From an uncultured Pantoea sp. (GTDB taxonomy: Bacteria; Pseudomonadota; Gammaproteobacteria; Enterobacterales; Enterobacteriaceae): 64,000 bases of DNA. How positions within the stretch are numbered: the first letter of the stretch is position 1; each line of letters starts with the position of its first letter. Shown in pieces: positions 1-64,000 of this stretch. The notes below the pieces were generated by a model. It made no database searches. It worked only from the letters and a program-made list of their open reading frames with translations, and had not been told where the DNA came from. The stretch is taken from positions 1-64,000 of the forward strand of contig CAJYKU010000021.1 in the NCBI GenBank assembly GCA_913775175.1, read 5' to 3'. The position numbers and the translations under genes are program-made.

Positions 1-33
1 GGAGCGAACGAAGTAATCAGTCAGGATGGTGGC

Positions 34-363
34 ATGTCTGCACAACCGGTAGATATACAAATTTTTGGTCGTTCTTTGAGAGTAAATTGTCCGCCTGAAC
101 AGCAGGATGCACTAAATCTTGCCGCAGAGGACCTCAATCAACGGTTGCAAGATTTAAAAGTTCGCACTAGAGTCACAAATACAGAGCAACTGGTGTTCAT
201 CGCTGCGTTAAATATCTGCCACGAGCTGGCGCAAGAGAAAGGCAAGACGCGCGACTATGCCGCAAATATGGAGCAACGTATCCGTATGCTGCAGCAGACG
301 ATTGAACAGGCTTTAGTTGAGCAGGGTCGAATCACCGACCGCCAGGGCCCTAAATTCGAATAA
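34..363 (+). CDS. zapA: Cell division protein ZapA
   Basis: ZapA binds FtsZ at midcell and promotes bundling of FtsZ protofilaments in the Z-ring. The 109-residue product has the usual length and layout: an N-terminal globular part starting [18 protein letters not shown], then a helix with NICHELAQ, then a C-terminal coiled coil (about residues 70-100, [20 protein letters not shown]) that mediates dimerisation. The ATG at 34 follows a GGATGG stretch. It is followed at once by the 6S RNA gene and fau, the order known from E. coli. Identification is firm by whole-length resemblance and synteny. Confidence 0.97.
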
Positions 364-402
364 TACTTTATGGTTCTCCTGTCTGAGTAACGATAAAGTC
401 CA

Positions 403-586
403 ATTTCTCTGAGATGTTTGCAAGCGGGCCAGTCCCCTGAGCCGATATTTCATACCAACAGAGTGTGACGCTCTGTAGCCTGTGAGCATGCTCGGTTCGT
501 CCGAGAAGCCTGATGGTTACGACGGCATACTCACCTTGAACCAAGGGTTCAAGGGTTACAGCCTGCGGCGGCATCTCGGAGATCTC
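403..586 (+). ncRNA. ssrS: 6S RNA
   Basis: 6S RNA binds the sigma-70 RNA polymerase holoenzyme and down-regulates many promoters in stationary phase. The 184-nt region matches E. coli ssrS over long blocks: the 5' end ATTTCTCTGAGATGTT pairs with the 3' end GCATCTCGGAGAT to form the closing stem. The internal blocks CAAGCGGGCCAGTCCCCTGA, GAGCATGCTCGGT and CCTTGAACCAAGGGTTCAAG are present. It lies between zapA and fau, as in E. coli, where it is co-transcribed with fau. Ends are set by comparison with remembered E. coli ends and could be off by a few bases. Confidence 0.97.
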
Positions 587-722
587 TTTTCTGTTCCAGT
601 CAGCACTTTAGCAGGTGGCCATATAGCGGACGTCAGTGCCGCTGCCACCTGAAGTCGTGTGACACTTCCCTTTTGCTGCATGATATAGTGGATATAAGCT
701 AACCCACTCTGCCGGGATCACT

Positions 723-1340
723 ATGTCAGCCGCTGAATTTTCCGAACGCCAGCAGCTTCGTCAGCATATCCGCCATCTGCGGCGCAACCTGACGCCTGAG
801 CAACAGACCATGGCTGCCGATATGCTGGCTGAGCATGCTGTTAATCTTGCCGCCATCAGTGACGCACAGCGCGTTGCGCTCTTTCTCTCTATTGATGGCG
901 AGATCAATACCCGGCCGCTTATCGCCCGACTCTGGCAGCAGAAGAAAGCGGTGTATCTGCCGGTGCTGCATCCCTTCTCGCCAGGCAACCTGCTGTTTCT
1001 GCGCTATACGCCAGAGACTCAGCTGATACCGAATAAACTCCGCATTCCGGAACCTGCTCTGGATATTACTCAGCTGGCAACGCTGGATCAGCTTGATGTT
1101 ATGCTGGTGCCGCTGGTGGCGTTTGACGATCGGGGACAGCGTCTGGGTATGGGCGGTGGATTTTACGATCGTACTTTGCAGAACTGGCAGCGTCATGGCT
1201 GCCTGCCGATAGGGATTGCGCATGACTGTCAGCGTGTTTCCGTACTGCCGGTAGCGGCATGGGATATCCCACTGCCGGCGGTGCTGACACCGTCAAAGCT
1301 CTGGCAGTGGAATAGTACAGATAACAAAACGGGTGCCTGA
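723..1340 (+). CDS. fau: 5-formyltetrahydrofolate cyclo-ligase
   Basis: Converts 5-formyl-THF to 5,10-methenyl-THF with ATP, recycling an inhibitory folate in the cytoplasm (E. coli fau/ygfA). The 205-residue protein shows the family signature: N-terminal RQHIRHLRRNLTPEQ, the MLVPLVAFDDRGQRLGMGGGFYDRTL block (around residues 120-150) with the Gly-rich phosphate-binding loop and catalytic region, and a C-terminal GIAHDCQ segment. It sits 136 bp downstream of 6S RNA, consistent with processing from a shared transcript. Its TGA stop lies in the loop of the hairpin that ends the gene. Confidence 0.95.
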   Translation: MSAAEFSERQQLRQHIRHLRRNLTPEQQTMAADMLAEHAVNLAAISDAQRVALFLSIDGEINTRPLIARLWQQKKAVYLPVLHPFSPGNLLFLRYTPETQLIPNKLRIPEPALDITQLATLDQLDVMLVPLVAFDDRGQRLGMGGGFYDRTLQNWQRHGCLPIGIAHDCQRVSVLPVAAWDIPLPAVLTPSKLWQWNSTDNKTGA

Positions 1341-1350
1341 GGCACCCGTT
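1328..1350. terminator. Bidirectional hairpin between fau and serA
   Basis: A perfect 10-bp stem, AACGGGTGCC / GGCACCCGTT, with a 3-nt loop that is the fau stop codon. fau and serA converge here with only 15 bp between them. Neither side has a long U tract, so the call rests on the stem and its position. Confidence 0.6.
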
Positions 1351-1355
1351 AATTA

Positions 1356-2594
1356 TCAGTAGAGCAGACGCGCGCGCATGGTGCCTGGAATTGCCCGCAT
1401 CAGCTGCAGCGCTTTATCAGCAACATCCTGCTCTGCATCAATATCAATGACCACATAGCCCAGCTGCGGTGAAGTCTGCAGGAACTGCGCTGCAATATTG
1501 ATATTCTGCTCAGCAAAAATCTGGTTAATCGCCGTCAGAATACCCGGACGGTTTTCATGAATGTGCAGCAGACGACTGGCGCTGGCTCCGTGCATCGGCA
1601 GCGACACTTCCGGGAAGTTTACCGCTGACAAGGTTGAGCCATTATCCGAGTACTTCGCCAGTTTACCCGAAACTTCCAGGCCAATGTTCTCCTGCGCTTC
1701 CTGCGTTGATCCACCAATGTGCGGCGTCAGGATGACATTATCAAACTCACACAGCGGTGAATTAAATGGCTCGCTATTGGTTGCCGGTTCCACCGGGAAT
1801 ACATCAATTGCGGCACCCGCGAGGTGTTTGCTGGCAAGCGCGTGGCAGAGGGCCGGAATATCGATAACGGTGCCGCGTGCGGCGTTGATCAGCAGCGCGC
1901 CGGGCTTCATCAGCGCCAGCTCTTCTGCCCCGATCATATTCTGCGTTGAGGCGGTTTCTGGCACATGCAGGCTGACAACGTCGCTCATATTGAGCAGGTC
2001 AGAGAGATGACGTACCTGGGTTGCGTTACCCAGTGGCAATTTGTTTTCGATATCGTAGAAAAACACATGCATACCCAGGCTTTCTGCCAGCACGCCAAGC
2101 TGCATACCGATATGACCATAGCCGATAATACCCAGCTTTTTACCACGCGCTTCGTAAGAGCCGGTGGCGACTTTGTTCCAGATACCGCGATGCGCTTTGG
2201 CATTCGCTTCCGGGATACCGCGCAGCATCAGCAGCATCTCACCAATCACCAGCTCAGCAACTGAACGGGTGTTAGAGAACGGCGCGTTAAACACCGGAAT
2301 ACCGCGACGTGCCGCCGCATTGAGATCCACCTGGTTGGTACCGATGCAGAAACAACCCACTGCAATCAGCTTCTCTGCGGCCTCAAAAATCTCTTCTGTC
2401 AGCTGGGTACGGGAGCGGATCCCCACGAAGTGGGCATCGCGAATCGACTCTTTCAGCGTTTCCGCATCCAGCGCCCCTTTATGGAACTCAATATTGGTAT
2501 AGCCTGCTGCGCGCAGATTCTCGAGCGCGCTCTGGTGCACACCTTCCACCAGCAGAAATTTAATTTTGTCTTTGTGCAGTGATACCTTTGCCAT
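1356..2594 (-). CDS. serA: D-3-phosphoglycerate dehydrogenase
   Basis: First step of serine biosynthesis: oxidises 3-phosphoglycerate with NAD+. The 412 residues (E. coli 410) hold a substrate-binding domain, a Rossmann NAD domain with GYGHIGMQLG (about residue 158), the catalytic arginine in INAARGT, the acidic residue in DVFPVEP and the catalytic histidine in LTPHIGG. A C-terminal ACT domain (about 335-412, with HENRPGILTAINQIFA) is the serine-feedback site. A CRP-type site lies about 200 bp upstream of the start. Single gene, convergent with fau. Confidence 0.98.
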   Translation of the reverse strand: MAKVSLHKDKIKFLLVEGVHQSALENLRAAGYTNIEFHKGALDAETLKESIRDAHFVGIRSRTQLTEEIFEAAEKLIAVGCFCIGTNQVDLNAAARRGIPVFNAPFSNTRSVAELVIGEMLLMLRGIPEANAKAHRGIWNKVATGSYEARGKKLGIIGYGHIGMQLGVLAESLGMHVFFYDIENKLPLGNATQVRHLSDLLNMSDVVSLHVPETASTQNMIGAEELALMKPGALLINAARGTVIDIPALCHALASKHLAGAAIDVFPVEPATNSEPFNSPLCEFDNVILTPHIGGSTQEAQENIGLEVSGKLAKYSDNGSTLSAVNFPEVSLPMHGASASRLLHIHENRPGILTAINQIFAEQNINIAAQFLQTSPQLGYVVIDIDAEQDVADKALQLMRAIPGTMRARLLY

Positions 2595-2788
2595 TTCCCG
2601 ACCCTATTTCAGAATTCAACGTGGAGTGCCATAAGATTACCTTCTGTCAAAATAACAAATTTTGACAATGCAGCAATACAAACGATTGCGAACACGGCAG
2701 CACGCGCCCGGCGCAGAGCAGCACAAATCCATATAAAATCGTGAGATGTCGATAGCAGAGAGCAGTAATCCGTTATCTCCGGGCTATT

Positions 2789-2804
2789 TGTGACATAAGT
2801 CACC
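2789..2804. promoter_or_regulatory. CRP-type site upstream of serA
   Basis: TGTGACATAAGTCACC matches TGTGA-N6-TCACA at nine of ten conserved positions. It is about 195-210 bp upstream of the serA start. E. coli serA is known to be controlled by Lrp and cAMP-CRP, so the site is plausible. I could not tell the Lrp sites apart by eye. Confidence 0.55.
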
Positions 2805-2874
2805 AAATTTAGCGTGAGAATGGAAAAGCGTGTTAATCGGACAAATAAGCGGCGTGCCTGGCACGCCATTGCGA

Positions 2875-3534
2875 TTACCGGGTGAGGGTTTTGACACCTT
2901 CTGGTGTGCCAATCAGCGCCACGTCAGCCCCGCGGTTAGCAAACAGTCCAACGGTGACCACACCTGCCAGGGCATTGATACGTTTTTCAAGCTCAATCGG
3001 ATCAAGGATTTGCAGATTATGCACATCAAGAATGATATTGCCGTTATCGGTAACAACCTGCTGACGATACTCTGGCTGCCCACCCAGTTTCACCAGCTCA
3101 CGGGCAACATAGGCGCGTGCCATCGGGATCACCTCGACCGGTAGCGGAAAACTTCCAAGGATATCGACCTCTTTAGAAGCATCAGCAATACAGACAAATT
3201 TTCGCGCCACGGCCGCCACAATCTTCTCACGCGTAAGTGCCGCACCGCCGCCTTTGATCATCTGCATCTGCGGGTTGATCTCATCTGCGCCATCAACATA
3301 GACCGCGATATCGTCAACCTCATTAAGATCAAAAACCGGAATGCCCAGCGATTTCAGCTTTAGCGTAGAGGCTTCTGAACTTGAAACCGCGCCTTCAATC
3401 TGATGTTTTAGGGTTGCCAGCGCATCAATAAAGTGAGCAGCCGTTGAACCGGTTCCCACGCCAACAATCGTGCCTGGCTGCACATACTGGAGCGCTGCCC
3501 AACCTACCGCTTTTTTTAGTTCATCCTGGGTCAT
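2875..3534 (-). CDS. rpiA: Ribose-5-phosphate isomerase A
   Basis: Interconverts ribose-5-phosphate and ribulose-5-phosphate in the non-oxidative pentose phosphate pathway. The 219-residue protein, counted from [18 protein letters not shown], has the E. coli length. Motifs: [13 protein letters not shown] phosphate-binding loop (about residues 25-37), YVDGADEI, and [11 protein letters not shown] with the catalytic Glu/Lys pair. An in-frame extension of 18 codons upstream (to 3588) is not family sequence, so the internal ATG at 3534 is preferred. Divergent from argP. Confidence 0.97.
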
Positions 3535-3715
3535 GGTATGTTTAAAACCTGTGCGATATCGAAGTGCGCGTAGTATAAAACAACGCATCGCGAAAGACGC
3601 GACTGATCGCTCATCGATTTACACCTTTGGAAGCCAGTCCGCAAAAACGCACCGGTCACACAGCGTGGCCGATTTATGGCATAGTACCTGCCATCCTGAA
3701 CGAGAGAGAACACCC

Positions 3716-4621
3716 ATGAAACGCCCGGATTACCGCACGCTTCAGGCGCTGGATGCTGTTATTCGTGAGCGCGGCTTTGAACGCGCTGCACAGAAACTCT
3801 GTATCACGCAGTCCGCCGTATCACAGCGTATCAAACAGCTGGAAAACCTGTTTGGACAGCCATTACTGGTGCGTACCGTCCCGCCCCGGCCGACCGAACA
3901 GGGTCAGAAACTGCTGGCACTGCTGCATCAGGTAGAGCTGCTGGAAGAGGAGTGGCTGGGTGACGATAGCAGCGGTACCACACCACTGCTGCTCTCGCTG
4001 GCAGTTAACGCCGATAGCCTGGCTACCTGGCTGCTGCCCGCGTTAAAAGATGTGCTGGCAGACTCACCAGTGCGGCTTAATTTACAGGTAGAAGATGAGA
4101 CACGAACACAGGAGCGCCTGCGCCGCGGTGAGGTGGTAGGGGCAGTCAGTATTCAGCCACAGCCATTGCCCAGCTGCCTGGTTGATCAGCTTGGCGCGCT
4201 GGACTATCTGTTCTGCGCCTCTCCCGACTTTGCAGCACGCTACTTTCCCAATGGCGTAACACGATCAGCGCTGCTGAAAGCACCCGCTGTGGCCTTTGAT
4301 CATCTTGATGATATGCATCAGGCCTTTTTGCAGCAAAATTTTGACCTGTCGCCGGGTAGCGTGCCCTGCCATATCGTTAACTCGTCAGAAGCCTTTGTAC
4401 AGCTGGCGCGTCAGGGCTCTGTCTGCTGTATGATCCCGCATTTGCAGATAGAGCGTGAGCTGGAGTTGAAAGAGCTGGTGGATCTGACTCCGGGACTTTA
4501 TCAGCGCCGTATGCTCTACTGGCACCGCTTTGCGCCTGAGAGCCGGTTGATGCGCCGCGTTACCGATGCGCTGGTTGCGCATGGGCATCGGGTATTGCGT
4601 CAGGACGGGATCACTGCCTGA
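3716..4621 (+). CDS. argP: LysR-type regulator ArgP (IciA)
   Basis: ArgP senses arginine and lysine and activates the arginine exporter argO; it also acts on other genes and was first described as an inhibitor of replication initiation. The 301-residue protein (E. coli 297) starts [15 protein letters not shown], followed by the winged helix-turn-helix ([20 protein letters not shown], about residues 18-37) and a LysR effector domain from about residue 90. A longer frame reaches back to 3470, but the start at 3716 after GAGAGAACACCC matches the family. Its main target, argO, is nearby at 5673-6296. Confidence 0.96.
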
Positions 4622-4630
4622 GATAAGAGA

Positions 4631-4656
4631 GACGCAGCGGCAACCACCGCTGCGTC
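4631..4656. terminator. Hairpin between argP and yggE
   Basis: Perfect 10-bp stem GACGCAGCGG / CCGCTGCGTC with a 6-nt loop, lying between two convergent genes. There is no clear U run on the plus side; the minus side continues TCTCTTATC. Probably a shared bidirectional terminator. Confidence 0.6.
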
Positions 4657-4665
4657 AACTGGCTA

Positions 4666-5394
4666 TCAGGGCGTGTTTGGCTTGATATCAAATACCACGT
4701 CAACCTGGTCGTCGAAGTGAATACTCTGCTGCTCATAGGTTTGCTGTGCCGTGGTATCTGCTGACGCGGCGGCAGCTTTATACATCCGCGCCACCGGCAT
4801 TGGCTGATAGTTTGCCACGTGATAACGGATGCTATAGACCGATCCCAGTTTCGCGTTAAAGCCTTCAGCCAGTGCCGTAGCCTGCTGCGTGGCATCAGCA
4901 ATCGCTGCTTTACGCGCCTGCTCTTTATATTTTTCCGCCTTAGAAACACCCAGCTCTACGCTGCGGATCTCATTCAGGCCAGATTTCAGTGCGCCATCCA
5001 GTAGCTCATTGAGTTTATCCAGCTGATGCAGAGTCACCTCAACCTGACGCACCGCACGGTAGCCTTTCAGCACCGATTTTCCCTCTTTGGTGTAGTCATA
5101 CTCTGGCTGCGTACTCAGATTGGCAGCATCGATATCTTTTTTTTCAATGCCATTTTTTTGCAAAAAGTCGATATATTGCGCGACCCGCTCATCGACCTGT
5201 TTTTTCGCCTCTGCTGCCTCTTTGGCGGTAACATTGACCATAATTGAGAGGGTTGCCATATCGGGACGCGCGTCAACGCTGGCCTGACCAGACGTGACCA
5301 CATGCGGACCATCAGGAACCTCTCCGGCCTGAACCATGCCTGACAATGCGCCTGTACTCATTGCGGCGACCAGCGCCAGTGCTTTCAGTTTCAC
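4666..5394 (-). CDS. yggE: SIMPL-domain periplasmic protein YggE
   Basis: Member of the SIMPL (DUF541) family; E. coli YggE is described as an oxidative-stress defence protein, with no known enzyme activity. The 242 residues open with a clear signal peptide (MKLKALALVAAMSTGALSG, cleavage expected after MVQA), so the protein should be periplasmic. The SIMPL domain follows with VVTSGQASVDARPDMATLSI and the typical ending HFDDQVDVVFDI. The start has a good ribosome site (AAGGAGGAGTT). It stands alone between argP and argO, as in E. coli relatives that lack the scp genes. Confidence 0.93.
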   Translation of the reverse strand: MKLKALALVAAMSTGALSGMVQAGEVPDGPHVVTSGQASVDARPDMATLSIMVNVTAKEAAEAKKQVDERVAQYIDFLQKNGIEKKDIDAANLSTQPEYDYTKEGKSVLKGYRAVRQVEVTLHQLDKLNELLDGALKSGLNEIRSVELGVSKAEKYKEQARKAAIADATQQATALAEGFNAKLGSVYSIRYHVANYQPMPVARMYKAAAASADTTAQQTYEQQSIHFDDQVDVVFDIKPNTP

Positions 5395-5672
5395 AGAACT
5401 CCTCCTTGAACATCGGGTTTATGGCCGCCACTATGGCGAAGCCAGCGCGCTATTACTATGCGTGATGCTCTGAGTTTTATTTGTCAGAAAAGTTCGCTCG
5501 TGCTCTATGTTAAGCGCTTATCCACTGCAAACTTATCCCCACACTCACTGGCAACATCTTTGCTGCCCTTTTAGCCAGAGCTGCTGCAATCGTATGCTCA
5601 GCTGAGACTTACAGGTGGCTACCTGGCGAGGATACGTAATGCTCTGCTATCTGCCGCCCTGCTCCGGCTGAC

Positions 5673-6296
5673 TCAGATGTCAGCTATTCCCTGTAGCGCC
5701 AGCTGAAATGCAATAACCCACATAATGCCGCCTACTAGCAGGTTAATAATGCGCTGGGCGCGCGGCGTCTGTAGCCGGGGTGAGAGCCACGCGGCTAAAA
5801 ACGCCAGACCATAAAACCAGATAATCGAGGCGCTGACAGTGCCCAGGGCAAACCAGCGGCGCGCATCCGCTGAGGGCAACTGACTGCCAAGACTGCCAAG
5901 CACTACAAAGGTGTCCAGATAGACATGCGGATTAAGCCATGTCACTGCCAGCATCGTGGCGATAATTCGCCCGCGTCCCTGTTTAGGGAGACTGCTCTGC
6001 GCCAGCGAGACATCACCACGCCACGCGCTGCGTAATGCTCCCCAGCCATACCACAACAGAAAAGCCACGCCTGCCCAGGTAATCAGCGCCAGCAGCAGCT
6101 GAGAGTGATGCAGCAGCGCACTGCCACCAAATACCCCGCCGCAAATTAGCGCGATGTCGCTTAATGCGCAAAGCGTGGCCGTCATCAAATGATAGTGACG
6201 TTTAATGCCCTGATTCATTACAAAGGCATTTTGCGGCCCCAGCGGCAAAATCAGCGCGGCACCCAGAGCCAGTCCCTGAAAATAAATTGATAACAC
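5673..6296 (-). CDS. argO: L-arginine exporter ArgO
   Basis: Inner-membrane exporter of arginine (and the toxic analogue canavanine), LysE/ArgO family. The 207-residue protein starts with the family hallmark [20 protein letters not shown] and contains [20 protein letters not shown] (about residues 113-132). There are about six hydrophobic segments. The start codon is GTG at 6296, preceded by AGGA at 8 nt; the N-terminus lines up with E. coli ArgO from there. The activator gene argP is two genes away, so arginine-induced expression through ArgP is expected. Confidence 0.96.
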
Positions 6297-6703
6297 GTTG
6301 AATATCCTGCAAAGATTAAAATTATCTGTGCAGTATATCGGGCGGGTAGCATTAGAGGAAATTGAAAAATTTAATCGACCATTAGCCCTGCTTATAGCTT
6401 ACGTTCGTCATGTCTTAAAGGGAGATCTACTCCTGTAGTACGATGCCACAGATGTACCGCTATTGCCTGATAGCGATAAACGATATCGCATAGCACATCC
6501 ATGATCTTACAGGCTTTTGAGACGTTATCGGGTCTTTGCCCGGAGTGAGCTGGCCTGCTTTGTGTTAAGCATGGAATTGTTAGTATGAAGCATGATAGTG
6601 ACGTCATGTTTTATCTAAGGAGCCGACACGGGTGCCAAGGCCAGTCACGCTTAACCTTGCAGGATCCAGTGTCAGATCAGCTTGCGACTAATAATTGTCA
6701 GAG
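6297..6703. other. Intergenic region argO-mscS
   Basis: About 400 bp without a convincing gene. The 70-100 bp nearest argO should carry its ArgP-dependent promoter and are AT-rich. A 71-codon minus-strand frame (6392-6607) has no family resemblance and no good ribosome site, so I do not call it. Confidence 0.5.
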
Positions 6704-6730
6704 ACAAAAAAGGCACCCGCAGGTGCCTTT
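6704..6730 (-). terminator. Rho-independent terminator of mscS
   Basis: On the minus strand: stem AAAGGCACC / GGTGCCTTT with a 4-nt loop, continuing into a run of U. It starts 4 bp after the mscS stop. Confidence 0.85.
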
Positions 6731-6733
6731 CTG

Positions 6734-7609
6734 TTATTTGCTTTGCGAATCCGCTTGCTCTTCGCGATTGACCTGATGCAGATGTACATCCATCTGCGGG
6801 TAAGGAATACCGATACCATGGGCATCCAGCTTACGTTTGAACTCTTTCATCAGATCCCAGTAAACCACCTGCAGATCGCCGCTCTTACTCCAGCAGCGCA
6901 CGATGAAATTCAGCGATGAAGCGGCCATTTCATTCAGGCCAATCTGAATTCCCAAATCTTTCAGCACACGCTCTTCAGCTTCAACAACTTCACGCAGCAG
7001 GCTGATCACCTGATCGGCATCGGCGTCATAGGCCACACCGATAATGAACTCATTACGGCGCACCGGCTCACGGGAAAAGTTAACAATGTTGCTGGCAATA
7101 ATTTTGCCGTTCGGCACCACCACCATCTTGCCATCTGCGCTTTTCAGCGTAGTGGAGAAAATTTGCACATTCTGTACTGTACCCATAACGCCGCCCAGAT
7201 CGACAAACTCCCCTGTCCGGAATGGACGGAAGGTCACCAGCAGTACACCTGCGGCGAGGTTCGACAGCGACCCCTGCAGTGCCAGACCCACGGCCAGACC
7301 TGCAGCACCCAGTACGGCAATAACCGAAGCAGTCTGTACACCTACGCGCCCCAATGCCGCAATAATTGTAAAGGCGATAATACCGTAGCGCACCAGCGCT
7401 GAGAGGAAATCTGCGACGGTTGCATCGATGTGACGCGCCACCAGCAGACGGTTTATACCATTTGACACGATACGGGCAATAATCATCCCGACAATCACAA
7501 TGGCAATCGCTGCCACAATATTTACCACATAGCTCAGGATCAGCGCCTGGTTGTGCACCAGCCAGCCGCCTGCGCTGTTTATGCCGTTGACGACATCTAT
7601 ATCTTCCAT
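6734..7609 (-). CDS. mscS: Small-conductance mechanosensitive channel
   Basis: Homoheptameric inner-membrane channel that opens on membrane tension during hypo-osmotic shock. The 291 residues (E. coli 286) show three N-terminal transmembrane helices (about 28-50, 65-85, 95-127). The pore helix is the Gly/Ala-rich [20 protein letters not shown]. After it comes the beta domain with [19 protein letters not shown] and VVVPNGKI, and the C-terminal cytoplasmic cage. The start at 7609 has an AGGGCTGATAA ribosome site. It is in the same orientation as fbaA upstream, but a terminator separates them. Confidence 0.97.
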
Positions 7610-7790
7610 TTATCAGCCCTGTTGTTGAGTTTCCCGCAGGAAATTACAAAATGGCCAGATTTGATCCGGCACTCCAGCCTGTAAGGGTAAACAAAAACGC
7701 GACAGAGCGCCAAACTTACTCTGGTTAAACACTGTTTTACGAGAAAGATATTCTGCCAGCGGCCGCAATGCGGGGGTAAAACCGGGGTAC

Positions 7791-7817
7791 AAAAAAAGGC
7801 CCCGCAGGGCCTTTTTT
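7791..7817 (-). terminator. Terminator of the epd-pgk-fbaA operon
   Basis: On the minus strand the stem GGCCC / GGGCC, extended by A-U pairs, runs into seven U residues, 12 bp after the fbaA stop. A textbook intrinsic terminator. Confidence 0.9.
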
Positions 7818-7828
7818 CAGCGTTGAAC

Positions 7829-8908
7829 TCAGAGTACGTCGACTGCGTTCAGCTCTTTAAACGCCTGCTCTAAGCGCACAACCATAGAGGATTGTGCCGC
7901 ACGCAGCCAGACGCGTGGATCATAATATTTTTTGTTCGGGCTATCCGGGCCGTTCGGGTTGCCCAGCTGCGACTGCAGGTAGCCTTCATTCGCTTTGTAG
8001 TACTGCAGGATGCCGTCCCAGGTTGCCCACTGGGTATCAGTATCGATGTTCATTTTGATCACACCGTAGCTGATAGACTCTTCGATTTCTGCTGCAGAAG
8101 AACCTGAACCGCCGTGGAAGACGAAATCCAGTGCGTTGTGCTCCAGACCATGTTTTTCAGCTACATATTTCTGTGAGTCGCGCAGAATGGTTGGGGTCAG
8201 CTTCACGTTACCTGGCTTGTATACGCCATGTACGTTGCCGAAGGAGGCAGCGATAGTGAAACGCGGGCTGATTTTGCTCAGCTCGGTATACGCGTAATCA
8301 ACATCTTCCGGCTGGGTGTAGAGTGCGGAAGCGTCCATATGGCTGTTGTCTACGCCATCTTCTTCACCGCCGGTGCAGCCCAGTTCGATCTCCAGCGTCA
8401 TATCGATTTTAGCCATACGCGCCAGGTATTTGCTGGAGATTTCAATGTTCTCTTCCAGCGACTCTTCAGAGAGGTCAATCATATGTGAAGAGAAGAGCGG
8501 CTTGCCGGTTTTTTTGAAGTGTTCTTCACCCGCGTCCAGCAGGCCATCGATCCATGGCAGCAGTTTTTTCGCACAGTGGTCAGTGTGCAGGATCACTGGC
8601 ACGCCATACTGCTCTGCCATCAGATGGACATGGTGTGCACCTGAGATAGCACCGAAGATTGCCGCACCCTGCGGTTTATCGGTTTTGAAACCTTTACCGG
8701 CGATGAACGCAGCACCGCCGTTGGAGAACTGAACGATGACCGGCGCTTTAACTTTGGCAGCAGCTTCCAGTACTGCGTTGATGGAATCTGTGCCCACGCA
8801 GTTAACTGCTGGCAGAGCAAATTTATGCTCTTTCGCTACCTTGAAGATTTTCTGAACGTCATCACCAGTGACAACGCCGGGTTTTACGAAATCAAAAATT
8901 TTAGACAT
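7829..8908 (-). CDS. fbaA: Class II fructose-bisphosphate aldolase
   Basis: Zn-dependent cleavage of fructose-1,6-bisphosphate to DHAP and glyceraldehyde-3-phosphate. The 359-residue length equals E. coli FbaA. Metal and substrate motifs: VILHTDHCAKK (His and Asp ligands, about residue 108-118), LEIELGCTGGEEDGVD (Glu ligand and the class II signature), FHGGSGSS with the catalytic loop histidine, and VIKMNIDTDTQWA. It is the last gene of epd-pgk-fbaA, 102 bp after pgk. That gap holds three stable hairpins that may set the level of fbaA mRNA. Confidence 0.98.
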   Translation of the reverse strand: MSKIFDFVKPGVVTGDDVQKIFKVAKEHKFALPAVNCVGTDSINAVLEAAAKVKAPVIVQFSNGGAAFIAGKGFKTDKPQGAAIFGAISGAHHVHLMAEQYGVPVILHTDHCAKKLLPWIDGLLDAGEEHFKKTGKPLFSSHMIDLSEESLEENIEISSKYLARMAKIDMTLEIELGCTGGEEDGVDNSHMDASALYTQPEDVDYAYTELSKISPRFTIAASFGNVHGVYKPGNVKLTPTILRDSQKYVAEKHGLEHNALDFVFHGGSGSSAAEIEESISYGVIKMNIDTDTQWATWDGILQYYKANEGYLQSQLGNPNGPDSPNKKYYDPRVWLRAAQSSMVVRLEQAFKELNAVDVL

Positions 8909-8933
8909 TGTTGTGTCCCGTTTCGTTACCGTT

Positions 8934-9000
8934 CATTCCCTGAGGGAATGGGATTTATTTGCCCCGGACGGGGCCAGTTTTAAGGCAGCGCCGAAGCGCT
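8934..9000 (-). other. Three hairpins in the pgk-fbaA intergenic mRNA
   Basis: Read on the minus strand: AGCGC-UUCG-GCGCU (8987-9000, a C(UUCG)G tetraloop), then GCCCC/GGGGC (8961-8974), then CATTCCC/GGGAATG with a 3-nt loop (8934-8950). No U tract follows any of them, so they are probably mRNA processing or stability elements and not terminators. E. coli pgk-fbaA mRNA is known to be processed in this gap. Confidence 0.5.
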
Positions 9001-9010
9001 ACCCCCAGAA

Positions 9011-10174
9011 TTACTGCTTAGCGCGCTCTTCCAGCATGGCAACGGCTGGTAGCTTTTTGCCTTCCACAAACTCCAGGAACGCACCGCCGCCGGTTGAGAT
9101 ATAAGAGATCTTATCCTCGATACCAAACAGATCGATGGCAGCCAGGGTGTCGCCACCACCAGCCACAGAGAACGCATCGCTGTCAGCAATCGCATTCGCG
9201 ATAATTTCAGTGCCTTTGCGGAAGTTCGGGAATTCAAACACGCCAACCGGACCGTTCCACAGAATGGTTTTAGCCTCTTTCAGTACCTTAGCCATGTTCT
9301 GTGCGGTTTCATCACCGAAGTCCATAATCTCTTCGTTATCCTGAACCTCTGAAACCTTTTTCACCGTAGAAGGCGCAGTTTCAGAGAATTCCGTGCCCAC
9401 GCGTGAATCGACAGGAACCGGAATACCATACTGATCGCGCAGGCCTTTTGCTGCTTCGACAAAGTCCGGCTCATACAGAGATTTGCCTACGTTGTTATCG
9501 ATAGCAACAAAGGTATTCGCGATGCCGCCGCCTACAATCACGGTATCTGCGATTTTTACCAGCGACTGCAGCACATCAAATTTTGTCGAGACTTTAGAAC
9601 CGCCCACAACGGCGACCAGCGGACGCTCCGGGTTGCTCATTACTTTACCCAGCGCGTCCAGCTCAGCAGAGAGCAGCGGACCCGCGCAGGCCACCGGAGC
9701 AAATTTACCGACACCATGGGTTGATGCCTGCGCACGGTGCGCAGTACCAAAGGCATCCATGACAAAGATGTCGCACAGCGCGGCATACTTCTTCGCCAGC
9801 GTTTCGTCATCTTTTTTCTCGCCTTTGTTGAAGCGTACGTTTTCCAGAACAACCAGCTCGCCTGCACCAACATCCACACCATCAAGGTACTCTTTTGCCA
9901 GCTTAACCTGGGTACCATTTAATCTTTCTTTCAGGTAGTTAACCACCGGCAGCAGAGAGAACTCTTCGTTGTATTCACCTTCAGTCGGACGACCCAGGTG
10001 AGAGGTAACCATCACTTTTGCGCCCTGCTTCAGCGCCGCTTCAATGGTAGGCAGGGAGGCACGAATACGTGCATCAGATGTCACTTTTCCCTCTTTCACT
10101 GGCACATTGAGATCGGCACGGATCAGAACACGCTTACCAGCAAGGTCCAGATCGGTCATCTTAATTACAGACAT
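9011..10174 (-). CDS. pgk: Phosphoglycerate kinase
   Basis: Transfers phosphate from 1,3-bisphosphoglycerate to ADP in glycolysis. The 387-residue protein (same as E. coli) has the N-terminal signature [16 protein letters not shown], the substrate arginines in SHLGRPTEG and HRAQAST, the hinge region, and the nucleotide-binding C-domain with GPVGVFE and [11 protein letters not shown]. Middle gene of epd-pgk-fbaA, 51 bp downstream of epd, so transcription from the Cra/CRP-type region before epd should reach it. Confidence 0.98.
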
Positions 10175-10225
10175 GGTGAATCCTCTCGTTGATTCTCGTA
10201 AGTTTTGCCAGACGCAATCCGCGTC

Positions 10226-11245
10226 TTACCTGAAACCGCTTGCGGCCATCGCTAACGTAGTATCGATCATACGATTAGCAAAGCCCCATTCGTTGTCACA
10301 CCAGACCAGCGTTTTGATCAGGTGATGACCGCTGACCCGCGTCTGCGTACCATCCACGATGGCACTGTGCGGATCATGGTTAAAATCTACTGAGACTAAC
10401 GGTAATTCCGTATAGTCAACTATACCACTAAATGCCCCCTCTGATGCGTTTTGCAGCAGAGCATTGACCTCACACGCTTTTACTGCACGCCGCACCGAAA
10501 CGCTAAGATCAATCGCGGTGACGTTGATCGTGGGCACACGCACGGCTATCGCCTCAAAGCGATCGCTGAATTTCGGAAAAATACGGGTGATACCAGCAGC
10601 CAGTCGTGTATCCACCGGAATGATTGACTGACTGGCGGCGCGCGTGCGGCGCAGATCGCTGTGATAGGCGTCGATCACCTGCTGATCGTGCATAGCGGAG
10701 TGGATAGTGGTTACTGTCCCTGACTCGATACCAAACGCATCATCCAGCAGCTTGATCACCGGAATAATGCAGTTAGTGGTACAGGATGCATTAGAGACAA
10801 TACGGTCAGTTTGTTTAAGCGCTTTTTCGTTGACGCCAAACACCACCGTTGCATCCAGATCGTTGCCGCCCGGATGGGAAAACAGTACTTTCTTTGCACC
10901 TGCCTGCAGATGCGCTTCTCCATCTGCACGGCTGCCAAAGACACCGGTGCAATCCAGCACGACATCAATTCCCAGCTGCTGCCACGGCAGTGCAGCGATG
11001 GCGGACTGATGTAAAATGCGGATAGCGTGATCGCCAACCCATAGCTGATCCCGCTCCTGGCGCACATCAAATGCAAAACGACCATGGCTGGTATCGTACT
11101 TAAGCAGATGCGCCATACCCGCTGCTTCTGCCAGTTCGTTTATCGCCACTATGGTAATTTCTGCCTGCCGGCCCGTTTCATACAACGCACGTAATACGTT
11201 GCGGCCGATACGACCAAAGCCGTTGATGGCGATACGAATGGTCAT
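10226..11245 (-). CDS. epd: D-erythrose-4-phosphate dehydrogenase
   Basis: NAD-dependent oxidation of erythrose-4-phosphate to 4-phosphoerythronate, the first step of PLP synthesis. A GAPDH paralogue of 339 residues, same length as E. coli Epd. It has the Rossmann motif [10 protein letters not shown], the catalytic cysteine in SNASCTTNC (about residue 155), a histidine in [11 protein letters not shown], and the C-terminal [12 protein letters not shown]. The start [12 protein letters not shown] at 11245 matches the family; eight codons further upstream are in frame but not conserved. Epd differs from GapA in the [13 protein letters not shown] region, which is present here. First gene of the glycolytic operon. 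Confidence 0.96.
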
Positions 11246-11361
11246 CTCTTTTCCTGCAATTACACCCAAAAAATGTGCCAGATACCTTGAGCGTTTCAGA
11301 CTCTTTTGTACAGGGAATTTTCATGGCGGTTCTGCCATACCAGCACGGCGGCACACCACAA

Positions 11362-11375
11362 CTGAAACGGTTCAG
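11362..11375. promoter_or_regulatory. Cra (FruR)-type operator upstream of epd
   Basis: CTGAAACGGTTCAG, a near-palindrome close to the Cra consensus GCTGAAACGTTTCA, about 120 bp upstream of the epd start. E. coli epd-pgk is a known Cra target. Cra would repress the glycolytic operon when fructose-1-phosphate or fructose-1,6-bisphosphate is low. Confidence 0.65.
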
Positions 11376-11434
11376 CGAGAATAAACCATGCATGGAATAA
11401 CCGGAATGATTGCGATCAACTGCGCTGCTGATTA

Positions 11435-11451
11435 TTGGATCTGCGTCACAA
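11435..11451. promoter_or_regulatory. Half CRP-type site upstream of epd
   Basis: On the minus strand TTGTGACGCAGATCCAA has a perfect TGTGA half and a poor second half (TCCAA for TCACA). Its position between the two Cra-type sites makes it worth listing; alone it is weak. Confidence 0.3.
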
Positions 11452-11485
11452 AAAAGCAGAGAGAGAATTATTACTGCAGGAATAA

Positions 11486-11499
11486 TGGAAACGTTTCAG
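11486..11499. promoter_or_regulatory. Second Cra-type operator upstream of epd
   Basis: On the minus strand CTGAAACGTTTCCA matches the Cra consensus TGAAACGTTTCA at all but one position. It lies 124 bp further from epd than the first site and next to the tktA terminator, so it should act on epd and not tktA. Confidence 0.65.
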
Positions 11500-11501
11500 G
11501 T

Positions 11502-11530
11502 GAAAAAGAAGGCGCAGAGATACGCCTTCT
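11502..11530 (-). terminator. Terminator of tktA
   Basis: On the minus strand the stem AGAAGGCG / CGCCTTCT with an 8-nt loop is followed by TTTTTCA. It lies 84 bp past the tktA stop. Confidence 0.75.
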
Positions 11531-11613
11531 GAACGTGACCGCCCGGCCCGCTTTAGTGACAGCGCTGCAGCATCGCTGGCAGAGCTGTCACGGCTGGCAA
11601 AGACGGAACGCTA

Positions 11614-13605
11614 TTACAGGATTGATTTCGCGGTATTAACCACGTTTTCAACCGTAAAGCCAAATGTCTCAAACAGTTTTTCTGCCGGTGCAGACTCACC
11701 AAACGAGGTCATGCCCACTACCGCACCATGCAGGCCAGTGTATTTGAACCAGTAGTCGGCAATACCCGCTTCAATGGCTACGCGCGCACTTACCGCTTTC
11801 GGCAGAACAGCCTCACGATACGCTGCATCCTGCTTATCAAACGCATCGGTTGATGGCATGGATACCACACGCACGTTGCGTCCTTCGCTGCTCAGCTTAT
11901 CTGCCGCCGCAACCGCCAGTTCAACCTCGGAGCCGGTGGCAATCAGGATCAGCTCTGGCGTGCCAGCGCAATCTTTCAGCACATAACCACCACGCACGAC
12001 ATTTGCCAGCTGCTCCGGCGTACGATCCTGCTGAGCCAGATTCTGCCGCGAGAAGATCAGTGCTGAAGGACCATCCATGCGCTCAATTGCATATTTCCAC
12101 GCTACGGCAGATTCAACCTGGTCGCAGGGACGCCACAGGCTCATATTTGGCGTAGTACGCAGGCTTGCCATCTGCTCGACTGGCTGATGCGTCGGGCCAT
12201 CTTCACCCAGACCGATAGAGTCATGGGTATAGACCATGACCTGACGAATCTTCATCAGTGCAGCCATACGTGCGGCGTTGCGCGCATACTCAACGAACAT
12301 CAGGAAGGTTGCAGTGTAAGGCAGGAAACCGCCGTGCAGCGCAATACCGTTGGCAATCGCGGTCATACCAAATTCGCGTACGCCATAGTGAATATAGTTG
12401 CCTGCCGCATCTTCGTTGATTGGCTTAGAACCAGACCACATGGTCAGGTTGCTTGGTGCCAGATCGGCTGATCCACCCAGAAACTCAGGCAGCAGTTTGC
12501 CAAAGGCTTCAATGGCATTCTGTGATGCTTTACGGCTGGCGATCTTCGCCGGATTAGCCTGCAGCTGCTCGATAAACTGCTGCGACTCCGCCTGCCAGTT
12601 AGCGGGCAGTTCGTTGTTAACACGACGCGTGAACTCTTCCGCCAGCGCCGGAAATGCTTCAGCATAGGCCGCGAATTTGCTGTTCCATGCGGCTTCTTTC
12701 GCCTGGCCCGCTTCTTTAGCATCCCACTGCGCGTAGATATCAGCCGGGATTTCAAATGGCGCGTGGCTCCAGCCCAGCTGTTTGCGCGTCAGTGCAATTT
12801 CATCATCACCCAGCGGTGCACCGTGTGAGTCATGGGTGCCAGCTTTATTGGGTGAACCAAAACCGATGACAGTTTTGCACATCAGCAGCGATGGTTTATC
12901 AGAAACGCGTTTCGCCTCTTCCACCGCCTGTTTGATCGCATCAGCATCGTGACCATCTACGCCACGTACCACATGCCAGCCGTAGGCTTCAAAACGTGCT
13001 GCGGTATCATCAGAGAACCAGCCATCAACATGACCATCAATAGAGATGCCGTTATCATCGTAAAATGCAACCAGTTTACCCAGCTTCAGCGTGCCGGCAA
13101 TTGAGCACACTTCGTGTGAGATCCCTTCCATCATGCAGCCATCACCCATGAAAACATAGGTATGGTGGTCTACGATATCATGACCCGGACGGTTAAACTG
13201 TGCAGCCAGCGTACGCTCAGCGATGGCAAAACCGACGGCGTTGGCAATCCCCTGCCCCAGCGGACCGGTAGTGGTTTCAACGCCTGGCGTATAACCATAT
13301 TCCGGATGGCCTGGCGTTTTAGAGTGCAGCTGACGGAAGTTTTGCAGTTCACTCATTGGCAGATCGTAGCCCGCAAGATGCAGCAGGCTGTAAATCAGCA
13401 TGGAGCCGTGGCCGTTGGAGAGCACAAAACGATCGCGATCGGCCCACAGCGGGTTGACCGGGTTATGGTTCAGGAAGTCGCGCCACAGCACTTCTGCGAT
13501 ATCCGCCATACCCATTGGGGCACCCGGGTGTCCCGATTTGGCTTTCTGTACTGCATCCATACTTAACGCGCGAATGGCGTTGGCAAGCTCTTTACGAGAG
13601 GGCAT
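11614..13605 (-). CDS. tktA: Transketolase
   Basis: ThDP- and metal-dependent transfer of two-carbon units in the pentose phosphate pathway. The 663 residues match E. coli TktA in length. The ThDP motif GDGCMMEG followed by the DDNGISIDG segment is at about residues 154-190. The substrate-binding [11 protein letters not shown] is near the N-terminus, [13 protein letters not shown] binds cofactor, and the Pyr-domain block [15 protein letters not shown] is at about residue 470. The start has a CAGGAGTAGAGA ribosome site. Divergent from loiP. Only one transketolase is visible here; a TktB cannot be excluded elsewhere. Confidence 0.98.
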
Positions 13606-13875
13606 TCTCTACTCCTGATCGGATTTATGCTTCACCACGCTTAACGTATTGTAATTAATCAGTTATAAGGCGAAGCGAGAAAAAGGTCGACCAACAATGT
13701 ACATGAAAGCCGGGGCAAAAGTACATGCGCCTGCGTGCGAATTGTGCCGGGCTGCGGTTGCATTTTAGGTGCTGTCTGCTAGCAACCCGGCAGCAGGCAC
13801 GCTATAAACATAAGGTTTAAGCACCTGACCTGCTCTCAGGTGTTTGTTTTCACTACTTGTTATCAGGATGAAGCG

Positions 13876-14631
13876 ATGAAAATCCGGGCTACGGTTATGG
13901 CAATAGGCACTGCAGCGCTGCTTAGCGGCTGTCAGGGATTGGATAATAACGCGCTGATGCAATCTGGCGCGCAGGCGTTTCAGGCCTACACACTAAGCGA
14001 TGCACAGGTAAAACAGCTGAGCGACCAATCCTGTGCGCAGATGGATAAAGATAATCAGGTGGCTGCTGCGGACAGCAGCTATCAGCAACGCCTGAACAAA
14101 ATTGCCGCGGCGCTGGGTGATAACATCAACGGTACACCAGCGAATTATAAGGTCTATGTCACGAAAGATGTTAACGCCTGGGCGATGGCTAACGGCTGTA
14201 TCCGTGTCTACAGCGGACTGATGGATATGATGAGTGACAATGAGGTCGAAGGCGTGCTCGGCCATGAGATGGGTCACGTGGCGCTGGGACATACGCGTAA
14301 AGCGATGCAGGTGGCTTTTGCAACTGAGGCGGCCCGTACCGCTGCAGCGTCAGTTGGCGGTATAATTGGCTCACTCTCGCAGTCGCAGCTGGGCGATATT
14401 GGTGAAAAACTGGTTACCGCTCAGTTCTCCCGCACCCAGGAATCACAGGCTGATGACTACTCTTACGACCTGCTGAAAAAGCGCAATATCAATCCGCTTG
14501 GCCTGGCGACCAGCTTCGAGAAACTGGCGCAGATGGATCAGGGGCATCAGAGTTCGATGTTTGATTCTCACCCCGATTCTGAAGCACGTGCGCAGCATAT
14601 TCGCGATCGTATTGCCGCAGATAGCAAGTAA
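13876..14631 (+). CDS. loiP: M48-family lipoprotein metalloprotease LoiP
   Basis: Outer-membrane-associated zinc metalloprotease (E. coli LoiP/YggG), linked to low osmolarity and quality control of envelope proteins. The 251-residue product begins MKIRATVMAIGTAALLSGCQG, giving a lipobox LLSGC with the lipidated cysteine near residue 20. The zinc motif is HEMGH (about residue 135) with the third ligand in SRTQESQADDYS. A frame extension to 13840 would spoil the signal peptide, so the ATG at 13876 is used. Convergent with speB. Confidence 0.95.
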   Translation: MKIRATVMAIGTAALLSGCQGLDNNALMQSGAQAFQAYTLSDAQVKQLSDQSCAQMDKDNQVAAADSSYQQRLNKIAAALGDNINGTPANYKVYVTKDVNAWAMANGCIRVYSGLMDMMSDNEVEGVLGHEMGHVALGHTRKAMQVAFATEAARTAAASVGGIIGSLSQSQLGDIGEKLVTAQFSRTQESQADDYSYDLLKKRNINPLGLATSFEKLAQMDQGHQSSMFDSHPDSEARAQHIRDRIAADSK

Positions 14632-14644
14632 GCGCCCTGCGGTT

Positions 14645-14668
14645 CGCCCTCTCTGCCAGGAGAGGGCG
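14645..14668. terminator. Bidirectional hairpin between loiP and speB
   Basis: Perfect 9-bp stem CGCCCTCTC / GAGAGGGCG with a 6-nt loop, 14 bp after the loiP stop and 49 bp past the convergent speB end. No strong U run. Confidence 0.6.
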
Positions 14669-14716
14669 GTAACTCAGGCTCTTTTCTCTGTCGGCAGCCG
14701 GGAGGATGAGCCTTAA

Positions 14717-15637
14717 TCAGCCCTTGTTCGCTGCCTGCACATGCAGCATATCCAGCGCCAGCGTTGCCGCTGCCAGAGAAGTCAGATCGGCATGGTCGTA
14801 ACCCGGTGCGACCTCAACCAGATCCATACCCACAATATTCATTCCCCGCAGGCCGCGAACCAGTTTAGTGGCTTTATCGCTACTCAGACCACCAATCACC
14901 GGCGTACCTGTGCCAGGCGCATGTGCCGGATCGAGACAGTCGATATCAAATGTCAGATAGACCGGCAGGTCGCCTACTGTGCGTTTTACTTCTGCCAGAA
15001 TATCATCCACGCTGCGATCGTTAACCTGTGCGGCATCCAGTACATTGAAGCCCAGGCTCTTATCATATTCGGTGCGAATACCAATCTGAACCGAGTGCTG
15101 TGGATCGATAAGTCCCTCTTTTGGCGCGGTAAAGAACATGGTTCCATGGTCAAACGTTGGCCCATTAGAGTAGGTATCGGTGTGCGCATCAAAATGCACC
15201 AGCGCCATTTTACCGAAGTGTTTAGCGTGCGCGCGCAGCAGCGGCAGCGTGATGTAGTGATCGCCACCAAAAGTCAGCATACGTTTGCCGTTTGCCAGAA
15301 GTTTTTCTGCATGCGCCTGCAGTTTGTCAGAAAGATCCTGTGAATCACCAAAGGCGTAAACCAGGTCACCACAGTCCACCACATTCAGACGCTGACGCAG
15401 ATCGAAATCCCACGGCCAGCGGCATCCTTCCCACGCCAGGTTGGTGGAGATCTGCCGAATCGCGCCTGGCCCCAGACGGCTGCCAGGGCGACCAGATGTC
15501 GCCGCATCAAAAGGTACACCGGTAATCACCCACTCTGCGTCACTCTCATAGGGCTGAAAATTAAGCGGGAAACGCATAAAACCGAAAGCGTTTGAAACCA
15601 GTGAGTTATCGTACTGATTACCCAGGGTGTTATACAT
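14717..15637 (-). CDS. speB: Agmatinase
   Basis: Hydrolyses agmatine to putrescine and urea, the step after SpeA. The 306-residue arginase-fold protein has E. coli length and all dimanganese motifs: [18 protein letters not shown] (about 150-160) and [16 protein letters not shown] (about 229-244). The start has a strong AGAGGACGCAAT ribosome site. In E. coli speB lies just downstream of speA. Here an 18-kb adhesin/secretion block separates them, and the terminator at 15690-15732 faces speB, so speB must rely on its own promoter in the short stretch 15638-15690. Confidence 0.97.
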
Positions 15638-15689
15638 ATTGCGTCCTCTTTAGATCAGGCAGCGCCTGCCTGTTAGCGGGTCAGGATAT

Positions 15690-15732
15690 AAAAAATCCCT
15701 TTCGCGTCGTTAGGCCCGACGAGAAAGGGATT
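15690..15732 (-). terminator. Terminator of the adhesin secretion operon
   Basis: On the minus strand a 10-bp stem AATCCCTTTC / GAAAGGGATT encloses a second 5-bp stem (CGTCG/CGACG) and ends in TTTTTTATA. It lies 49 bp after the end of the membrane-fusion gene and isolates speB from read-through. Confidence 0.85.
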
Positions 15733-15780
15733 AGTCGCAGTATTATCGCGGAGAATGTTCCCCCCTGCAATCATCTCTGC

Positions 15781-17007
15781 CTAGCGCTCGCGCATCGCCT
15801 CTTTGGCTTTGTTGAACGGTTTGATCAGGTAATCCATCACCGTTTTCTCGCCGGTTTTAATATCTACCGTGGAGACCATACCGGGAGAAATCGAAAAGCG
15901 TTTGCCCGCTTTATTCTGCACATAGTCGTTATCAGTGCGAATAAATACCCGGTAGTAGTAGATCTCCGGTTTAACTTCATCCTGAATGGTATCGGGTGAA
16001 ATCCCCTCCACCACACCATTGAGTCCGCCATAGATCGCGTAATCGTAAGCAGAGATTTTCACTACCGCGCGCTGACCAGGATGAATAAAGGCGATATCGC
16101 GCGGCGAGATACGGGCTTCCACCAGTAACTGATCGTTGAGCGGCACAATATTCATCAGCTCACCGTTAGGCGGGATCACTCCTCCTACCGTTGATACCTT
16201 GATATTTTTTACAATGCCGCGCATCGGTGCACGAATGGTCAGACGTGTTACCGTGTCTTCCCGCCCTTTGATGACCTCCGCCAGGCTATCGGCCTCTGCG
16301 CTCGCTTTTGCCAGCTCTTCACGCGCCTGCACATAGTACTGTGAACGCATATCGGTCAGCTTCAGCTCCAGATCCGATTTGTCACGCTGCAGACGCAGCA
16401 CCTCAACGCTACTGGCCGCACCACTTTTCGCCAGCCGCTGTGTGATGGCCAGCTCACGGTCGGCTAACGCCAGCGATGCGTTAAACTGCTTAGTGGCATC
16501 GTTGAGCTGTGCCCGTTTGGTGTTATAGAGCCGGGTTTCCGCCGCGATCAGATCGGGCCACGCCTTCAGCTCATCCGGAAAGGTGAGCTTTGTATCGTTA
16601 ACCTCTGCCCGCAGGCGTGATGCGGCCGCCAGTGCAGCACGATAGCGCGCGGCGCTCTCGCCGACACTTGACTGTGAGCGTGTGGGATCAAGGCGGGCAA
16701 CAATTTCGCCAGCCTGTACCTGATCGCCTTCATGCACATAGAGCTCCGTGAGAATTCCGCCCTCCAGCGACTGTAACACCTGCTCGCGCGAGCTGGGGAT
16801 CACTTTGCCGGTGCCGGTAGAGACCTCATCCAGCACGCCAAACCATGCCCAGACCAGCGCAGAGAGGATCAGCGCAGCACTGATGACAATCAGTCTGACT
16901 GCGCCGCTGTAGTGCGTCTCCGATTTCAGTTCACCCAGCAGATCGTCCTGAGCGTTTAGTTCAGCAGCGGTTACCAGCCGCAGTTTTGCCGGAAGCTGCT
17001 TGATCAT
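15781..17007 (-). CDS. Type I secretion membrane fusion protein (HlyD/LapC family)
   Basis: Periplasmic adaptor that links the inner-membrane ABC transporter to the TolC-like channel. The 408-residue product has a short cytoplasmic N-terminus, one transmembrane helix (about residues 37-58, RLIVISAALILSALVWAWFG), a lipoyl/barrel half with LYVHEGDQVQAGEIVARLDP, a long alpha-helical hairpin (about 120-270), the second lipoyl half IRAPMRGIVKN, and the beta-barrel with ISAYDYAIYGGLNG typical of HlyD-type adaptors. It overlaps the ABC gene by 4 nt (ATGA), so translation is coupled. Last gene of the adhesin operon; counterpart of Salmonella BapD by position. Confidence 0.92.
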   Translation of the reverse strand: MIKQLPAKLRLVTAAELNAQDDLLGELKSETHYSGAVRLIVISAALILSALVWAWFGVLDEVSTGTGKVIPSSREQVLQSLEGGILTELYVHEGDQVQAGEIVARLDPTRSQSSVGESAARYRAALAAASRLRAEVNDTKLTFPDELKAWPDLIAAETRLYNTKRAQLNDATKQFNASLALADRELAITQRLAKSGAASSVEVLRLQRDKSDLELKLTDMRSQYYVQAREELAKASAEADSLAEVIKGREDTVTRLTIRAPMRGIVKNIKVSTVGGVIPPNGELMNIVPLNDQLLVEARISPRDIAFIHPGQRAVVKISAYDYAIYGGLNGVVEGISPDTIQDEVKPEIYYYRVFIRTDNDYVQNKAGKRFSISPGMVSTVDIKTGEKTVMDYLIKPFNKAKEAMRER

Positions 17008-19187
17008 AGGTTGCCTCCTGGCAGAGTGGTGCTACTGCGAGCCGCTGGCAGCGCTTTCTCTTTCGGGCTATCCATTACCAGTTGCCCCTCTTTAAGAACC
17101 AGTATGCGATCAACCAGCGACAGGATCGCCGCACGATGCGTGGCCACAATCAGCGTGCGGCCATTAAGCCAGGCACCGAGTCGCTCGATAAAGTCTTTTT
17201 CAGTGTGATCATCCAGCGAGGCGGTGGGCTCATCCAGCAGCACAATGTTGGGATCGCGCAGCAGCATGCGCGCCAGCAGCAGCGACTGACGCTGACCGCC
17301 AGACAGACCCGTTCCGCCCTCCATTATCGGATGATCCAGACCCAGTGGCAGGCGGCGAATAAAGTCAGCACCGCCGCTGACCGTAAGCGCAGAGAAGATC
17401 GCATCATCAGTGGCGTGCGCGGCGCCCAGCGTCAGGTTTTCACGCAGCGTGCCGTGAAACAGTCGCGCATTCTGCGTCAGCAATCCGACATTGCGGCGCA
17501 CGTCAGCAACGTCAATATGCGGCAGGCTGAGGTTATCGAGCCGTAGCTCCCCGCCCATCAGATCCATGCCACCAGCCATTGCCTGCAGCAACGTTGATTT
17601 ACCTGAGCCGTTACGTCCCAGTACCGCAACGCGTTCGCCTGGTTTGATGGTCAGTGATTTGATGCGCAGTGCCACCGTCAGGGAGTCGCTATAGTAGCGG
17701 AACATCGCGTCAGTAAACTGATAGTGACCAAACAGCACCGGACAGTGAATACGCGTCTCATCTTTACTGTTCTCTACCGGCAGATTCATCAAGCCATCCA
17801 GACTACTTTTTGCTGCCTTGACCTGCTGCCAGCGCGCCAGAACACCACACAGCGTGGCCATGGGTGCAATCATGCGGGAAGAGAGCAGTGATGCCGCGAC
17901 AATCGCTCCCGTGGTGATATCACCATTGATTACCATAGGTGCACCCACCACAATGACGGTGGCATACACCAGCCCCTGGACAGTGACGCCCCAGCTGATC
18001 AGCGAGTGCATTACCTTGCGCATCGCTACGCCCGACTGTGCAGTGATGCGGATATAGCTGTTCCACTGCTGCAGAAAACGATCCTCTGCCTGCATCAGCT
18101 TGATATCCTCCAGCCCCTGTACGCTCTCAACTAACACCGCATTACGCAGTGTGGACTCTTTCAGCGCCTGCTGGGCCAGCTTTGCCAGCTTTTTCTGACT
18201 CAGAAGGCCTGGCAGCACCATAAGCAGCACGGCCACGGGCGCAATCCACGCCAGCTGCGGAGCGATAATCGCCATAACCAGCAGGAACAGCAGAAAAAAG
18301 GGCATATCCACAATCGCTGTTACAGTGGTTGAGGTCACCATTTCGCGAATCGCTTCCAGCTCACGCAGTTGCGAAATAAAGGTGCCGGTGGAGCGCGGTA
18401 CGACGCTATTGCGTAAGCGCAGCGCATGACCAAACACCCGGTCTGAAACGCGCATATCAGCGCGTTTGCCCAGCAGATCGGTAACGTGATCGCGGCCCAC
18501 GCGCAATATATAGGTGAAAATAACGGAAATGATCACCCCGGCGTAAAGCACATACAGGGTGGGATAAGATTGTGCCGGAATGACGCGATCGTAAACCTGC
18601 ATCGAGAACACGATCCCCACCAGCGCCAGCAGGTTGATCAGAAACGAGCCCAGCATCACATAGCTATAGGGACGCAGATCGTGCAGCACCAGACGGCGCA
18701 ACCAGTCAGGCCGCACGCTCTCCAGATAGCGATCGACCCGGCTATCTTTTGCTGCCGTAACCGGCCGCAGTGCCGCAATGACCCGGATCTCGGGCAGCAG
18801 CTCGCTGAGCTGCACCGGCGTGGGCTGCTCATCGCCTGAGAAATGGATACGAACGCTGTCATCACCATCAAAGGTGGTGATCACCCCGACTTTACCATCG
18901 CTGAGCTCTGCTGCCAGTGGCAGACGCCAGCGGGTGATCTCCGGGTTCTCATCGCTGAAAAGTTGCAGCGACAACCCCGCCTGGCGTGCCAGGTGACGCA
19001 GTGCTTTTTCACGCGTCTGATTGCCCTGCCACTCGGCCGCTGCCATGATCATACCTGGCGAACAGGGCAGCCGGTAGTGAGTCGCGATCTGAATAATGGC
19101 TGTGGCCCAGTCATTAACCGGCAGCGAATCGCCGCTGCTGCTCTCTGGCTGATTCTCCGGCGCGTCCGGAATCTGAAGTTGGGTCAT
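17004..19187 (-). CDS. Type I secretion ABC transporter (LapB family)
   Basis: Inner-membrane permease/ATPase that energises export of the giant adhesin. The 727 residues divide into an N-terminal C39-like domain (about 20-140), six transmembrane helices (about 165-440) and an ATPase domain. The C39-like part lacks the protease signature: the segment ATHYRLPCSPG is the LapB type with no catalytic Cys-Gly context, so it probably docks the substrate without cutting it. ATPase motifs: Walker A GRNGSGKS, signature LSGGQRQS, Walker B IVLLDEPTASLD, H-loop ATHR. It overlaps both neighbours by 4 nt. Family assignment is clear; the substrate is inferred from the adjacent adhesin gene. Confidence 0.94.
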   Translation of the reverse strand: MTQLQIPDAPENQPESSSGDSLPVNDWATAIIQIATHYRLPCSPGMIMAAAEWQGNQTREKALRHLARQAGLSLQLFSDENPEITRWRLPLAAELSDGKVGVITTFDGDDSVRIHFSGDEQPTPVQLSELLPEIRVIAALRPVTAAKDSRVDRYLESVRPDWLRRLVLHDLRPYSYVMLGSFLINLLALVGIVFSMQVYDRVIPAQSYPTLYVLYAGVIISVIFTYILRVGRDHVTDLLGKRADMRVSDRVFGHALRLRNSVVPRSTGTFISQLRELEAIREMVTSTTVTAIVDMPFFLLFLLVMAIIAPQLAWIAPVAVLLMVLPGLLSQKKLAKLAQQALKESTLRNAVLVESVQGLEDIKLMQAEDRFLQQWNSYIRITAQSGVAMRKVMHSLISWGVTVQGLVYATVIVVGAPMVINGDITTGAIVAASLLSSRMIAPMATLCGVLARWQQVKAAKSSLDGLMNLPVENSKDETRIHCPVLFGHYQFTDAMFRYYSDSLTVALRIKSLTIKPGERVAVLGRNGSGKSTLLQAMAGGMDLMGGELRLDNLSLPHIDVADVRRNVGLLTQNARLFHGTLRENLTLGAAHATDDAIFSALTVSGGADFIRRLPLGLDHPIMEGGTGLSGGQRQSLLLARMLLRDPNIVLLDEPTASLDDHTEKDFIERLGAWLNGRTLIVATHRAAILSLVDRILVLKEGQLVMDSPKEKALPAARSSTTLPGGNL

Positions 19188-20635
19188 GGCTGGATCTCCA
19201 CGCTCTGGATGCGCTGATTATTCAGGGTAAATGCTGTACGCATCTGCCCGGTACTGTAGAGGCAGTCAAGCTGCAGTGAGCGCAGCTGACTGATGGTTTG
19301 CTGCATCGTGAAGCGGGTCTGATAGACCTCCTGCTCCGCGTTAAGTACATCCAGCAGTGGCCGCGTGCCAAGCTGCAGATATTGATCCTGATAGAGCTCA
19401 CGCGTTTTCTCGCCCAGCGACTGCTGACGGCTCATAATGGCAAGGCTTTGCGACAGACTCAGCGCCTCATTTTGTGATTCGCTCAGCTGCTGACGCGCTT
19501 TGAGTCGCGCTGAGCCAATCGCGGCGTTAGCGGCCTGCAGCGCTCTGGCGGCTGCGTCGCGCGCGGCGGTAATGCTTCCGCCCTGATAGAGCGGCATCTC
19601 GACATTGACGAATGCGGAGTACTGCGTACGGTCCAGCGTCTCATTACCGGCATAGCGATTATTAAGATGATGGGTAACCTGCGGCTCCAGAGAGATGGTG
19701 GGATAGTTTTGTGCTGTCGCGTTATCAAGTTTGGCCTGTGCCTGATTCGCCTGCGCCCAGGCGGCCAGCACGGCCGGATTGGTTTTATCATCAGCTTTGC
19801 CGCTGCTGCAGGCGCGCGTCAGCGTGACGGGAAACTGATCGCTGACCTGCTTTACCTGCGGCCAGCCCAGATAGGTCGCCAGGGTGGCGCGCCAGCGATT
19901 CAGGCTCGCCTGATATTGTGTCAGCAGGGTACGCGCACCTTCAATACGTGCGTCAGTTTGCGTGGCGTCAGAGAGTGAGGCAGCGCCCTCTTCATTGCGC
20001 TGGCGCGCCAGCACGCCGATTCTGTCCAGTGCACCAAGCTGATCCTGGGCGATTTTCACCAGCTGCTGGTAGCCCTGTACCTGAACCAGCGCGGCCGCGG
20101 TATCGTGTGCCACGCTGTCAATGCTGACCAGTACGTTGGCCTGCTCACGGGCAACACCCGCCTCGGCAGAACGTACCGAACTGCTGACTTTGCCAAAGTC
20201 ATACAGCATCTGCGACACCGATAAAACAAATGAGGGGCTGAATCCGCTGCCCTCATAGTTGTTGCTATAGCCATTGTTCAGGCCTGCGCTGATTTGCGGG
20301 TAATATTTTGCTTTCGCTACATCGACCTGATTCGCCTGCTCCAGCATGGTACCGATAGCCTGAGCAATATCGGGATGATACTGCACGGCGCGCTGTACCG
20401 CCTGGTCAATCGTCAGCGTTTCCGGCACGCTGGCCAGGGCCGGCTCGGCGACCTGACCATTAAGCGATGGCAGCTCCTGCTGCTGAACCAGAGTACTTTG
20501 GGTAATGGATCCGGCCCGCATCAGCGTATCGCTGGCGGCACTAAGATGGGTACTGAAAAACATCAGAAGGCTCGCGCCGAAGGCGCTGAGCTGACAGGAG
20601 TGGCGAAGAGGTGCGCCGGTTTGTATCAGATCCAT
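19184..20635 (-). CDS. TolC-family outer membrane channel of the adhesin exporter
   Basis: Outer-membrane factor that forms the exit duct of the type I system. The 483-residue product has a signal-like hydrophobic stretch (about residues 18-33, AFGASLLMFFSTHLSA) and then two OEP repeats. The first has TIDQAVQRAVQYHPDIAQA and SQMLYDFGKV, the second VNVEMPLYQGGSITAARDAA and GTRPLLDVLNAEQEVYQTR. These tandem motifs are diagnostic of the AggA/TolC type used by LapA/BapA systems. It starts 72 bp after the adhesin gene, with a small hairpin between, and ends with a 4-nt overlap onto the ABC gene. Not the housekeeping tolC. Confidence 0.93.
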   Translation of the reverse strand: MDLIQTGAPLRHSCQLSAFGASLLMFFSTHLSAASDTLMRAGSITQSTLVQQQELPSLNGQVAEPALASVPETLTIDQAVQRAVQYHPDIAQAIGTMLEQANQVDVAKAKYYPQISAGLNNGYSNNYEGSGFSPSFVLSVSQMLYDFGKVSSSVRSAEAGVAREQANVLVSIDSVAHDTAAALVQVQGYQQLVKIAQDQLGALDRIGVLARQRNEEGAASLSDATQTDARIEGARTLLTQYQASLNRWRATLATYLGWPQVKQVSDQFPVTLTRACSSGKADDKTNPAVLAAWAQANQAQAKLDNATAQNYPTISLEPQVTHHLNNRYAGNETLDRTQYSAFVNVEMPLYQGGSITAARDAAARALQAANAAIGSARLKARQQLSESQNEALSLSQSLAIMSRQQSLGEKTRELYQDQYLQLGTRPLLDVLNAEQEVYQTRFTMQQTISQLRSLQLDCLYSTGQMRTAFTLNNQRIQSVEIQP

Positions 20636-20657
20636 CGATTATCCACCAGTCAGAATA

Positions 20658-20680
20658 GAGAAAGGGCACTTCCTGTGCCC
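20658..20680 (-). terminator. Weak attenuator-like hairpin between adhesin and exporter genes
   Basis: On the minus strand GGGCAC-AGGAA-GTGCCC is followed by TTTCTCT. The short U-poor tail suggests partial termination, which would give more adhesin than exporter mRNA. This is an inference from position. Confidence 0.45.
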
Positions 20681-20707
20681 GTTACGCTTCCCTGCCTTAT
20701 AAAACCA

Positions 20708-23700
20708 TTATGCCGTGTGGTTTTGGTGCGGTTGCTGCAGCAGCTCCTCCAGAGAGACGTTGACGCCTTCCAGCGTAATCAACTGTGTCGCGCTGTAGCC
20801 CGTACCACTGCCATCACGATCGATTGAGAGCACGGTATTGCCATCAGAAGTATGGTCCACTTTCACAAAATCATTAATATTACTCGTGGAATCATTCCAG
20901 CCGATAAGCAACTCACTGATGTCGATCCTGTCACCCTGGTCCACATTGAAATCGGTCCAGGTATCCTGACCATTGCCACCAGTTGCATCCGCGCTATCCA
21001 GTAAATGGTATACCAGCGTATCTGCTCCGGCGCCACCGGTAATGGTGTCGTCGTAAGCACTGCCGGCTAGCGTGTCTGCACCGCTGGTGCCAGTGATAAC
21101 AGGGTTTAGCTCAATAGTGAAGCTGTGAGTTGAAATAGTGCCGTCCGTACCCAGCAGCGTGTAACTGAACACCTCTTTATGCGTGATATCCTGTGGATTG
21201 ACATCTGCATTCAGTGAGTAGGTATAGTCGCCGCTGGCGCTAACCTGCAGTACCCCAAACTCGCCGGCAATCGACGTAGTTCCCTGCGTATCAACCGTGG
21301 TTTCGCCTCCCAGAGCATTAATAATGATTAAGGTTCCGCTGTGCGCAGTTGTTGCGTCAGCCCAGATACTGCCTGCAGCATCATGCTCACTGCTGGTGTC
21401 AGCCAGCAGGCTGGCAAACGTTGTACTGTTGACTGTTGCGGCATTTACATCACTTAGCGTGACCTGCAATGTGGCAGAAGTCACCACGCCACTGGTATCA
21501 CGTACTGAATAACTGAAAGTATCAGCAGCAGGCAGCGTATCAATATCCAGACCCGCTTTTAGCGCATAGCTATAATTACCGCGCGCATCAACCGTCAGCG
21601 TACCGTAGCTGGTATTGATCACCGTATTACCAACGCTGGCCACGGTAGCCCCTGATACAGTGGTCACTGCCACACCAGCCGGCACCGTGCCCGCAACCGA
21701 GCTGGTGTCGTTTGCCAGCAGATTGCCCGTCACGGTTGCCGCAATGGTTACCGCCAGCGTGGTGAAGTCGGAGACCGTGCTCACCGTGGTGCTGGGCAAC
21801 AGATTGATGTTTGTGGAAGGTGTCAGGATCACCGCATAGTTGCCGGTGCCCAGATTGTTGTAGGTGACATTGGCGCCACGAATAGTGCCAATAGAAATCA
21901 GCGCATTGATGTAGTTACTCTGTGAACTTACCAGCGTCCATGAGCCATTACTCTGCTGTTCATACAGATTCAGCGAATAGGTAGAGAGTGCGCCCAGCAG
22001 AGTGGTTACAGAGCCATTCAGGGTAACCGAACGTGAATCATCCGGGCCAACGCTGAAGGTGTAAGCATTGCCGCTGTTCAGCAAGCTGGCATCCAGCACA
22101 TTACCCAGGCCCAGCGTTACCAGCGCTGTATGTGTTGAGCTGACAGTGCCGTTATTAACTGTGACCACGCGGGTGTCATACTCAAGTTCGCGGGTATCAT
22201 CAGTTGCCACTATGCGAATAGCACCCAGCAGCGATGCCGATGGCGAGACATTGCCGGCACGGTCGGTCTGCGTAACCGACAGTGTGGCGCCGGTGGTTTG
22301 AGCCGCGTTAAGCGTGACTGACCAGCTGCCATCATTGCCCACGGTGGCAGTTCCCAGAGCTGTGCCACCCGCACTCCGCACCGTAACCGTTGCCCCTACC
22401 TCACCACTGCCGGTGACGCTGGTACCTGCCGTATTGATCAGCAGCCCTGTAACAGCAGCTGGCGGCACGGTATCAATATTCAGCGTGGTGGCCACATTGC
22501 CGGTACTGACGTTGCCCGCCCCATCGGTCACGGTGGTGCTCAGCGTATGTGCACCGTTACTCAGCGCACCCGTGGTGTAGCTCCAGGTTCCATCTGCTCC
22601 CACGGTAACGGAACCCAGCGCATTAGCGCCATCAAAGATGGTTACTATGGCTCCCACCTCTGCCGTACCGTTCAGCGTTGGTGTGGTATCACGCGTGTAA
22701 GCACCATTGAGCAGCGTAACTGGTGTAGCGCCCACATCATCAATAATGGTGAGCGTACTGGCCGCTGGCGCAACAGTATCAACACGCAGCGTCAGGGATG
22801 CCTGCGGACTAATATTGCCTGCCGCATCAGTCTGCGTAACATTGAGCGTATGCAGACCCTCACCCAGCACCGGAGTAACAAAGTTCCAGTTGCCATTTGC
22901 ACCCACGGTAGCGGTACCAATTTGTGTCAGACCGTCATAGATAGTGACGCGCGCGCCTGCTTCACCTGAGCCGCTTAACAGCGGTGTGTTATCCCTGGTT
23001 AAGCCATTCTCCGGTATGACAATATTGGTGGCACCGTTGTTATTCGCCGCTGTCAGCCCTGTTACAGCCGCTGGTGGCAGGCTATCGATAATCAGCGTGG
23101 TGCTGGTAACACCACTGATATTACCCGCCACATCAGTAGCGGTGACACTCAGGGTATGCAATCCCTGACCCAGTTCGCTGCTGGTGTAGCTCCAGCGGCC
23201 ATCTGCGGCTGCGGTGACAGAGCCCAGTACCAGCGTACCATCGCGAACGGTAACAATGCTGTTGCCTTCTGCCACACCACTTAACGTTGGCGTGGTATCG
23301 CGGCTGTAGCCACCAGCAGGGATCACGGTTCCGGTGATATCATTAGTGACCACCAGTGTGGAAAGCGCTGGTGCTGTGGTATCCACCACTACCGTAAAGT
23401 TAACCGGTGCGCTGCTGCTACCTGCCGCATCACGCACAGTGACGCTCAGTGGATGGCTGCCTTCACTCAGGGTCGCAGTGGTGAAACTCCATGCGCCTGA
23501 GCCATCCGCGACCACAGAACCCAGTAGCGTATTGCCCTCGCTGATCACTACCACACTGTTTGCGGTTGCGGTACCAGAGAGCGTTGGCGTGGTGTCATCA
23601 GTTGGCCTGCCGCTAACCAGCGGCCCCTGAATAGTTCCCACATTATCGCTGACTATCAGATCAGTTACCGGTGCCACCAGCCCGGTCAGTACGGTGAAGC

Positions 23701-26700
23701 CGATTGAAGATGGCGCACTCGCATTGCCTGCAGCATCCACGGCAGTAACTGTTAAGGTATGGAGGCCATCTGCCAGCACAGGGGATGTAAAGCTCCACAC
23801 ACCAGTACCGTTCGCGGTAACAGAACCCAGAACAGTGGTGCCGTCACGTACAGTCACAATACTGCCCGCCTCTGCTGTACCGCTTAGCAGTGGAGTGTTG
23901 TCGCTGGTTGCGCTGCCTGCTGCAATGGTAACTGGCGTGCTGCCATTGTTGTTCAGCAACAGCAGATTGCCGATAACCGGTGCCACAGTATCGATCACCA
24001 CGGTAGTGGTTGCAGAGGCAATACCTGTATTTCCGGCGGTATCAGTAACCCGCACATTCAGCGCATGACTGCCCTCTGCCAGCGCATCAGTTGTAAAGCT
24101 CCAGAGGCCGAGTCCATCAGCTACGACGCTACCCAGCGGCACAGTGCCGTCATAGATAGTGACAGTGGCATTCGCCTCGGCGGTGCCGGTCAGCGTAGGC
24201 GTGTTGTCGTTGATAAATGCACCGCTAAGCACCGCGGTATCGTTCGCGGATACCACCAGTGACGATGCTGCAGGCGCCACGGTATCTACCGTGAAATTCA
24301 GCGCAGCGGAACGGTCACTAACGTTACCCGCCGCATCGGTGACCGTGACGCTGATGGCATGTCCACCCTGACTCAGCAGCGGTAGTGCGGTGCTCCATGC
24401 TCCGGCGCCATCTGCAGTAACAGAGGCAATGACGTTATTGCCATCGTAGATGGTTACCAGTCCGTTGGCCTCGGCAGTACCACTCAGCTGTGGCGTGCTG
24501 TCATTGGTGATGCCACCCGCGACAATCGTTACCAGCTCTGCACCATTGTTATTGGCCGCAGTGAGATCGGTGACAATCTCCGGTGCGATAGAGTCAACAG
24601 TAAAGCTAATAGTGGCTGAAGGATCCTGCTCGTTGCCAGTACTATCAACGCTGGTCACGTAAATGGCGTGTGGCCCCTGATCCAGAACCGGCTCTGGCGT
24701 AAAGCTCCACTGGCCCTCTCCATCGGCTGTAACGCTGCCGATTGCCAGATCGTTATCAAAAATGGTGACCAGGCCATTCGGCGATGCTAATCCCTGCAGA
24801 ACCGGTGTGGTGTCACGGATAATATCGCCGTTGGTCACATCAAGCAGCGTATTGCCGCTATCATCGGTGATCTGCAGTGTACTGGTTACTGCCGGTAGGG
24901 CAGCCTGCACCGTTAATTCAAAGGCTGGTGAGGCATTAAGCGGACTCACGTTGCCGGCAGCATCGGTCACTGTAAAGGTAAAACTATATGTGCCATTGTT
25001 AAGCGGTGCCGCTGGCGTAAAGCTCCAGCTGCCGTCGGTAGCCGTGGCGGTACCCAGCAGCTGATTGCCACTATAAATACTTACTACGCCGCCCGCTTCT
25101 GCAGTGCCGCTAAACGCTGGCGTGGTGTCATCGGTGATGGCGCCTGATGTGAGCGCGCCTGTCACATCCCCCACATTGTCAGTGACTGTCAAATCGCCAA
25201 TTGTAGCCGGTGCAGCCGTATCAATATTTACGGTAAGAGGCCCGGTGACAGAGCCGGTAGTGCCGGCGGCATTGGTCACTGAGACGCTGAAGCTGTAGAG
25301 GTCATCTGTAAGTACGCTGGTTTCAAAGCGCCATACGCCATTATCGCCCACGGCGGTGCTGCCGATAACCGTGTCATCCTGAATGATATTGACCACCGTA
25401 CCCGCAACGCCAGTACCGCGCAGTACCGGGGTGCTGTCGTTGGTGAAGCCGCCATTCGCAATCAGCAGCGGCGTGGTGCCCGCATTACTATAGATATTAA
25501 AAGTCAGTACCGGATCTGGCGTGGTGTTATCCACGTTGAAACTGATTGAGGTAACCGGTGCGCTGACGTTACCTGCGGCATCGGTGGCGGTCACCGTCAG
25601 AGCATGCAAGCCATTTGTCAGCGTATCGGTGGTAAGACTCCAGTCACCATCAGCACTGGCAGTGGTGGATCCAACCAGGATGTCGCCATCAAAGACACGG
25701 ATCACTGCATTGCCTTCAGCCGTGCCGCTGATTTGAGGCGTGTTATCACTGGTGAAACTATTGCTGATGATGGTGATCAAATCATCCCCATCGTTGTTCT
25801 GCAGCAGCAGATTTCCGATTGGTTGTGGTGCAGTGGCATCAACTTCAACAGTAAATGACACAGAAGGCGTACTGACGTTACCCACTTCGTCTGTGACCGT
25901 GGCGCTCAGCACATGCGGTCCGTCATTCAGTGCTGGCGAGCTAAAGCTCCAGGTACCTCCAGCGGTTGCCGTGGTTGAACCGAGCACCACGTCACCATCA
26001 TAGATAATCACCAGACTATTGGCTTCTGCTGTCCCTTCCAGCAGCGGCGTATTATCACTGGTCAGGCCGCCTGCGGGTATAACAATCGGTGTCTCACCGT
26101 TGTCATTGCTGACCACCAGCGTTGCCGGAACTGGCAACTGAGTATCGACAGTAAAGGTGATCACCGCCGATGGATCGCTGGTATTGCCTGCGATATCCGT
26201 TACGGTGGTGGTCAGGTTGTAAACCGCATCCTCCAGCAACGGCAGCTGATAGCTCCACTGTCCGCTGGCGTTAGCCGTTACGCTAGCCAAAACCGCATCG
26301 CCATTCAGAATGGTCACGACGCTGTTTGCTTCAGCTGTTCCGCTAATGAAAGGCGTATTGTCATTGGTAAAGCTGCCATTGGCGATAATCACCGGCAGTG
26401 CGCCGTCATTGTTAGTCAGCGTGATCCCGACGGCTATCGCTGGTGGATCGGTGTCGATAGTCGCTGAGAGAGTGACTGGCGCGCTGAGATTGCCCGCGGC
26501 ATCAGAGGTAACAATGCTAAAGGTGTAACTATCATCTTCCAGCGCAGTCGCCGGTGAGAGGCTCCAGCTGCCATCGTCATTTACTACCGCGCTTCCTACC
26601 AGCGTACCATCCTGAGTGGTGATCGTAATGGTACTGCCAGCCTCCGCGCTGCCGCGGAACAGCGGAGTATTGTCATTGGTGAAACCGCCATTTGGCACGA

Positions 26701-29700
26701 TAACCGGCGTATCGTTGTTATCATTGCTCAATGTCACGTCAGTGGCAGCTGGCGGAGCAACGGTGTCCACCGTAAAGCTAATCGGCGTACTCGGATCGCT
26801 GATATTGCCAGCAGAATCGGTCACTGTGACGCTCAGGTTATGCAGACCATCGTTCAGCAGCGGAGAGAAACTCCAGTTGCCTTCACCATCGGAGGTGGTT
26901 GTACCGATTATCTGCTCGCCATCATAAAGGGTGATAACACTATTGGCTTCCGCAGTACCACTAAACAGCGGCGTATTATCTGAAGTGGTGCTATCCGGAT
27001 CGATAGCCACATCTGCCGGGCCGTTGTCATTAAACAATGCGGCATCAACAACCGCATCGGGTACAACGGTGTCTATAGTAAAGATCACGGCTGCTGAGCT
27101 GTCACTGCTATTACCCGCAGCATCAGTCACAATGGTGGTCAGCGTGTAGGTGGCATCATCCAGCGGGGTCGCTGGCGTAAAGCTCCAGGTGTTATCACTG
27201 TTCACCGTCACGGTTCCCAGCAATTCATCACCGTTATAGATGCTTACCGTGCTACCCGACTCAGCCTCTCCGCTTAATACCGGTGTGGTATCGTTGGTGA
27301 AACCGTTCTGAGCAACGATCGTATTGTTTATATCGTTTCTCAGCTGCAGATTAACAGCTGCATCTGGTTCAATTGTATCAATGGTGATAACCAGTGGTTC
27401 AGATGGTGCACTACTGTTGCCAGCCGGCGAAGTCAGCACTGCGCTCAGAGTATGATCGCCATCACCCAGCGCTGGTGTGTTAAAGCTCCAGTTGCCCTCA
27501 CCATTTACGGCTACCGAGCCCAGTACGTTGTCACCATCATAAATGGTTACCACGCCATTTGGTGTACCACTACCGCTGAGCAGTGGTGTGGTGTCATTGG
27601 TGAAACCGTTGGTGATAACGATAGCAGTCCCGCTCTCATCATTACTGACCTGCAGATCGGCTGGTGCTGCTGGCGTGGATGTATCAAGCGTGAAAGTAAC
27701 TGGCTCGCTGGCGGGTCCACTATTACCTGCTGCATCAGTAACAACAGTGGTCAGGCTATGAGCGCCAGGTTCCAGCATCGGTGAGGTAAAGCTCCAGCTG
27801 CCATCTTCATCCACGGCGACGCTGCCCAGAAGTGTTTCGCCATCTGATACAGTCACGATGCTGCCAGGCTCGGCCTGACCGCTAAGTACCGGCATAGTGC
27901 TATTTGTAATCCCGCCGGGCGCAATTTCAGCCCCGTCAGGTTCTCTGGTCAGCACCAGATTAGTGGCAGCCTCAGGATCGGTAATATCTACAGTGAATGT
28001 CACCGCATCAGACTGTGGTCCGATATTACCTGCCGCGTCGGTCACAGTGGTGATAAGGCTGTGCTCGCCTTCGCCCAGTTCCGGCGTGGTAAAGCTCCAG
28101 GCACCCGACTCATCAGCGGTGGTGCTGCCCAGCACATTTTCGCCATCATAGATGGTGACAATGCCGCCCGGCTCAGCGGTGCCGCTCAGCAGCGGTGTGG
28201 TGTCATTGGTAAAGCCGTTGGTAATTGTCAGCGGTGCCTCGCCATCGTCGTCGCTGAGTACCAGATTAGCGGCTGCCAGCGGTGCGCTGGTATCCACGGT
28301 AAAGGTCACCGGCTCAGACTGCGGTCCGGTATTGCCCGCCGCGTCGGTCACGGTGGTGATAAGGCTGTGCTCGCCCTCGCCCAGTTCCGGCGTGGTAAAG
28401 CTCCAGGCACCCGACTCATCAGCGGTGATGCTGCCCAGCACATTTTCGCCATCGTAAACAGTCACGATGCCGCCCGGCTCGGTTGTGCCGCTCAGTACCG
28501 GCGTGGCGTCACCGCTGAAACCGTTGGTGATCGCCACCGGCGTGCCGCTGCGGTCGTCGCTCAGCAGCAGATCGGCCGCCACTGCCGGTGCAGTGGTATC
28601 CACGGTGAACGTGAAAGGCTCAGACTGCGGTCCGGTGTTGCCCGCCGCATCGGTCACGGTAGTGGTCAGGCTGTAGCTGCCCTCGTCCAGTTCCGGCGTG
28701 GTAAAGCTCCAGGTACCCGACTCATCAGCGGTGGTGCTGCCCAGCACATTTTCGCCATCATAGATGGTGACAATGCCGCCCGGCTCAGTTGTGCCGCTCA
28801 GCACCGGTGTGGTGTCACTGGTAAAGCCGTTGGTGACTGCTACCGGCGTGCCGCTCTGATCGTCGCTCAGCGCCAGATCAGCGATCGCCTCCGGTGCCAG
28901 AGTATCCACGGTGAACGTGACAGGCTCAGACTGCGGTCCGGTATTGCCCGCCGCGTCGGTCACGGTGGTGATAAGGCTGTGCTCGCCCTCGCCCAGTACA
29001 GGCGTGGTAAAGCTCCAGGCACCCGACTCATCAGCGGCGATGCTGCCCAGCACGGTTTCGCCATCGTAGATGGTGACTATGCCGCCCGGCTCAGCTGTGC
29101 CGCTCAGTACCGGCGTGGCGTCGCCGCTGAAACCGTTGGTGATCGCCACCGGCGTGCCGCTGCGGTCGTCGCTCAGCAGCAGATCGGCCGCCACTGCCGG
29201 CGCGGTGGTATCCACGGTGAACGTGAGAGGCTCAGACTGCGGCCCGGTATTGCCCGTCGCGTCGGTCACGGTGGTGATAAGGCTGTGCTCGCCCTCGCCC
29301 AGTTCCGGCGTGGTAAAGCTCCAGGCACCCGACTCATCAGCGGCGATGCTGCCCAGCACATTTTCGCCATCGTAGATGGTGACAATGCCGCCCGGCTCGG
29401 TCGTGCCGCTCAGCACCGGTGTGGTGTCACTGGTAAAGCCGTTAGTGACTGCTACCGGCGTGCCGCTCTGATCGTCGCTCAGCACCAGATCAACGATCGC
29501 CTCCGGTGCCAGAGTATCCACGGTGAACGTGACAGGCTCAGACTGCGGTCCGGTATTGCCCGCCGCGTCAGTCACGGTGGTGATAAGGCTGTGCTCGCCC
29601 TCGCCCAGTACAGGCGTGGTAAAGCTCCAGGCACCCGACTCATCAGCGGCGATGCTGCCCAGCACGGTTTCGCCATCATAGATGGTGACAATGCCGCCCG

Positions 29701-32068
29701 GCTCGGTCGTGCCGCTCAGTACCGGCGTGGCGTCGCCGCTGAAACCGTTGGTGATCGCCACCGGCGTGCCGCTACGGTCGTCGCTCAGCAGCAGATCGGC
29801 AGCCACTGCCGGCGCGGTAGTATCCACGGTAAAGGTCACAGGCTCAGACTGCGGCCCGGTATTGCCCGCCGCGTCGGTCACGGTGGTGGTAAGGCTGTGC
29901 TCGCCCTCGCCCAGCTCCGGCGTATTAAAGCTCCAGGCTCCGGCGTCGTCTGCAGTGGTGCTGCCCAGTACGGTCTCGCCGTCGTAGATGGTGACAATGC
30001 CGCCCGGCTCAGTTGTGCCGCTCAGCAGCGGCGTGGTGTCATTGGTAAAGCCGTTGGTGACTGCTACCGGCGTGCCATTTTGATCGTTGCTCAGCACCAG
30101 ATCGGTAGCCGCGTCTGGCGCAGTGGTATCGACCACGAAGGTGATCGGTGTGGATTGCGGTCCGGTGTTGCCAGCGGCATCAGTTACGGTAGTCGTCAGA
30201 CTATGGCTGCCCTCGCCCAGCTCTGGCGTATTAAAACTCCAGTTACCGGTGTCGTCTGCAGTGGTGCTGCCCAGCACAGTCTCACCATCATAAATGGTGA
30301 CAATACCGCCTGGCTCAGCGGTGCCGCTCAGCAGTGGCGTGGTGTCGCTGGTATTTCCGTTAGTAACGGCAACCGGCGTCCCGCCCTGATCGTCGCTCAG
30401 TACCAGGTCGCCAGCCACTGGCGGAGCCACGGTATCAATCGTGATTGTCAGAGTAATTGATTCAGATGTATTGCCCGCTGCATCAGTGGTAATGGCGCGA
30501 AACGCATAGCTGCCATCGGCCAGCTCAGCTGGCGTAAAGCTCCACTGTCCACTGGCATCTGCCAGCGTGCTGCCCAGTACCACATCACCGTTATACAGCG
30601 TTACCAGCTGATTAGCGCCAGTCAGGCCGATGAGCGTTGGCGTCATATCCGGCGTGCTGTCACCGTCAGACAATGTCCGCACTGCACTGCCGCTGTCATC
30701 AATAATTTCCAGAGAGGTGGTGGCAGGAGGAATACCCGCACCCACGTTGATCACAAAGTCGCTGGTCGCCGGGCTGATATTTCCTGCTGCATCGGTAACC
30801 GTGACGCTCAGCGTATGAGTGCCGTTAGTCAGCTCTGGTGTGGTAAAGCTCCAGTTTCCGTCGCTACCAACTGCCGCGCTGCCGAGCAGCACAGAACCGT
30901 CATAAATCTGAACAACGGCGCCTGCCTCAGCGGTACCACTCAGAACGGGAGTATTGTCATCGGTAGTTTGCCCGTTAAGCAGCGGCCCCTGGATTTCACC
31001 GACGTTATCGGTAACGACCAGATTGTCTGCTGCTGCCGGGGGAGTGGTATCAATAGTGAATTCAAAAGGAAGGGTGGAGGTACTGGTATTGCCTGCGGCA
31101 TCAGTGACTGTAACGCTCAGGCTGTGCTGACCTTCGCCCAGCTCCGGAGTACTGAAACTCCAGCGTCCGTCGCCATCTGCTACTACACTGCCCAGCAAGG
31201 TGTCACCATCATAAACGGTGACTACTGCCCCTGCTTCAGCAGAGCCGCTGATCACCGGACGGGTATCATCAGTTACGCCACCTGCGGTAATCGGGCCCTG
31301 ATACTGACCAGCATTATCGGTGACAGTTATCTCACTGGCTGGCTCCGGTGCTGTGGTATCTTCGCCGCCACTGCCGCCGCCGCCGCCGCCGTTATCGCCA
31401 CCGCCATTATCACCGCCGCCGGTGTTGCCACCGTTATCGCCGCCACCGGTGTTGCCGCCATTATCGCCGCCGCCGGTGTTGCCACCGTTATCACCGCCGC
31501 CGGTGTTGCCGCCATTATCACCGCCGCCGGTGTTGCCACCGTTATCACCGCCGCCGGTGTTGCCGCCGTTATCGCCGCCGCCGGTGTTGCCGCCGTTATC
31601 GCCGCCGCCGCCGGTGTTATTGCCGTTGTTGTTGTTGTTGTTGTTATTGTCATCATCACCACCATTAGTGGCAATCAGAGCTGCAATACCGGCAAGGGCA
31701 GCGCCTCCGATACCAACGGCAGCGATGGTGTTATTATCCGTTGCGTTTTCCGCCAGTAAGCCATCCATACTGTCAATCTGTACGTACTGGAAACCATCTG
31801 TGCCGGGATCCTCAACCCACCATAACGCCCCGCGGTCGTCCTGTAACACCAGGTCACTGTCACCGTTCGCACTATAAAAACCATGGATAACAAGAACTTC
31901 TCCTGATTTTGTAGTAACAACCAGATCATTACCATTGCGTGTGAAATTCTTAATGTCAGCCTTGTTCAGGTTCAGTTTGACGACACTGGGTGCTGTCAAC
32001 GTAACCTGATCACCGCTCACGTTTGAAGCAATTGTCCCACCTTTGGGGGTGATAGAGATATTGTTCAT
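20708..32068 (-). CDS. bapA: Giant BapA-like type I secreted adhesin
   Basis: Biofilm adhesin expected at the cell surface. From the ATG at 32068 it has 3,786 residues. Order: BapA-prefix domain (1-110, with TAPSVVKL and RGALWWVEDP); hydrophobic stretch (about 115-133, AAVGIGGAALAGIAALIA); Asn/Gly/Asp-rich linker (to about 235); about 30 Ig-like repeats of about 100 residues with endings such as TVTDAAGNTG; then VCBS-like segments; and a C-terminal secretion region with TGGAGADTLVYH and NVDQGDRIDISELL. A TTG at 32155 would add 29 residues and has GGGAG at 8 nt, but sits in a hairpin. I prefer the ATG because the remembered Salmonella BapA N-terminus lines up there, although its ribosome site is poor. 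The exporter genes follow on the same strand. Salmonella BapA has a similar length and gene order. Confidence 0.9.
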   Translation of the reverse strand: MNNISITPKGGTIASNVSGDQVTLTAPSVVKLNLNKADIKNFTRNGNDLVVTTKSGEVLVIHGFYSANGDSDLVLQDDRGALWWVEDPGTDGFQYVQIDSMDGLLAENATDNNTIAAVGIGGAALAGIAALIATNGGDDDNNNNNNNNGNNTGGGGDNGGNTGGGDNGGNTGGGDNGGNTGGGDNGGNTGGGDNGGNTGGGDNGGNTGGGDNGGNTGGGDNGGGDNGGGGGGSGGEDTTAPEPASEITVTDNAGQYQGPITAGGVTDDTRPVISGSAEAGAVVTVYDGDTLLGSVVADGDGRWSFSTPELGEGQHSLSVTVTDAAGNTSTSTLPFEFTIDTTPPAAADNLVVTDNVGEIQGPLLNGQTTDDNTPVLSGTAEAGAVVQIYDGSVLLGSAAVGSDGNWSFTTPELTNGTHTLSVTVTDAAGNISPATSDFVINVGAGIPPATTSLEIIDDSGSAVRTLSDGDSTPDMTPTLIGLTGANQLVTLYNGDVVLGSTLADASGQWSFTPAELADGSYAFRAITTDAAGNTSESITLTITIDTVAPPVAGDLVLSDDQGGTPVAVTNGNTSDTTPLLSGTAEPGGIVTIYDGETVLGSTTADDTGNWSFNTPELGEGSHSLTTTVTDAAGNTGPQSTPITFVVDTTAPDAATDLVLSNDQNGTPVAVTNGFTNDTTPLLSGTTEPGGIVTIYDGETVLGSTTADDAGAWSFNTPELGEGEHSLTTTVTDAAGNTGPQSEPVTFTVDTTAPAVAADLLLSDDRSGTPVAITNGFSGDATPVLSGTTEPGGIVTIYDGETVLGSIAADESGAWSFTTPVLGEGEHSLITTVTDAAGNTGPQSEPVTFTVDTLAPEAIVDLVLSDDQSGTPVAVTNGFTSDTTPVLSGTTEPGGIVTIYDGENVLGSIAADESGAWSFTTPELGEGEHSLITTVTDATGNTGPQSEPLTFTVDTTAPAVAADLLLSDDRSGTPVAITNGFSGDATPVLSGTAEPGGIVTIYDGETVLGSIAADESGAWSFTTPVLGEGEHSLITTVTDAAGNTGPQSEPVTFTVDTLAPEAIADLALSDDQSGTPVAVTNGFTSDTTPVLSGTTEPGGIVTIYDGENVLGSTTADESGTWSFTTPELDEGSYSLTTTVTDAAGNTGPQSEPFTFTVDTTAPAVAADLLLSDDRSGTPVAITNGFSGDATPVLSGTTEPGGIVTVYDGENVLGSITADESGAWSFTTPELGEGEHSLITTVTDAAGNTGPQSEPVTFTVDTSAPLAAANLVLSDDDGEAPLTITNGFTNDTTPLLSGTAEPGGIVTIYDGENVLGSTTADESGAWSFTTPELGEGEHSLITTVTDAAGNIGPQSDAVTFTVDITDPEAATNLVLTREPDGAEIAPGGITNSTMPVLSGQAEPGSIVTVSDGETLLGSVAVDEDGSWSFTSPMLEPGAHSLTTVVTDAAGNSGPASEPVTFTLDTSTPAAPADLQVSNDESGTAIVITNGFTNDTTPLLSGSGTPNGVVTIYDGDNVLGSVAVNGEGNWSFNTPALGDGDHTLSAVLTSPAGNSSAPSEPLVITIDTIEPDAAVNLQLRNDINNTIVAQNGFTNDTTPVLSGEAESGSTVSIYNGDELLGTVTVNSDNTWSFTPATPLDDATYTLTTIVTDAAGNSSDSSAAVIFTIDTVVPDAVVDAALFNDNGPADVAIDPDSTTSDNTPLFSGTAEANSVITLYDGEQIIGTTTSDGEGNWSFSPLLNDGLHNLSVTVTDSAGNISDPSTPISFTVDTVAPPAATDVTLSNDNNDTPVIVPNGGFTNDNTPLFRGSAEAGSTITITTQDGTLVGSAVVNDDGSWSLSPATALEDDSYTFSIVTSDAAGNLSAPVTLSATIDTDPPAIAVGITLTNNDGALPVIIANGSFTNDNTPFISGTAEANSVVTILNGDAVLASVTANASGQWSYQLPLLEDAVYNLTTTVTDIAGNTSDPSAVITFTVDTQLPVPATLVVSNDNGETPIVIPAGGLTSDNTPLLEGTAEANSLVIIYDGDVVLGSTTATAGGTWSFSSPALNDGPHVLSATVTDEVGNVSTPSVSFTVEVDATAPQPIGNLLLQNNDGDDLITIISNSFTSDNTPQISGTAEGNAVIRVFDGDILVGSTTASADGDWSLTTDTLTNGLHALTVTATDAAGNVSAPVTSISFNVDNTTPDPVLTFNIYSNAGTTPLLIANGGFTNDSTPVLRGTGVAGTVVNIIQDDTVIGSTAVGDNGVWRFETSVLTDDLYSFSVSVTNAAGTTGSVTGPLTVNIDTAAPATIGDLTVTDNVGDVTGALTSGAITDDTTPAFSGTAEAGGVVSIYSGNQLLGTATATDGSWSFTPAAPLNNGTYSFTFTVTDAAGNVSPLNASPAFELTVQAALPAVTSTLQITDDSGNTLLDVTNGDIIRDTTPVLQGLASPNGLVTIFDNDLAIGSVTADGEGQWSFTPEPVLDQGPHAIYVTSVDSTGNEQDPSATISFTVDSIAPEIVTDLTAANNNGAELVTIVAGGITNDSTPQLSGTAEANGLVTIYDGNNVIASVTADGAGAWSTALPLLSQGGHAISVTVTDAAGNVSDRSAALNFTVDTVAPAASSLVVSANDTAVLSGAFINDNTPTLTGTAEANATVTIYDGTVPLGSVVADGLGLWSFTTDALAEGSHALNVRVTDTAGNTGIASATTTVVIDTVAPVIGNLLLLNNNGSTPVTIAAGSATSDNTPLLSGTAEAGSIVTVRDGTTVLGSVTANGTGVWSFTSPVLADGLHTLTVTAVDAAGNASAPSSIGFTVLTGLVAPVTDLIVSDNVGTIQGPLVSGRPTDDTTPTLSGTATANSVVVISEGNTLLGSVVADGSGAWSFTTATLSEGSHPLSVTVRDAAGSSSAPVNFTVVVDTTAPALSTLVVTNDITGTVIPAGGYSRDTTPTLSGVAEGNSIVTVRDGTLVLGSVTAAADGRWSYTSSELGQGLHTLSVTATDVAGNISGVTSTTLIIDSLPPAAVTGLTAANNNGATNIVIPENGLTRDNTPLLSGSGEAGARVTIYDGLTQIGTATVGANGNWNFVTPVLGEGLHTLNVTQTDAAGNISPQASLTLRVDTVAPAASTLTIIDDVGATPVTLLNGAYTRDTTPTLNGTAEVGAIVTIFDGANALGSVTVGADGTWSYTTGALSNGAHTLSTTVTDGAGNVSTGNVATTLNIDTVPPAAVTGLLINTAGTSVTGSGEVGATVTVRSAGGTALGTATVGNDGSWSVTLNAAQTTGATLSVTQTDRAGNVSPSASLLGAIRIVATDDTRELEYDTRVVTVNNGTVSSTHTALVTLGLGNVLDASLLNSGNAYTFSVGPDDSRSVTLNGSVTTLLGALSTYSLNLYEQQSNGSWTLVSSQSNYINALISIGTIRGANVTYNNLGTGNYAVILTPSTNINLLPSTTVSTVSDFTTLAVTIAATVTGNLLANDTSSVAGTVPAGVAVTTVSGATVASVGNTVINTSYGTLTVDARGNYSYALKAGLDIDTLPAADTFSYSVRDTSGVVTSATLQVTLSDVNAATVNSTTFASLLADTSSEHDAAGSIWADATTAHSGTLIIINALGGETTVDTQGTTSIAGEFGVLQVSASGDYTYSLNADVNPQDITHKEVFSYTLLGTDGTISTHSFTIELNPVITGTSGADTLAGSAYDDTITGGAGADTLVYHLLDSADATGGNGQDTWTDFNVDQGDRIDISELLIGWNDSTSNINDFVKVDHTSDGNTVLSIDRDGSGTGYSATQLITLEGVNVSLEELLQQPHQNHTA
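22215..31360 (-). repeat. Array of about 30 Ig-like coding repeats in bapA
   Basis: I count 29 full units and one short unit, each about 290-310 bp. Every unit opens with a D-T-x-x-P turn and has a TPxLSG core, an IYDG strand and an AGN-containing end. Units near the middle (about 27,985-30,435) have an exact 306-bp period and are nearly identical. Units nearer either end have diverged to 85-105 residues. Such arrays are common in large adhesins and change length by recombination. Confidence 0.92.
28548..29990 (-). repeat. 612-bp higher-order repeat inside bapA
   Basis: Two versions of the 306-bp Ig unit alternate. Version A encodes LLLSDDRSGTPVAITNGFSG and version B encodes LSDDQSGTPVAVTNGFTS. 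The A landmark (plus-strand CTGCGGTCGTCG, or CTACGG in the third copy) occurs at 28548, 29160 and 29772, exactly 612 bp apart. The pattern shows duplication of an A-B pair after the two versions had already diverged. Confidence 0.85.
31384..31619 (-). repeat. 27-bp tandem repeat encoding a Gly/Asp/Asn linker
   Basis: About eight copies of a 27-bp unit encoding GGGDNGGNT. On the amino-terminal side a run of eight Asn codons (mostly AAC) and an Asp run adjoin it. The unit length is a multiple of three, so slippage would change linker length without a frameshift. It joins the N-terminal prefix to the Ig array. Confidence 0.9.
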
Positions 32069-32142
32069 GTTATCGGGATCCCGCGCAGATAAATGTTTAT
32101 AAGCGTTGATACGCCCGGTATCACCAGATACCGTTCGATTTA

Positions 32143-32168
32143 GGGAGTAATTCAAGATAATTACTCCC
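32143..32168. promoter_or_regulatory. Perfect inverted repeat at the 5' end of bapA
   Basis: GGGAGTAATT and AATTACTCCC form a perfect 10-bp inverted repeat with a 6-base centre (CAAGAT on the plus strand). As mRNA it would fold so that the GGGAG ribosome-like site is in the stem and a TTG codon is in the loop. It lies about 75 nt upstream of the ATG at 32068. No U run follows, so it is not a terminator. It may be a DNA operator or an RNA element. Confidence 0.55.
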
Positions 32169-32367
32169 GTCCTCCATTGACCGCCTCACAATCAGAATGT
32201 GAAACAGGCAGTGAACAGGCTTCATTGCGGATTCGGACAGGCTGCAGACGCTATGGTGGGTAGAAAAAACAATCTTCAGGCAAAGCAGTTTTTAACCGCA
32301 TCTTATTAATTTTTTTGCCTAAAAATTATTTTCTATGCAAAACATAATCGCTGAGCTGTGTATCGAA

Positions 32368-33057
32368 TTACGCAAGTAAGTCGTTAAGATAAACACTCTG
32401 CCAGTGATAGCCTTGCATACCGTGAATGGGTTTATGTGCAAGCAAATCAACATATTGCTGATTTTCCACTCCCTCAACAATCACGCCGCGACATAATTGA
32501 TTGAGATGGTTAAGCAGAATGTCAAATGTGCGATCTCTGGCAAACTGCCAGAAAAACGCCTTATCAATTTTGACGACTTCAAATATTCCGCTATCAAGCA
32601 TGGTCAGGCTGGAATAACCCGAACCAAAGTTGTCAATCCAGAGAGGTGCAGACGTCACTTTCGCAATGCCTTTCAGAGTCAGCAGATCTTCACTATTAAA
32701 CCGTGAAGTAAAAAATGCAGAAGTTTCCATTCTTAACAGGGGTAACGAAGATAATTTCTCCTGAATTTCAGTATCTTCAAAAATGCCTGCCACAATATCT
32801 CTGTCTACATTTATGCTGATTGTCTGATTAAATCCTCTCTGATTTAGCTGAATAATCTTTTCTACCTGGTGGAGAAACAGCTGCCATTTTTCGGTGGCAG
32901 AAAGCAGAGAAGCCGCACTTTTAACTCTGCTGGAATGTTGTTGCTTATAAGACGTTGTATTGCCCGGAAAACGTGTAAGTAACTCCCAGGCAATTACTTC
33001 ATTTTTCAGATTGCAAACCGGCTCCAGTATAAAAGCCGGTTTAATGCGCTGTATCAT
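32368..33057 (-). CDS. EAL-domain protein, YdiV-like, with altered catalytic motifs
   Basis: A stand-alone EAL fold of 229 residues, close in length and layout to E. coli YdiV, which binds FlhD and represses flagella without cutting c-di-GMP. EAL-type landmarks are partly kept: WELLTRF for EALxR, an Asn in SINVDRD, VKIDKAFF, IVEGVEN and GMQGY. Others are lost: the ExTE motif reads LRMETSAF (first Glu is Arg) and DDFG reads DNFG. ATEKWQLFLHQ resembles YdiV EEQHWQLFSEQ. These changes suggest weak or no phosphodiesterase activity. The ATG at 33057 with AGGA at 9 nt is preferred over a TTG at 33093. The gene looks richer in A+T than its neighbours. It lies 299 bp before bapA on the same strand; a link to adhesin control is inferred. 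Confidence 0.85.
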   Translation of the reverse strand: MIQRIKPAFILEPVCNLKNEVIAWELLTRFPGNTTSYKQQHSSRVKSAASLLSATEKWQLFLHQVEKIIQLNQRGFNQTISINVDRDIVAGIFEDTEIQEKLSSLPLLRMETSAFFTSRFNSEDLLTLKGIAKVTSAPLWIDNFGSGYSSLTMLDSGIFEVVKIDKAFFWQFARDRTFDILLNHLNQLCRGVIVEGVENQQYVDLLAHKPIHGMQGYHWQSVYLNDLLA

Positions 33058-33679
33058 CGCCTGAGTTCCTGAACCTATCGATGCTTTCTGCAATGATCAG
33101 ATTTACTCATATGAACGCAGGTGGATACATCGATAAAATTTACTATAACAAAACATTAGCACTCTGCAATTTACATTTTGAAAAAAGTTCTCAAGCAGCG
33201 GATGGTGCTAAAAGTGCAGAATAAATACCATGTTTGTTTCTGGATATTTCAAAAAAGCGTGAAAAGAACAGCCTTAACTAAAGCTAAAAAACCCAGTCAA
33301 CGCGCTACTCCTGCACAAAAAAATCAAATAAAATCATAAATAAACTGGTTTATTTGGCATAATTTGCACAATACATCCGTTACTCGCTCTCATTCCCCGA
33401 ACCATTTCCCTAACCATTTTCTGGAAAATTTTTCTGGAAATGCACTCTGCCTGCTGTCGCAGGCAGCACAATGCTAACCTTATGAATCTTCAGCAAAACA
33501 CAAGTAGAACTCATGTTAAGCATAAACATAACTACTATATTTAGCAGTGTTTTGAGCAGGGGATGACAGGCAGGGGTAAAATTGCATCTATTTCTTAAGT
33601 CAAATCAGGATGATAAGCAAAAGTGGGAAATATAATTCCCTAAAAACGGCAGATGCAAAATATTGGGGTATGTCACAAA
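33058..33679. other. AT-rich intergenic region between the EAL gene and speA
   Basis: About 620 bp, visibly richer in A+T than the flanks, with runs such as AAAAAATCAAATAAAATC. No coding frame of interest and no RNA gene I recognise. It marks the speA-side edge of the accessory block and should hold the EAL gene promoter. I see no direct repeats, integrase or tRNA end here. Confidence 0.5.
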
Positions 33680-33711
33680 AATAAAAAATAAAAAAAGGCC
33701 CCGCAGGGCCC
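33677..33711 (-). terminator. Terminator of speA
   Basis: On the minus strand GGCCC-TGCG-GGGCC runs into TTTTTTTATTTTTTATTTTT, 22 bp after the speA stop. It blocks transcription from speA into the accessory block. Confidence 0.88.
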
Positions 33712-33732
33712 ATGTAAATTTTACAAATTTAC

Positions 33733-35709
33733 TTATTCATCTTCCAGATAAGTGTAGCCATACAGGCCACTCTCAAATTCGGCAAGGAACTGAGCTTTTA
33801 GCTCCTCGTCGATATCCTGTTGCCTGACCTGGTCACGAAACAGCGTCATCAGGTCATCAGGATTCAGCTGCACATATTCAAGCATATCAGCCACTGTGTC
33901 CCCTTCATCTGATAGCTGTACCTCGACGCTACCATCCGGGAAGGCAAATACATCAACCGCTTCAGTATCACCGAACAGATTATGCATGTTGCCAAGGATC
34001 TCCTGATAAGCGCCTACCATAAAGAAGCCCAGCATAGGTGGATTATCAACATCATACTCTGGCATCGGCATGGTGGTGGCTATACCATCGCCATCCACAT
34101 AGTGATCGATGGTACCGTCAGAATCGCAGGTGATATCCAGTAGTACAGCGCGACGCTGCGGCAGCTTATTTAACCCTTCCAGCGGCATCACCGGAAAGAG
34201 CTGGTCGATACCCCATGCATCAGGCATTGACTGAAACAGCGAGAAGTTAACGTAAATCTTATCCGCCATGCGCTCCTGCAGCTCATCGATTATTGGACGA
34301 TGCGCACGATTGCTGGGATCAAGATGCTGCTGAATATAGTGGCAGATGCTGAGATAAAGCTGCTCAGCCCAGGCACGCTGGCTAAGATCGTAGGTGCCGG
34401 ATGAGTAGCCGGTGTGGATATCAAACAGATCCATCTGGCTATCGTGCAACCATTCGCGCAGTGAGCGGCGAACGTTTGGCTCATGCATCTCCTGCCAGGT
34501 ATCCCACAGGCTCTGAATTGGCCGTGGTGCATCGGCATCAGGTGCTACCGGAACGCTGAACTCGTTGCGCTCTACACCAATAATATTTGAGACCAGAACT
34601 GTATGATGTGCCGTTACAGCACGTCCTGACTCGGTGATCACTGTGGGATGTTCAAGACCATGCTCTTCGCAGGCATCGCCTATCGCCCAGATCACATTGT
34701 TGGCATATTCATTCAGGCCATAGTTCACCGAGCAGTCAGACTGAGAGCGGGTTCCCTCATAATCGACGCCCAGTCCGCCGCCAACATCAAAACATTTAAT
34801 ATTGACACCCAGCTTCGCCAGCTCGACATAAAAGCGAGCAGACTCGCGTACCCCGGTAGCGATATCGCGAATATTCGCCATCTGTGAACCAAGATGAAAA
34901 TGCAGCAGCTGCAGGCTATCAAGGCGTCCCGCTTTACGCATAATATCGACAAGCTGCAGCACCTGCGATGCTGCCAGACCAAACTTCGACTTTTCACCAC
35001 CGCTGGACTGCCATTTACCGGAGCCCTGTGAAGCCAGCCGTGCGCGGATACCAAGACGTGGCACCACATTGAGTCGCTCTGCCTCTTCCAGCACCAGACG
35101 AACTTCCGTCATTTTTTCCAGCACCAGATAAACTTTATGCCCCAGCTTCTCGCCAATCAGCGCCAGACGAATATATTCGCGATCTTTATAGCCGTTGCAG
35201 ACGATAACAGTGCGCGTTTTACCGGCATGTGCCAGTACAGCCATCAGCTCAGCTTTTGAACCAGCCTCAAGGCCAAGCGGCTCGCCGGAGTTAACCAGTG
35301 ACTCAATCACGCGCTTATGCTGGTTAACCTTAATGGGATAAACCAGAAAATAGTCGCCTTTATAGCCATACGATTCGCGCGCGCGTTTAAACGCGGCGTT
35401 AATTGAGCGCAGGCGATGTTGCAAAATCTGTGGAAAGCAAAATAGTGCTGGCAGGCGCTGACCATCAGCTTCACGCTCTTTAACCAGTTTCGCCAGATCA
35501 ACGCGTACTTCTGGTTGGTCTGGATCCGGGCAGACGCTGATATGGCCCAGTTCATTGACGTCGTAGTAGTTGTTACCCCACCAGGCGATGTTATAGGTGC
35601 GCAGCATACGGCTCGCTTCCTGGTCGCTTATTGCCACCTCCTGCATAGAGCGGAGGACACCCTGTTCGCCAGCTGACGAACCTTTGATATTCTTCATGTC
35701 GTCAGACAT
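33733..35709 (-). CDS. speA: Biosynthetic arginine decarboxylase
   Basis: PLP-dependent conversion of arginine to agmatine, the first step of the arginine route to putrescine. 658 residues from [19 protein letters not shown], the same length as E. coli SpeA; four further in-frame codons upstream are not conserved. Motifs: the PLP lysine in [12 protein letters not shown] (about residue 127), the Gly-rich [14 protein letters not shown], the [10 protein letters not shown]-like segment [11 protein letters not shown], and [10 protein letters not shown] near the C-terminal active-site region. Normally paired with speB; here its partner lies 18 kb downstream. The transcript ends in a strong terminator. 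Confidence 0.98.
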
Positions 35710-35936
35710 CGCGAACCTCAATTTTCTGTTGAAATAGTAGAGAGTTATCAGATACTGCTGGTGCGTATTTGGCCAAAATTTTGTTCATACTGCGTATCCT
35801 GCCTCTTCAGGTTTCCCCGGGTGTTGCTATCAGTAAGTGTAAAACATCGTGCTGCAATACGTGATAATCAGGCCAGATGTGTCTGGATTCCGGATGTAAA
35901 TCATCAGTGCAGCGCAATAGCTAACGCAGGATTAGT

Positions 35937-36074
35937 TTACGACTGGTGTATGCCAAAACAGTGATAGCACGCAGGCAAACATCGACAGGCATAACAGGCA
36001 GAATGACTGGCAGAAAGGGGGATCAGCACGTGCAGAACACGCCAGGAACCAGAGAGCATATCGATTAGGTTCAT
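35937..36074 (-). CDS. Candidate small Cys/His-rich peptide upstream of speA
   Basis: A 45-codon frame starting MNLIDMLSGSWRVLHVLIP and ending in a Cys-rich tail (CYACRCLPACYHCFG). The ATG at 36074 has a strong CTGGAGGTGAG ribosome site at 10 nt. It lies 227 bp upstream of speA on the same strand, where E. coli has the unrelated small gene yqgB. I recognise no family. It could be a small protein or a leader peptide for speA, or a chance frame; the ribosome site is the main support. Confidence 0.35.
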   Translation of the reverse strand: MNLIDMLSGSWRVLHVLIPLSASHSACYACRCLPACYHCFGIHQS

Positions 36075-36330
36075 TACTTTACTCACCTCCAGCGACTGCC
36101 GGGAGCAGCGGAAACGGAGCGGATAAACATCAGAGCAGATATCTGATCGTGCGAGGCCTGACAGCACCTCTGGTCATACAGCGGCGTTTTATACCGCCAG
36201 TCGCCAGAAATTGCAAAATCTTTGTCTGCAGCCTGCGCGTGCTGTCAGCAAATCCTTCCAGCAGGCAGCTCGCTGAAATAGTTTGATTCAGAAAAAGCTC
36301 TGGTAAAATGCGCATGGAGTGACCTAAAAT

Positions 36331-36354
36331 AGCCGTCCAGATGGTTTTCCATCT
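36331..36354. promoter_or_regulatory. Possible MetJ (met box) array before metK
   Basis: Three adjacent 8-mers, AGCCGTCC, AGATGGTT and TTCCATCT, resemble the met box AGACGTCT (about 6, 5 and 4 of 8 matches). They lie about 140-165 bp upstream of metK, a known MetJ target in E. coli. The match is modest. Confidence 0.35.
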
Positions 36355-36495
36355 AAAACGAATTAGTTCCAGGCGGTGTGAGCCTGGCGTGCTGACACTC
36401 CCTGCTGCTCGTGGCTTTGCCTGAAGGGGCGCTAAGCAGGTTTTTTACTGGCGCTATGCAGTCGAATTCAACCCATTTCTAAGGTAAAGAACAGA

Positions 36496-37647
36496 ATGGC
36501 TAAACACCTTTTTACATCCGAGTCCTTATCAGAAGGACATCCTGACAAAATTGCCGATCAGATTTCCGATGCCGTGCTGGACGCTATCCTCGAACAGGAT
36601 CCCAAAGCACGTGTAGCCTGTGAAACCTATGTAAAGACCGGTATGGTATTGGTTGGCGGTGAGATCACCACCAGCGCCTGGGTAGATATTGAAGAGATCA
36701 CCCGCAACACCATTCGCGAAATCGGTTATGTCCATTCTGATATGGGTTTTGATGCCAACTCCTGTGCCGTACTGAGCGCAATCGGCAAACAGTCACCTGA
36801 TATCAATCAGGGCGTGGATCGTACCGATCCGCTGGAACAGGGTGCGGGCGACCAGGGCCTGATGTTTGGTTATGCCACCAATGAAACCGATGTGCTGATG
36901 CCAGCGCCTGTAACCTATGCTCACCGTCTGGTGCAGCGTCAGGCTGAAGTGCGTAAAAATGGTGCTCTGCCATGGCTGCGTCCGGATGCTAAAAGCCAGA
37001 TTACTTTCCAGTATGACGGCGGCAAAATTGTCGGTATTGATGCAGTAGTGCTCTCTACTCAGCACTCAGAAGATGTCTCTCAGGCCGATCTGCGCGAAGC
37101 AGTGATGGAAGAGATTATCAAACCGGTACTGCCGGCAGAGTGGATTAGCGCCAGCACCAAATATCATATCAACCCGACTGGCCGCTTTGTAATTGGTGGT
37201 CCAATGGGTGACTGTGGTCTGACCGGACGTAAAATCATCGTTGATACCTATGGCGGCATGGCACGTCACGGTGGCGGTGCTTTCTCTGGTAAAGATCCAT
37301 CCAAAGTTGACCGTTCTGCAGCTTATGCAGCACGTTATGTCGCAAAAAACATTGTGGCTGCCGGGCTGGCAGATCGCTGCGAAATCCAGGTGTCTTACGC
37401 GATTGGTGTGGCAGAGCCAACCTCAATCATGGTTGAAACCTTTGGCACAGAAAAAGTCTCTACTGAGCAGCTGACTCTGCTGGTACGCGAGTTCTTCGAC
37501 CTGCGTCCATATGGCCTGATTCAGATGATGGATCTGCTGAAGCCAATCTACAAAGAGACCGCAGCCTATGGTCACTTTGGTCGTGAGCATTTCCCATGGG
37601 AGCAGACTGATAAAGCTGCTCTGCTGCGTGAAGCAGCAGGTCTGTAA
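36496..37647 (+). CDS. metK: S-adenosylmethionine synthetase
   Basis: Makes SAM from methionine and ATP. The 383-residue protein (E. coli 384) has [17 protein letters not shown] at the start (ATP/metal site), [12 protein letters not shown] (about residue 114-125), the P-loop-like [18 protein letters not shown] (about 258-275) and [10 protein letters not shown] short AAGG ribosome site precedes the ATG. It is divergent from speA across a 790-bp region, as in E. coli, and ends in a strong terminator. Confidence 0.99.
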
Positions 37648-37666
37648 CGTCTGTTACTGTTCTGCC

Positions 37667-37691
37667 AAAGCCCGCTGATGCGGGCTTTTTT
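37667..37691 (+). terminator. Terminator of metK
   Basis: Stem AAAGCCCGC / GCGGGCTTT with a TGAT loop, followed by TTTTGC; 20 bp after the metK stop. Confidence 0.9.
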
Positions 37692-37906
37692 GCATTTATT
37701 GCGCACTATCTCAGATACGCACCAGGCGTTAGCGCAGCGCGCTGTACCAGCCAAAAGGGCATAAAATTTACCGCCAGATTTATCTGTTGCTGATATCGGT
37801 TTTTCAGCTAATTGATTCATCATCTCTTTATCACACTTTTTGTCACCCGCTCTGCAGGCATATATTTTTCCTCTGGCTACACTCTACTCAGCAACGTAAT
37901 AACAAA

Positions 37907-37922
37907 TTGTTAACGATTACAC
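37907..37922. promoter_or_regulatory. Distal GalR/GalS-type operator before galP
   Basis: On the minus strand GTGTAATCGTTAACAA matches GTGTAANCGNTTACAC at 12 of 14 defined positions. It is centred 203 bp upstream of the second operator. With two operators a repression loop is possible, as in the gal operon of E. coli. Confidence 0.5.
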
Positions 37923-38109
37923 ACTTAAATTCTTTTTGAATCTGTCATTTAGAGATTTTTCGTCGTAGTCACCACTCTGAAAATGCGTTATTTTCAGCGT
38001 CGTCTGATAGGCGATATTTGAAGTGATGTCAGAAACTTAAAAGGTGCTATACCTTACTGGCGAAGAGACTGTTTCGGGCAAAAAATGCTGAATTACAGGG
38101 TTTCAGTGT

Positions 38110-38125
38110 GTGTAAACGGTTACAT
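38110..38125. promoter_or_regulatory. Proximal GalR/GalS-type operator before galP
   Basis: GTGTAAACGGTTACAT matches the GalR/GalS consensus GTGTAANCGNTTACAC at all but the last base. It is 83 bp upstream of the galP start. E. coli galP is controlled by GalR and GalS. Confidence 0.8.
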
Positions 38126-38128
38126 TAG

Positions 38129-38144
38129 TGTGATCGCGTTCACT
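38129..38144. promoter_or_regulatory. CRP-type site before galP
   Basis: TGTGATCGCGTTCACT matches TGTGA-N6-TCACA at nine of ten positions and lies 3 bp after the proximal Gal operator. That arrangement suits catabolite activation combined with galactose induction. Confidence 0.75.
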
Positions 38145-38207
38145 TTTTATCGTGTACAGCTCTCTTAGCATTAATAAAAAACAAGACAGATAACTTTCGG
38201 AGGCTTT

Positions 38208-39599
38208 ATGCCTGGTAGTACTCATAAAAGCAGAACCTCAAACAAGGCCATGACCCTGTTTGTCTGCTTTCTGGCTGCGCTCGCTGGCTTGCTGTTCGGG
38301 CTGGATATTGGCGTAATCGCCGGTGCTCTGCCCTTTATTGCAAAAGATTTTAATGTTACTGCCCATCAGCAGGAGTGGATTGTTAGCTCCATGATGTTTG
38401 GTGCCGCAGTCGGCGCAATCGGCAGCGGCTGGATGTCATCACATCTTGGTCGTAAAAAAAGCCTGATGGCAGGTTCAATACTGTTTGTGATTGGCTCGCT
38501 CTGGTCGGCTACTGCCCCCAGCCCGGAGATGCTGATTGCTGCACGTGTTGTACTGGGTCTGGCTGTTGGCGTTGCCTCTTATACCGCCCCGCTCTATCTG
38601 TCTGAAATTGCCCCGGAAAAAATTCGCGGTAGTATGATTTCACTCTACCAGCTGATGATAACCATCGGTATTCTGGGCGCCTATCTTTCTGATACCGCAT
38701 TTAGCGCCTCTGGCGACTGGCGCTGGATGCTGGGTGTCATTACGATTCCGGCGGTACTGTTGCTGATTGGCGTCGTGTTTCTGCCGAACAGCCCACGCTG
38801 GCTGGCCGCAAAAGGCAATTTCCGTGATGCACAGCGCGTGCTGGATCGCCTGCGTGATACCAGCGAACAGGCCAAACGCGAGCTGGATGAGATCCGCGAA
38901 AGCCTGAAAGTGAAGCAGTCAGGCTGGCAGCTGTTTAAAGGCAACAGCAACTTCCGGCGCGCGGTGTTCCTGGGCGTATTGCTGCAGGTTATGCAGCAGT
39001 TCACCGGTATGAACGTGATTATGTATTATGCACCGAAAATCTTTGAGATCGCCGGTTTTGCTAATACCACACAGCAGATGTGGGGCACCGTTATCGTTGG
39101 ATTAATCAACGTGCTGGCAACCTTTATTGCGATTGGCCTGGTAGATCGCTGGGGCCGTAAACCTACGCTGGTACTGGGCTTTATGGTTATGGCTGCCGGT
39201 ATGGGTATTCTTGGCACCATGCTGCATCTCGGTATCAACTCTCCGGGCGCACAATACTTCGCTGTAGCAATGCTGCTGATGTTTATCATTGGCTTTGCGA
39301 TGTCTGCCGGCCCGCTGATCTGGGTACTCTGCTCTGAAATTCAGCCGCTGAAAGGACGCGATTTTGGTATTACCGTGTCAACCACCACCAACTGGATCGC
39401 TAACATGATCGTGGGTGCGACCTTCCTGACCATGCTGAATAGCTTTGGCAATGCGCCGACCTTCTGGGTTTACGCTGCGCTGAACCTGTTCTTTATTGTG
39501 CTGACACTGGTGCTGATTCCGGAAACCAAAAATGTCTCACTGGAGCATATCGAACGCAATCTGATGGCGGGCAAAAAGCTGCGTGATATCGGGCAGTAA
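38208..39599 (+). CDS. galP: Galactose:proton symporter
   Basis: Inner-membrane MFS sugar porter, importing galactose (and glucose) with a proton. The 463-residue protein (E. coli 464) has twelve predicted membrane helices with a long central loop (about residues 200-255). Family motifs: [18 protein letters not shown] in helix 1, [48 protein letters not shown] and PETKNVSLE near the end. The ATG has a CGGAGG ribosome site. Control sites for GalR/GalS and CRP lie upstream. A close AraE- or XylE-type porter would differ in the helix 7-8 motifs, and synteny with metK supports GalP. Confidence 0.95.
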
Positions 39600-39620
39600 T
39601 AAGCAGCCGTTATCACACCG

Positions 39621-39648
39621 AAGCCGCCTTTAAGAAGGCGGCTTTTTT
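39621..39648 (+). terminator. Terminator of galP
   Basis: Perfect 10-bp stem AAGCCGCCTT / AAGGCGGCTT, TAAG loop, then TTTTATT; 21 bp after the galP stop. Confidence 0.9.
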
Positions 39649-39761
39649 ATTGCTCGTTGCATCACATTAATATACCCTGCCCTGGCTCTGTTTAACTCAG
39701 ATCCATTGCATTCAGAACATCTCTCATCGGGGTAATTACATCCTGTGGTATGCTGCCGGTT

Positions 39762-40295
39762 ATGAAAACACCCCCGATATCTGTGATGTTGCAGCAGAAG
39801 ATGACGCATTCGCTGCAGCACTATCTGCAGCTGGCAAACCAGCATTTTCGTCGTTCATTTGCTGAACCTGCTTTGCATTATCAGCAGCGTGGCACGGCCG
39901 CAGGTACGGCGTGGCTGGAACGGTGGGAAATTCGTCTGAACCCGCTGCTGCTGCAGGAGAATGTCACTGCATTTGCCGATGAAGTTATACCCCATGAGCT
40001 GGCTCATTTGCTGGTATGGAAACTGTTTGGCCGGGTTGCCCCCCACGGTAAAGAGTGGAAATGGATGATGGAAACGGTACTGGGCGTGCCGGCGCGCCGT
40101 ACCCATCAGTTTGCGCTTACATCAGTGCAGACTAAAACCTTTCCCTATTATTGTCAGTGCCAGCAGCATCATCTCACCCTACGCCGTCATAACCGTATTC
40201 TGCGCGGCGCAAGTGAGTATCGCTGTGTGAAGTGTGGCGTACGGCTACAGTCCGGCACTCTGCCCGTCGCTAATCTGCTACCTGTTCGCGCTTAG
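39762..40295 (+). CDS. sprT: SprT family zinc metalloprotease-like protein
   Basis: SprT proteins have a zinc-metalloprotease fold related to eukaryotic Spartan; the E. coli role is not settled. The 177-residue product (E. coli 165) has the catalytic HELAH motif in [12 protein letters not shown] (about residue 75), followed by [14 protein letters not shown] and VPARRTHQF. At the C-terminus a zinc ribbon is formed by CQCQ and CVKCG. Two ATGs are possible (39750 and 39762); the second gives the family start MKT and is chosen. Neither has a good ribosome site. Confidence 0.93.
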
Positions 40296-40498
40296 CACGC
40301 GCTTGTTACGCGCGTCACCACTCAATAGTTCCGCCGCTCTCTCTAAGCCTCTCCGCGCTTGTCAGTATCACTGCGCTGAACCTGGGTGCTGCGCCAGCCC
40401 GGCCATTTAGCCCGCTTACAATGCGTTAATCTCATTTCCCCGGTTCACTCATTCTGCTACCCTGCCGCCCTTTTAAGCGCTGGGTTAATTTCTGGAAT

Positions 40499-41203
40499 AT
40501 GTCTCGCAAATCATTGTTACTTCTTCCTCTGCTGCTGGCACCACTGAGCGCCTACAGCCTCAGTTTTTCTCAATTCCATCAGAACAACTTTGCTCAGGCA
40601 AAAGTGGTGGCGTCACAGATTAATGCCGATGCGCCAGACTTCTACTGCGGATGTAAAATCAACTGGCAGGGAAAAAAAGGCGTGCCCGATTTAGAGAGCT
40701 GTGGCTATCAGATACGTAAGAATGCCAATCGTGCCAGACGGGTTGAGTGGGAGCATGTGGTTCCGGCATGGGAGTTTGGTCATCAGCGTCAGTGCTGGCA
40801 GAACGGCGGCCGGAAAAACTGTGCCAAAGATCCCGACTACCGTCGTATTGAAAGCGATCTGCATAATCTGCAACCCGCTATTGGTGAGGTCAACGGTGAC
40901 CGCAGTAATTTCCAGTACAGTCAGTGGAACGGCGGTGAGTCGCAATATGGCCAGTGCGCAATGAAGATAGAGTTCAAACAGAAGCGCGCTGAACCACCAG
41001 TCCGTGCCCGTGGCGCTATTGCCCGCACCTATTTCTATATGCGCGATCGCTATCAGCTACGCCTCTCGCGTCAGCAGACGCAGTTATTCAACGCCTGGGA
41101 TAAACTTTACCCGGTCAGCGCCTGGGAGTGTGAACGCGATAATCGTATTGCCCGGGTACAGGGAAATCATAACCCTTATGTACAGCGCGCTTGCCAGCGC
41201 TGA
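40499..41203 (+). CDS. endA: DNA-specific endonuclease I
   Basis: Periplasmic endonuclease that cuts double-stranded DNA. The 234-residue protein (E. coli 235) begins with a signal peptide ([20 protein letters not shown], cleavage near residue 20). The beta-beta-alpha metal-finger core includes [15 protein letters not shown] (catalytic His, about residue 86) and [19 protein letters not shown] (metal-binding Asn). Paired cysteines ([20 protein letters not shown]) suit a disulfide-rich periplasmic enzyme. It precedes rsmE, as in E. coli. Confidence 0.96.
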
Positions 41204-41276
41204 AAGCGCTACCCTAAACTAGCTTATTATTTTTGCGCCGCATCAGAGGATGCGGCATAACGCCGGCAGGAACCTC

Positions 41277-42008
41277 ATGCGTATACCTCGCATTTATCAC
41301 TCTGAACCACTCTCTGTAGATAGTGACGTTTTTCTCGATGACGATGCCGCAAACCATGTAGGTCGCGTGTTGCGTATGACCACGGGTCAGCAGCTTGAGC
41401 TGTTTGATGGCACTAATCTGACTTTTAGCGCTGAAATCACCCAGGCGGATAAAAAGCGTGTAAAAGTAAGGATTCTTAGCGGTCAGCCTGACGATCGCGA
41501 ATCTCCCTTGCATCTGCATCTGGGCCAGGTGATGTCGCGTGGTGAAAAAATGGAATTCACCATCCAGAAATCCATTGAACTGGGTGTAAATGTAATAACT
41601 CCCTTGTTTTCTGAGCGCTGTGGCGTAAAGCTTGATGCAGAGAGACTGGCGAAAAAGATACAGCAGTGGCAAAAAATTGCCGTTGCTGCCTGCGAGCAGT
41701 GCGGGCGTAATCGGATGCCGCAGATCCGTGAAGCGATGACGCTGGAGGCATGGTGCGCTGAAGCAGATAGCGGCCTCAGGCTGAATCTTCATCCGCGTGC
41801 GACTCACAGCATTAACACCCTGCCACAGCCGATTGAGCGCATACGCCTGCTGATTGGCCCTGAAGGGGGATTATCCGCAGATGAGATTGCTATGACGGCA
41901 GAGCAGGGTTTTACAGATATTTTGCTTGGGCCGCGCGTTCTGCGTACGGAAACTACTGCGCTCACCGCTATTACGGCACTTCAGGTGAGGTTTGGCGATC
42001 TCGGTTAA
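41277..42008 (+). CDS. rsmE: 16S rRNA m3U1498 methyltransferase
   Basis: Methylates U1498 of 16S rRNA in the 30S subunit. The 243 residues counted from [12 protein letters not shown] equal E. coli RsmE; the ribosome site AGGAACCTC precedes that ATG and nine upstream codons are discarded. A PUA-like N-domain is followed by a SPOUT methyltransferase fold with [33 protein letters not shown] and [14 protein letters not shown]; the last two form the SAM-binding knot. Likely transcribed with gshB 95 bp downstream. Confidence 0.97.
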
Positions 42009-42103
42009 GGGATAATTCAGGCCGCATAAGAGACGCAAATACTGAACAGCACGACGCTTTCGCATGGAACGGCGTGGCTACTATCCCCTCTGAGGAGAGA
42101 ATA

Positions 42104-43048
42104 ATGATCAAGCTTGGCATTGTGATGGACCCGATTTCGTCTATCAATATTAAAAAAGACTCCAGCTTCGCCATGTTGCTGGAAGCACAGCGTCGTGGCT
42201 ATGAAATTCACTATATGGAGATGGGTGACCTCTCACTGCGGGGCGGCGTAACCTTTGCACGCACCCGGCTGCTTAGCGTTGAGCAGAATGCTCAGCAGTG
42301 GTATGAATTTGGCAGTGAGCAGACCATTCCGCTGGCAGATCTCAATGTGGTGCTGATGCGTAAAGATCCGCCTTTTGATACTGAATTTATTTATGCCACC
42401 TATCTGCTGGAAAGAGCTGAAGAACAGGGTACGCTGATTGTTAACAAACCGCAGAGCCTGCGCGACTGCAATGAAAAGCTCTATACTGCATGGTTTGCGG
42501 ACCTCACGCCTGATACGCTGGTGACGCGTAATAAAGAACAGCTACGCGCCTTCTGGCAGGAGCATGGCGATGTGATCCTTAAACCGCTGGATGGCATGGG
42601 TGGTGCATCTATTTTCCGTGTAAAACAGGATGATGCTAACTTTGGTGTGATCACCGAGACCCTGACCAACCACGGCCAGTTTTTTTGCATGGCGCAGAAC
42701 TATCTGCCGGCAATCAAAGAGGGCGATAAGCGTGTACTGGTAGTGGATGGTGAGCCTGTGCCCTACTCTCTGGCACGTATTCCTCAGGGGGGAGAAACCC
42801 GTGGGAACCTTGCTGCCGGTGGCCGCGGTGAAGCGCGTCCGCTCTCTGACAGCGACTGGGAGATTGCACGCCGTGTCGGCCCGACGCTGAAAGCCAAAGG
42901 GCTGATTTTTGTTGGCCTCGATATCATCGGTGATAAACTCACTGAAGTGAATGTCACCAGCCCAACCTGCATACGGGAAATTGAAGCGGCATTCCCGATT
43001 TCGATCACTGGCATGTTAATGGATGCGATCGAAAAACGTCTGGGCTGA
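42104..43048 (+). CDS. gshB: Glutathione synthetase
   Basis: Joins gamma-glutamylcysteine and glycine with ATP. The 314-residue protein (E. coli 316) starts MIKLGIVMDPISSINIKKD, preceded by a good TGAGGAGAG ribosome site; the ten upstream in-frame codons are not conserved. ATP-grasp motifs: ILKPLDGMGGASIFRV (about 160-175), RVLVVDGEP, and the metal-binding NVTSPTCIREIE at the C-terminus (Glu/Asn ligands). Order rsmE-gshB-yqgE-ruvX is as in E. coli. Confidence 0.98.
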   Translation: MIKLGIVMDPISSINIKKDSSFAMLLEAQRRGYEIHYMEMGDLSLRGGVTFARTRLLSVEQNAQQWYEFGSEQTIPLADLNVVLMRKDPPFDTEFIYATYLLERAEEQGTLIVNKPQSLRDCNEKLYTAWFADLTPDTLVTRNKEQLRAFWQEHGDVILKPLDGMGGASIFRVKQDDANFGVITETLTNHGQFFCMAQNYLPAIKEGDKRVLVVDGEPVPYSLARIPQGGETRGNLAAGGRGEARPLSDSDWEIARRVGPTLKAKGLIFVGLDIIGDKLTEVNVTSPTCIREIEAAFPISITGMLMDAIEKRLG

Positions 43049-43134
43049 GGATACAGCAGGAGTGAAAACTCCTTAAACCTTCTGATACCGGCGCCACCGC
43101 ATCGGCGTCGGTTCTCTTCGGCAAACGAGTGACA

Positions 43135-43698
43135 ATGAATTTACAGCATCATTTTTTGATAGCGATGCCCTCGCTGCAGGATCCTCTATTCAAACGCTCT
43201 GTGGTCTACATTTGCGAGCATAACGAAGAGGGTGCTATGGGTTTAATTGTTAATAAACCGATGGAGAATCTGACGGTTGAAGGCATTCTGAAAAAACTCA
43301 AGATTAGTCCGTCAGAACGCGATCCTGCCATCAAGCTGGATAAACCGGTATTTGCCGGTGGACCGCTGGCGGAAGATCGTGGCTTTATCCTGCATTCGGC
43401 GCAGCATACCTACGCCTCAAGCATTCGAATCTCTGATAACACAGTGATTACCACCTCGCGTGATGTGCTGGAGGCGATAGGCACCGCACAGCAGCCAGAA
43501 AATGTGCTGGTCGCACTGGGCTATTGCGCATGGGAAAAAGATCAGCTGGAGAATGAGCTGCTGGAAAATGCCTGGCTGACAACACCTGCAAATACCAACA
43601 TTCTGTTCCATACGCCAATTGCCGAGCGCTGGCGTGAAGCAGCCCGGGGAATGGGCGTAGATATTCATAATATGACCAGCGAAGCGGGGCACGCCTGA
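43135..43698 (+). CDS. yqgE: UPF0301 protein YqgE
   Basis: AlgH/YqgE family protein of unknown molecular role. 187 residues from [19 protein letters not shown], same length as E. coli. The family blocks [21 protein letters not shown] (residues about 22-42), [15 protein letters not shown] and [14 protein letters not shown] are intact. A GTG two codons earlier (43129) is also possible. Its stop overlaps the ruvX start by one nucleotide (TGATG), so the two are translationally coupled; the conserved pairing suggests related control. Confidence 0.95.
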
Positions 43699-44114
43699 TG
43701 CAGAATGAAACCCTGCTTGGCTTTGATTTTGGCACCAAAAGCATTGGTGTAGCCGTAGGCCAGCAGCTGACCGGTACTGCGCGTCCCTTAACGGCTCTCA
43801 AAGCACAGGAAGGCACGCCCGACTGGGGTCTGATTGAAAAATTAATCAGCGAGTGGCAACCCAATTACGTTGTTGTTGGCCTGCCGCTGAATATGGATGG
43901 CACTGAACAGCCGCTCACCGCACGGGCACGCAAATTTGCCGCTCGCCTGCATGGGCGCTTTGGTGTTCGCGTTGAGCTGCAGGATGAACGCCTTAGCACT
44001 GTTGAAGCTCGCGCCGATCTGTTTGAACGCGGCGGCTTTCGTGCATTGCAAAAAGGCCAGGTTGATTCCCAGTCAGCAGTTATTATTTTGCAGGACTGGT
44101 TCGAGTCACACTAA
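43698..44114 (+). CDS. ruvX: RNase H-fold protein YqgF/RuvX
   Basis: Putative Holliday-junction resolvase or pre-16S rRNA 5'-end nuclease, RNase H fold. The 138 residues match E. coli YqgF in length. Acidic active-site residues are in [14 protein letters not shown] (Asp, residue 9), [23 protein letters not shown] (Glu/Asp) and [14 protein letters not shown] (Asp). The start overlaps the yqgE stop by 1 nt. Downstream is a 57-bp tandem repeat before the convergent gene yggR. Confidence 0.96.
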
Positions 44115-44261
44115 ACACGCCAGGGTCATTCTGTCGGAGTCACTGGCCTTAGCTATTAAGGTTCGCTACCCGCTACTCTGTTGGCAGCCTGCTGGTAGCC
44201 GGAAAGCTGGCCTCACACGCACTCCCTGCTATGAAAGGCGGCTACAGGTTCTGGCTCAGGC

Positions 44262-44452
44262 GTGTTGGCACGTTGTCTGTAATCTGTTATAGCCGCTTTG
44301 CCCTGCCACCATTTCCCTTGTGCTGGTACTCTGTATGTCGCTGTTATAGCCGCTTTGCCCTGCCATCGCTTCCCTTGTGCTGGCACTCTGTGTGTCGCTG
44401 TTATAGCCCGCTTTGCCCTGCCATCGCTTGTACACGCTGGCAGCCTGTACAT
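44262..44452. repeat. 57-bp tandem repeat between ruvX and yggR
   Basis: Copies begin at 44285, 44342 and 44399 with TGTTATAGCC. The first two are full 57-mers about 90% alike; the third runs to about 44450 with an inserted C and more change; a weak partial copy precedes the first. The shared core is GCTTTGCCCTGCCA plus CTTGTGCTGG. As 57 is a multiple of three, minus-strand frames stay open across it, but I see no gene. The rest of the 480-bp gap 44115-44594 holds nothing else I recognise. Confidence 0.85.
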
Positions 44453-44594
44453 TGTCTTCCTGAGCAGTCAGCTGCATTTACTGTTTCAGGACAGGTTAAC
44501 AGCCACTGTGCATTTCTGCAGAAGAGAGCATTCACAATCTGACTTGCTGCAAACGCCTGCCGCTGCCGGCATAAACGGTGGCACATACTGCTGA

Positions 44595-45590
44595 TTACGT
44601 AATCAGCCCCGCTGCGCGTCGCGCCTGTTCACTTTGAGCAAATGTTTGCATCCCGGATTGAGCACCTGTTTGCAGCACTGCGGGTAACTGATGAACTTTG
44701 CCTTCACGGATCAGGTTAGCCACCGCGGGCGTAGTGAGCAGCACTTCATAGAGCGCAACACGTCCGCCAGCGTTTGCCGTTATCAGCCGTTGCGCGACTA
44801 CCGCTTTCAGACTGCCCGCCAGCTGGGTTCGTACCAGGCTTTTCTCTTGTGCCGGAAATACATCGATCAATCGATCTACCGCCTGCGCTGCGTCACGGGT
44901 ATGTAATGTGGCGAGAACCAGGTGCCCGGTTTCCGCGGCGGTCAGCGCCAGCCGGATAGTCTCGCTGTCGCGCAGTTCTCCCAGCAAAATAACATCCGGA
45001 TCTTCACGCAGCGCCGCGTTTAATCCCTGCTGAAAAGAGAGGCAGTGCACGCCAATTTCACGCTGCTGAATCAGCGAGTGACCGCTCTGATGAATAAATT
45101 CAATGGGGTCTTCCAGTGTGATTATATGCCGCGACTGCTGCTGATTGAGTGCATTTACCAGCGCTGCCAGCGTAGTGGATTTGCCGCTACCTGTTGCCCC
45201 GCTAATCAACACCAGCCCCTCCTGCAACTGCAGCAATTGATGCACGCTGGCAGGCAGGCGCAAACATTCCAGTTGCGGGATTTGATCTGCAATCAGCCGC
45301 AACGCCAGTGATAATCCGTGACGCTGTGTAAACATATTTGCTCGCAGCCGTACGCCACTCTTAAGCGTCAGCGCAAAGTCGAGATGCCCGGCAACGTCCA
45401 GATCTGACTGTTGCGCTGCACTCAGCCACTGCCTGACAAACATCTCCAGCCACTCTGGTGGTAATAAGGGCTGTTGCGGCACCGGTTCCAGTACGCCTTC
45501 TCGTCGCCAGTGCGGTAAATGTCCGCTGCACAGGTGCAGATCCGCCGCATTATGCTTTACACTAAGGGCTACAATCTCATCAAAATCCAT
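44595..45590 (-). CDS. yggR: PilT-like type IV pilus retraction ATPase YggR
   Basis: Secretion-superfamily ATPase related to PilT; E. coli YggR is uncharacterised. The 331-residue protein has the PilT N-domain (NAADLHLCSGHLP), Walker A GATGSGKST (about residue 130), the Asp box ITLEDPIEF, a Walker B variant DVILLGELRDSET and the His box TGHLVLATLHTRDAAQAVDR. No pilin or other pilus gene is nearby. It is divergent from yggS, whose start lies only 15 bp away, so the promoters overlap. Confidence 0.93.
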   Translation of the reverse strand: MDFDEIVALSVKHNAADLHLCSGHLPHWRREGVLEPVPQQPLLPPEWLEMFVRQWLSAAQQSDLDVAGHLDFALTLKSGVRLRANMFTQRHGLSLALRLIADQIPQLECLRLPASVHQLLQLQEGLVLISGATGSGKSTTLAALVNALNQQQSRHIITLEDPIEFIHQSGHSLIQQREIGVHCLSFQQGLNAALREDPDVILLGELRDSETIRLALTAAETGHLVLATLHTRDAAQAVDRLIDVFPAQEKSLVRTQLAGSLKAVVAQRLITANAGGRVALYEVLLTTPAVANLIREGKVHQLPAVLQTGAQSGMQTFAQSEQARRAAGLIT

Positions 45591-45605
45591 TTATTTCTCC
45601 TGACT

Positions 45606-46313
45606 ATGACTTCCATTAAGCACAACTTACAACAGGTACGCGAGCGTATCGCTGCTGCTGCCGTGCATTGCGGACGGGCACCAGAAGAGATTACGTTGCT
45701 TGCAGTGAGCAAAACCAAGCCTGCGAGCGCTGTCGCAGAAGCCGTTGCTGCCGGGCAGCTCGCTTTTGGCGAAAACTACGTTCAGGAAGGCGTGGAAAAA
45801 GTGGCGGCGCTGGCTGAATATCCCGATCTGCAATGGCACTTTATTGGTCCGCTGCAATCCAACAAAAGCCGCCTGGTCGCTGAGAATTTTGCCTGGTGTC
45901 ATACTGTGGATCGTCAGCGCATCGCGCAGCGTCTTAACGATCAGCGCCCGGCGCATCTGCCAGCGTTGAATGTGTTAATTCAGGTAAATGTCAGTGACGA
46001 GCAGAGTAAATCTGGCATCATGCTGGAGGCAATACCGGAGCTTGCTGCTGCAATCGCCGCTCTGCCGCGCCTGCAATTGCGTGGCCTGATGGCGATTCCG
46101 GCTCCGGAGCAGGACTATGCGCGCCAGCTGATGGTTTGTCAGCAGATGGCCAGCGCATTCCACGCCTTACAGCGTGATTATCCCGCGATTGACACACTCT
46201 CACTCGGCATGAGTGATGATATGGAAGCCGCTATCGCCGCAGGCAGCACCATGGTACGAATCGGTACCGCCATATTTGGCGCGCGGGATTATGCGCGACC
46301 TTCACAACAATAA
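45606..46313 (+). CDS. yggS: Pyridoxal phosphate homeostasis protein YggS
   Basis: PLP-binding protein of the COG0325 family that buffers intracellular PLP; no enzyme activity is known. 235 residues from MTSIKHNLQQVRERIAAA (E. coli 234). The PLP lysine is in LLAVSKTKP (about residue 36). GENYVQE, WHFIGPLQSNK and SLGMSDDMEAAI follow, the last binding the phosphate. The frame extends far upstream through yggR, but this ATG fits the family. Begins the yggS-yggT-rdgB-hemW cluster. Confidence 0.97.
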   Translation: MTSIKHNLQQVRERIAAAAVHCGRAPEEITLLAVSKTKPASAVAEAVAAGQLAFGENYVQEGVEKVAALAEYPDLQWHFIGPLQSNKSRLVAENFAWCHTVDRQRIAQRLNDQRPAHLPALNVLIQVNVSDEQSKSGIMLEAIPELAAAIAALPRLQLRGLMAIPAPEQDYARQLMVCQQMASAFHALQRDYPAIDTLSLGMSDDMEAAIAAGSTMVRIGTAIFGARDYARPSQQ

Positions 46314-46325
46314 TCGAGGAACCTC

Positions 46326-46880
46326 ATGTTAACACTGACTTTTTTAGTCAAAACCCTGATCGATCTCTATGTGATGGTGCTGCTGCTGCGCATCTGGATG
46401 CAGTGGTCGCGTTGCGACTTCTATAATCCGCTGGCACAGTTTGTTGTAAAAATTACCCAGCCAGTTATCAAACCGCTGCGTCGGATAGTGCCGTCAATCG
46501 GTCCGATTGATACCGCTTCGCTATTGCTGGCATTTGTACTGACTACGCTTAAATATCCGATTCTGCTGTTGATTCAGGTCGGTGCCTTTTCGGTAGATCC
46601 CACCAATTTGCTGGTGGGTCTGCTCTCATTGCTGAAATCAGCGGGTCACCTGGTGTTCTGGGTCATTATTATTCGTTCCCTGATGAGCTGGATTAGCCAG
46701 GGGCGCGGGCCACTGGACTATGTCCTGGTGCAATTAACCGAACCATTAATGGCTCCCATTCGCCGTATACTGCCAGCGATGGGCGGTATCGATTTCTCTG
46801 CCATGATCGTGATTCTGGTGCTCTATGCCCTGAATTTCCTTGGTATGGACCTGTTTCCAGGTCTCTGGTATCTGCTCTGA
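46326..46880 (+). CDS. yggT: YggT family inner membrane protein
   Basis: Small integral membrane protein with two YGGT repeats; role unknown, with reports of osmotic protection in some bacteria. The 184 residues have about four membrane segments. The two repeats each show the pattern RxWMQ/SWIS plus QPVIKPLRRIVPSIGPIDTA (first) and EPLMAPIRRILPAMGGIDFS (second), which is diagnostic. It starts 12 bp after yggS with AGGAACCTC. yggU, which follows yggT in E. coli, is missing here; rdgB starts 20 bp downstream. Confidence 0.95.
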   Translation: MLTLTFLVKTLIDLYVMVLLLRIWMQWSRCDFYNPLAQFVVKITQPVIKPLRRIVPSIGPIDTASLLLAFVLTTLKYPILLLIQVGAFSVDPTNLLVGLLSLLKSAGHLVFWVIIIRSLMSWISQGRGPLDYVLVQLTEPLMAPIRRILPAMGGIDFSAMIVILVLYALNFLGMDLFPGLWYLL

Positions 46881-46900
46881 TTTGTTAATCTGGAACTGTT

Positions 46901-47494
46901 ATGCAAAAAGTTGTTCTCGCTACCGGTAATCCGGGCAAAGTTCGTGAGCTGGCCGATCTGCTGGCCGCCTTTGGTCTGGATATTGTGGCGCAAACCGAGC
47001 TGGGAGTGGACTCAGCAGAAGAGACCGGGCTCACCTTTATCGAAAACGCGCTGTTGAAGGCACGTCACGCCGCGCAGATCACCGGTCTGCCTGCCATCGC
47101 CGATGACTCAGGCCTGGCAGTAGACGCGCTGGGCGGCGCACCGGGTATCTATTCAGCACGCTATGCTGGTGCAAACGCCAGCGATCAGCAAAATCTGGAG
47201 AAGCTGCTTCAGACGCTGGAAACCGTGCCGGAAGGCCAGCGGCAGGCGCAGTTCCACTGCGTATTGGTCTATGTTCGTCACGCGGACGATCCGGTTCCGC
47301 TGGTATTCCACGGTAGCTGGGCGGGTGAGATCACCCGTGTGGCCGCAGGCAGAGGCGGATTTGGCTATGATCCCATCTTCTATGTGCCGGAGCTGGGTAA
47401 AACCGCAGCGGAGCTGAGTAAAGAGGAGAAGCGTGCCGTCTCTCATCGCGGTAAGGCATTGACGCTGCTACTGGAAGCGATGCGTAATGACTGA
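46901..47494 (+). CDS. rdgB: dITP/XTP pyrophosphatase
   Basis: House-cleaning hydrolase of dITP, XTP and dHAPTP, limiting incorporation of deaminated purines. The 197-residue protein (same as E. coli) has the Ham1 motifs [13 protein letters not shown] (N-terminal substrate loop), [20 protein letters not shown] (metal-binding Asp, about residue 68), GFGYDPIF, and the C-terminal SHRGKAL. The start has a GGAACTGTT ribosome site. It overlaps hemW by 8 nt. Confidence 0.98.
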
Positions 47495-48617
47495 GTTACC
47501 GCCGCTGAGCCTCTATATTCATATTCCCTGGTGCGTGCAGAAATGCCCCTACTGCGACTTCAACTCTCATGCGCTGAAGGGCGAGGTGCCGCATCTGGAG
47601 TATGTCGCACATCTGCTGCAGGATCTGGAACAGGATCTGCCGCTGACCGCCGGGCGGGAAGTACGTACCATTTTTATCGGTGGCGGTACGCCCAGCCTGC
47701 TGAGCAGCCACGCCATGCAGACACTGATGGATGGCGTGCGGGCTCGTCTGCCGCTGGCTGCCGATGCCGAAATCACCATGGAAGCCAATCCCGGTACAGT
47801 AGAGGCCGATCGCTTCAGCGGCTATCAGGCAGCAGGTATCAACCGTATTTCAATTGGCGTGCAGAGTTTCAGTTCGCAGAAGCTGGAGCGGCTGGGACGC
47901 ATTCACGGCCCACAGGAGGCGAAGCGCGCCGCTGAGCTGGCAGCTGCCCTCGGTCTGCGCAGCTTTAACCTTGACCTGATGCACGGCCTGCCCGATCAGT
48001 CACTGGAAGAGGCACTGGACGATCTGCGTCAGGCCATCGCGCTTAATCCGCCGCATCTCTCCTGGTATCAGCTTACTATTGAGCCCAACACGCTGTTTAG
48101 CTCGCGGCCGCCGCAGCTGCCTGACGATGATGCACTATGGGATATCTATGAGCAGGGACATCAGCTGCTGACGGCTGCCGGTTATCAGCAGTATGAAACC
48201 TCTGCCTACGCCAGGCCAGGCTATCGCTGTGAACATAACCTTAACTACTGGCGCTTTGGCGACTATCTCGGTATTGGCTGTGGCGCACACGGCAAGCTGA
48301 CGCAACCCGATGGTCGTATTGTACGTACGGTGAAGACCCGTCACCCGCGCGGTTTTATGCAGGGTAACTATCTGGATAAGCAGCATGAGGTGGCGCAGGA
48401 AGATAAACCGTTTGAGTTCTTTATGAACCGCTTTCGTCTGCTGGAAGCTGCCCCGCGTGCAGATTTTCAGCGCTACACCGGGCTGGATGAGCACACCATC
48501 CGCACACAAATGGATCGCGCAGTTGCGGCTGGCTATGTCACAGAAAGCAGTGAGGAGTGGCAGATAACGGAGAAAGGCAAGCTGTTTCTGAATTCGTTGC
48601 TGGAACTCTTTATGTAA
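47487..48617 (+). CDS. hemW: Haem chaperone HemW (radical SAM)
   Basis: Radical-SAM protein related to HemN but now regarded as a haem chaperone; not a coproporphyrinogen oxidase. The 376 residues (E. coli 378) contain the [4Fe-4S] motif [10 protein letters not shown] (C-x3-C-x2-C) near residue 16, GGGTPSLL (SAM binding), [19 protein letters not shown] and the C-terminal HemN domain. The absence of the extra N-terminal HemN part fits HemW. It overlaps rdgB by 8 nt and ends at a strong terminator. Confidence 0.96.
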
Positions 48618-48620
48618 GCA

Positions 48621-48647
48621 GAGCGGCCTGTTGGCCGCTCTTTTTTT
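48621..48647 (+). terminator. Terminator of the yggS-hemW operon
   Basis: Stem GAGCGGCC / GGCCGCTC, TGTT loop, followed by seven T; 3 bp after the hemW stop. Confidence 0.92.
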
Positions 48648-48651
48648 GCCG

Positions 48652-49365
48652 CTAGTTAATCTTTTTTACCAGCGCCTTACGCTGATTTTCCAGCGCAATA
48701 ACCCGGTTACAGACTTCATGACCAAAGTTCTGGAAATCCTGCTCCTGGTTATTCCATTCAGTCTGGATTGACTGCTGCAGACCGCCCAGATTACCCATCA
48801 GTGCCTGTAGCGGATTGCCACCGCCGCTGGACTGTGCCGATCCCATCTCATTCAGGCTATCCTGCAGTACACCGCCCAGCGTGCTCTGCACCAGCTTCTG
48901 TCCATCGGCGCGCACCTGATTAATTGCCTGATGATGGAACATCAGACCATCTGGCCGTGGCTCAATAATGCGGTTCATCTGCTGCTTTAGCTGGCCATTC
49001 AGCGTGGTCAGGCGATTGCGCACATTACTGTTGCTGCCCAGCTTCTCCACAATCACTTTATCCAACGCCGCCCGTCCGCGCTCCAGACGCATTTTGGCAC
49101 CATTATCTACCCATGGCAGATCGCGACGCAGCGCATTCTGGTAATCAATCGCCTGCTGACGAGCCGCATTATCAACTGACACCACTTTGCCATTAAACGT
49201 CACATCACCCGTTGGGGTGATATCAAGATTGCCGTTGCTGCCCACTACCTGAACGCGTTGTGGCGTGATAACCACATTATCCTGCGGATTGACACTGCAC
49301 TGGTAATCGGCATGCGCCTGCGCGGCGGTAACCAGCAGAGCCGCAAAAAGAGCCTTACGAATCAT
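48652..49365 (-). CDS. yggN: DUF2884 family protein YggN
   Basis: Exported protein of unknown role. 237 residues from MIRKALFAALLVTAAQAHA, which is a clear signal peptide; the ATG at 49365 has a CAGGAGATTT ribosome site and ten upstream in-frame codons are discarded. The mature part starts DYQCSVNPQDN and carries the DUF2884 pattern with GNLDITPTGDVTFNGK, a Gln-rich helical centre and a late Cys (HEVCNR). Convergent with hemW and downstream of the trmB-yggL unit, as in E. coli. Confidence 0.93.
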   Translation of the reverse strand: MIRKALFAALLVTAAQAHADYQCSVNPQDNVVITPQRVQVVGSNGNLDITPTGDVTFNGKVVSVDNAARQQAIDYQNALRRDLPWVDNGAKMRLERGRAALDKVIVEKLGSNSNVRNRLTTLNGQLKQQMNRIIEPRPDGLMFHHQAINQVRADGQKLVQSTLGGVLQDSLNEMGSAQSSGGGNPLQALMGNLGGLQQSIQTEWNNQEQDFQNFGHEVCNRVIALENQRKALVKKIN

Positions 49366-49400
49366 GAAATCTCCTGAGTGTGCACTACAAAGCAAGAGTA

Positions 49401-49427
49401 AAAAGGTCGCCCTGGTGGCGACCTTTT
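49401..49427 (-). terminator. Terminator of trmB-yggL
   Basis: An 11-bp stem AAAAGGTCGCC / GGCGACCTTTT with a 5-nt loop, 28 bp after the yggL stop, ahead of yggN on the same strand. Confidence 0.8.
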
Positions 49428-49455
49428 CAACATTAATCTCTGACCGGTGCTTAAC

Positions 49456-49782
49456 TTAGTCCCACCAGACGTCAAAGAGTTCCGTGACCTGGATATCTGC
49501 CAGTTCACGTGCTTCCAGCCACTTACGTACCAGCTCACGGTGCTCATCAGTGCACTTACCCGTCTGCTGCATGCAGACCAGTCCTTCCCACACCAGATAG
49601 CCACTGCCGTCATATGCCAGACCGTTAGGATCGATCACCTCTGTAATAAACTGATCCAGCGTGGCGTCAATTTGCTCTTCAGTGGTGCCCTCGGCAAAGC
49701 GCCAGGCGACAGAGAATCCCAGCTCCTGAAACTCATCAATATGCAGTTTCTTACGTAAACGACGACTACGCTGTACAGCCAT
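49456..49782 (-). CDS. yggL: YggL family ribosome-associated protein
   Basis: DUF469 protein; the E. coli homologue has been reported to bind the 50S subunit. The 108-residue product begins [23 protein letters not shown], with a basic N-terminus, and includes the family blocks VSWRF-like VAWRFAEGT and DQFITEVIDPNGLAYDGSG. Its ATG overlaps the trmB stop by 1 nt (TAATG), so it is translated with trmB. Confidence 0.94.
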   Translation of the reverse strand: MAVQRSRRLRKKLHIDEFQELGFSVAWRFAEGTTEEQIDATLDQFITEVIDPNGLAYDGSGYLVWEGLVCMQQTGKCTDEHRELVRKWLEARELADIQVTELFDVWWD

Positions 49783-50501
49783 TATTTTACCCTCTCAAAC
49801 ATCAAATCCCACACGCCATGGCCCAGTCGCTGCCCGCGCTGCTCAAATTTAGTCAACGGACGCGTTTCGGGACGCGGCACATAATCGTTGCTGGCTGACT
49901 GGTTAACATAGCCCGCCACGCTGTTCATCACTTCCAGCATATGGGTTGCGTAATCTTCCCAGTCAGTTGCCATATGGAACACACCGCCTGGCTTTAACTT
50001 ACGCAATACCAAAGCGGCAAAAGGTGCCTGTACAATACGGCGTTTGTTGTGACGCGCTTTATGCCAGGGATCGGGGAAAAAGAGCTGTACCATACGCAGG
50101 GAGTTGTCCGGGATCATATGCTCCAGTACCTCCACCGCATCGTGACACATCACCCGCAGATTCTCTACGCCCGCCTCCTGAGCTGATGCCAGACAGGCAC
50201 CCACGCCTGGCGCATGCACTTCAATACCGAGGAAGTTCTGATGCGGATTGTTCTGCGCCATGGTCACCAGTGAAGCGCCCATACCAAAACCGATCTCCAG
50301 AACCAGCGGGGCATCGCGTCCAAACAGCTCACACATATCCAGCGGCGCGGGCTGATATTCAACGCCCATCACCGGCCAGTATTGATCCAGCGCAAGCTGT
50401 TGGCCTTTCGTTAACCGCCCCTGGCGGCGTACGAAGCTGCGGATACGGCGTAGCGGCCGCCCGTTTTCATCAAATTCCGGAGTGATGACGTCATTTATCA
50501 T
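49782..50501 (-). CDS. trmB: tRNA (guanine-N7)-methyltransferase
   Basis: Forms m7G46 in the tRNA variable loop using SAM. The 239 residues (same as E. coli) have the class I methyltransferase motif [14 protein letters not shown] (about residue 70), [15 protein letters not shown], and the TrmB signature [18 protein letters not shown] (about 140-157) with the catalytic Asp and tRNA-binding basic residues. Divergent from mutY, with yggL directly downstream. Confidence 0.98.
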
Positions 50502-50658
50502 GTTGAAGCCTGCTGATTAGCCTGTTCAGGGAAACGGGCATTATGCAAAGTTAAAGGTCAGAAGCAAGCCTTTGCAATCTTCTGGTTTACACCCCGATCG
50601 CTCTGTGCTGGAATTCCTGCCTGATTGTAGAGTAAACACGGAAAATTTCCTTCTTATG

Positions 50659-51741
50659 ATGCAGGCGTCGCAATTCGCCCAACAGGTGCTGGAGTGGTAT
50701 GACCGCTTTGGCCGTAAAACGCTGCCGTGGCAGCTGGAAAAGACGCCCTATAAGGTCTGGCTCTCTGAGGTTATGCTTCAGCAGACGCAGGTTGCTACTG
50801 TTATCCCCTATTTTGAACGCTTTATGGCGCGCTTTCCCGGCGTGGGCGATCTCGCAGCCGCTCCGCTGGATGAAGTGCTGCACCTCTGGACCGGACTGGG
50901 ATATTACGCCCGGGCGCGCAATCTGCACAAAGCCGCTCAGCAGGTTGTCACACTGCATGGTGGCGAGTTCCCTGCCGATTTCACTGCGATCGCCGCACTG
51001 CCCGGCGTGGGTCGCTCTACCGCTGGCGCGATTCTGTCACTGTCGCTGGGTCTGCACTTTCCGATTCTCGACGGCAACGTCAAACGTGTGCTGGCACGCT
51101 GCTACGCCGTTAGCGGCTGGCCGGGTAAAAAAGAGGTCGAGAAGCGATTGTGGCAAATCAGCGAAGAGGTGACGCCAGCCAGCGGGGTTAGTGAATTTAA
51201 TCAGGCCATGATGGATCTCGGTGCGCTGGTCTGCACCCGCTCGCGTCCTAAGTGTGAGATCTGTCCATTAAACAGCGGCTGTGAAGCCTACGCGACCAGC
51301 AGCTGGGCCAGCTATCCGGGTAAAAAACCCAAAGTCACGCTGCCGGAACGTAGTGCCATATTTTTACTGATAAAGAACGGCAACAACGTCTGGCTGGAGC
51401 AGCGTCCACCATCAGGGCTCTGGGGTGGTCTCTACTGTTTCCCACAGTTTGCCAGCGAAGCGGCACTGCAGACGTGGCTGAAGCAGCGAGCTATAACCGG
51501 TGAACTGCAACAGCTCACTGCATTCCGTCATACTTTCAGCCATTTTCATCTGGATATTGTGCCGGTGTTGCTGGAAGAGCCATCGTTCGGGTCGTTGATG
51601 GATGAAGCTGGCGGTCTCTGGTATAACTTAGCGCAACCACCGTCAGTGGGTCTTGCTGTTCCGGTAGAGCGTTTACTGCATGAACTACGCTACCCGCAGC
51701 AGCCGTCACTGATATCGCGCGCGATCAAAGAGGAAGAGTAA
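50659..51741 (+). CDS. mutY: Adenine DNA glycosylase
   Basis: Removes adenine mispaired with 8-oxoguanine. 360 residues from [19 protein letters not shown] (E. coli 350); the long upstream in-frame extension is not conserved. HhH-GPD motifs: [13 protein letters not shown] (catalytic Glu, residue 37), [12 protein letters not shown] (helix-hairpin-helix) and [10 protein letters not shown] (catalytic Asp). The [4Fe-4S] cluster cysteines are in [17 protein letters not shown] (C-x6-C-x2-C-x5-C). The C-terminal NUDIX-like domain has [16 protein letters not shown] and [10 protein letters not shown] for 8-oxoG recognition. Overlaps yggX by 1 nt. Confidence 0.98.
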
Positions 51742-52013
51742 TGAGCCGCACCATTTTTTGTACTTATCTGCAACGTGACGCTGAAGGCCAGGACTTTCAG
51801 CTCTATCCAGGCGAGCTGGGTAAGCGCATCTATAATGAAATCTCTAAAGAAGCCTGGCAGCAGTGGATGTCAAAACAGACCATGTTGATCAATGAAAAAA
51901 AGCTCAACATGATGAACCCGGAAGATCGCAAAGTGCTGGAAAAGGAGATGGTCAGTTTCCTGTTTGAAGGCAAAGATGTGCATATCGAAGGTTTTACCCC
52001 GCCAGAAAAATAA
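51741..52013 (+). CDS. yggX: Iron-trafficking protein YggX
   Basis: Small protein that protects iron-sulfur proteins from oxidative damage and is SoxRS-induced in E. coli and Salmonella. 90 residues, usual length 90-91. The conserved Cys is at residue 7 in [14 protein letters not shown], and [26 protein letters not shown] and [13 protein letters not shown] follow. The 1-nt overlap with mutY (TAATG) keeps the oxidative-damage genes together. Confidence 0.97.
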
Positions 52014-52067
52014 CCGTTACGGGTCTCGCTTTGAGGCCCGCATTTTTAAGTCAGGCACAGATTCACG

Positions 52068-53147
52068 ATGAATAAAAAACTGATAGCCCTGCTGGCGATC
52101 GCGCCGCTATTGATCTCCTGCTCCGGACAAAAAAAATCGCAGTATCACGAAGAGTGGGTTAAAGACACCAACGGCTTTGACATTCTGATGGGGCAGTTTG
52201 CCGCTAATATCGAAAATATCTGGGGTATTAATGAAGTCCTGATCGCCGGGCCGAAAGATTACGTAAAGTATAGTGACAGCTACTATACCCGCAGCCATAT
52301 CAACTTTGATAAAGGCAGCATTACCATTGAAACCATCTCTGGTACCGATCCAATGGCCAGCCTGCGCCAGGCGATCATTACCACGCTGTTGATCGGTGAC
52401 GATCCGGGCAATGTCGATCTCTATTCCGATGCTAACGATATCAGGCTTGGTGCTGAGCCACTGCTCTATGGTCAGGTACTGGACAACACCGGGCAGCCAA
52501 TCCGCTGGCAGGGGCGCGCCGGCACCTTTGCTGACTATCTGATCCAGAATAAGCTACAGAAACGCACGTCTGGTCTGCATGTGATCTGGTCTGTGACCAT
52601 TCCGATGGTGCCAAATCATCTCGATAAACGTGCTCATAAGTATCTGCCGATGGTGCGTAAAGCCGCTGAGCAGTATGGCGTGGATGCGTCACTGATTCTG
52701 GCGATTATGCAAACCGAATCAAGCTTTAACCCCTATGCGGTGAGCCATGCGGATGCGCTGGGATTAATGCAGGTCGTTCAGCATACTGCCGGTGTGGATG
52801 TTTTCCGTATGAAGGGCAAATGGGGCAAGCCGAGCCGTAGCTATCTGCTGGATCCGGAGAACAATATTGATGCCGGTACTGCCTATCTGTCGCTGCTGCA
52901 AAAAAGCTATCTTGGTGGGATTCAGGATCCGACCTCTCGCCGCTATGCAGTGATTACCGCCTATAACGGTGGTGCCGGTAGCGTACTGCGTGTTTTCTCC
53001 AGTGATAAAAATCGCGCCTTTTCACTGATCAATGATATGTCGCCAAACGAAGTATACCAGACGCTGACCAGCAGCCATCCGTCAGCAGAGTCGCGCCGCT
53101 ATCTCTATAAAGTAAACCAGGCACAGCGTAGCTACCATCGCTACTAA
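52068..53147 (+). CDS. mltC: Membrane-bound lytic murein transglycosylase C
   Basis: Outer-membrane lipoprotein that cleaves peptidoglycan to 1,6-anhydro products. The 359-residue product has E. coli length. The signal peptide [18 protein letters not shown] ends in a lipobox with Cys 18. After an N-terminal DUF3393 domain comes the SLT domain with the catalytic Glu in [13 protein letters not shown] (about residue 216), ALGLMQVV and the substrate-cleft ITAYNGG. In E. coli nupG follows; here speC is next, in the opposite direction. Confidence 0.97.
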
Positions 53148-53156
53148 GCAGCAGCG

Positions 53157-53194
53157 GGTTGCGCCCTCTCTCTCTGCGGGAATCGGGCGCAACC
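53157..53194. terminator. Hairpin between mltC and speC
   Basis: GGTTGCGCCC and GGGCGCAACC form a 10-bp stem around an 18-nt loop, in the 80-bp gap between two convergent genes. There is no U run, so the call is tentative. Confidence 0.45.
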
Positions 53195-53227
53195 GGCACA
53201 TCGCGTTGCCGCTTTTTCTGCCAACAA

Positions 53228-55387
53228 TCAGCCGGGCGTCCGCAGCAACATATTTGCCACCAGTCGCTTGTAGCCGCTGCTCTCTTCTTCGATATAAACG
53301 CCCTGCAGCTCCGGCGAGAAGCCCGGCAGCAGGTTGATACCCGCTTCCAGCGCCAGAAAATAGCGCTGTACGGCTCCACCCCACACTTCACCCGGCACAA
53401 CGCACAACACGCCCGGTGGATAAGGCAGTGCGCCTTCTGCGGCCACCCGCCCCGCGGCATCGGCAATCGCCACCAGCTCGACTTCACCACGAATATAGGC
53501 GTGATGCGCATCCTGCGGATTGGTCGCCACTGCCGGGAAGCAGGCTGCGCGAAACATCGCGCGCTGCAGATCTTTAACATCATGACTGACATAGAGATCG
53601 TGCATCTCCTGGCAGAGACGGCGCAAGGTGTAGCCCCGATAGCGCGTCGCATGTTTACGGTAGAGGCCAGGCAGAACTTCAGCCAGCAGCGTGTCATCGC
53701 GAACATGCTGCTCAAACTGCTCCAGCATGGCGACCAGATGCGCCATTTTCTCCGTCGTTTCAGCAGGCGTCAGCAAAAACAGAATGGAATTTAAATCGCA
53801 TTTTTCCGGCACAATGCCATTTTCACGCAGATAGTTCGCCAGAATCGTTGCCGGAATACCAAAGTGAGCGTAGGCACCACTGCTGGCATCAATGCCCGGC
53901 GTGGTCAGCAGCAGCTTGCAGGGATCTACCTGATACTGCCCCCCGGCATAACCCGCAAAACCGTGCCAGCTGGCGTCCGGCTCAAAGCTGAACCAGGCCG
54001 GATCGCTGGCGATAATGTCACTCGCTGCCTGTTGCCACGGCGCACCCTGAACCTGCTCCGGTACAAAGGGTTTAATCATGGTACAACGCTGCAGAATCGC
54101 TTTTCGCACCTCAATTCCCTGCAACACGCAATCGTGCCACAGGCTGCGACCCGCTTCGCCCTGGTGCATACGTGCGTTGATATCCAGCGCAGCGAATAGC
54201 GGATAGAACGGACTGGTAGAAGCATGCAGCATAAAGGCGTTGTTCAGCCGTTTATGCGGACAAAAACGCTGCTGACCACGAATATGATTATCTTTTTTAT
54301 GAATTTGCGAGGTCTGCGAAAAACCTGCCAGCTGTTTGTGTACTGACTGCGTCACAAAGATACCGGGATCATTCTCTGTCAGGGAGAGCGTCAGCGGTGA
54401 GCCTGCTGCCATTACCGGAATAAACTGCTCATATCCCAGCCATGCGGAATCAAACAGAATGTAATCACAGAGATGCCCGATTTTGTCGACAACCTGTCGC
54501 GCGTTATAAACCGTGCCATCGTAAGTGCCAAGCTGAATGATAGCCAGCCGGAACGGACGCGCCTGCTCTGCCCGCTCTGGTGCAACTTTGGCAATCTCCG
54601 TGCGCAGATAGGCTTCGTCAAAGCAGTGCGCATCGATACCACCAATAAAACCAAACGGATTACGTGCTGCTTCCAGATAGACCGGCGTAGCACCCGCCTG
54701 TAACAAAGCGCCATGGTGGTTGGATTTATGATTATTGCGATCAAACAGCACCAGATCGCCGCGCGTCAGCAGTGCATTCGTAACCACCTTATTAGCACTG
54801 GAAGTACCATTCAGAACAAAGTAGGTTTTATCAGCATTGAAAACACGGGCAGCAAATTTTTGCGCATCTTTCGCCGATCCCTCATGGATCAGCAGGTCGC
54901 CCAGTTTGACATCTGCATTGCACATATCGGATCGGAACAAATTCTCGCCATAAAACTCATAAAATTGTCGTCCGGCGGGATGACGGCGAAAAAACGCTCC
55001 GCCCTGATGGCCGGGACAGGCAAAGGTACTGTTTTGCATCTCCACATAGCGCGTCAGCGTATCAAAAAAAGGCGGCAGCAGTGCGGCTTCATAAGCCTGA
55101 GCCGCCTGCTCCAGCGCCTGCCACTCTGCGGCTGCACCATTTATCCTGCCGGTCACGCCCGGCAGTTTCAGCACATCTTCATCAAAGGCGTTGGCCACAA
55201 ACAGGGGCAGATTAAGTCCGGTCTGACGCAGTAACGTCACTATCCCGCTGCGTGAATCCGCCAGCGATACTACTACCGCCGCAACGTCGGTAAAATCGGT
55301 GTTATCCAGCGTGACAACATCGCGGGTGGTGTTGAGACTCAGACCAGGTGCTATCGCAACGCTGGCGGCAATTTTTAATGGGTTCAT
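53228..55387 (-). CDS. speC: Constitutive ornithine decarboxylase
   Basis: PLP-dependent conversion of ornithine to putrescine. 719 residues (E. coli SpeC 711). It has the fold-type I decarboxylase layout: an N-terminal wing domain, STFACPGHQGGAFFRRHPAG, LFDRNNHKSNHHGAL, the PLP lysine in SVHKQLAGFSQTSQ (about residue 350), and the C-terminal LPYPPGVLCVVPGEVW. The N-terminus lacks any long acid-inducible SpeF features, and position after mltC supports SpeC. With SpeA and SpeB in the same window, both putrescine routes are present. Confidence 0.96.
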   Translation of the reverse strand: MNPLKIAASVAIAPGLSLNTTRDVVTLDNTDFTDVAAVVVSLADSRSGIVTLLRQTGLNLPLFVANAFDEDVLKLPGVTGRINGAAAEWQALEQAAQAYEAALLPPFFDTLTRYVEMQNSTFACPGHQGGAFFRRHPAGRQFYEFYGENLFRSDMCNADVKLGDLLIHEGSAKDAQKFAARVFNADKTYFVLNGTSSANKVVTNALLTRGDLVLFDRNNHKSNHHGALLQAGATPVYLEAARNPFGFIGGIDAHCFDEAYLRTEIAKVAPERAEQARPFRLAIIQLGTYDGTVYNARQVVDKIGHLCDYILFDSAWLGYEQFIPVMAAGSPLTLSLTENDPGIFVTQSVHKQLAGFSQTSQIHKKDNHIRGQQRFCPHKRLNNAFMLHASTSPFYPLFAALDINARMHQGEAGRSLWHDCVLQGIEVRKAILQRCTMIKPFVPEQVQGAPWQQAASDIIASDPAWFSFEPDASWHGFAGYAGGQYQVDPCKLLLTTPGIDASSGAYAHFGIPATILANYLRENGIVPEKCDLNSILFLLTPAETTEKMAHLVAMLEQFEQHVRDDTLLAEVLPGLYRKHATRYRGYTLRRLCQEMHDLYVSHDVKDLQRAMFRAACFPAVATNPQDAHHAYIRGEVELVAIADAAGRVAAEGALPYPPGVLCVVPGEVWGGAVQRYFLALEAGINLLPGFSPELQGVYIEEESSGYKRLVANMLLRTPG

Positions 55388-55609
55388 AACTCAAATCCCC
55401 GGCCTGACAGGATGAGTGAGTGCCAGCGGCACAAAAATGGCGAGTATCACTGACGCGATTGCCAGCTGGCCGCGATAATGGCATTTTTTGCAGCAGCTCA
55501 CAATTAGCAGCATTACACTTGCAGTCATTTTGCCTGCCAGGCAGCCTGACAGGCACTTGCCGATACGCTGGCATACTATTGGCTACAGACTTTTTTCGCC
55601 GGAGGCGAT

Positions 55610-56614
55610 ATGTTCAAAGCGTTAGTTATTGAAAATGATGCACAGGGATATCGTACCTCCCTGCAGGAACTCTCAGAGCAACAGCTTCCCGATCAGGACG
55701 TTATTCTGGATATCAGCTACTCCTCCCTGAACTACAAAGATGCACTTGCTATCTGCAATCAGGCGCCGATTGTGCGTGAGTTTCCCATGGTGCCGGGTAT
55801 CGATTTTGTCGGGCGGGTTATCAGCAGCCGCCATCCGGCCTGGCAGCAGCATGACCTTGCGCTGCTTACTGGCTGGGGCGTAGGTGAAAAACAGTGGGGT
55901 GGTCTGGCGCAGAAAGCCAGCGTTGCCGGAGAGTGGCTGGTTCGCGTGCCCGACGCGCTGACTCCGCAGCAAACCATGGCAATCGGCACTGCCGGCCTCA
56001 CCGCCATGCTCTGCATAATGGCGCTGGAAAAACAGGGTATCACGCCTCAGCATGGGCCGGTGCTGGTCACGGGTGCCAGCGGTGGCGTCGGCAGCTTTGC
56101 CGTCAGCCTGCTGGCGCGGCTGGGCTATGAAGTGATTGCCTCCAGCGGTCGCACCGAAGAGAGTGACTACCTGTGCACCACTCTTGGTGCCGCATCGGTA
56201 ATTGATCGGTCAGAACTCAGCCAGCCTGGTAAACCGCTGGCAAAAGAGCGCTGGGTTGCAGCGATTGACAGTGTCGGCAGCCACACGCTGGCAAATGTAC
56301 TGGCAGGAATGCGACGCAATGGCGTTGTGGCTGCCTGTGGCATGGCTCAGGGGCTGGATTTACCCGCCAGCGTGGCACCATTTATTCTGCGTGGAGTAAC
56401 GCTGACGGGTGTGGATAGTGTGATGTGTCCGCATGACCTGCGTCAGCAGGCGTGGCTGCGGCTGGCAGAGCAGATTGACACGCTGTTGCTGCAGCAGATG
56501 ACGCGTCTTATTCCCCTGAGTGAAGCACAGACAGCTGCCGGGCAGCTGCTGGCTGGTAAGGTGCGTGGCAGACTGGTTGTGGATTGCCGTGAGGAGGAAA
56601 TAAGTGGCCGATAA
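55610..56614 (+). CDS. MDR family oxidoreductase (YhdH/AcuI-like)
   Basis: Zinc-free medium-chain dehydrogenase/reductase of the YhdH/AcuI group, whose members reduce acrylyl-CoA or quinone-like substrates with NADPH; the substrate here is unknown. The 334 residues show the AcuI N-terminus SSLNYKDALAI, PMVPGIDFVGRV, GWGVGEKQWGGLAQKA, the nucleotide loop VTGASGGVGSFAV (about residue 150), and the C-terminal RGRLVVDC. The start has a GGAGGCGAT ribosome site. It overlaps the next gene by 11 nt. It lies divergent from speC. Confidence 0.88.
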   Translation: MFKALVIENDAQGYRTSLQELSEQQLPDQDVILDISYSSLNYKDALAICNQAPIVREFPMVPGIDFVGRVISSRHPAWQQHDLALLTGWGVGEKQWGGLAQKASVAGEWLVRVPDALTPQQTMAIGTAGLTAMLCIMALEKQGITPQHGPVLVTGASGGVGSFAVSLLARLGYEVIASSGRTEESDYLCTTLGAASVIDRSELSQPGKPLAKERWVAAIDSVGSHTLANVLAGMRRNGVVAACGMAQGLDLPASVAPFILRGVTLTGVDSVMCPHDLRQQAWLRLAEQIDTLLLQQMTRLIPLSEAQTAAGQLLAGKVRGRLVVDCREEEISGR

Positions 56615-56888
56615 ACCCGCGATCACGCTGCGCTACTGTACGCAGTGCAACTGGATGCTGCGTTCAGCCTGGATGGCGCAGGAACTGCTGCAAACCTTTG
56701 GCGAAGAGCTCAGCGCTGTTACCCTGAAGCCTGATACCGGCGGCGTTTTTGAGATCAGCATAGATGGTCATCAGGTCTGGGAGCGCAAGCGCGACGGTGG
56801 ATTTCCCGATGCCGTCACGCTGAAGCAGCGCGTACGCGACTACTGCTGGCCAGACCTTTCACTGGGCCATGGCGATAAGCGGCGCTAG
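56604..56888 (+). CDS. SelT/SelW/SelH (Rdx) family protein
   Basis: Thioredoxin-like-fold redox protein of the Rdx family; bacterial members carry Cys where animal SelW has selenocysteine. The 94-residue product starts at GTG 56604 behind a strong GAGGAGGAAATAA ribosome site inside the preceding gene. The motif CTQCNW near residue 12 (C-x-x-C) is the redox centre, followed by TLKPDTGGVFEISIDG and RKRDGGFPDAVTLKQRVRD, all typical. Coupling with the MDR oxidoreductase suggests a joint redox role, which is inferred. Confidence 0.9.
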   Translation: MADKPAITLRYCTQCNWMLRSAWMAQELLQTFGEELSAVTLKPDTGGVFEISIDGHQVWERKRDGGFPDAVTLKQRVRDYCWPDLSLGHGDKRR

Positions 56889-56913
56889 CATGAGTATACT
56901 GCCTGCTGACATC

Positions 56914-57693
56914 TTACTTCTGATGCCAGTAGGCCACTGCCCGCACAAAATCGCTATGCACTCCGCGCTGTTGAGTAAAGTAGTCACTGAGCTGCTTTAC
57001 CGTATGGCCTTCGCCGGTCAGCCAGACAAAGCTATCATCGCCGCTTAAATCAATCGCCGCCAGTTCCGCTGCCAGCGTCACGGGCGTGGCTGTGCTCATG
57101 TTGCCACTGCCCAGCCAGCTGACCGTCACGCCATGCATATCGCCAAGATAACCGCGCCCAACGCTTTCGTCGGTAAATGCCAGTAAATGTACGCGCTGCG
57201 CCCGCAGCTCTGCATAGCGACGCCGGAAAGCAGGCAGGCCCGTCTCGTCGCAAACATAGACCTGGCACGCATAATCCACCGGCATGATGCAGGAGCCGCG
57301 CGGCCCTCCCATCACAAGCTGATCGCCCACCTGCGCGGCGGCAGCCCAGTCGCTGGCTACCCCGCCATCATGCTGATAGAAATCAAGCGTCAGCGAATCA
57401 CTGCCATTAAACGCCAGCGGCGTATAGTCACGTGCAGCGGGCCGCACACCATCCGGCCAGATAATCCCCTCCTCCCCATACTGCGGTTTAGCCAGTACGT
57501 CACCGGGTCGGGCGGGGAAAAAAACTTTGATGTGATCGTCAAATGAAGGGGAATGAAAGCCTGCCAGATCTGCGCCGGTAAAGACAATGCGCCAGAATAC
57601 ATCCGCTATCTGGCTTTTCCCGCTAACGGTAAGATGGCGAAACTGCAGCTCATTCCGCACGCGCTGCGGTGCACGGCTATTTTTTTGCGACAA
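56914..57693 (-). CDS. nfeF: Siderophore-interacting ferric reductase NfeF (YqjH)
   Basis: FAD-containing NADPH-dependent ferric-chelate reductase of the ViuB/YqjH family, releasing iron from siderophores in the cytoplasm. The 259 residues (E. coli YqjH 254) have APQRVRNELQFRHLTV near the start, the FAD motif ARDYTPL (about residue 85), FYQHDGGVASDWA, the SIP signature GGPRGS and a C-terminal RAVAYWHQK. The start codon is TTG at 57693 with GGGAG at 7 nt, which fits homologue length. A Fur-type box lies 60-80 bp upstream. The adjacent E. coli regulator gene yqjI is not present. Confidence 0.93.
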   Translation of the reverse strand: MSQKNSRAPQRVRNELQFRHLTVSGKSQIADVFWRIVFTGADLAGFHSPSFDDHIKVFFPARPGDVLAKPQYGEEGIIWPDGVRPAARDYTPLAFNGSDSLTLDFYQHDGGVASDWAAAAQVGDQLVMGGPRGSCIMPVDYACQVYVCDETGLPAFRRRYAELRAQRVHLLAFTDESVGRGYLGDMHGVTVSWLGSGNMSTATPVTLAAELAAIDLSGDDSFVWLTGEGHTVKQLSDYFTQQRGVHSDFVRAVAYWHQK

Positions 57694-57753
57694 AACGACT
57701 CTCCCGGCAGTAGCTGATAAGCATGGTACTTACGCCGCTGCGCTACAATTATT

Positions 57754-57772
57754 GTAAATAATTCTCATTACT
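57754..57772. promoter_or_regulatory. Fur-type box before nfeF
   Basis: On the minus strand AGTAATGAGAATTATTTAC matches GATAATGATAATCATTATC at about 13 of 19 positions. It lies 61-79 bp upstream of the nfeF TTG, where iron repression through Fur would be expected. Confidence 0.6.
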
Positions 57773-57854
57773 AAGCGGAAAGATAGCGACTCTCCTCCCG
57801 GGAGACAATGTCGAAAAGTGCGGTTATTGCACTAGGCAGAAAGGAGTGAGTCAC

Positions 57855-58064
57855 CTAGATCTGTGATGTATAGCAGCAGGTCAGCCCTGTTGCCTCCTGC
57901 TCATACTGCGGCAGCGCATTATCGCCTGTGATCTCCTGGCGGGCACAATGTTGCTGCTGAGGATGCAGATCGCCAGAGGGAGAGAACGGCTCAGCAATTT
58001 GCGCATCTGCCGCAACAGAAAAGAGTGCCAGCAGTGCTGACAGTAACAATGGATATAGTCGCAT
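57855..58064 (-). CDS. Small exported hypothetical protein
   Basis: A 69-residue frame with a convincing signal peptide (MRLYPLLLSALLALFSVAADA) and a short mature part of about 48 residues with three Cys (HCARQE, LTCCYT). I do not recognise a family. The ribosome site is poor. It lies 160 bp upstream of nfeF on the same strand. The signal-peptide pattern is the main reason to keep it. Confidence 0.45.
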   Translation of the reverse strand: MRLYPLLLSALLALFSVAADAQIAEPFSPSGDLHPQQQHCARQEITGDNALPQYEQEATGLTCCYTSQI

Positions 58065-58246
58065 AGTCGTAATTGATTCATTTAAATGGCCCGGAATGAG
58101 CCAGAAAGCAGATAACCATCCAGCCTGCAGGTGCTCTGCCAGTGGTTTAACGGCAGATCAGGCTTCAGAAGAGAATTTTACGCCAACTCTGTGTCATAGT
58201 TTGCAAAATCGTGCGGTTGATCACATTTTCCCGCACAATTTGCGCC

Positions 58247-59113
58247 CTACTCCGGCATAACCGGAATATGAAAAGTACCCTGCAGTAACTGCGGGGTGCT
58301 GTATTTCAGGTCAAGCCGCAACAGATCCTTGCCAGGCCGGCGTGCCACGCCAAGTGCTGGCAGATGGTTATAGTAAATCTCTGCGGTAAAGGCATTGATC
58401 TCTTCTGGCCTGCCATGCCAGTCAATCTCTGCATATAATCCACTCTCTCCTGTCCAGTTCTCTGCATGCTGTGGCAGAAGGTCGGCATATTCACTCTCCA
58501 GCGCCTGAAACAAGCTGATATGCTGCTGATCCAGCGAACTCACCCCCGGGCTGAACTGAAAACCGAGCCAGCCACGCAGCGCGTGCTGAGCCGCAAAAGC
58601 GAGAAAGTCGCGCGTATACTGCGCAACAATATGATTGTGATGATCGATATACTCACCAAAGCGACACTCCCACTCCACAACCTCGCCACTGAGCCGGATT
58701 TCAGGCTTTTGCGTCAGTCGGGCTTTTATCCATGGCTGTGGCGCTGAGATACGGCTGTGAAATGCTTTCATACGCATTTCCGGAACACGACGATAGGCTC
58801 CTGGCGTCAGCGAAAAATGACTCTTAAATACCCGGGTAAAATTTTGCTGATTATCAAAGCCAAAACGCACGGCGATATCGATTAGCGGCATACTGGTCAG
58901 GCGCAATGCCATTGCTGACAGCGTCAGCCGGCGCTTACGCGTGTAGGACGCCAGCGTCTGTCCGGTTATCTCTTTGAACATGCGCTGCATATGCCATTTG
59001 GAATAGCCCGACTTCAGCGTAATCTGATCGATATTAAGTTCATCTGTCAGGTTGGCCTCAATCCAGTCAACGAGGTCAGAGATATACTGTTTTTTAAGGT
59101 TAAGGCTAAGCAT
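58247..59113 (-). CDS. AraC-family regulator, Rob-like
   Basis: Transcription factor with an N-terminal AraC/XylS DNA-binding domain and a C-terminal GyrI-like effector domain, the layout of Rob. The 288 residues (Rob 289) start with two helix-turn-helices: LNIDQITLKSGYSKWHMQRM and then PLIDIAVRFGFDNQQNFTRVFKSHF (residues about 78-102), ending TPGAYRR. Resemblance to Rob, MarA and SoxS is strong in the first 110 residues and weak after that. E. coli rob is elsewhere, so this is probably a paralogue with a different ligand. Confidence 0.9.
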   Translation of the reverse strand: MLSLNLKKQYISDLVDWIEANLTDELNIDQITLKSGYSKWHMQRMFKEITGQTLASYTRKRRLTLSAMALRLTSMPLIDIAVRFGFDNQQNFTRVFKSHFSLTPGAYRRVPEMRMKAFHSRISAPQPWIKARLTQKPEIRLSGEVVEWECRFGEYIDHHNHIVAQYTRDFLAFAAQHALRGWLGFQFSPGVSSLDQQHISLFQALESEYADLLPQHAENWTGESGLYAEIDWHGRPEEINAFTAEIYYNHLPALGVARRPGKDLLRLDLKYSTPQLLQGTFHIPVMPE

Positions 59114-59257
59114 GGTTTTTGCGCGGATAAAGAAAGGCTGTGTTACGGCGTTGCTGGTGGCAGGAATATAACAAAACTGTGCAGCAAACGTAAGGAAGAG
59201 TAAAGTATTCGGCGTTTTTGACGCACTAATTGCTCAGGTAACTCATTTCCTCTGGCA

Positions 59258-59295
59258 AAAAAGAAGAGGCAGCAGATTCAGTGTGCTGCCTCTTA
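59258..59295 (-). terminator. Terminator of the cioAB operon
   Basis: On the minus strand the 11-bp stem AAGAGGCAGCA / TGCTGCCTCTT with a 9-nt loop is followed by CTTTTTT. It lies 18 bp past the DUF2474 gene. Confidence 0.9.
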
Positions 59296-59312
59296 CTGTA
59301 CCGATAGCGCTT

Positions 59313-59459
59313 TTAATGCGAGCGCATACCCGCTGCGGTCATCATCATACGAAACAGTGTTGCCACTACGCCCAGTGCCAGCACGCTTGCGCCATAAATG
59401 ATCACCAGCCACATTATGCGCTTCCAGAGAGGCGCTTTGGGTTCAGTGCGATATTTCAT
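59313..59459 (-). CDS. DUF2474 small membrane subunit of the bd-type oxidase
   Basis: 48-residue protein with one transmembrane helix (about residues 16-38, IMWLVIIYGASVLALGVVA) and a positively charged start (MKYRTEPKAPLWKR). DUF2474 proteins regularly follow cioAB and are thought to stabilise the oxidase, much as CydX does for CydAB. The ATG at 59459 has a GGAGGTCAGCA ribosome site; a longer frame to 59525 is in the cioB coding region and is not used. Last gene of the operon; it starts 22 bp after the cioB stop. Confidence 0.82.
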   Translation of the reverse strand: MKYRTEPKAPLWKRIMWLVIIYGASVLALGVVATLFRMMMTAAGMRSH

Positions 59460-59481
59460 ATTGCTGACCTCCGTTGGCATC

Positions 59482-60486
59482 TCAGTGATATCCTGCGTCG
59501 GCTTTGATTTTTCCGCGGAACACATAGTAGCTCCAGAAGGTGTAACCCAGAATCATCGGGATAATCAGCAGGCTACCCACCAGCATAAAGGCCTGGCTCT
59601 GTGGCGGTGATGCCGCATCCCAGATAGTGACTGATGGCGGAATAATATTGGGCCAGACGCTGATGCCAAGACCAGAAAAGCCCAGGAAAATCAGACCCAG
59701 CGTCAGCAGGAACGGTGAATAGTGCGCTTCACGCTTAATGGCACGCACAATGCCCCATGAGCAGAGCAGCACCAGTACCGGCACCGGCAGGAACCAGAAC
59801 AGATTGGGTCGGCTGAACCAGCGCTGGGAGATGGCGTCATGGGTAAACGGCGTCCAGAGGCTGATAATGCCGACAATCACCAGCAGCGCAATGACCAGCG
59901 GGATCGCCAGCGCAGACATTTTGCGATGCAGTTCATTCTCGGTTTTCATAATCAGCCAGGTGCAGCCCAGCAGCGCATAGGCCACAACCAGACCCACACC
60001 GCAGAACAGCGGGAACGGTGCCAGCCAGTCCATGGCTGAGCCGGCAAACTCACGTCCCTGTACCGGGAAGCCATTGATCATTGCGCCGACCGCCACGCCC
60101 TGACTGAATGTGGCCAGCAGCGAGCCGGCAATAAATGACTTATCCCAGAATGCACGGTGCTCTTCAGTAGCTTTAAAGCGAAACTCAAACGCCACACCGC
60201 GGAAGATCAGACCAATCAGCATCGCCGTCAGCGGGATCGCCAGCGCATCGGCAATCACCGCATAGGCGAGCGGAAAGGCGCCATACAGCCCCGCTCCGCC
60301 GAGTACCAGCCAGGTTTCGTTACCATCCCAGACCGGCGCGACGGTATTGACCATCATATCGCGCTCTGTGGCATCCTTGTTAAACGGAAACAGGATACCG
60401 ATGCCGAGATCAAAGCCATCCATCACGATATACATCAGCGTGGCAAAAACGATGATGGCAAACCAGATTACGGAAAAATCGACCAT
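59482..60486 (-). CDS. cioB: Cytochrome bd-type quinol oxidase subunit II (CioB)
   Basis: Membrane subunit II of a bd-type terminal oxidase. The 334 residues have about eight to nine membrane helices and the CydB landmarks MDGFDLGIGILFPF, APVWDGNETWLVLGGAGLYGAFP, FRGVAFEFRFK and WDAASPPQSQAFMLVG. Length is close to Pseudomonas CioB (335) and shorter than CydB (379). The ATG follows the cioA stop with no space. The cyanide-insensitive type is inferred from subunit I. Confidence 0.94.
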   Translation of the reverse strand: MVDFSVIWFAIIVFATLMYIVMDGFDLGIGILFPFNKDATERDMMVNTVAPVWDGNETWLVLGGAGLYGAFPLAYAVIADALAIPLTAMLIGLIFRGVAFEFRFKATEEHRAFWDKSFIAGSLLATFSQGVAVGAMINGFPVQGREFAGSAMDWLAPFPLFCGVGLVVAYALLGCTWLIMKTENELHRKMSALAIPLVIALLVIVGIISLWTPFTHDAISQRWFSRPNLFWFLPVPVLVLLCSWGIVRAIKREAHYSPFLLTLGLIFLGFSGLGISVWPNIIPPSVTIWDAASPPQSQAFMLVGSLLIIPMILGYTFWSYYVFRGKIKADAGYH

Positions 60487-61908
60487 TTATTTACCCTCCT
60501 GCTCGTTCAGACTCTCATGGGCAGCAGAGAGTGGACGTGCCGGCGTTTTGTCCTGACCCGGACCACCGTGATGCACACTTTTACCTTCACCGGTATGCGG
60601 ACCTTTTTTGATCAGGCGCATCATATAGACGTAACCCACACCAAACACCGATGAGTAAACCAGAATAAACGCCAGCAGGCTGATGCTCATATGCAGATCG
60701 CCATGCGCCGATACGGCATCGCGCGTGCGCTGCACACCATATACCACCCACGGCTGACGACCGATTTCAGTAGTAAACCAGCCTGCCAGAATCGCAATCA
60801 GACCTGATGGTCCCATCAGCAGTGCAAACCACAGGAATGGACGCGAGCTGTAAAGACGCTGTTTGTAGCGTAACCACAGGCTGAAGACGCCCAGCGTAAT
60901 CATCAGCAGACCCATTGCCACCATTACGCGGAACGACCAGAAAATCACCAGCGAGTTAGGACGATCCTCTTTTGGGAAGGTTTTCAGCGCCGGCACCTGC
61001 TTATCCAGACTGTGCGTCAGGATCAGGCTGCCAAGATAGGGGATCTCCAGCGCATATTTGGTGCGCTCCTCATCCATATCCGGCACGCCAAACAGGATCA
61101 GCGGCGTCGCTTCACCCGGCGGGTTCTCCCAGTGTCCTTCAATTGCCGCAATTTTTGCCGGCTGATGTTCCAGCGTGTTCAGGCCATGCGCATCCCCAAT
61201 CATCGCCTGAACAGGTGCCACAATCAGCGCCATCCACAGCGCCATAGAGAACATTTTGCGGATTGCCGGATTGTCGTTGCCGCGCAGCAGATGCCATGCG
61301 CCAGACGCGCCGACAAAAAAGGCACTGGCGAGGAAGGCTGCCACCGACATATGGAACAGACGATAGGGAAATGAAGGGTTAAAGACAATTTTGAACCAGT
61401 CTTCCGGCACCACAATCCCGTTCTGGATAATGTAACCCTGTGGCGTATGCATCCAGCTGTTGGAAGCCAGGATCCAGAAAGTGGATATCAGCGTACCCAG
61501 TGCAACCATACAGGTGGCAAAGAAGTGCAGACCAGGACCAACGCGGTTCCAGCCAAACAGCATTACGCCAAGAAAGCCCGCCTCAAGGAAAAAGGCAGTC
61601 AGCACTTCGTAAGTCAGCAGCGGGCCGGTAATACTGCCGGCAAACTGCGAAAATCCACTCCAGTTGGTCCCAAACTGATAAGCCATTACCAGTCCGGATA
61701 CCACACCCATGCCAAAGTTAACCGCAAAGACTTTTGACCAGAAGTGGTAAAGATCGCGGTAGGTTTCGTTACGGGTTTTTAGCCACATACCCTCAAGCAC
61801 TGCCAGAAAGCTGGCGAGCCCGATGGTGATGGCGGGGAAGATAATATGGAAGGATACAGTAAACGCGAACTGTATCCTGGCCAGATGAAAAGCATCTAAT
61901 CCAAACAT
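60487..61908 (-). CDS. cioA: Cytochrome bd-type quinol oxidase subunit I (CioA)
   Basis: Haem-bearing subunit I, oxidising ubiquinol and reducing oxygen. The 473 residues (E. coli CydA 522) lack the long C-terminal Q-loop insert, which marks the short-loop CioA class linked with cyanide resistance. Haem ligands are likely the His in FTVSFHIIFPAIT, the His in RLFHMSVAAF, and a Met near the middle. GRQPWVVYG and QFGTNWSGF are conserved quinol/haem motifs. A GAGGTAAGCA ribosome site precedes the ATG. Upstream is an AT-rich region with an FNR-type site. Confidence 0.94.
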   Translation of the reverse strand: MFGLDAFHLARIQFAFTVSFHIIFPAITIGLASFLAVLEGMWLKTRNETYRDLYHFWSKVFAVNFGMGVVSGLVMAYQFGTNWSGFSQFAGSITGPLLTYEVLTAFFLEAGFLGVMLFGWNRVGPGLHFFATCMVALGTLISTFWILASNSWMHTPQGYIIQNGIVVPEDWFKIVFNPSFPYRLFHMSVAAFLASAFFVGASGAWHLLRGNDNPAIRKMFSMALWMALIVAPVQAMIGDAHGLNTLEHQPAKIAAIEGHWENPPGEATPLILFGVPDMDEERTKYALEIPYLGSLILTHSLDKQVPALKTFPKEDRPNSLVIFWSFRVMVAMGLLMITLGVFSLWLRYKQRLYSSRPFLWFALLMGPSGLIAILAGWFTTEIGRQPWVVYGVQRTRDAVSAHGDLHMSISLLAFILVYSSVFGVGYVYMMRLIKKGPHTGEGKSVHHGGPGQDKTPARPLSAAHESLNEQEGK

Positions 61909-62070
61909 TGCTTACCTCATTGCCACAAGATTACGCTGAATTTTACTTATAATTAACAAAGGTGACGCCAGAAAGAGTTCTGCTGCGCCGGAGTGACTCC
62001 CGCCAGATATCAGGAGACTGACAGGAACTAAATCAAACAACAGGAATGTGTAAAACTATAACAGCAAACC

Positions 62071-62084
62071 TTGATTAAGATCAT
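62071..62084. promoter_or_regulatory. FNR-type site over the likely cioA promoter
   Basis: TTGATTAAGATCAT matches TTGAT-N4-ATCAA at nine of ten positions. It is centred about 30 bp upstream of the inferred cioA start point, covering the -35 area. Such a position would repress transcription without oxygen, as the FNR homologue ANR does for cioAB in Pseudomonas. The start point is an estimate. Confidence 0.55.
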
Positions 62085-62697
62085 TGTTTTTGCGAGAAAC
62101 TATTTGTTTAAAATCACTAAGTTAAAGTTAAATACTCTATTCTAATGTGACATTATTGTTATTGTTTCTCAGGCTCCAATGGCCTTGCCGTGGCTAACCA
62201 GTTAATTTATTTGTTTATTGAAGTTACAGTCTAAATCAGGTTACGAAAATAGTTAGTGCTGCATGTAAAAATTTATGCACACTACTGCTTTAATGATTTT
62301 TAAATTAAAAAAAACGCTGTTATAGCTAAAAATAATTAATCTGAACATGCGTTTTGCAACGTTGCATTGTGCCACCTGAACAGGCTGGAATCGAATATTA
62401 CCGCCCTGTTTTCTTAAGCGCAGCTATGCGCAGTTTACGCCTGCAAAGCGTAGACGCAGACAATCTGTATCGCATCAAATGATCAAGCCCGGCAGGCTGC
62501 CGGGCCGCTTCAGCTGGCTGTTTTCTTATTTACAGATTATTCCGGTGTCTGGCAGAAAGTTATATTTTGCAGTCAATTTTACTTTTTTAAATCCAGGCCG
62601 TTGTTAACATTGAAAAAAAGTTTAAAACCGCTATCCATCGACAATATTTATTACGTTCATAGATATTTTGCATTGTTGTCTGCTGCAACGAAACCTC

Positions 62698-62703
62698 TAT
62701 AAT
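62698..62703 (+). promoter_or_regulatory. Likely treF promoter -10 box
   Basis: TATAAT, a perfect -10. TTGTCT at 62676-62681 gives a 16-bp spacer to a -35. The start point would be about 62710, leaving a 5' leader of about 34 nt before the AGGAGG-linked ATT codon. Confidence 0.5.
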
Positions 62704-62743
62704 TTGTCCTTTGAGTTACACGAAATTGCTTCAGGAGGCCGTT

Positions 62744-64000
62744 ATTAATACTAACCACCAGCCACGCCCTGTGTTTGATGAACATGAACACGAAGCCCAT
62801 GCTGAACTGGGGTATCAATACGATCCTCATGAATTCGTGCGCGAAGGTGCAGAAGATACGGAGCCAGAGCCGGAACTCATCCATGGCCTGCCAGCGCCGG
62901 ATGCCCTTACGCCTGCCGATCGCTATCTGGAGATGTTTGAAGATGTTCAGACATCCCATATTTTTGCCGACAGTAAAACCTTTCCGGATTGCGCACCAAA
63001 ATATGATCCGCTGGATATTTTAATCCGCTATCGTCGCCGTAAGCGTGCCGGAGAACTGGATCTGGAAAAATTTATTCATGAGCATTTTTATCTGCCACAG
63101 GTAAATGAGAGTTTTTATGTCTCGAATCCGGATAAGACCCTGACTGAGCATATCGACGATCTCTGGCCAGTACTGACTAAAATGCCACAACAGCATATGC
63201 CGCACTCGTCACTGTTGCCGTTGCCAAAGCCCTATGTGGTTCCCGGCGGTCGTTTTGGCGAGACCTACTACTGGGACTCTTATTTCAGCATGCTGGGGCT
63301 GGCAGATGCCGGACGTGACGATCTGCTGCGTCATATGGCAGACAATTTTGCCTGGCTTATTGATAACTATGGTCATGTGCCAAATGGCAATCGTACCTAC
63401 TATTTAAGCCGCTCACAGCCGCCAGTCTTTGCCCTGATGGTTGAGCTGTTTGAAGAAGATGGTATTCGCGGTGCAAAACGCTATCTCGATCAGCTGATGA
63501 AAGAGTATCAGTTCTGGATGGATGGCGCTGGCGAACTGATGCCGCACCAGGCTTATCGCCATGTAGTACGTATGCCTGACGGATCGCTGCTGAATCGCTA
63601 CTGGGACGATCGTGACACGCCACGCGACGAATCCTGGACAGAAGATGTGGAGACTGCCAGCCAGTCGAGCCGTCCGGCTAACGAGGTCTACCGTGATCTG
63701 CGCGCTGGTGCAGCGTCTGGCTGGGATTACTCTTCCCGCTGGCTGCGCGATCCGCACCGGCTGGCGAGTATTCGCACCACACAATTTATCCCGGTTGATC
63801 TCAATGCGTTTCTCTACAAGCTGGAGCTGATGATCTCCACACTGTCGCAAGCCAAAGGCGAAGAGCTGACAGCACTGGCATGGCAGAAAAAAGCGGATGC
63901 ACGCAAACAGGCGATTAATCGCTATCTGTGGGACAATACCGCCGGAGTCTACCGTGATTATGACTGGCGCAATGAACGCTTTGGCGCATTTACTGCCGCT
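62744..64000 (+). CDS. treF: Cytoplasmic trehalase (5' part, cut by the window end)
   Basis: Hydrolyses trehalose to glucose in the cytoplasm (GH37). 419 codons are visible, matching E. coli TreF throughout: [31 protein letters not shown], the trehalase signature [15 protein letters not shown] (about residue 168) and [11 protein letters not shown] with active-site acidic residues. No signal peptide fits the cytoplasmic form. No ATG is in frame near the start. The AGGAGG at 62733-62738 stands 5 nt before an ATT at 62744, which gives the E. coli-like N-terminal length (within two residues). Other in-frame starts are TTG at 62726 or 62711 and GTG at 62771. Identity is firm, the start is not. Confidence 0.93.

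Follow-up and report, generated by a model that had tools for sequence, protein, structure and literature searches.

We take the bapABCD operon of Salmonella to consist of the BapA adhesin and its type I exporter. The locus studied here, which lies at a different chromosomal site, resembles it in the BapA prefix domain, Ig-like repeats and type I secretion signal of its adhesin and in the order of the genes behind it, which are TolC-, LapB- and HlyD-like. It is also similar to the LapA/LapBCE system, which pairs an LssB/LapB-type ABC exporter with a giant adhesin; however, it differs from systems under LapD-LapG control, because no LapG-type protease (Peptidase_C93) was found in any of 61 genomes of the genus, the incomplete genome of the window included (in the control for this search, 1 of 14 control genomes, Caulobacter, was matched). 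The locus further encodes a stand-alone single EAL domain of the size (about 230-240 aa) of STM1697 and YdiV (STM1344), which, according to the accessible text of PMC10100727 and PMC3510510, interact with FlhD but do not bind or cleave c-di-GMP. Unlike these two proteins, the family found in the window keeps more catalytic positions, adjoins an adhesin operon and matches the FlhD contacts in part. Finally, kps-type genes such as those of group 2 and group 3 capsule loci share the same chromosomal interval in relatives, whereas the window itself bears none.

Here we analyze the window, a stretch of 64,000 nucleotides from an incomplete Pantoea-group assembly (2.43 Mb in 45 contigs, completeness 74.65%), whose closest named relatives in speB are Pantoea, with 98% identity. 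In the window, speA and speB are separated by 18,098 bp, measured between matched ends, and enclose an adhesin and type I secretion cassette. The arrangement is real, derived and widespread in the genus; its parts are known, and its interest lies in the placement, the EAL companion and the speB leader. We consider it quite likely that a BapA-type adhesin, its exporter and, in most lineages, an EAL gene entered once between the speA stop and the speB promoter in an ancestor within the Pantoea group, at a site that tolerates inserts, and that the cassette has since been inherited mainly vertically, serving for adhesin export with a link to the EAL protein.

Structure of the speA-speB Interval

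The gene identities, coordinates and minus-strand orientation given for this interval in the original prediction are correct by domain matches (Table 1). Its reading of the insert as a BapA adhesin with a type I secretion unit is likewise upheld, with curated cut-offs passed for the prefix domain, the secretion signal and the exporter.

Table 1. Features of the speA-speB interval, in positions of the window
Feature	Position	Strand	Evidence
speA, biosynthetic arginine decarboxylase (left flank)	33733-35721	-	TIGR01273, 897 bits; NF003763, 913 bits
Intrinsic-terminator-like hairpin directly 3' of speA	33696-33711	-	consensus match
Stand-alone EAL-domain protein	32368-33057 from ATG (229 aa) or 32368-33093 from TTG (241 aa)	-	Pfam EAL, 7e-14
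BapA-like giant adhesin, 3815 codons from TTG	20708-32155	-	domain matches
Terminator-like hairpin between adhesin and TolC-like gene	20664-20680	-	consensus match only
TolC-like outer-membrane protein	19184-20635	-	TIGR01844, 286 bits, above cut-off
LapB/LssB-type type I secretion permease/ATPase	17004-19187	-	TIGR03375, 761 bits, above cut-off
HlyD-type type I secretion adaptor	15781-17007	-	TIGR01843, 328 bits, above cut-off
speB promoter-like site TTGCAG-17-GATAAT, just within right-hand insert edge	15742-15770	-	read by eye
speB leader hairpin with T-run (model R1)	15686-15741	-	model R1, fold and stem-pair statistics
speB, agmatinase (right flank)	14717-15637	-	TIGR01230, 333 bits; NF002564, 492 bits

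The adhesin bears the BapA prefix domain at residues 30-144 (PF22783, 1.7e-35; NF033677, 66.6 bits, cut-off 35), 30 Big_13 stretches together with a VCBS repeat, and a type I secretion signal at its C terminus (TIGR03661, 64.8 bits, cut-off 17.6). The match to the BapA/Bap/LapF C-terminal domain (NF045619) reaches 140.8 bits, under the cut-off of 180, and is thus a partial one. The real start of the adhesin probably lies further in than the TTG of the ORF. Among the 33 genomes that carry the cassette (see below), the adhesin frame could be read whole in the 30 without contig breaks: the window copy is the shortest unbroken one, 26 other intact copies have 4625-6009 codons, and the frame is in pieces in G356, G380 and G404.

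The ABC exporter, HlyD adaptor and TolC-like pore all exceed their cut-offs. The LapB/LssB-like gene overlaps each of its neighbors, TolC-like and HlyD-like, by 4 bases, and these overlaps resemble what may be a translationally coupled operon. In eight close pairs, dN/dS is at most 0.04 for HlyD, 0.06 for LapB and 0.10 for TolC, and the exporter genes appear to be under purifying selection. Judging from their families, the LapB/LssB ATPase, the HlyD adaptor and the TolC-like pore would export the adhesin via its C-terminal signal, and the repeated Ig-like domains may then tether cells to surfaces or to one another.

Matches to the terminator consensus number 18 in the region, against a mean of 14.6 in shuffles. 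Hairpins of varying sequence were seen by eye, uncounted, 3' of speA in many carriers. A CRP-like TGTGA-N6-TCACA site with at most one mismatch also follows speA in 21 of 34 carriers (including one further likely carrier, see below), where 0.5 would be expected from shuffles, the sequences being related and non-independent. We do not claim CRP control for the window itself, in which the best site has 3 mismatches and 38 of 40 shuffles are as good.

Distribution of the Cassette and of Capsule Genes

In a sample of 198 genomes of the family, speA was found in 131 and speB in 111; the gap table took in 129 of the 131 genomes with speA, the fragmentary G179 and G181 being left out. The median gap is 211.5 bp in the 106 family genomes with both genes on one contig, the window included. 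Gaps of at most 500 bp are found in 79 of these 106 genomes, gaps of more than 1 kb in 21 and gaps of more than 3 kb in 7. Since gaps are short in most family genomes, adjacency is the common state and the split between speA and speB is derived, as originally predicted; neither an ancestral split nor a derived E. coli order emerged from the comparison of intervals across relatives. In the one E. coli record read, a 243-aa ORF stands between the two genes. Among the HlyD matches listed for the 198-genome sample, only that of the window falls within a speA-speB interval. We inspected 11 larger family gaps: other ORFs lie inside, in two cases common to two genomes, and none of the 11 intervals matched the cassette queries. 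The speA-speB interval is a recurrent insertion spot.

The genus (in the GTDB sense) was sampled with 61 genomes, one of which is Mixta mediterraneensis; 58 were examinable, the other three (G374, G386 and G388) having no usable speA or speB. The cassette is found at speA-speB in 33 of the 58, with the same gene order and orientation across carriers; Pantoea piersonii, P. latae and Pantoea sp. RIT-PI-b are among them. In three carriers (G371, G381 and G383) a contig break lies within the cassette, such that the adhesin start adjoins speA and the exporter genes are on the speB contig. One further likely carrier is G375, where speA is followed by the EAL gene and the beginning of the adhesin before the contig ends; it makes 34 carriers where counted, is scored as "no cassette" in the kps count and is absent from the trees. 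Empty sites with a gap of 161-177 bp, which also speak for a derived split, occur in 19 of the 58 genomes, among them P. agglomerans and P. brenneri. The gap is 776 bp in G370, the speA match is interrupted in G389, and kps genes stand in place of the cassette in G365, G369 and G398. The idea of an isolated arrival in the window genome is therefore not tenable, given these 33 carriers and a cassette tree that largely follows the flanks.

Genes of the kps type lie in the interval in 15 of the 58 genomes, namely in 12 of the 33 carriers and in the 3 cassette-free genomes above. A genome was called positive with at least two of KpsM, KpsT, KpsC and KpsD, and gene names were given by eye from sequences and order. 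Pfam backs six of seven kps proteins scanned (export, cytidylyltransferase, capsule synthesis and ABC transporter), whereas the KpsE candidate has no Pfam match at 1e-5. There are two arrangements, G354, G362 and G382 differing from the remainder; the two resemble the group 2 and group 3 gene sets described in the accessible part of PMC7305143. On the tree of the flanking genes (see below), kps presence needs 8 changes, compared with 2 for the cassette. A single locus in the Pantoea group is thus a surface-gene island for adhesin and capsule.

The speB Promoter-Like Site and Leader

At empty sites, the speA stop is followed by a short stretch, a site similar to TTGCAG-17-GATAAT, a hairpin with a T-run and then speB. 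The promoter-like site and the hairpin keep this order directly before speB behind the cassette as well (the site was read by eye and is uncounted), and the insert spares the speB promoter-like site and leader. A speB promoter was reportedly the subject of papers in the 1990s. Of the genus genomes with speB, all but G367, which has an altered stretch, show the hairpin pattern (56 of 57). Among 80 named loci the pattern is present in 54, including those of Escherichia, Salmonella, Klebsiella, Enterobacter, Serratia and Hafnia, and it missed those of Proteus, Providencia, Morganella, Xenorhabdus and Photorhabdus, among others.

Two points of the original prediction have to be modified here. It placed terminators at both ends of the insert: the hairpin after speA stands, but the one facing speB is also found at empty sites and so belongs to speB, as its leader. 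It also held that the insert uncouples the two agmatine-pathway genes, which is true of their distance; a change in regulation, however, is unsupported, because speB keeps its promoter-like site and leader. The locus is thus an example of two close genes that were driven apart while the downstream one was retained, and the likely reason is visible in the promoter-like site and leader that speB has of its own.

A model of the leader hairpin, R1, was built from the window, named and genus copies. It matches in the sense direction 23-164 bp upstream of speB in 77 of the 111 family genomes with speB, and 10 more matches (E from 7e-7 to 1e-3) lie at other places or in genomes where speB was not matched; these counts are of sense-strand matches, weaker antisense echoes of the same palindromes being left out. 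The stem cells of R1 are paired at 98.7% and the covariation score is 0.114 against 0.068 when shuffled, each reached by 0 of 500 shuffles. Three stem pairs show changes in both partners, and 32 of 500 shuffles have at least as many; many letters of the loop and stem are nearly fixed. The fold z is -4.56 for the window hairpin and -2.38 for the longer leader. In E. coli, the leader stretch was matched in 5375 of 5426 genomes, in 3510 over 80% of the 201-base query, and the one E. coli record read has no annotated RNA gene at the leader. A search of Rfam with window positions 12000-37000 gave no match at E up to 1. With the 241-base Salmonella and E. coli stretches, the only Rfam 15 matches were to unrelated families and scored far under gathering level; we treat them as chance. 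Literature searches, which left subscription journals mostly uncovered, recognised no paper on a cassette at speA-speB or on a speB leader, and the accessible part of PMC11968103 makes no mention of speA-speB spacing.

A transcript from the promoter-like site would run into the hairpin early, within some tens of bases, and the hairpin could be an attenuator, a small RNA or an insulator. The conserved enteric hairpin, unrecognised by Rfam 15, is a lead in its own right. Tentatively, and as a conjecture that we would not yet call probable, speB of many enteric genera may have an undescribed "terminator-first" leader RNA that sets agmatinase output. The speB promoter would fire into the near-invariant hairpin and U-run, giving a short RNA or an attenuator. 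Because such a self-contained speB start sits right behind it, the spacer after speA would have been a safe place for insertions, and the Pantoea group could then have filled it with a giant adhesin, an EAL regulator and capsule genes and so turned it into a surface island. In the reading that we prefer, of a cassette that entered once, the site would tolerate inserts because, beyond the point of insertion, speB has a promoter-like site and leader of its own that presumably function.

The EAL Protein

In 31 of 34 carriers (G375 counted) the EAL gene stands before the adhesin, the copy in G380 being cut short; at E 1e-8, G371, G392 and G396 gave no match. A unit of the bapABCD kind outside the genus, in G216 of another genus of the family, has exporter genes of 62-70% identity and lies at another chromosomal site, beside an ORF taken by eye for smpB; no EAL gene was found near it (tblastn, 1e-5), whereas the cassette of the window has one before the adhesin. 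In G270, also of another genus, an EAL relative of 36% identity precedes a bapA-exporter unit at another site. With dN/dS of 0.06-0.53 in 10 pairs, the EAL gene evolves faster than the exporter genes and is mostly constrained.

We take the roles of the EAL catalytic positions, including those of the ELTE, DDFG and EGVE motifs, to be as generally held. The residues E, R, N, E, D and K do not vary among the 31 members, Q is found in all 30 that reach that position, and ten of eleven scored catalytic positions are intact in 20 of the 31. The fourth position of ELTE is Glu in none of the 31 (A in the window). Five of the 31, among them the window, which has N, and its two nearest relatives, no longer have the second Asp of DDFG; in EGVE, five of the 31 have Gln for the first Glu and three have a substitution of the second. 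The protein in the window is thus without the full catalytic residue set. The NCBIfam model for a c-di-GMP phosphodiesterase, PRK11596, matches 25 of 25 members, the window with 70.8 bits against a cut-off of 190.

These data bear on two specific roles. The EAL protein could be an FlhDC antagonist of the STM1697/YdiV kind, which would keep flagella off when the adhesin is made. The best PDB sequence matches of its profile are STM1697 (7e-23) and YdiV/CdgR (3e-15), both of which bind FlhD and leave c-di-GMP alone in the portions of the two papers cited above, and FlhD is found in 58 of 61 genus genomes. When the YdiV contacts to FlhD given in the accessible text of PMC3510510 are aligned to the EAL protein, however, Phe168 is Phe and Glu179 is replaced by Asp, but Phe155, His175, Phe181 and Arg183 have other residues as counterparts, and the alignment has a gap at Ala184. 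The ten catalytic positions kept by 20 of 31 members, unlike in YdiV, and the matches to the phosphodiesterase model also speak against such a role, as does the incomplete window genome, in which no FlhD was found; we regard it as doubtful. The same catalytic positions and model matches would suit an ordinary c-di-GMP phosphodiesterase. This role seems rather unlikely to us in view of the ELTE position that is never Glu, the losses in DDFG and EGVE and the window score below the PRK11596 cut-off. For the window lineage a binding or regulatory role is favoured by the residue pattern, which would let the protein act by binding, not as a strong phosphodiesterase, and an active enzyme is possible elsewhere in the genus. 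Most likely, the EAL protein would tie adhesin production to the motility or c-di-GMP state. An adhesin-linked EAL protein that drifts from catalysis is a second lead from this locus.

Origin and Descent of the Cassette

To the reading of one entry into the speA-speB spacer, two kinds of tree are relevant. The flank tree, made from metK, speA and speB, has 65 rows (57 of the genus and 8 outgroups). Presence was mapped on this tree, as had been proposed from the start: the cassette label needs 2 changes, and 0 of 500 shuffles are as low. In the flank tree 32 carriers form one clade, and G371 stands beside a cassette-free clade of 22 genomes with support 73/97 in the careful tree. In the exporter-gene tree, where two outgroups have long branches, G371 is the first branch among the genus rows. 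Cassette and flank trees were also compared, as proposed at the outset. The correlation of their distances is r 0.876 (0 of 2000 permutations), but just 18 of the 30 splits recur in both trees and there are two strongly supported conflicts, which indicates some recombination or exchange of the cassette.

It is possible in principle that similar cassettes were inserted at this hotspot at least twice independently. The 21 of 106 family genomes with a gap of more than 1 kb, the absence of cassette matches in the 11 inspected, the 8 changes needed by kps and the separate position of G371 in the flank tree would all agree with this. However, gene order and orientation are the same across the carriers, and so is the position of the insert, with the speA stop on one side and the speB promoter-like site on the other. 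Moreover, G371 falls outside the other carriers in the cassette tree rather than nested among them, and a constraint that unites all 33 carriers stays unrejected (p-AU 0.154), so that the data are compatible both with one gain followed by a loss and with a single gain at a later point. We thus consider independent insertions improbable, and the cassette seems to fit an old insertion of one origin with mostly vertical descent: adhesin, dedicated exporter and, in most lineages, the small EAL protein would have entered the spacer in some ancestor inside the Pantoea group, to be passed on mainly with the flanks from then on. A chimeric contig of the metagenome bin, for which the incomplete 45-contig assembly might speak, is contradicted by the same arrangement in contigs of the isolates P. 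piersonii, P. latae and Pantoea sp. RIT-PI-b and is hardly credible.

In agreement with the original prediction, no integrase was found among the five main ORFs of the window interval, no tRNA was found in the window, and no direct repeat common to the speA end and the HlyD end exceeded the longest of 30 mononucleotide shuffles in the 30 carriers whose edges were checked. A tblastn search with HlyD in 72,556 plasmid records gave no copy of at least 80% identity; 187 records matched, the best row with 71.3%.

The GC content is 0.398-0.418 over the EAL stretch (two 1-kb steps, 32-34 kb) and 0.573 in the exporter genes, compared with 0.518 in speA. The AT-rich EAL stretch and the GC-richer exporter genes recur in all 30 carriers examined, and base composition therefore gives no sign of a recent arrival. 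Outside the genus, G266 bears a related cassette at a different place (HlyD and LapB 87%, TolC 76% identity) with no EAL match; its cassette nests among the Pantoea rows in the exporter-gene tree, a position that suggests a transfer out of Pantoea.

Sequence Elements Flanking speA and speB

A CRP-like palindrome (TGTGA-N6-TCACA, at most one mismatch) is found 3' of the speA stop codon in 21 of the 34 genomes of the genus counted as carrying the adhesin cassette between speA and speB, and in 19 of these 21 it lies 75-116 nt past the stop; in the window, the palindrome after speA is degenerate.

At the other end of the interval, speB is directly preceded by a promoter-like site and a terminator-like leader hairpin, which are conserved in many enteric genera. 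The leader hairpin is not recognized by Rfam 15. Leader-like hairpins also adjoin speA in two sampled genomes in which speB was not found, G223 (E = 2e-6) and G341 (E = 7e-7). Moreover, a palindromic repeat with the core CACTTAC..AAGTAAG..CATCGGG is located between the leader hairpin and speB in G362, G363, G372, G373, and G380, as well as in locus L003 (upstream of position 10001), and the T-run of the leader thus ends 163-173 nt before speB.

Coordinates of features in the window and in sampled genomes and loci
Feature	Sequence	Coordinates
speB promoter-like site and leader hairpin	window	15686-15770
Leader-like hairpin adjoining speA	G223:C59	4381-4430
Leader-like hairpin adjoining speA	G341:C19	51652-51703
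Additional ORF	G371:C34 (L130, L131)	7992-16565 (joined)
Different HlyD, with LapB, near speA	L028 (M. psychrotolerans)	2971-5943
bapA-exporter cassette at another site	G266:C1 (L188, L189)	3085000-3117000

Other Genes in the Interval and Related Secretion Genes Elsewhere

The kps capsule genes share one speA-speB interval with the adhesin cassette in G354, G362, G363, G367, G368, and G371, and likewise in G380, G381, G382, G391, G399, and G402; they occur alone in the interval of the cassette-free G365, G369, and G398. The interval of G371 bears an additional ORF of 2857 codons, 3' of the exporter genes.

A different type I secretion HlyD (~53-62% identity) is found a few kb from speA on the metK side in Morganella psychrotolerans (locus L028), and also in at least five sampled genomes (G167, G171, G180, G201, and G312). 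In L028, it is accompanied by LapB. Finally, G266, a genome of another genus, bears a Pantoea-like bapA-exporter cassette at a site other than speA-speB; this cassette lacks an EAL match, and its adhesin is split over two reading frames.
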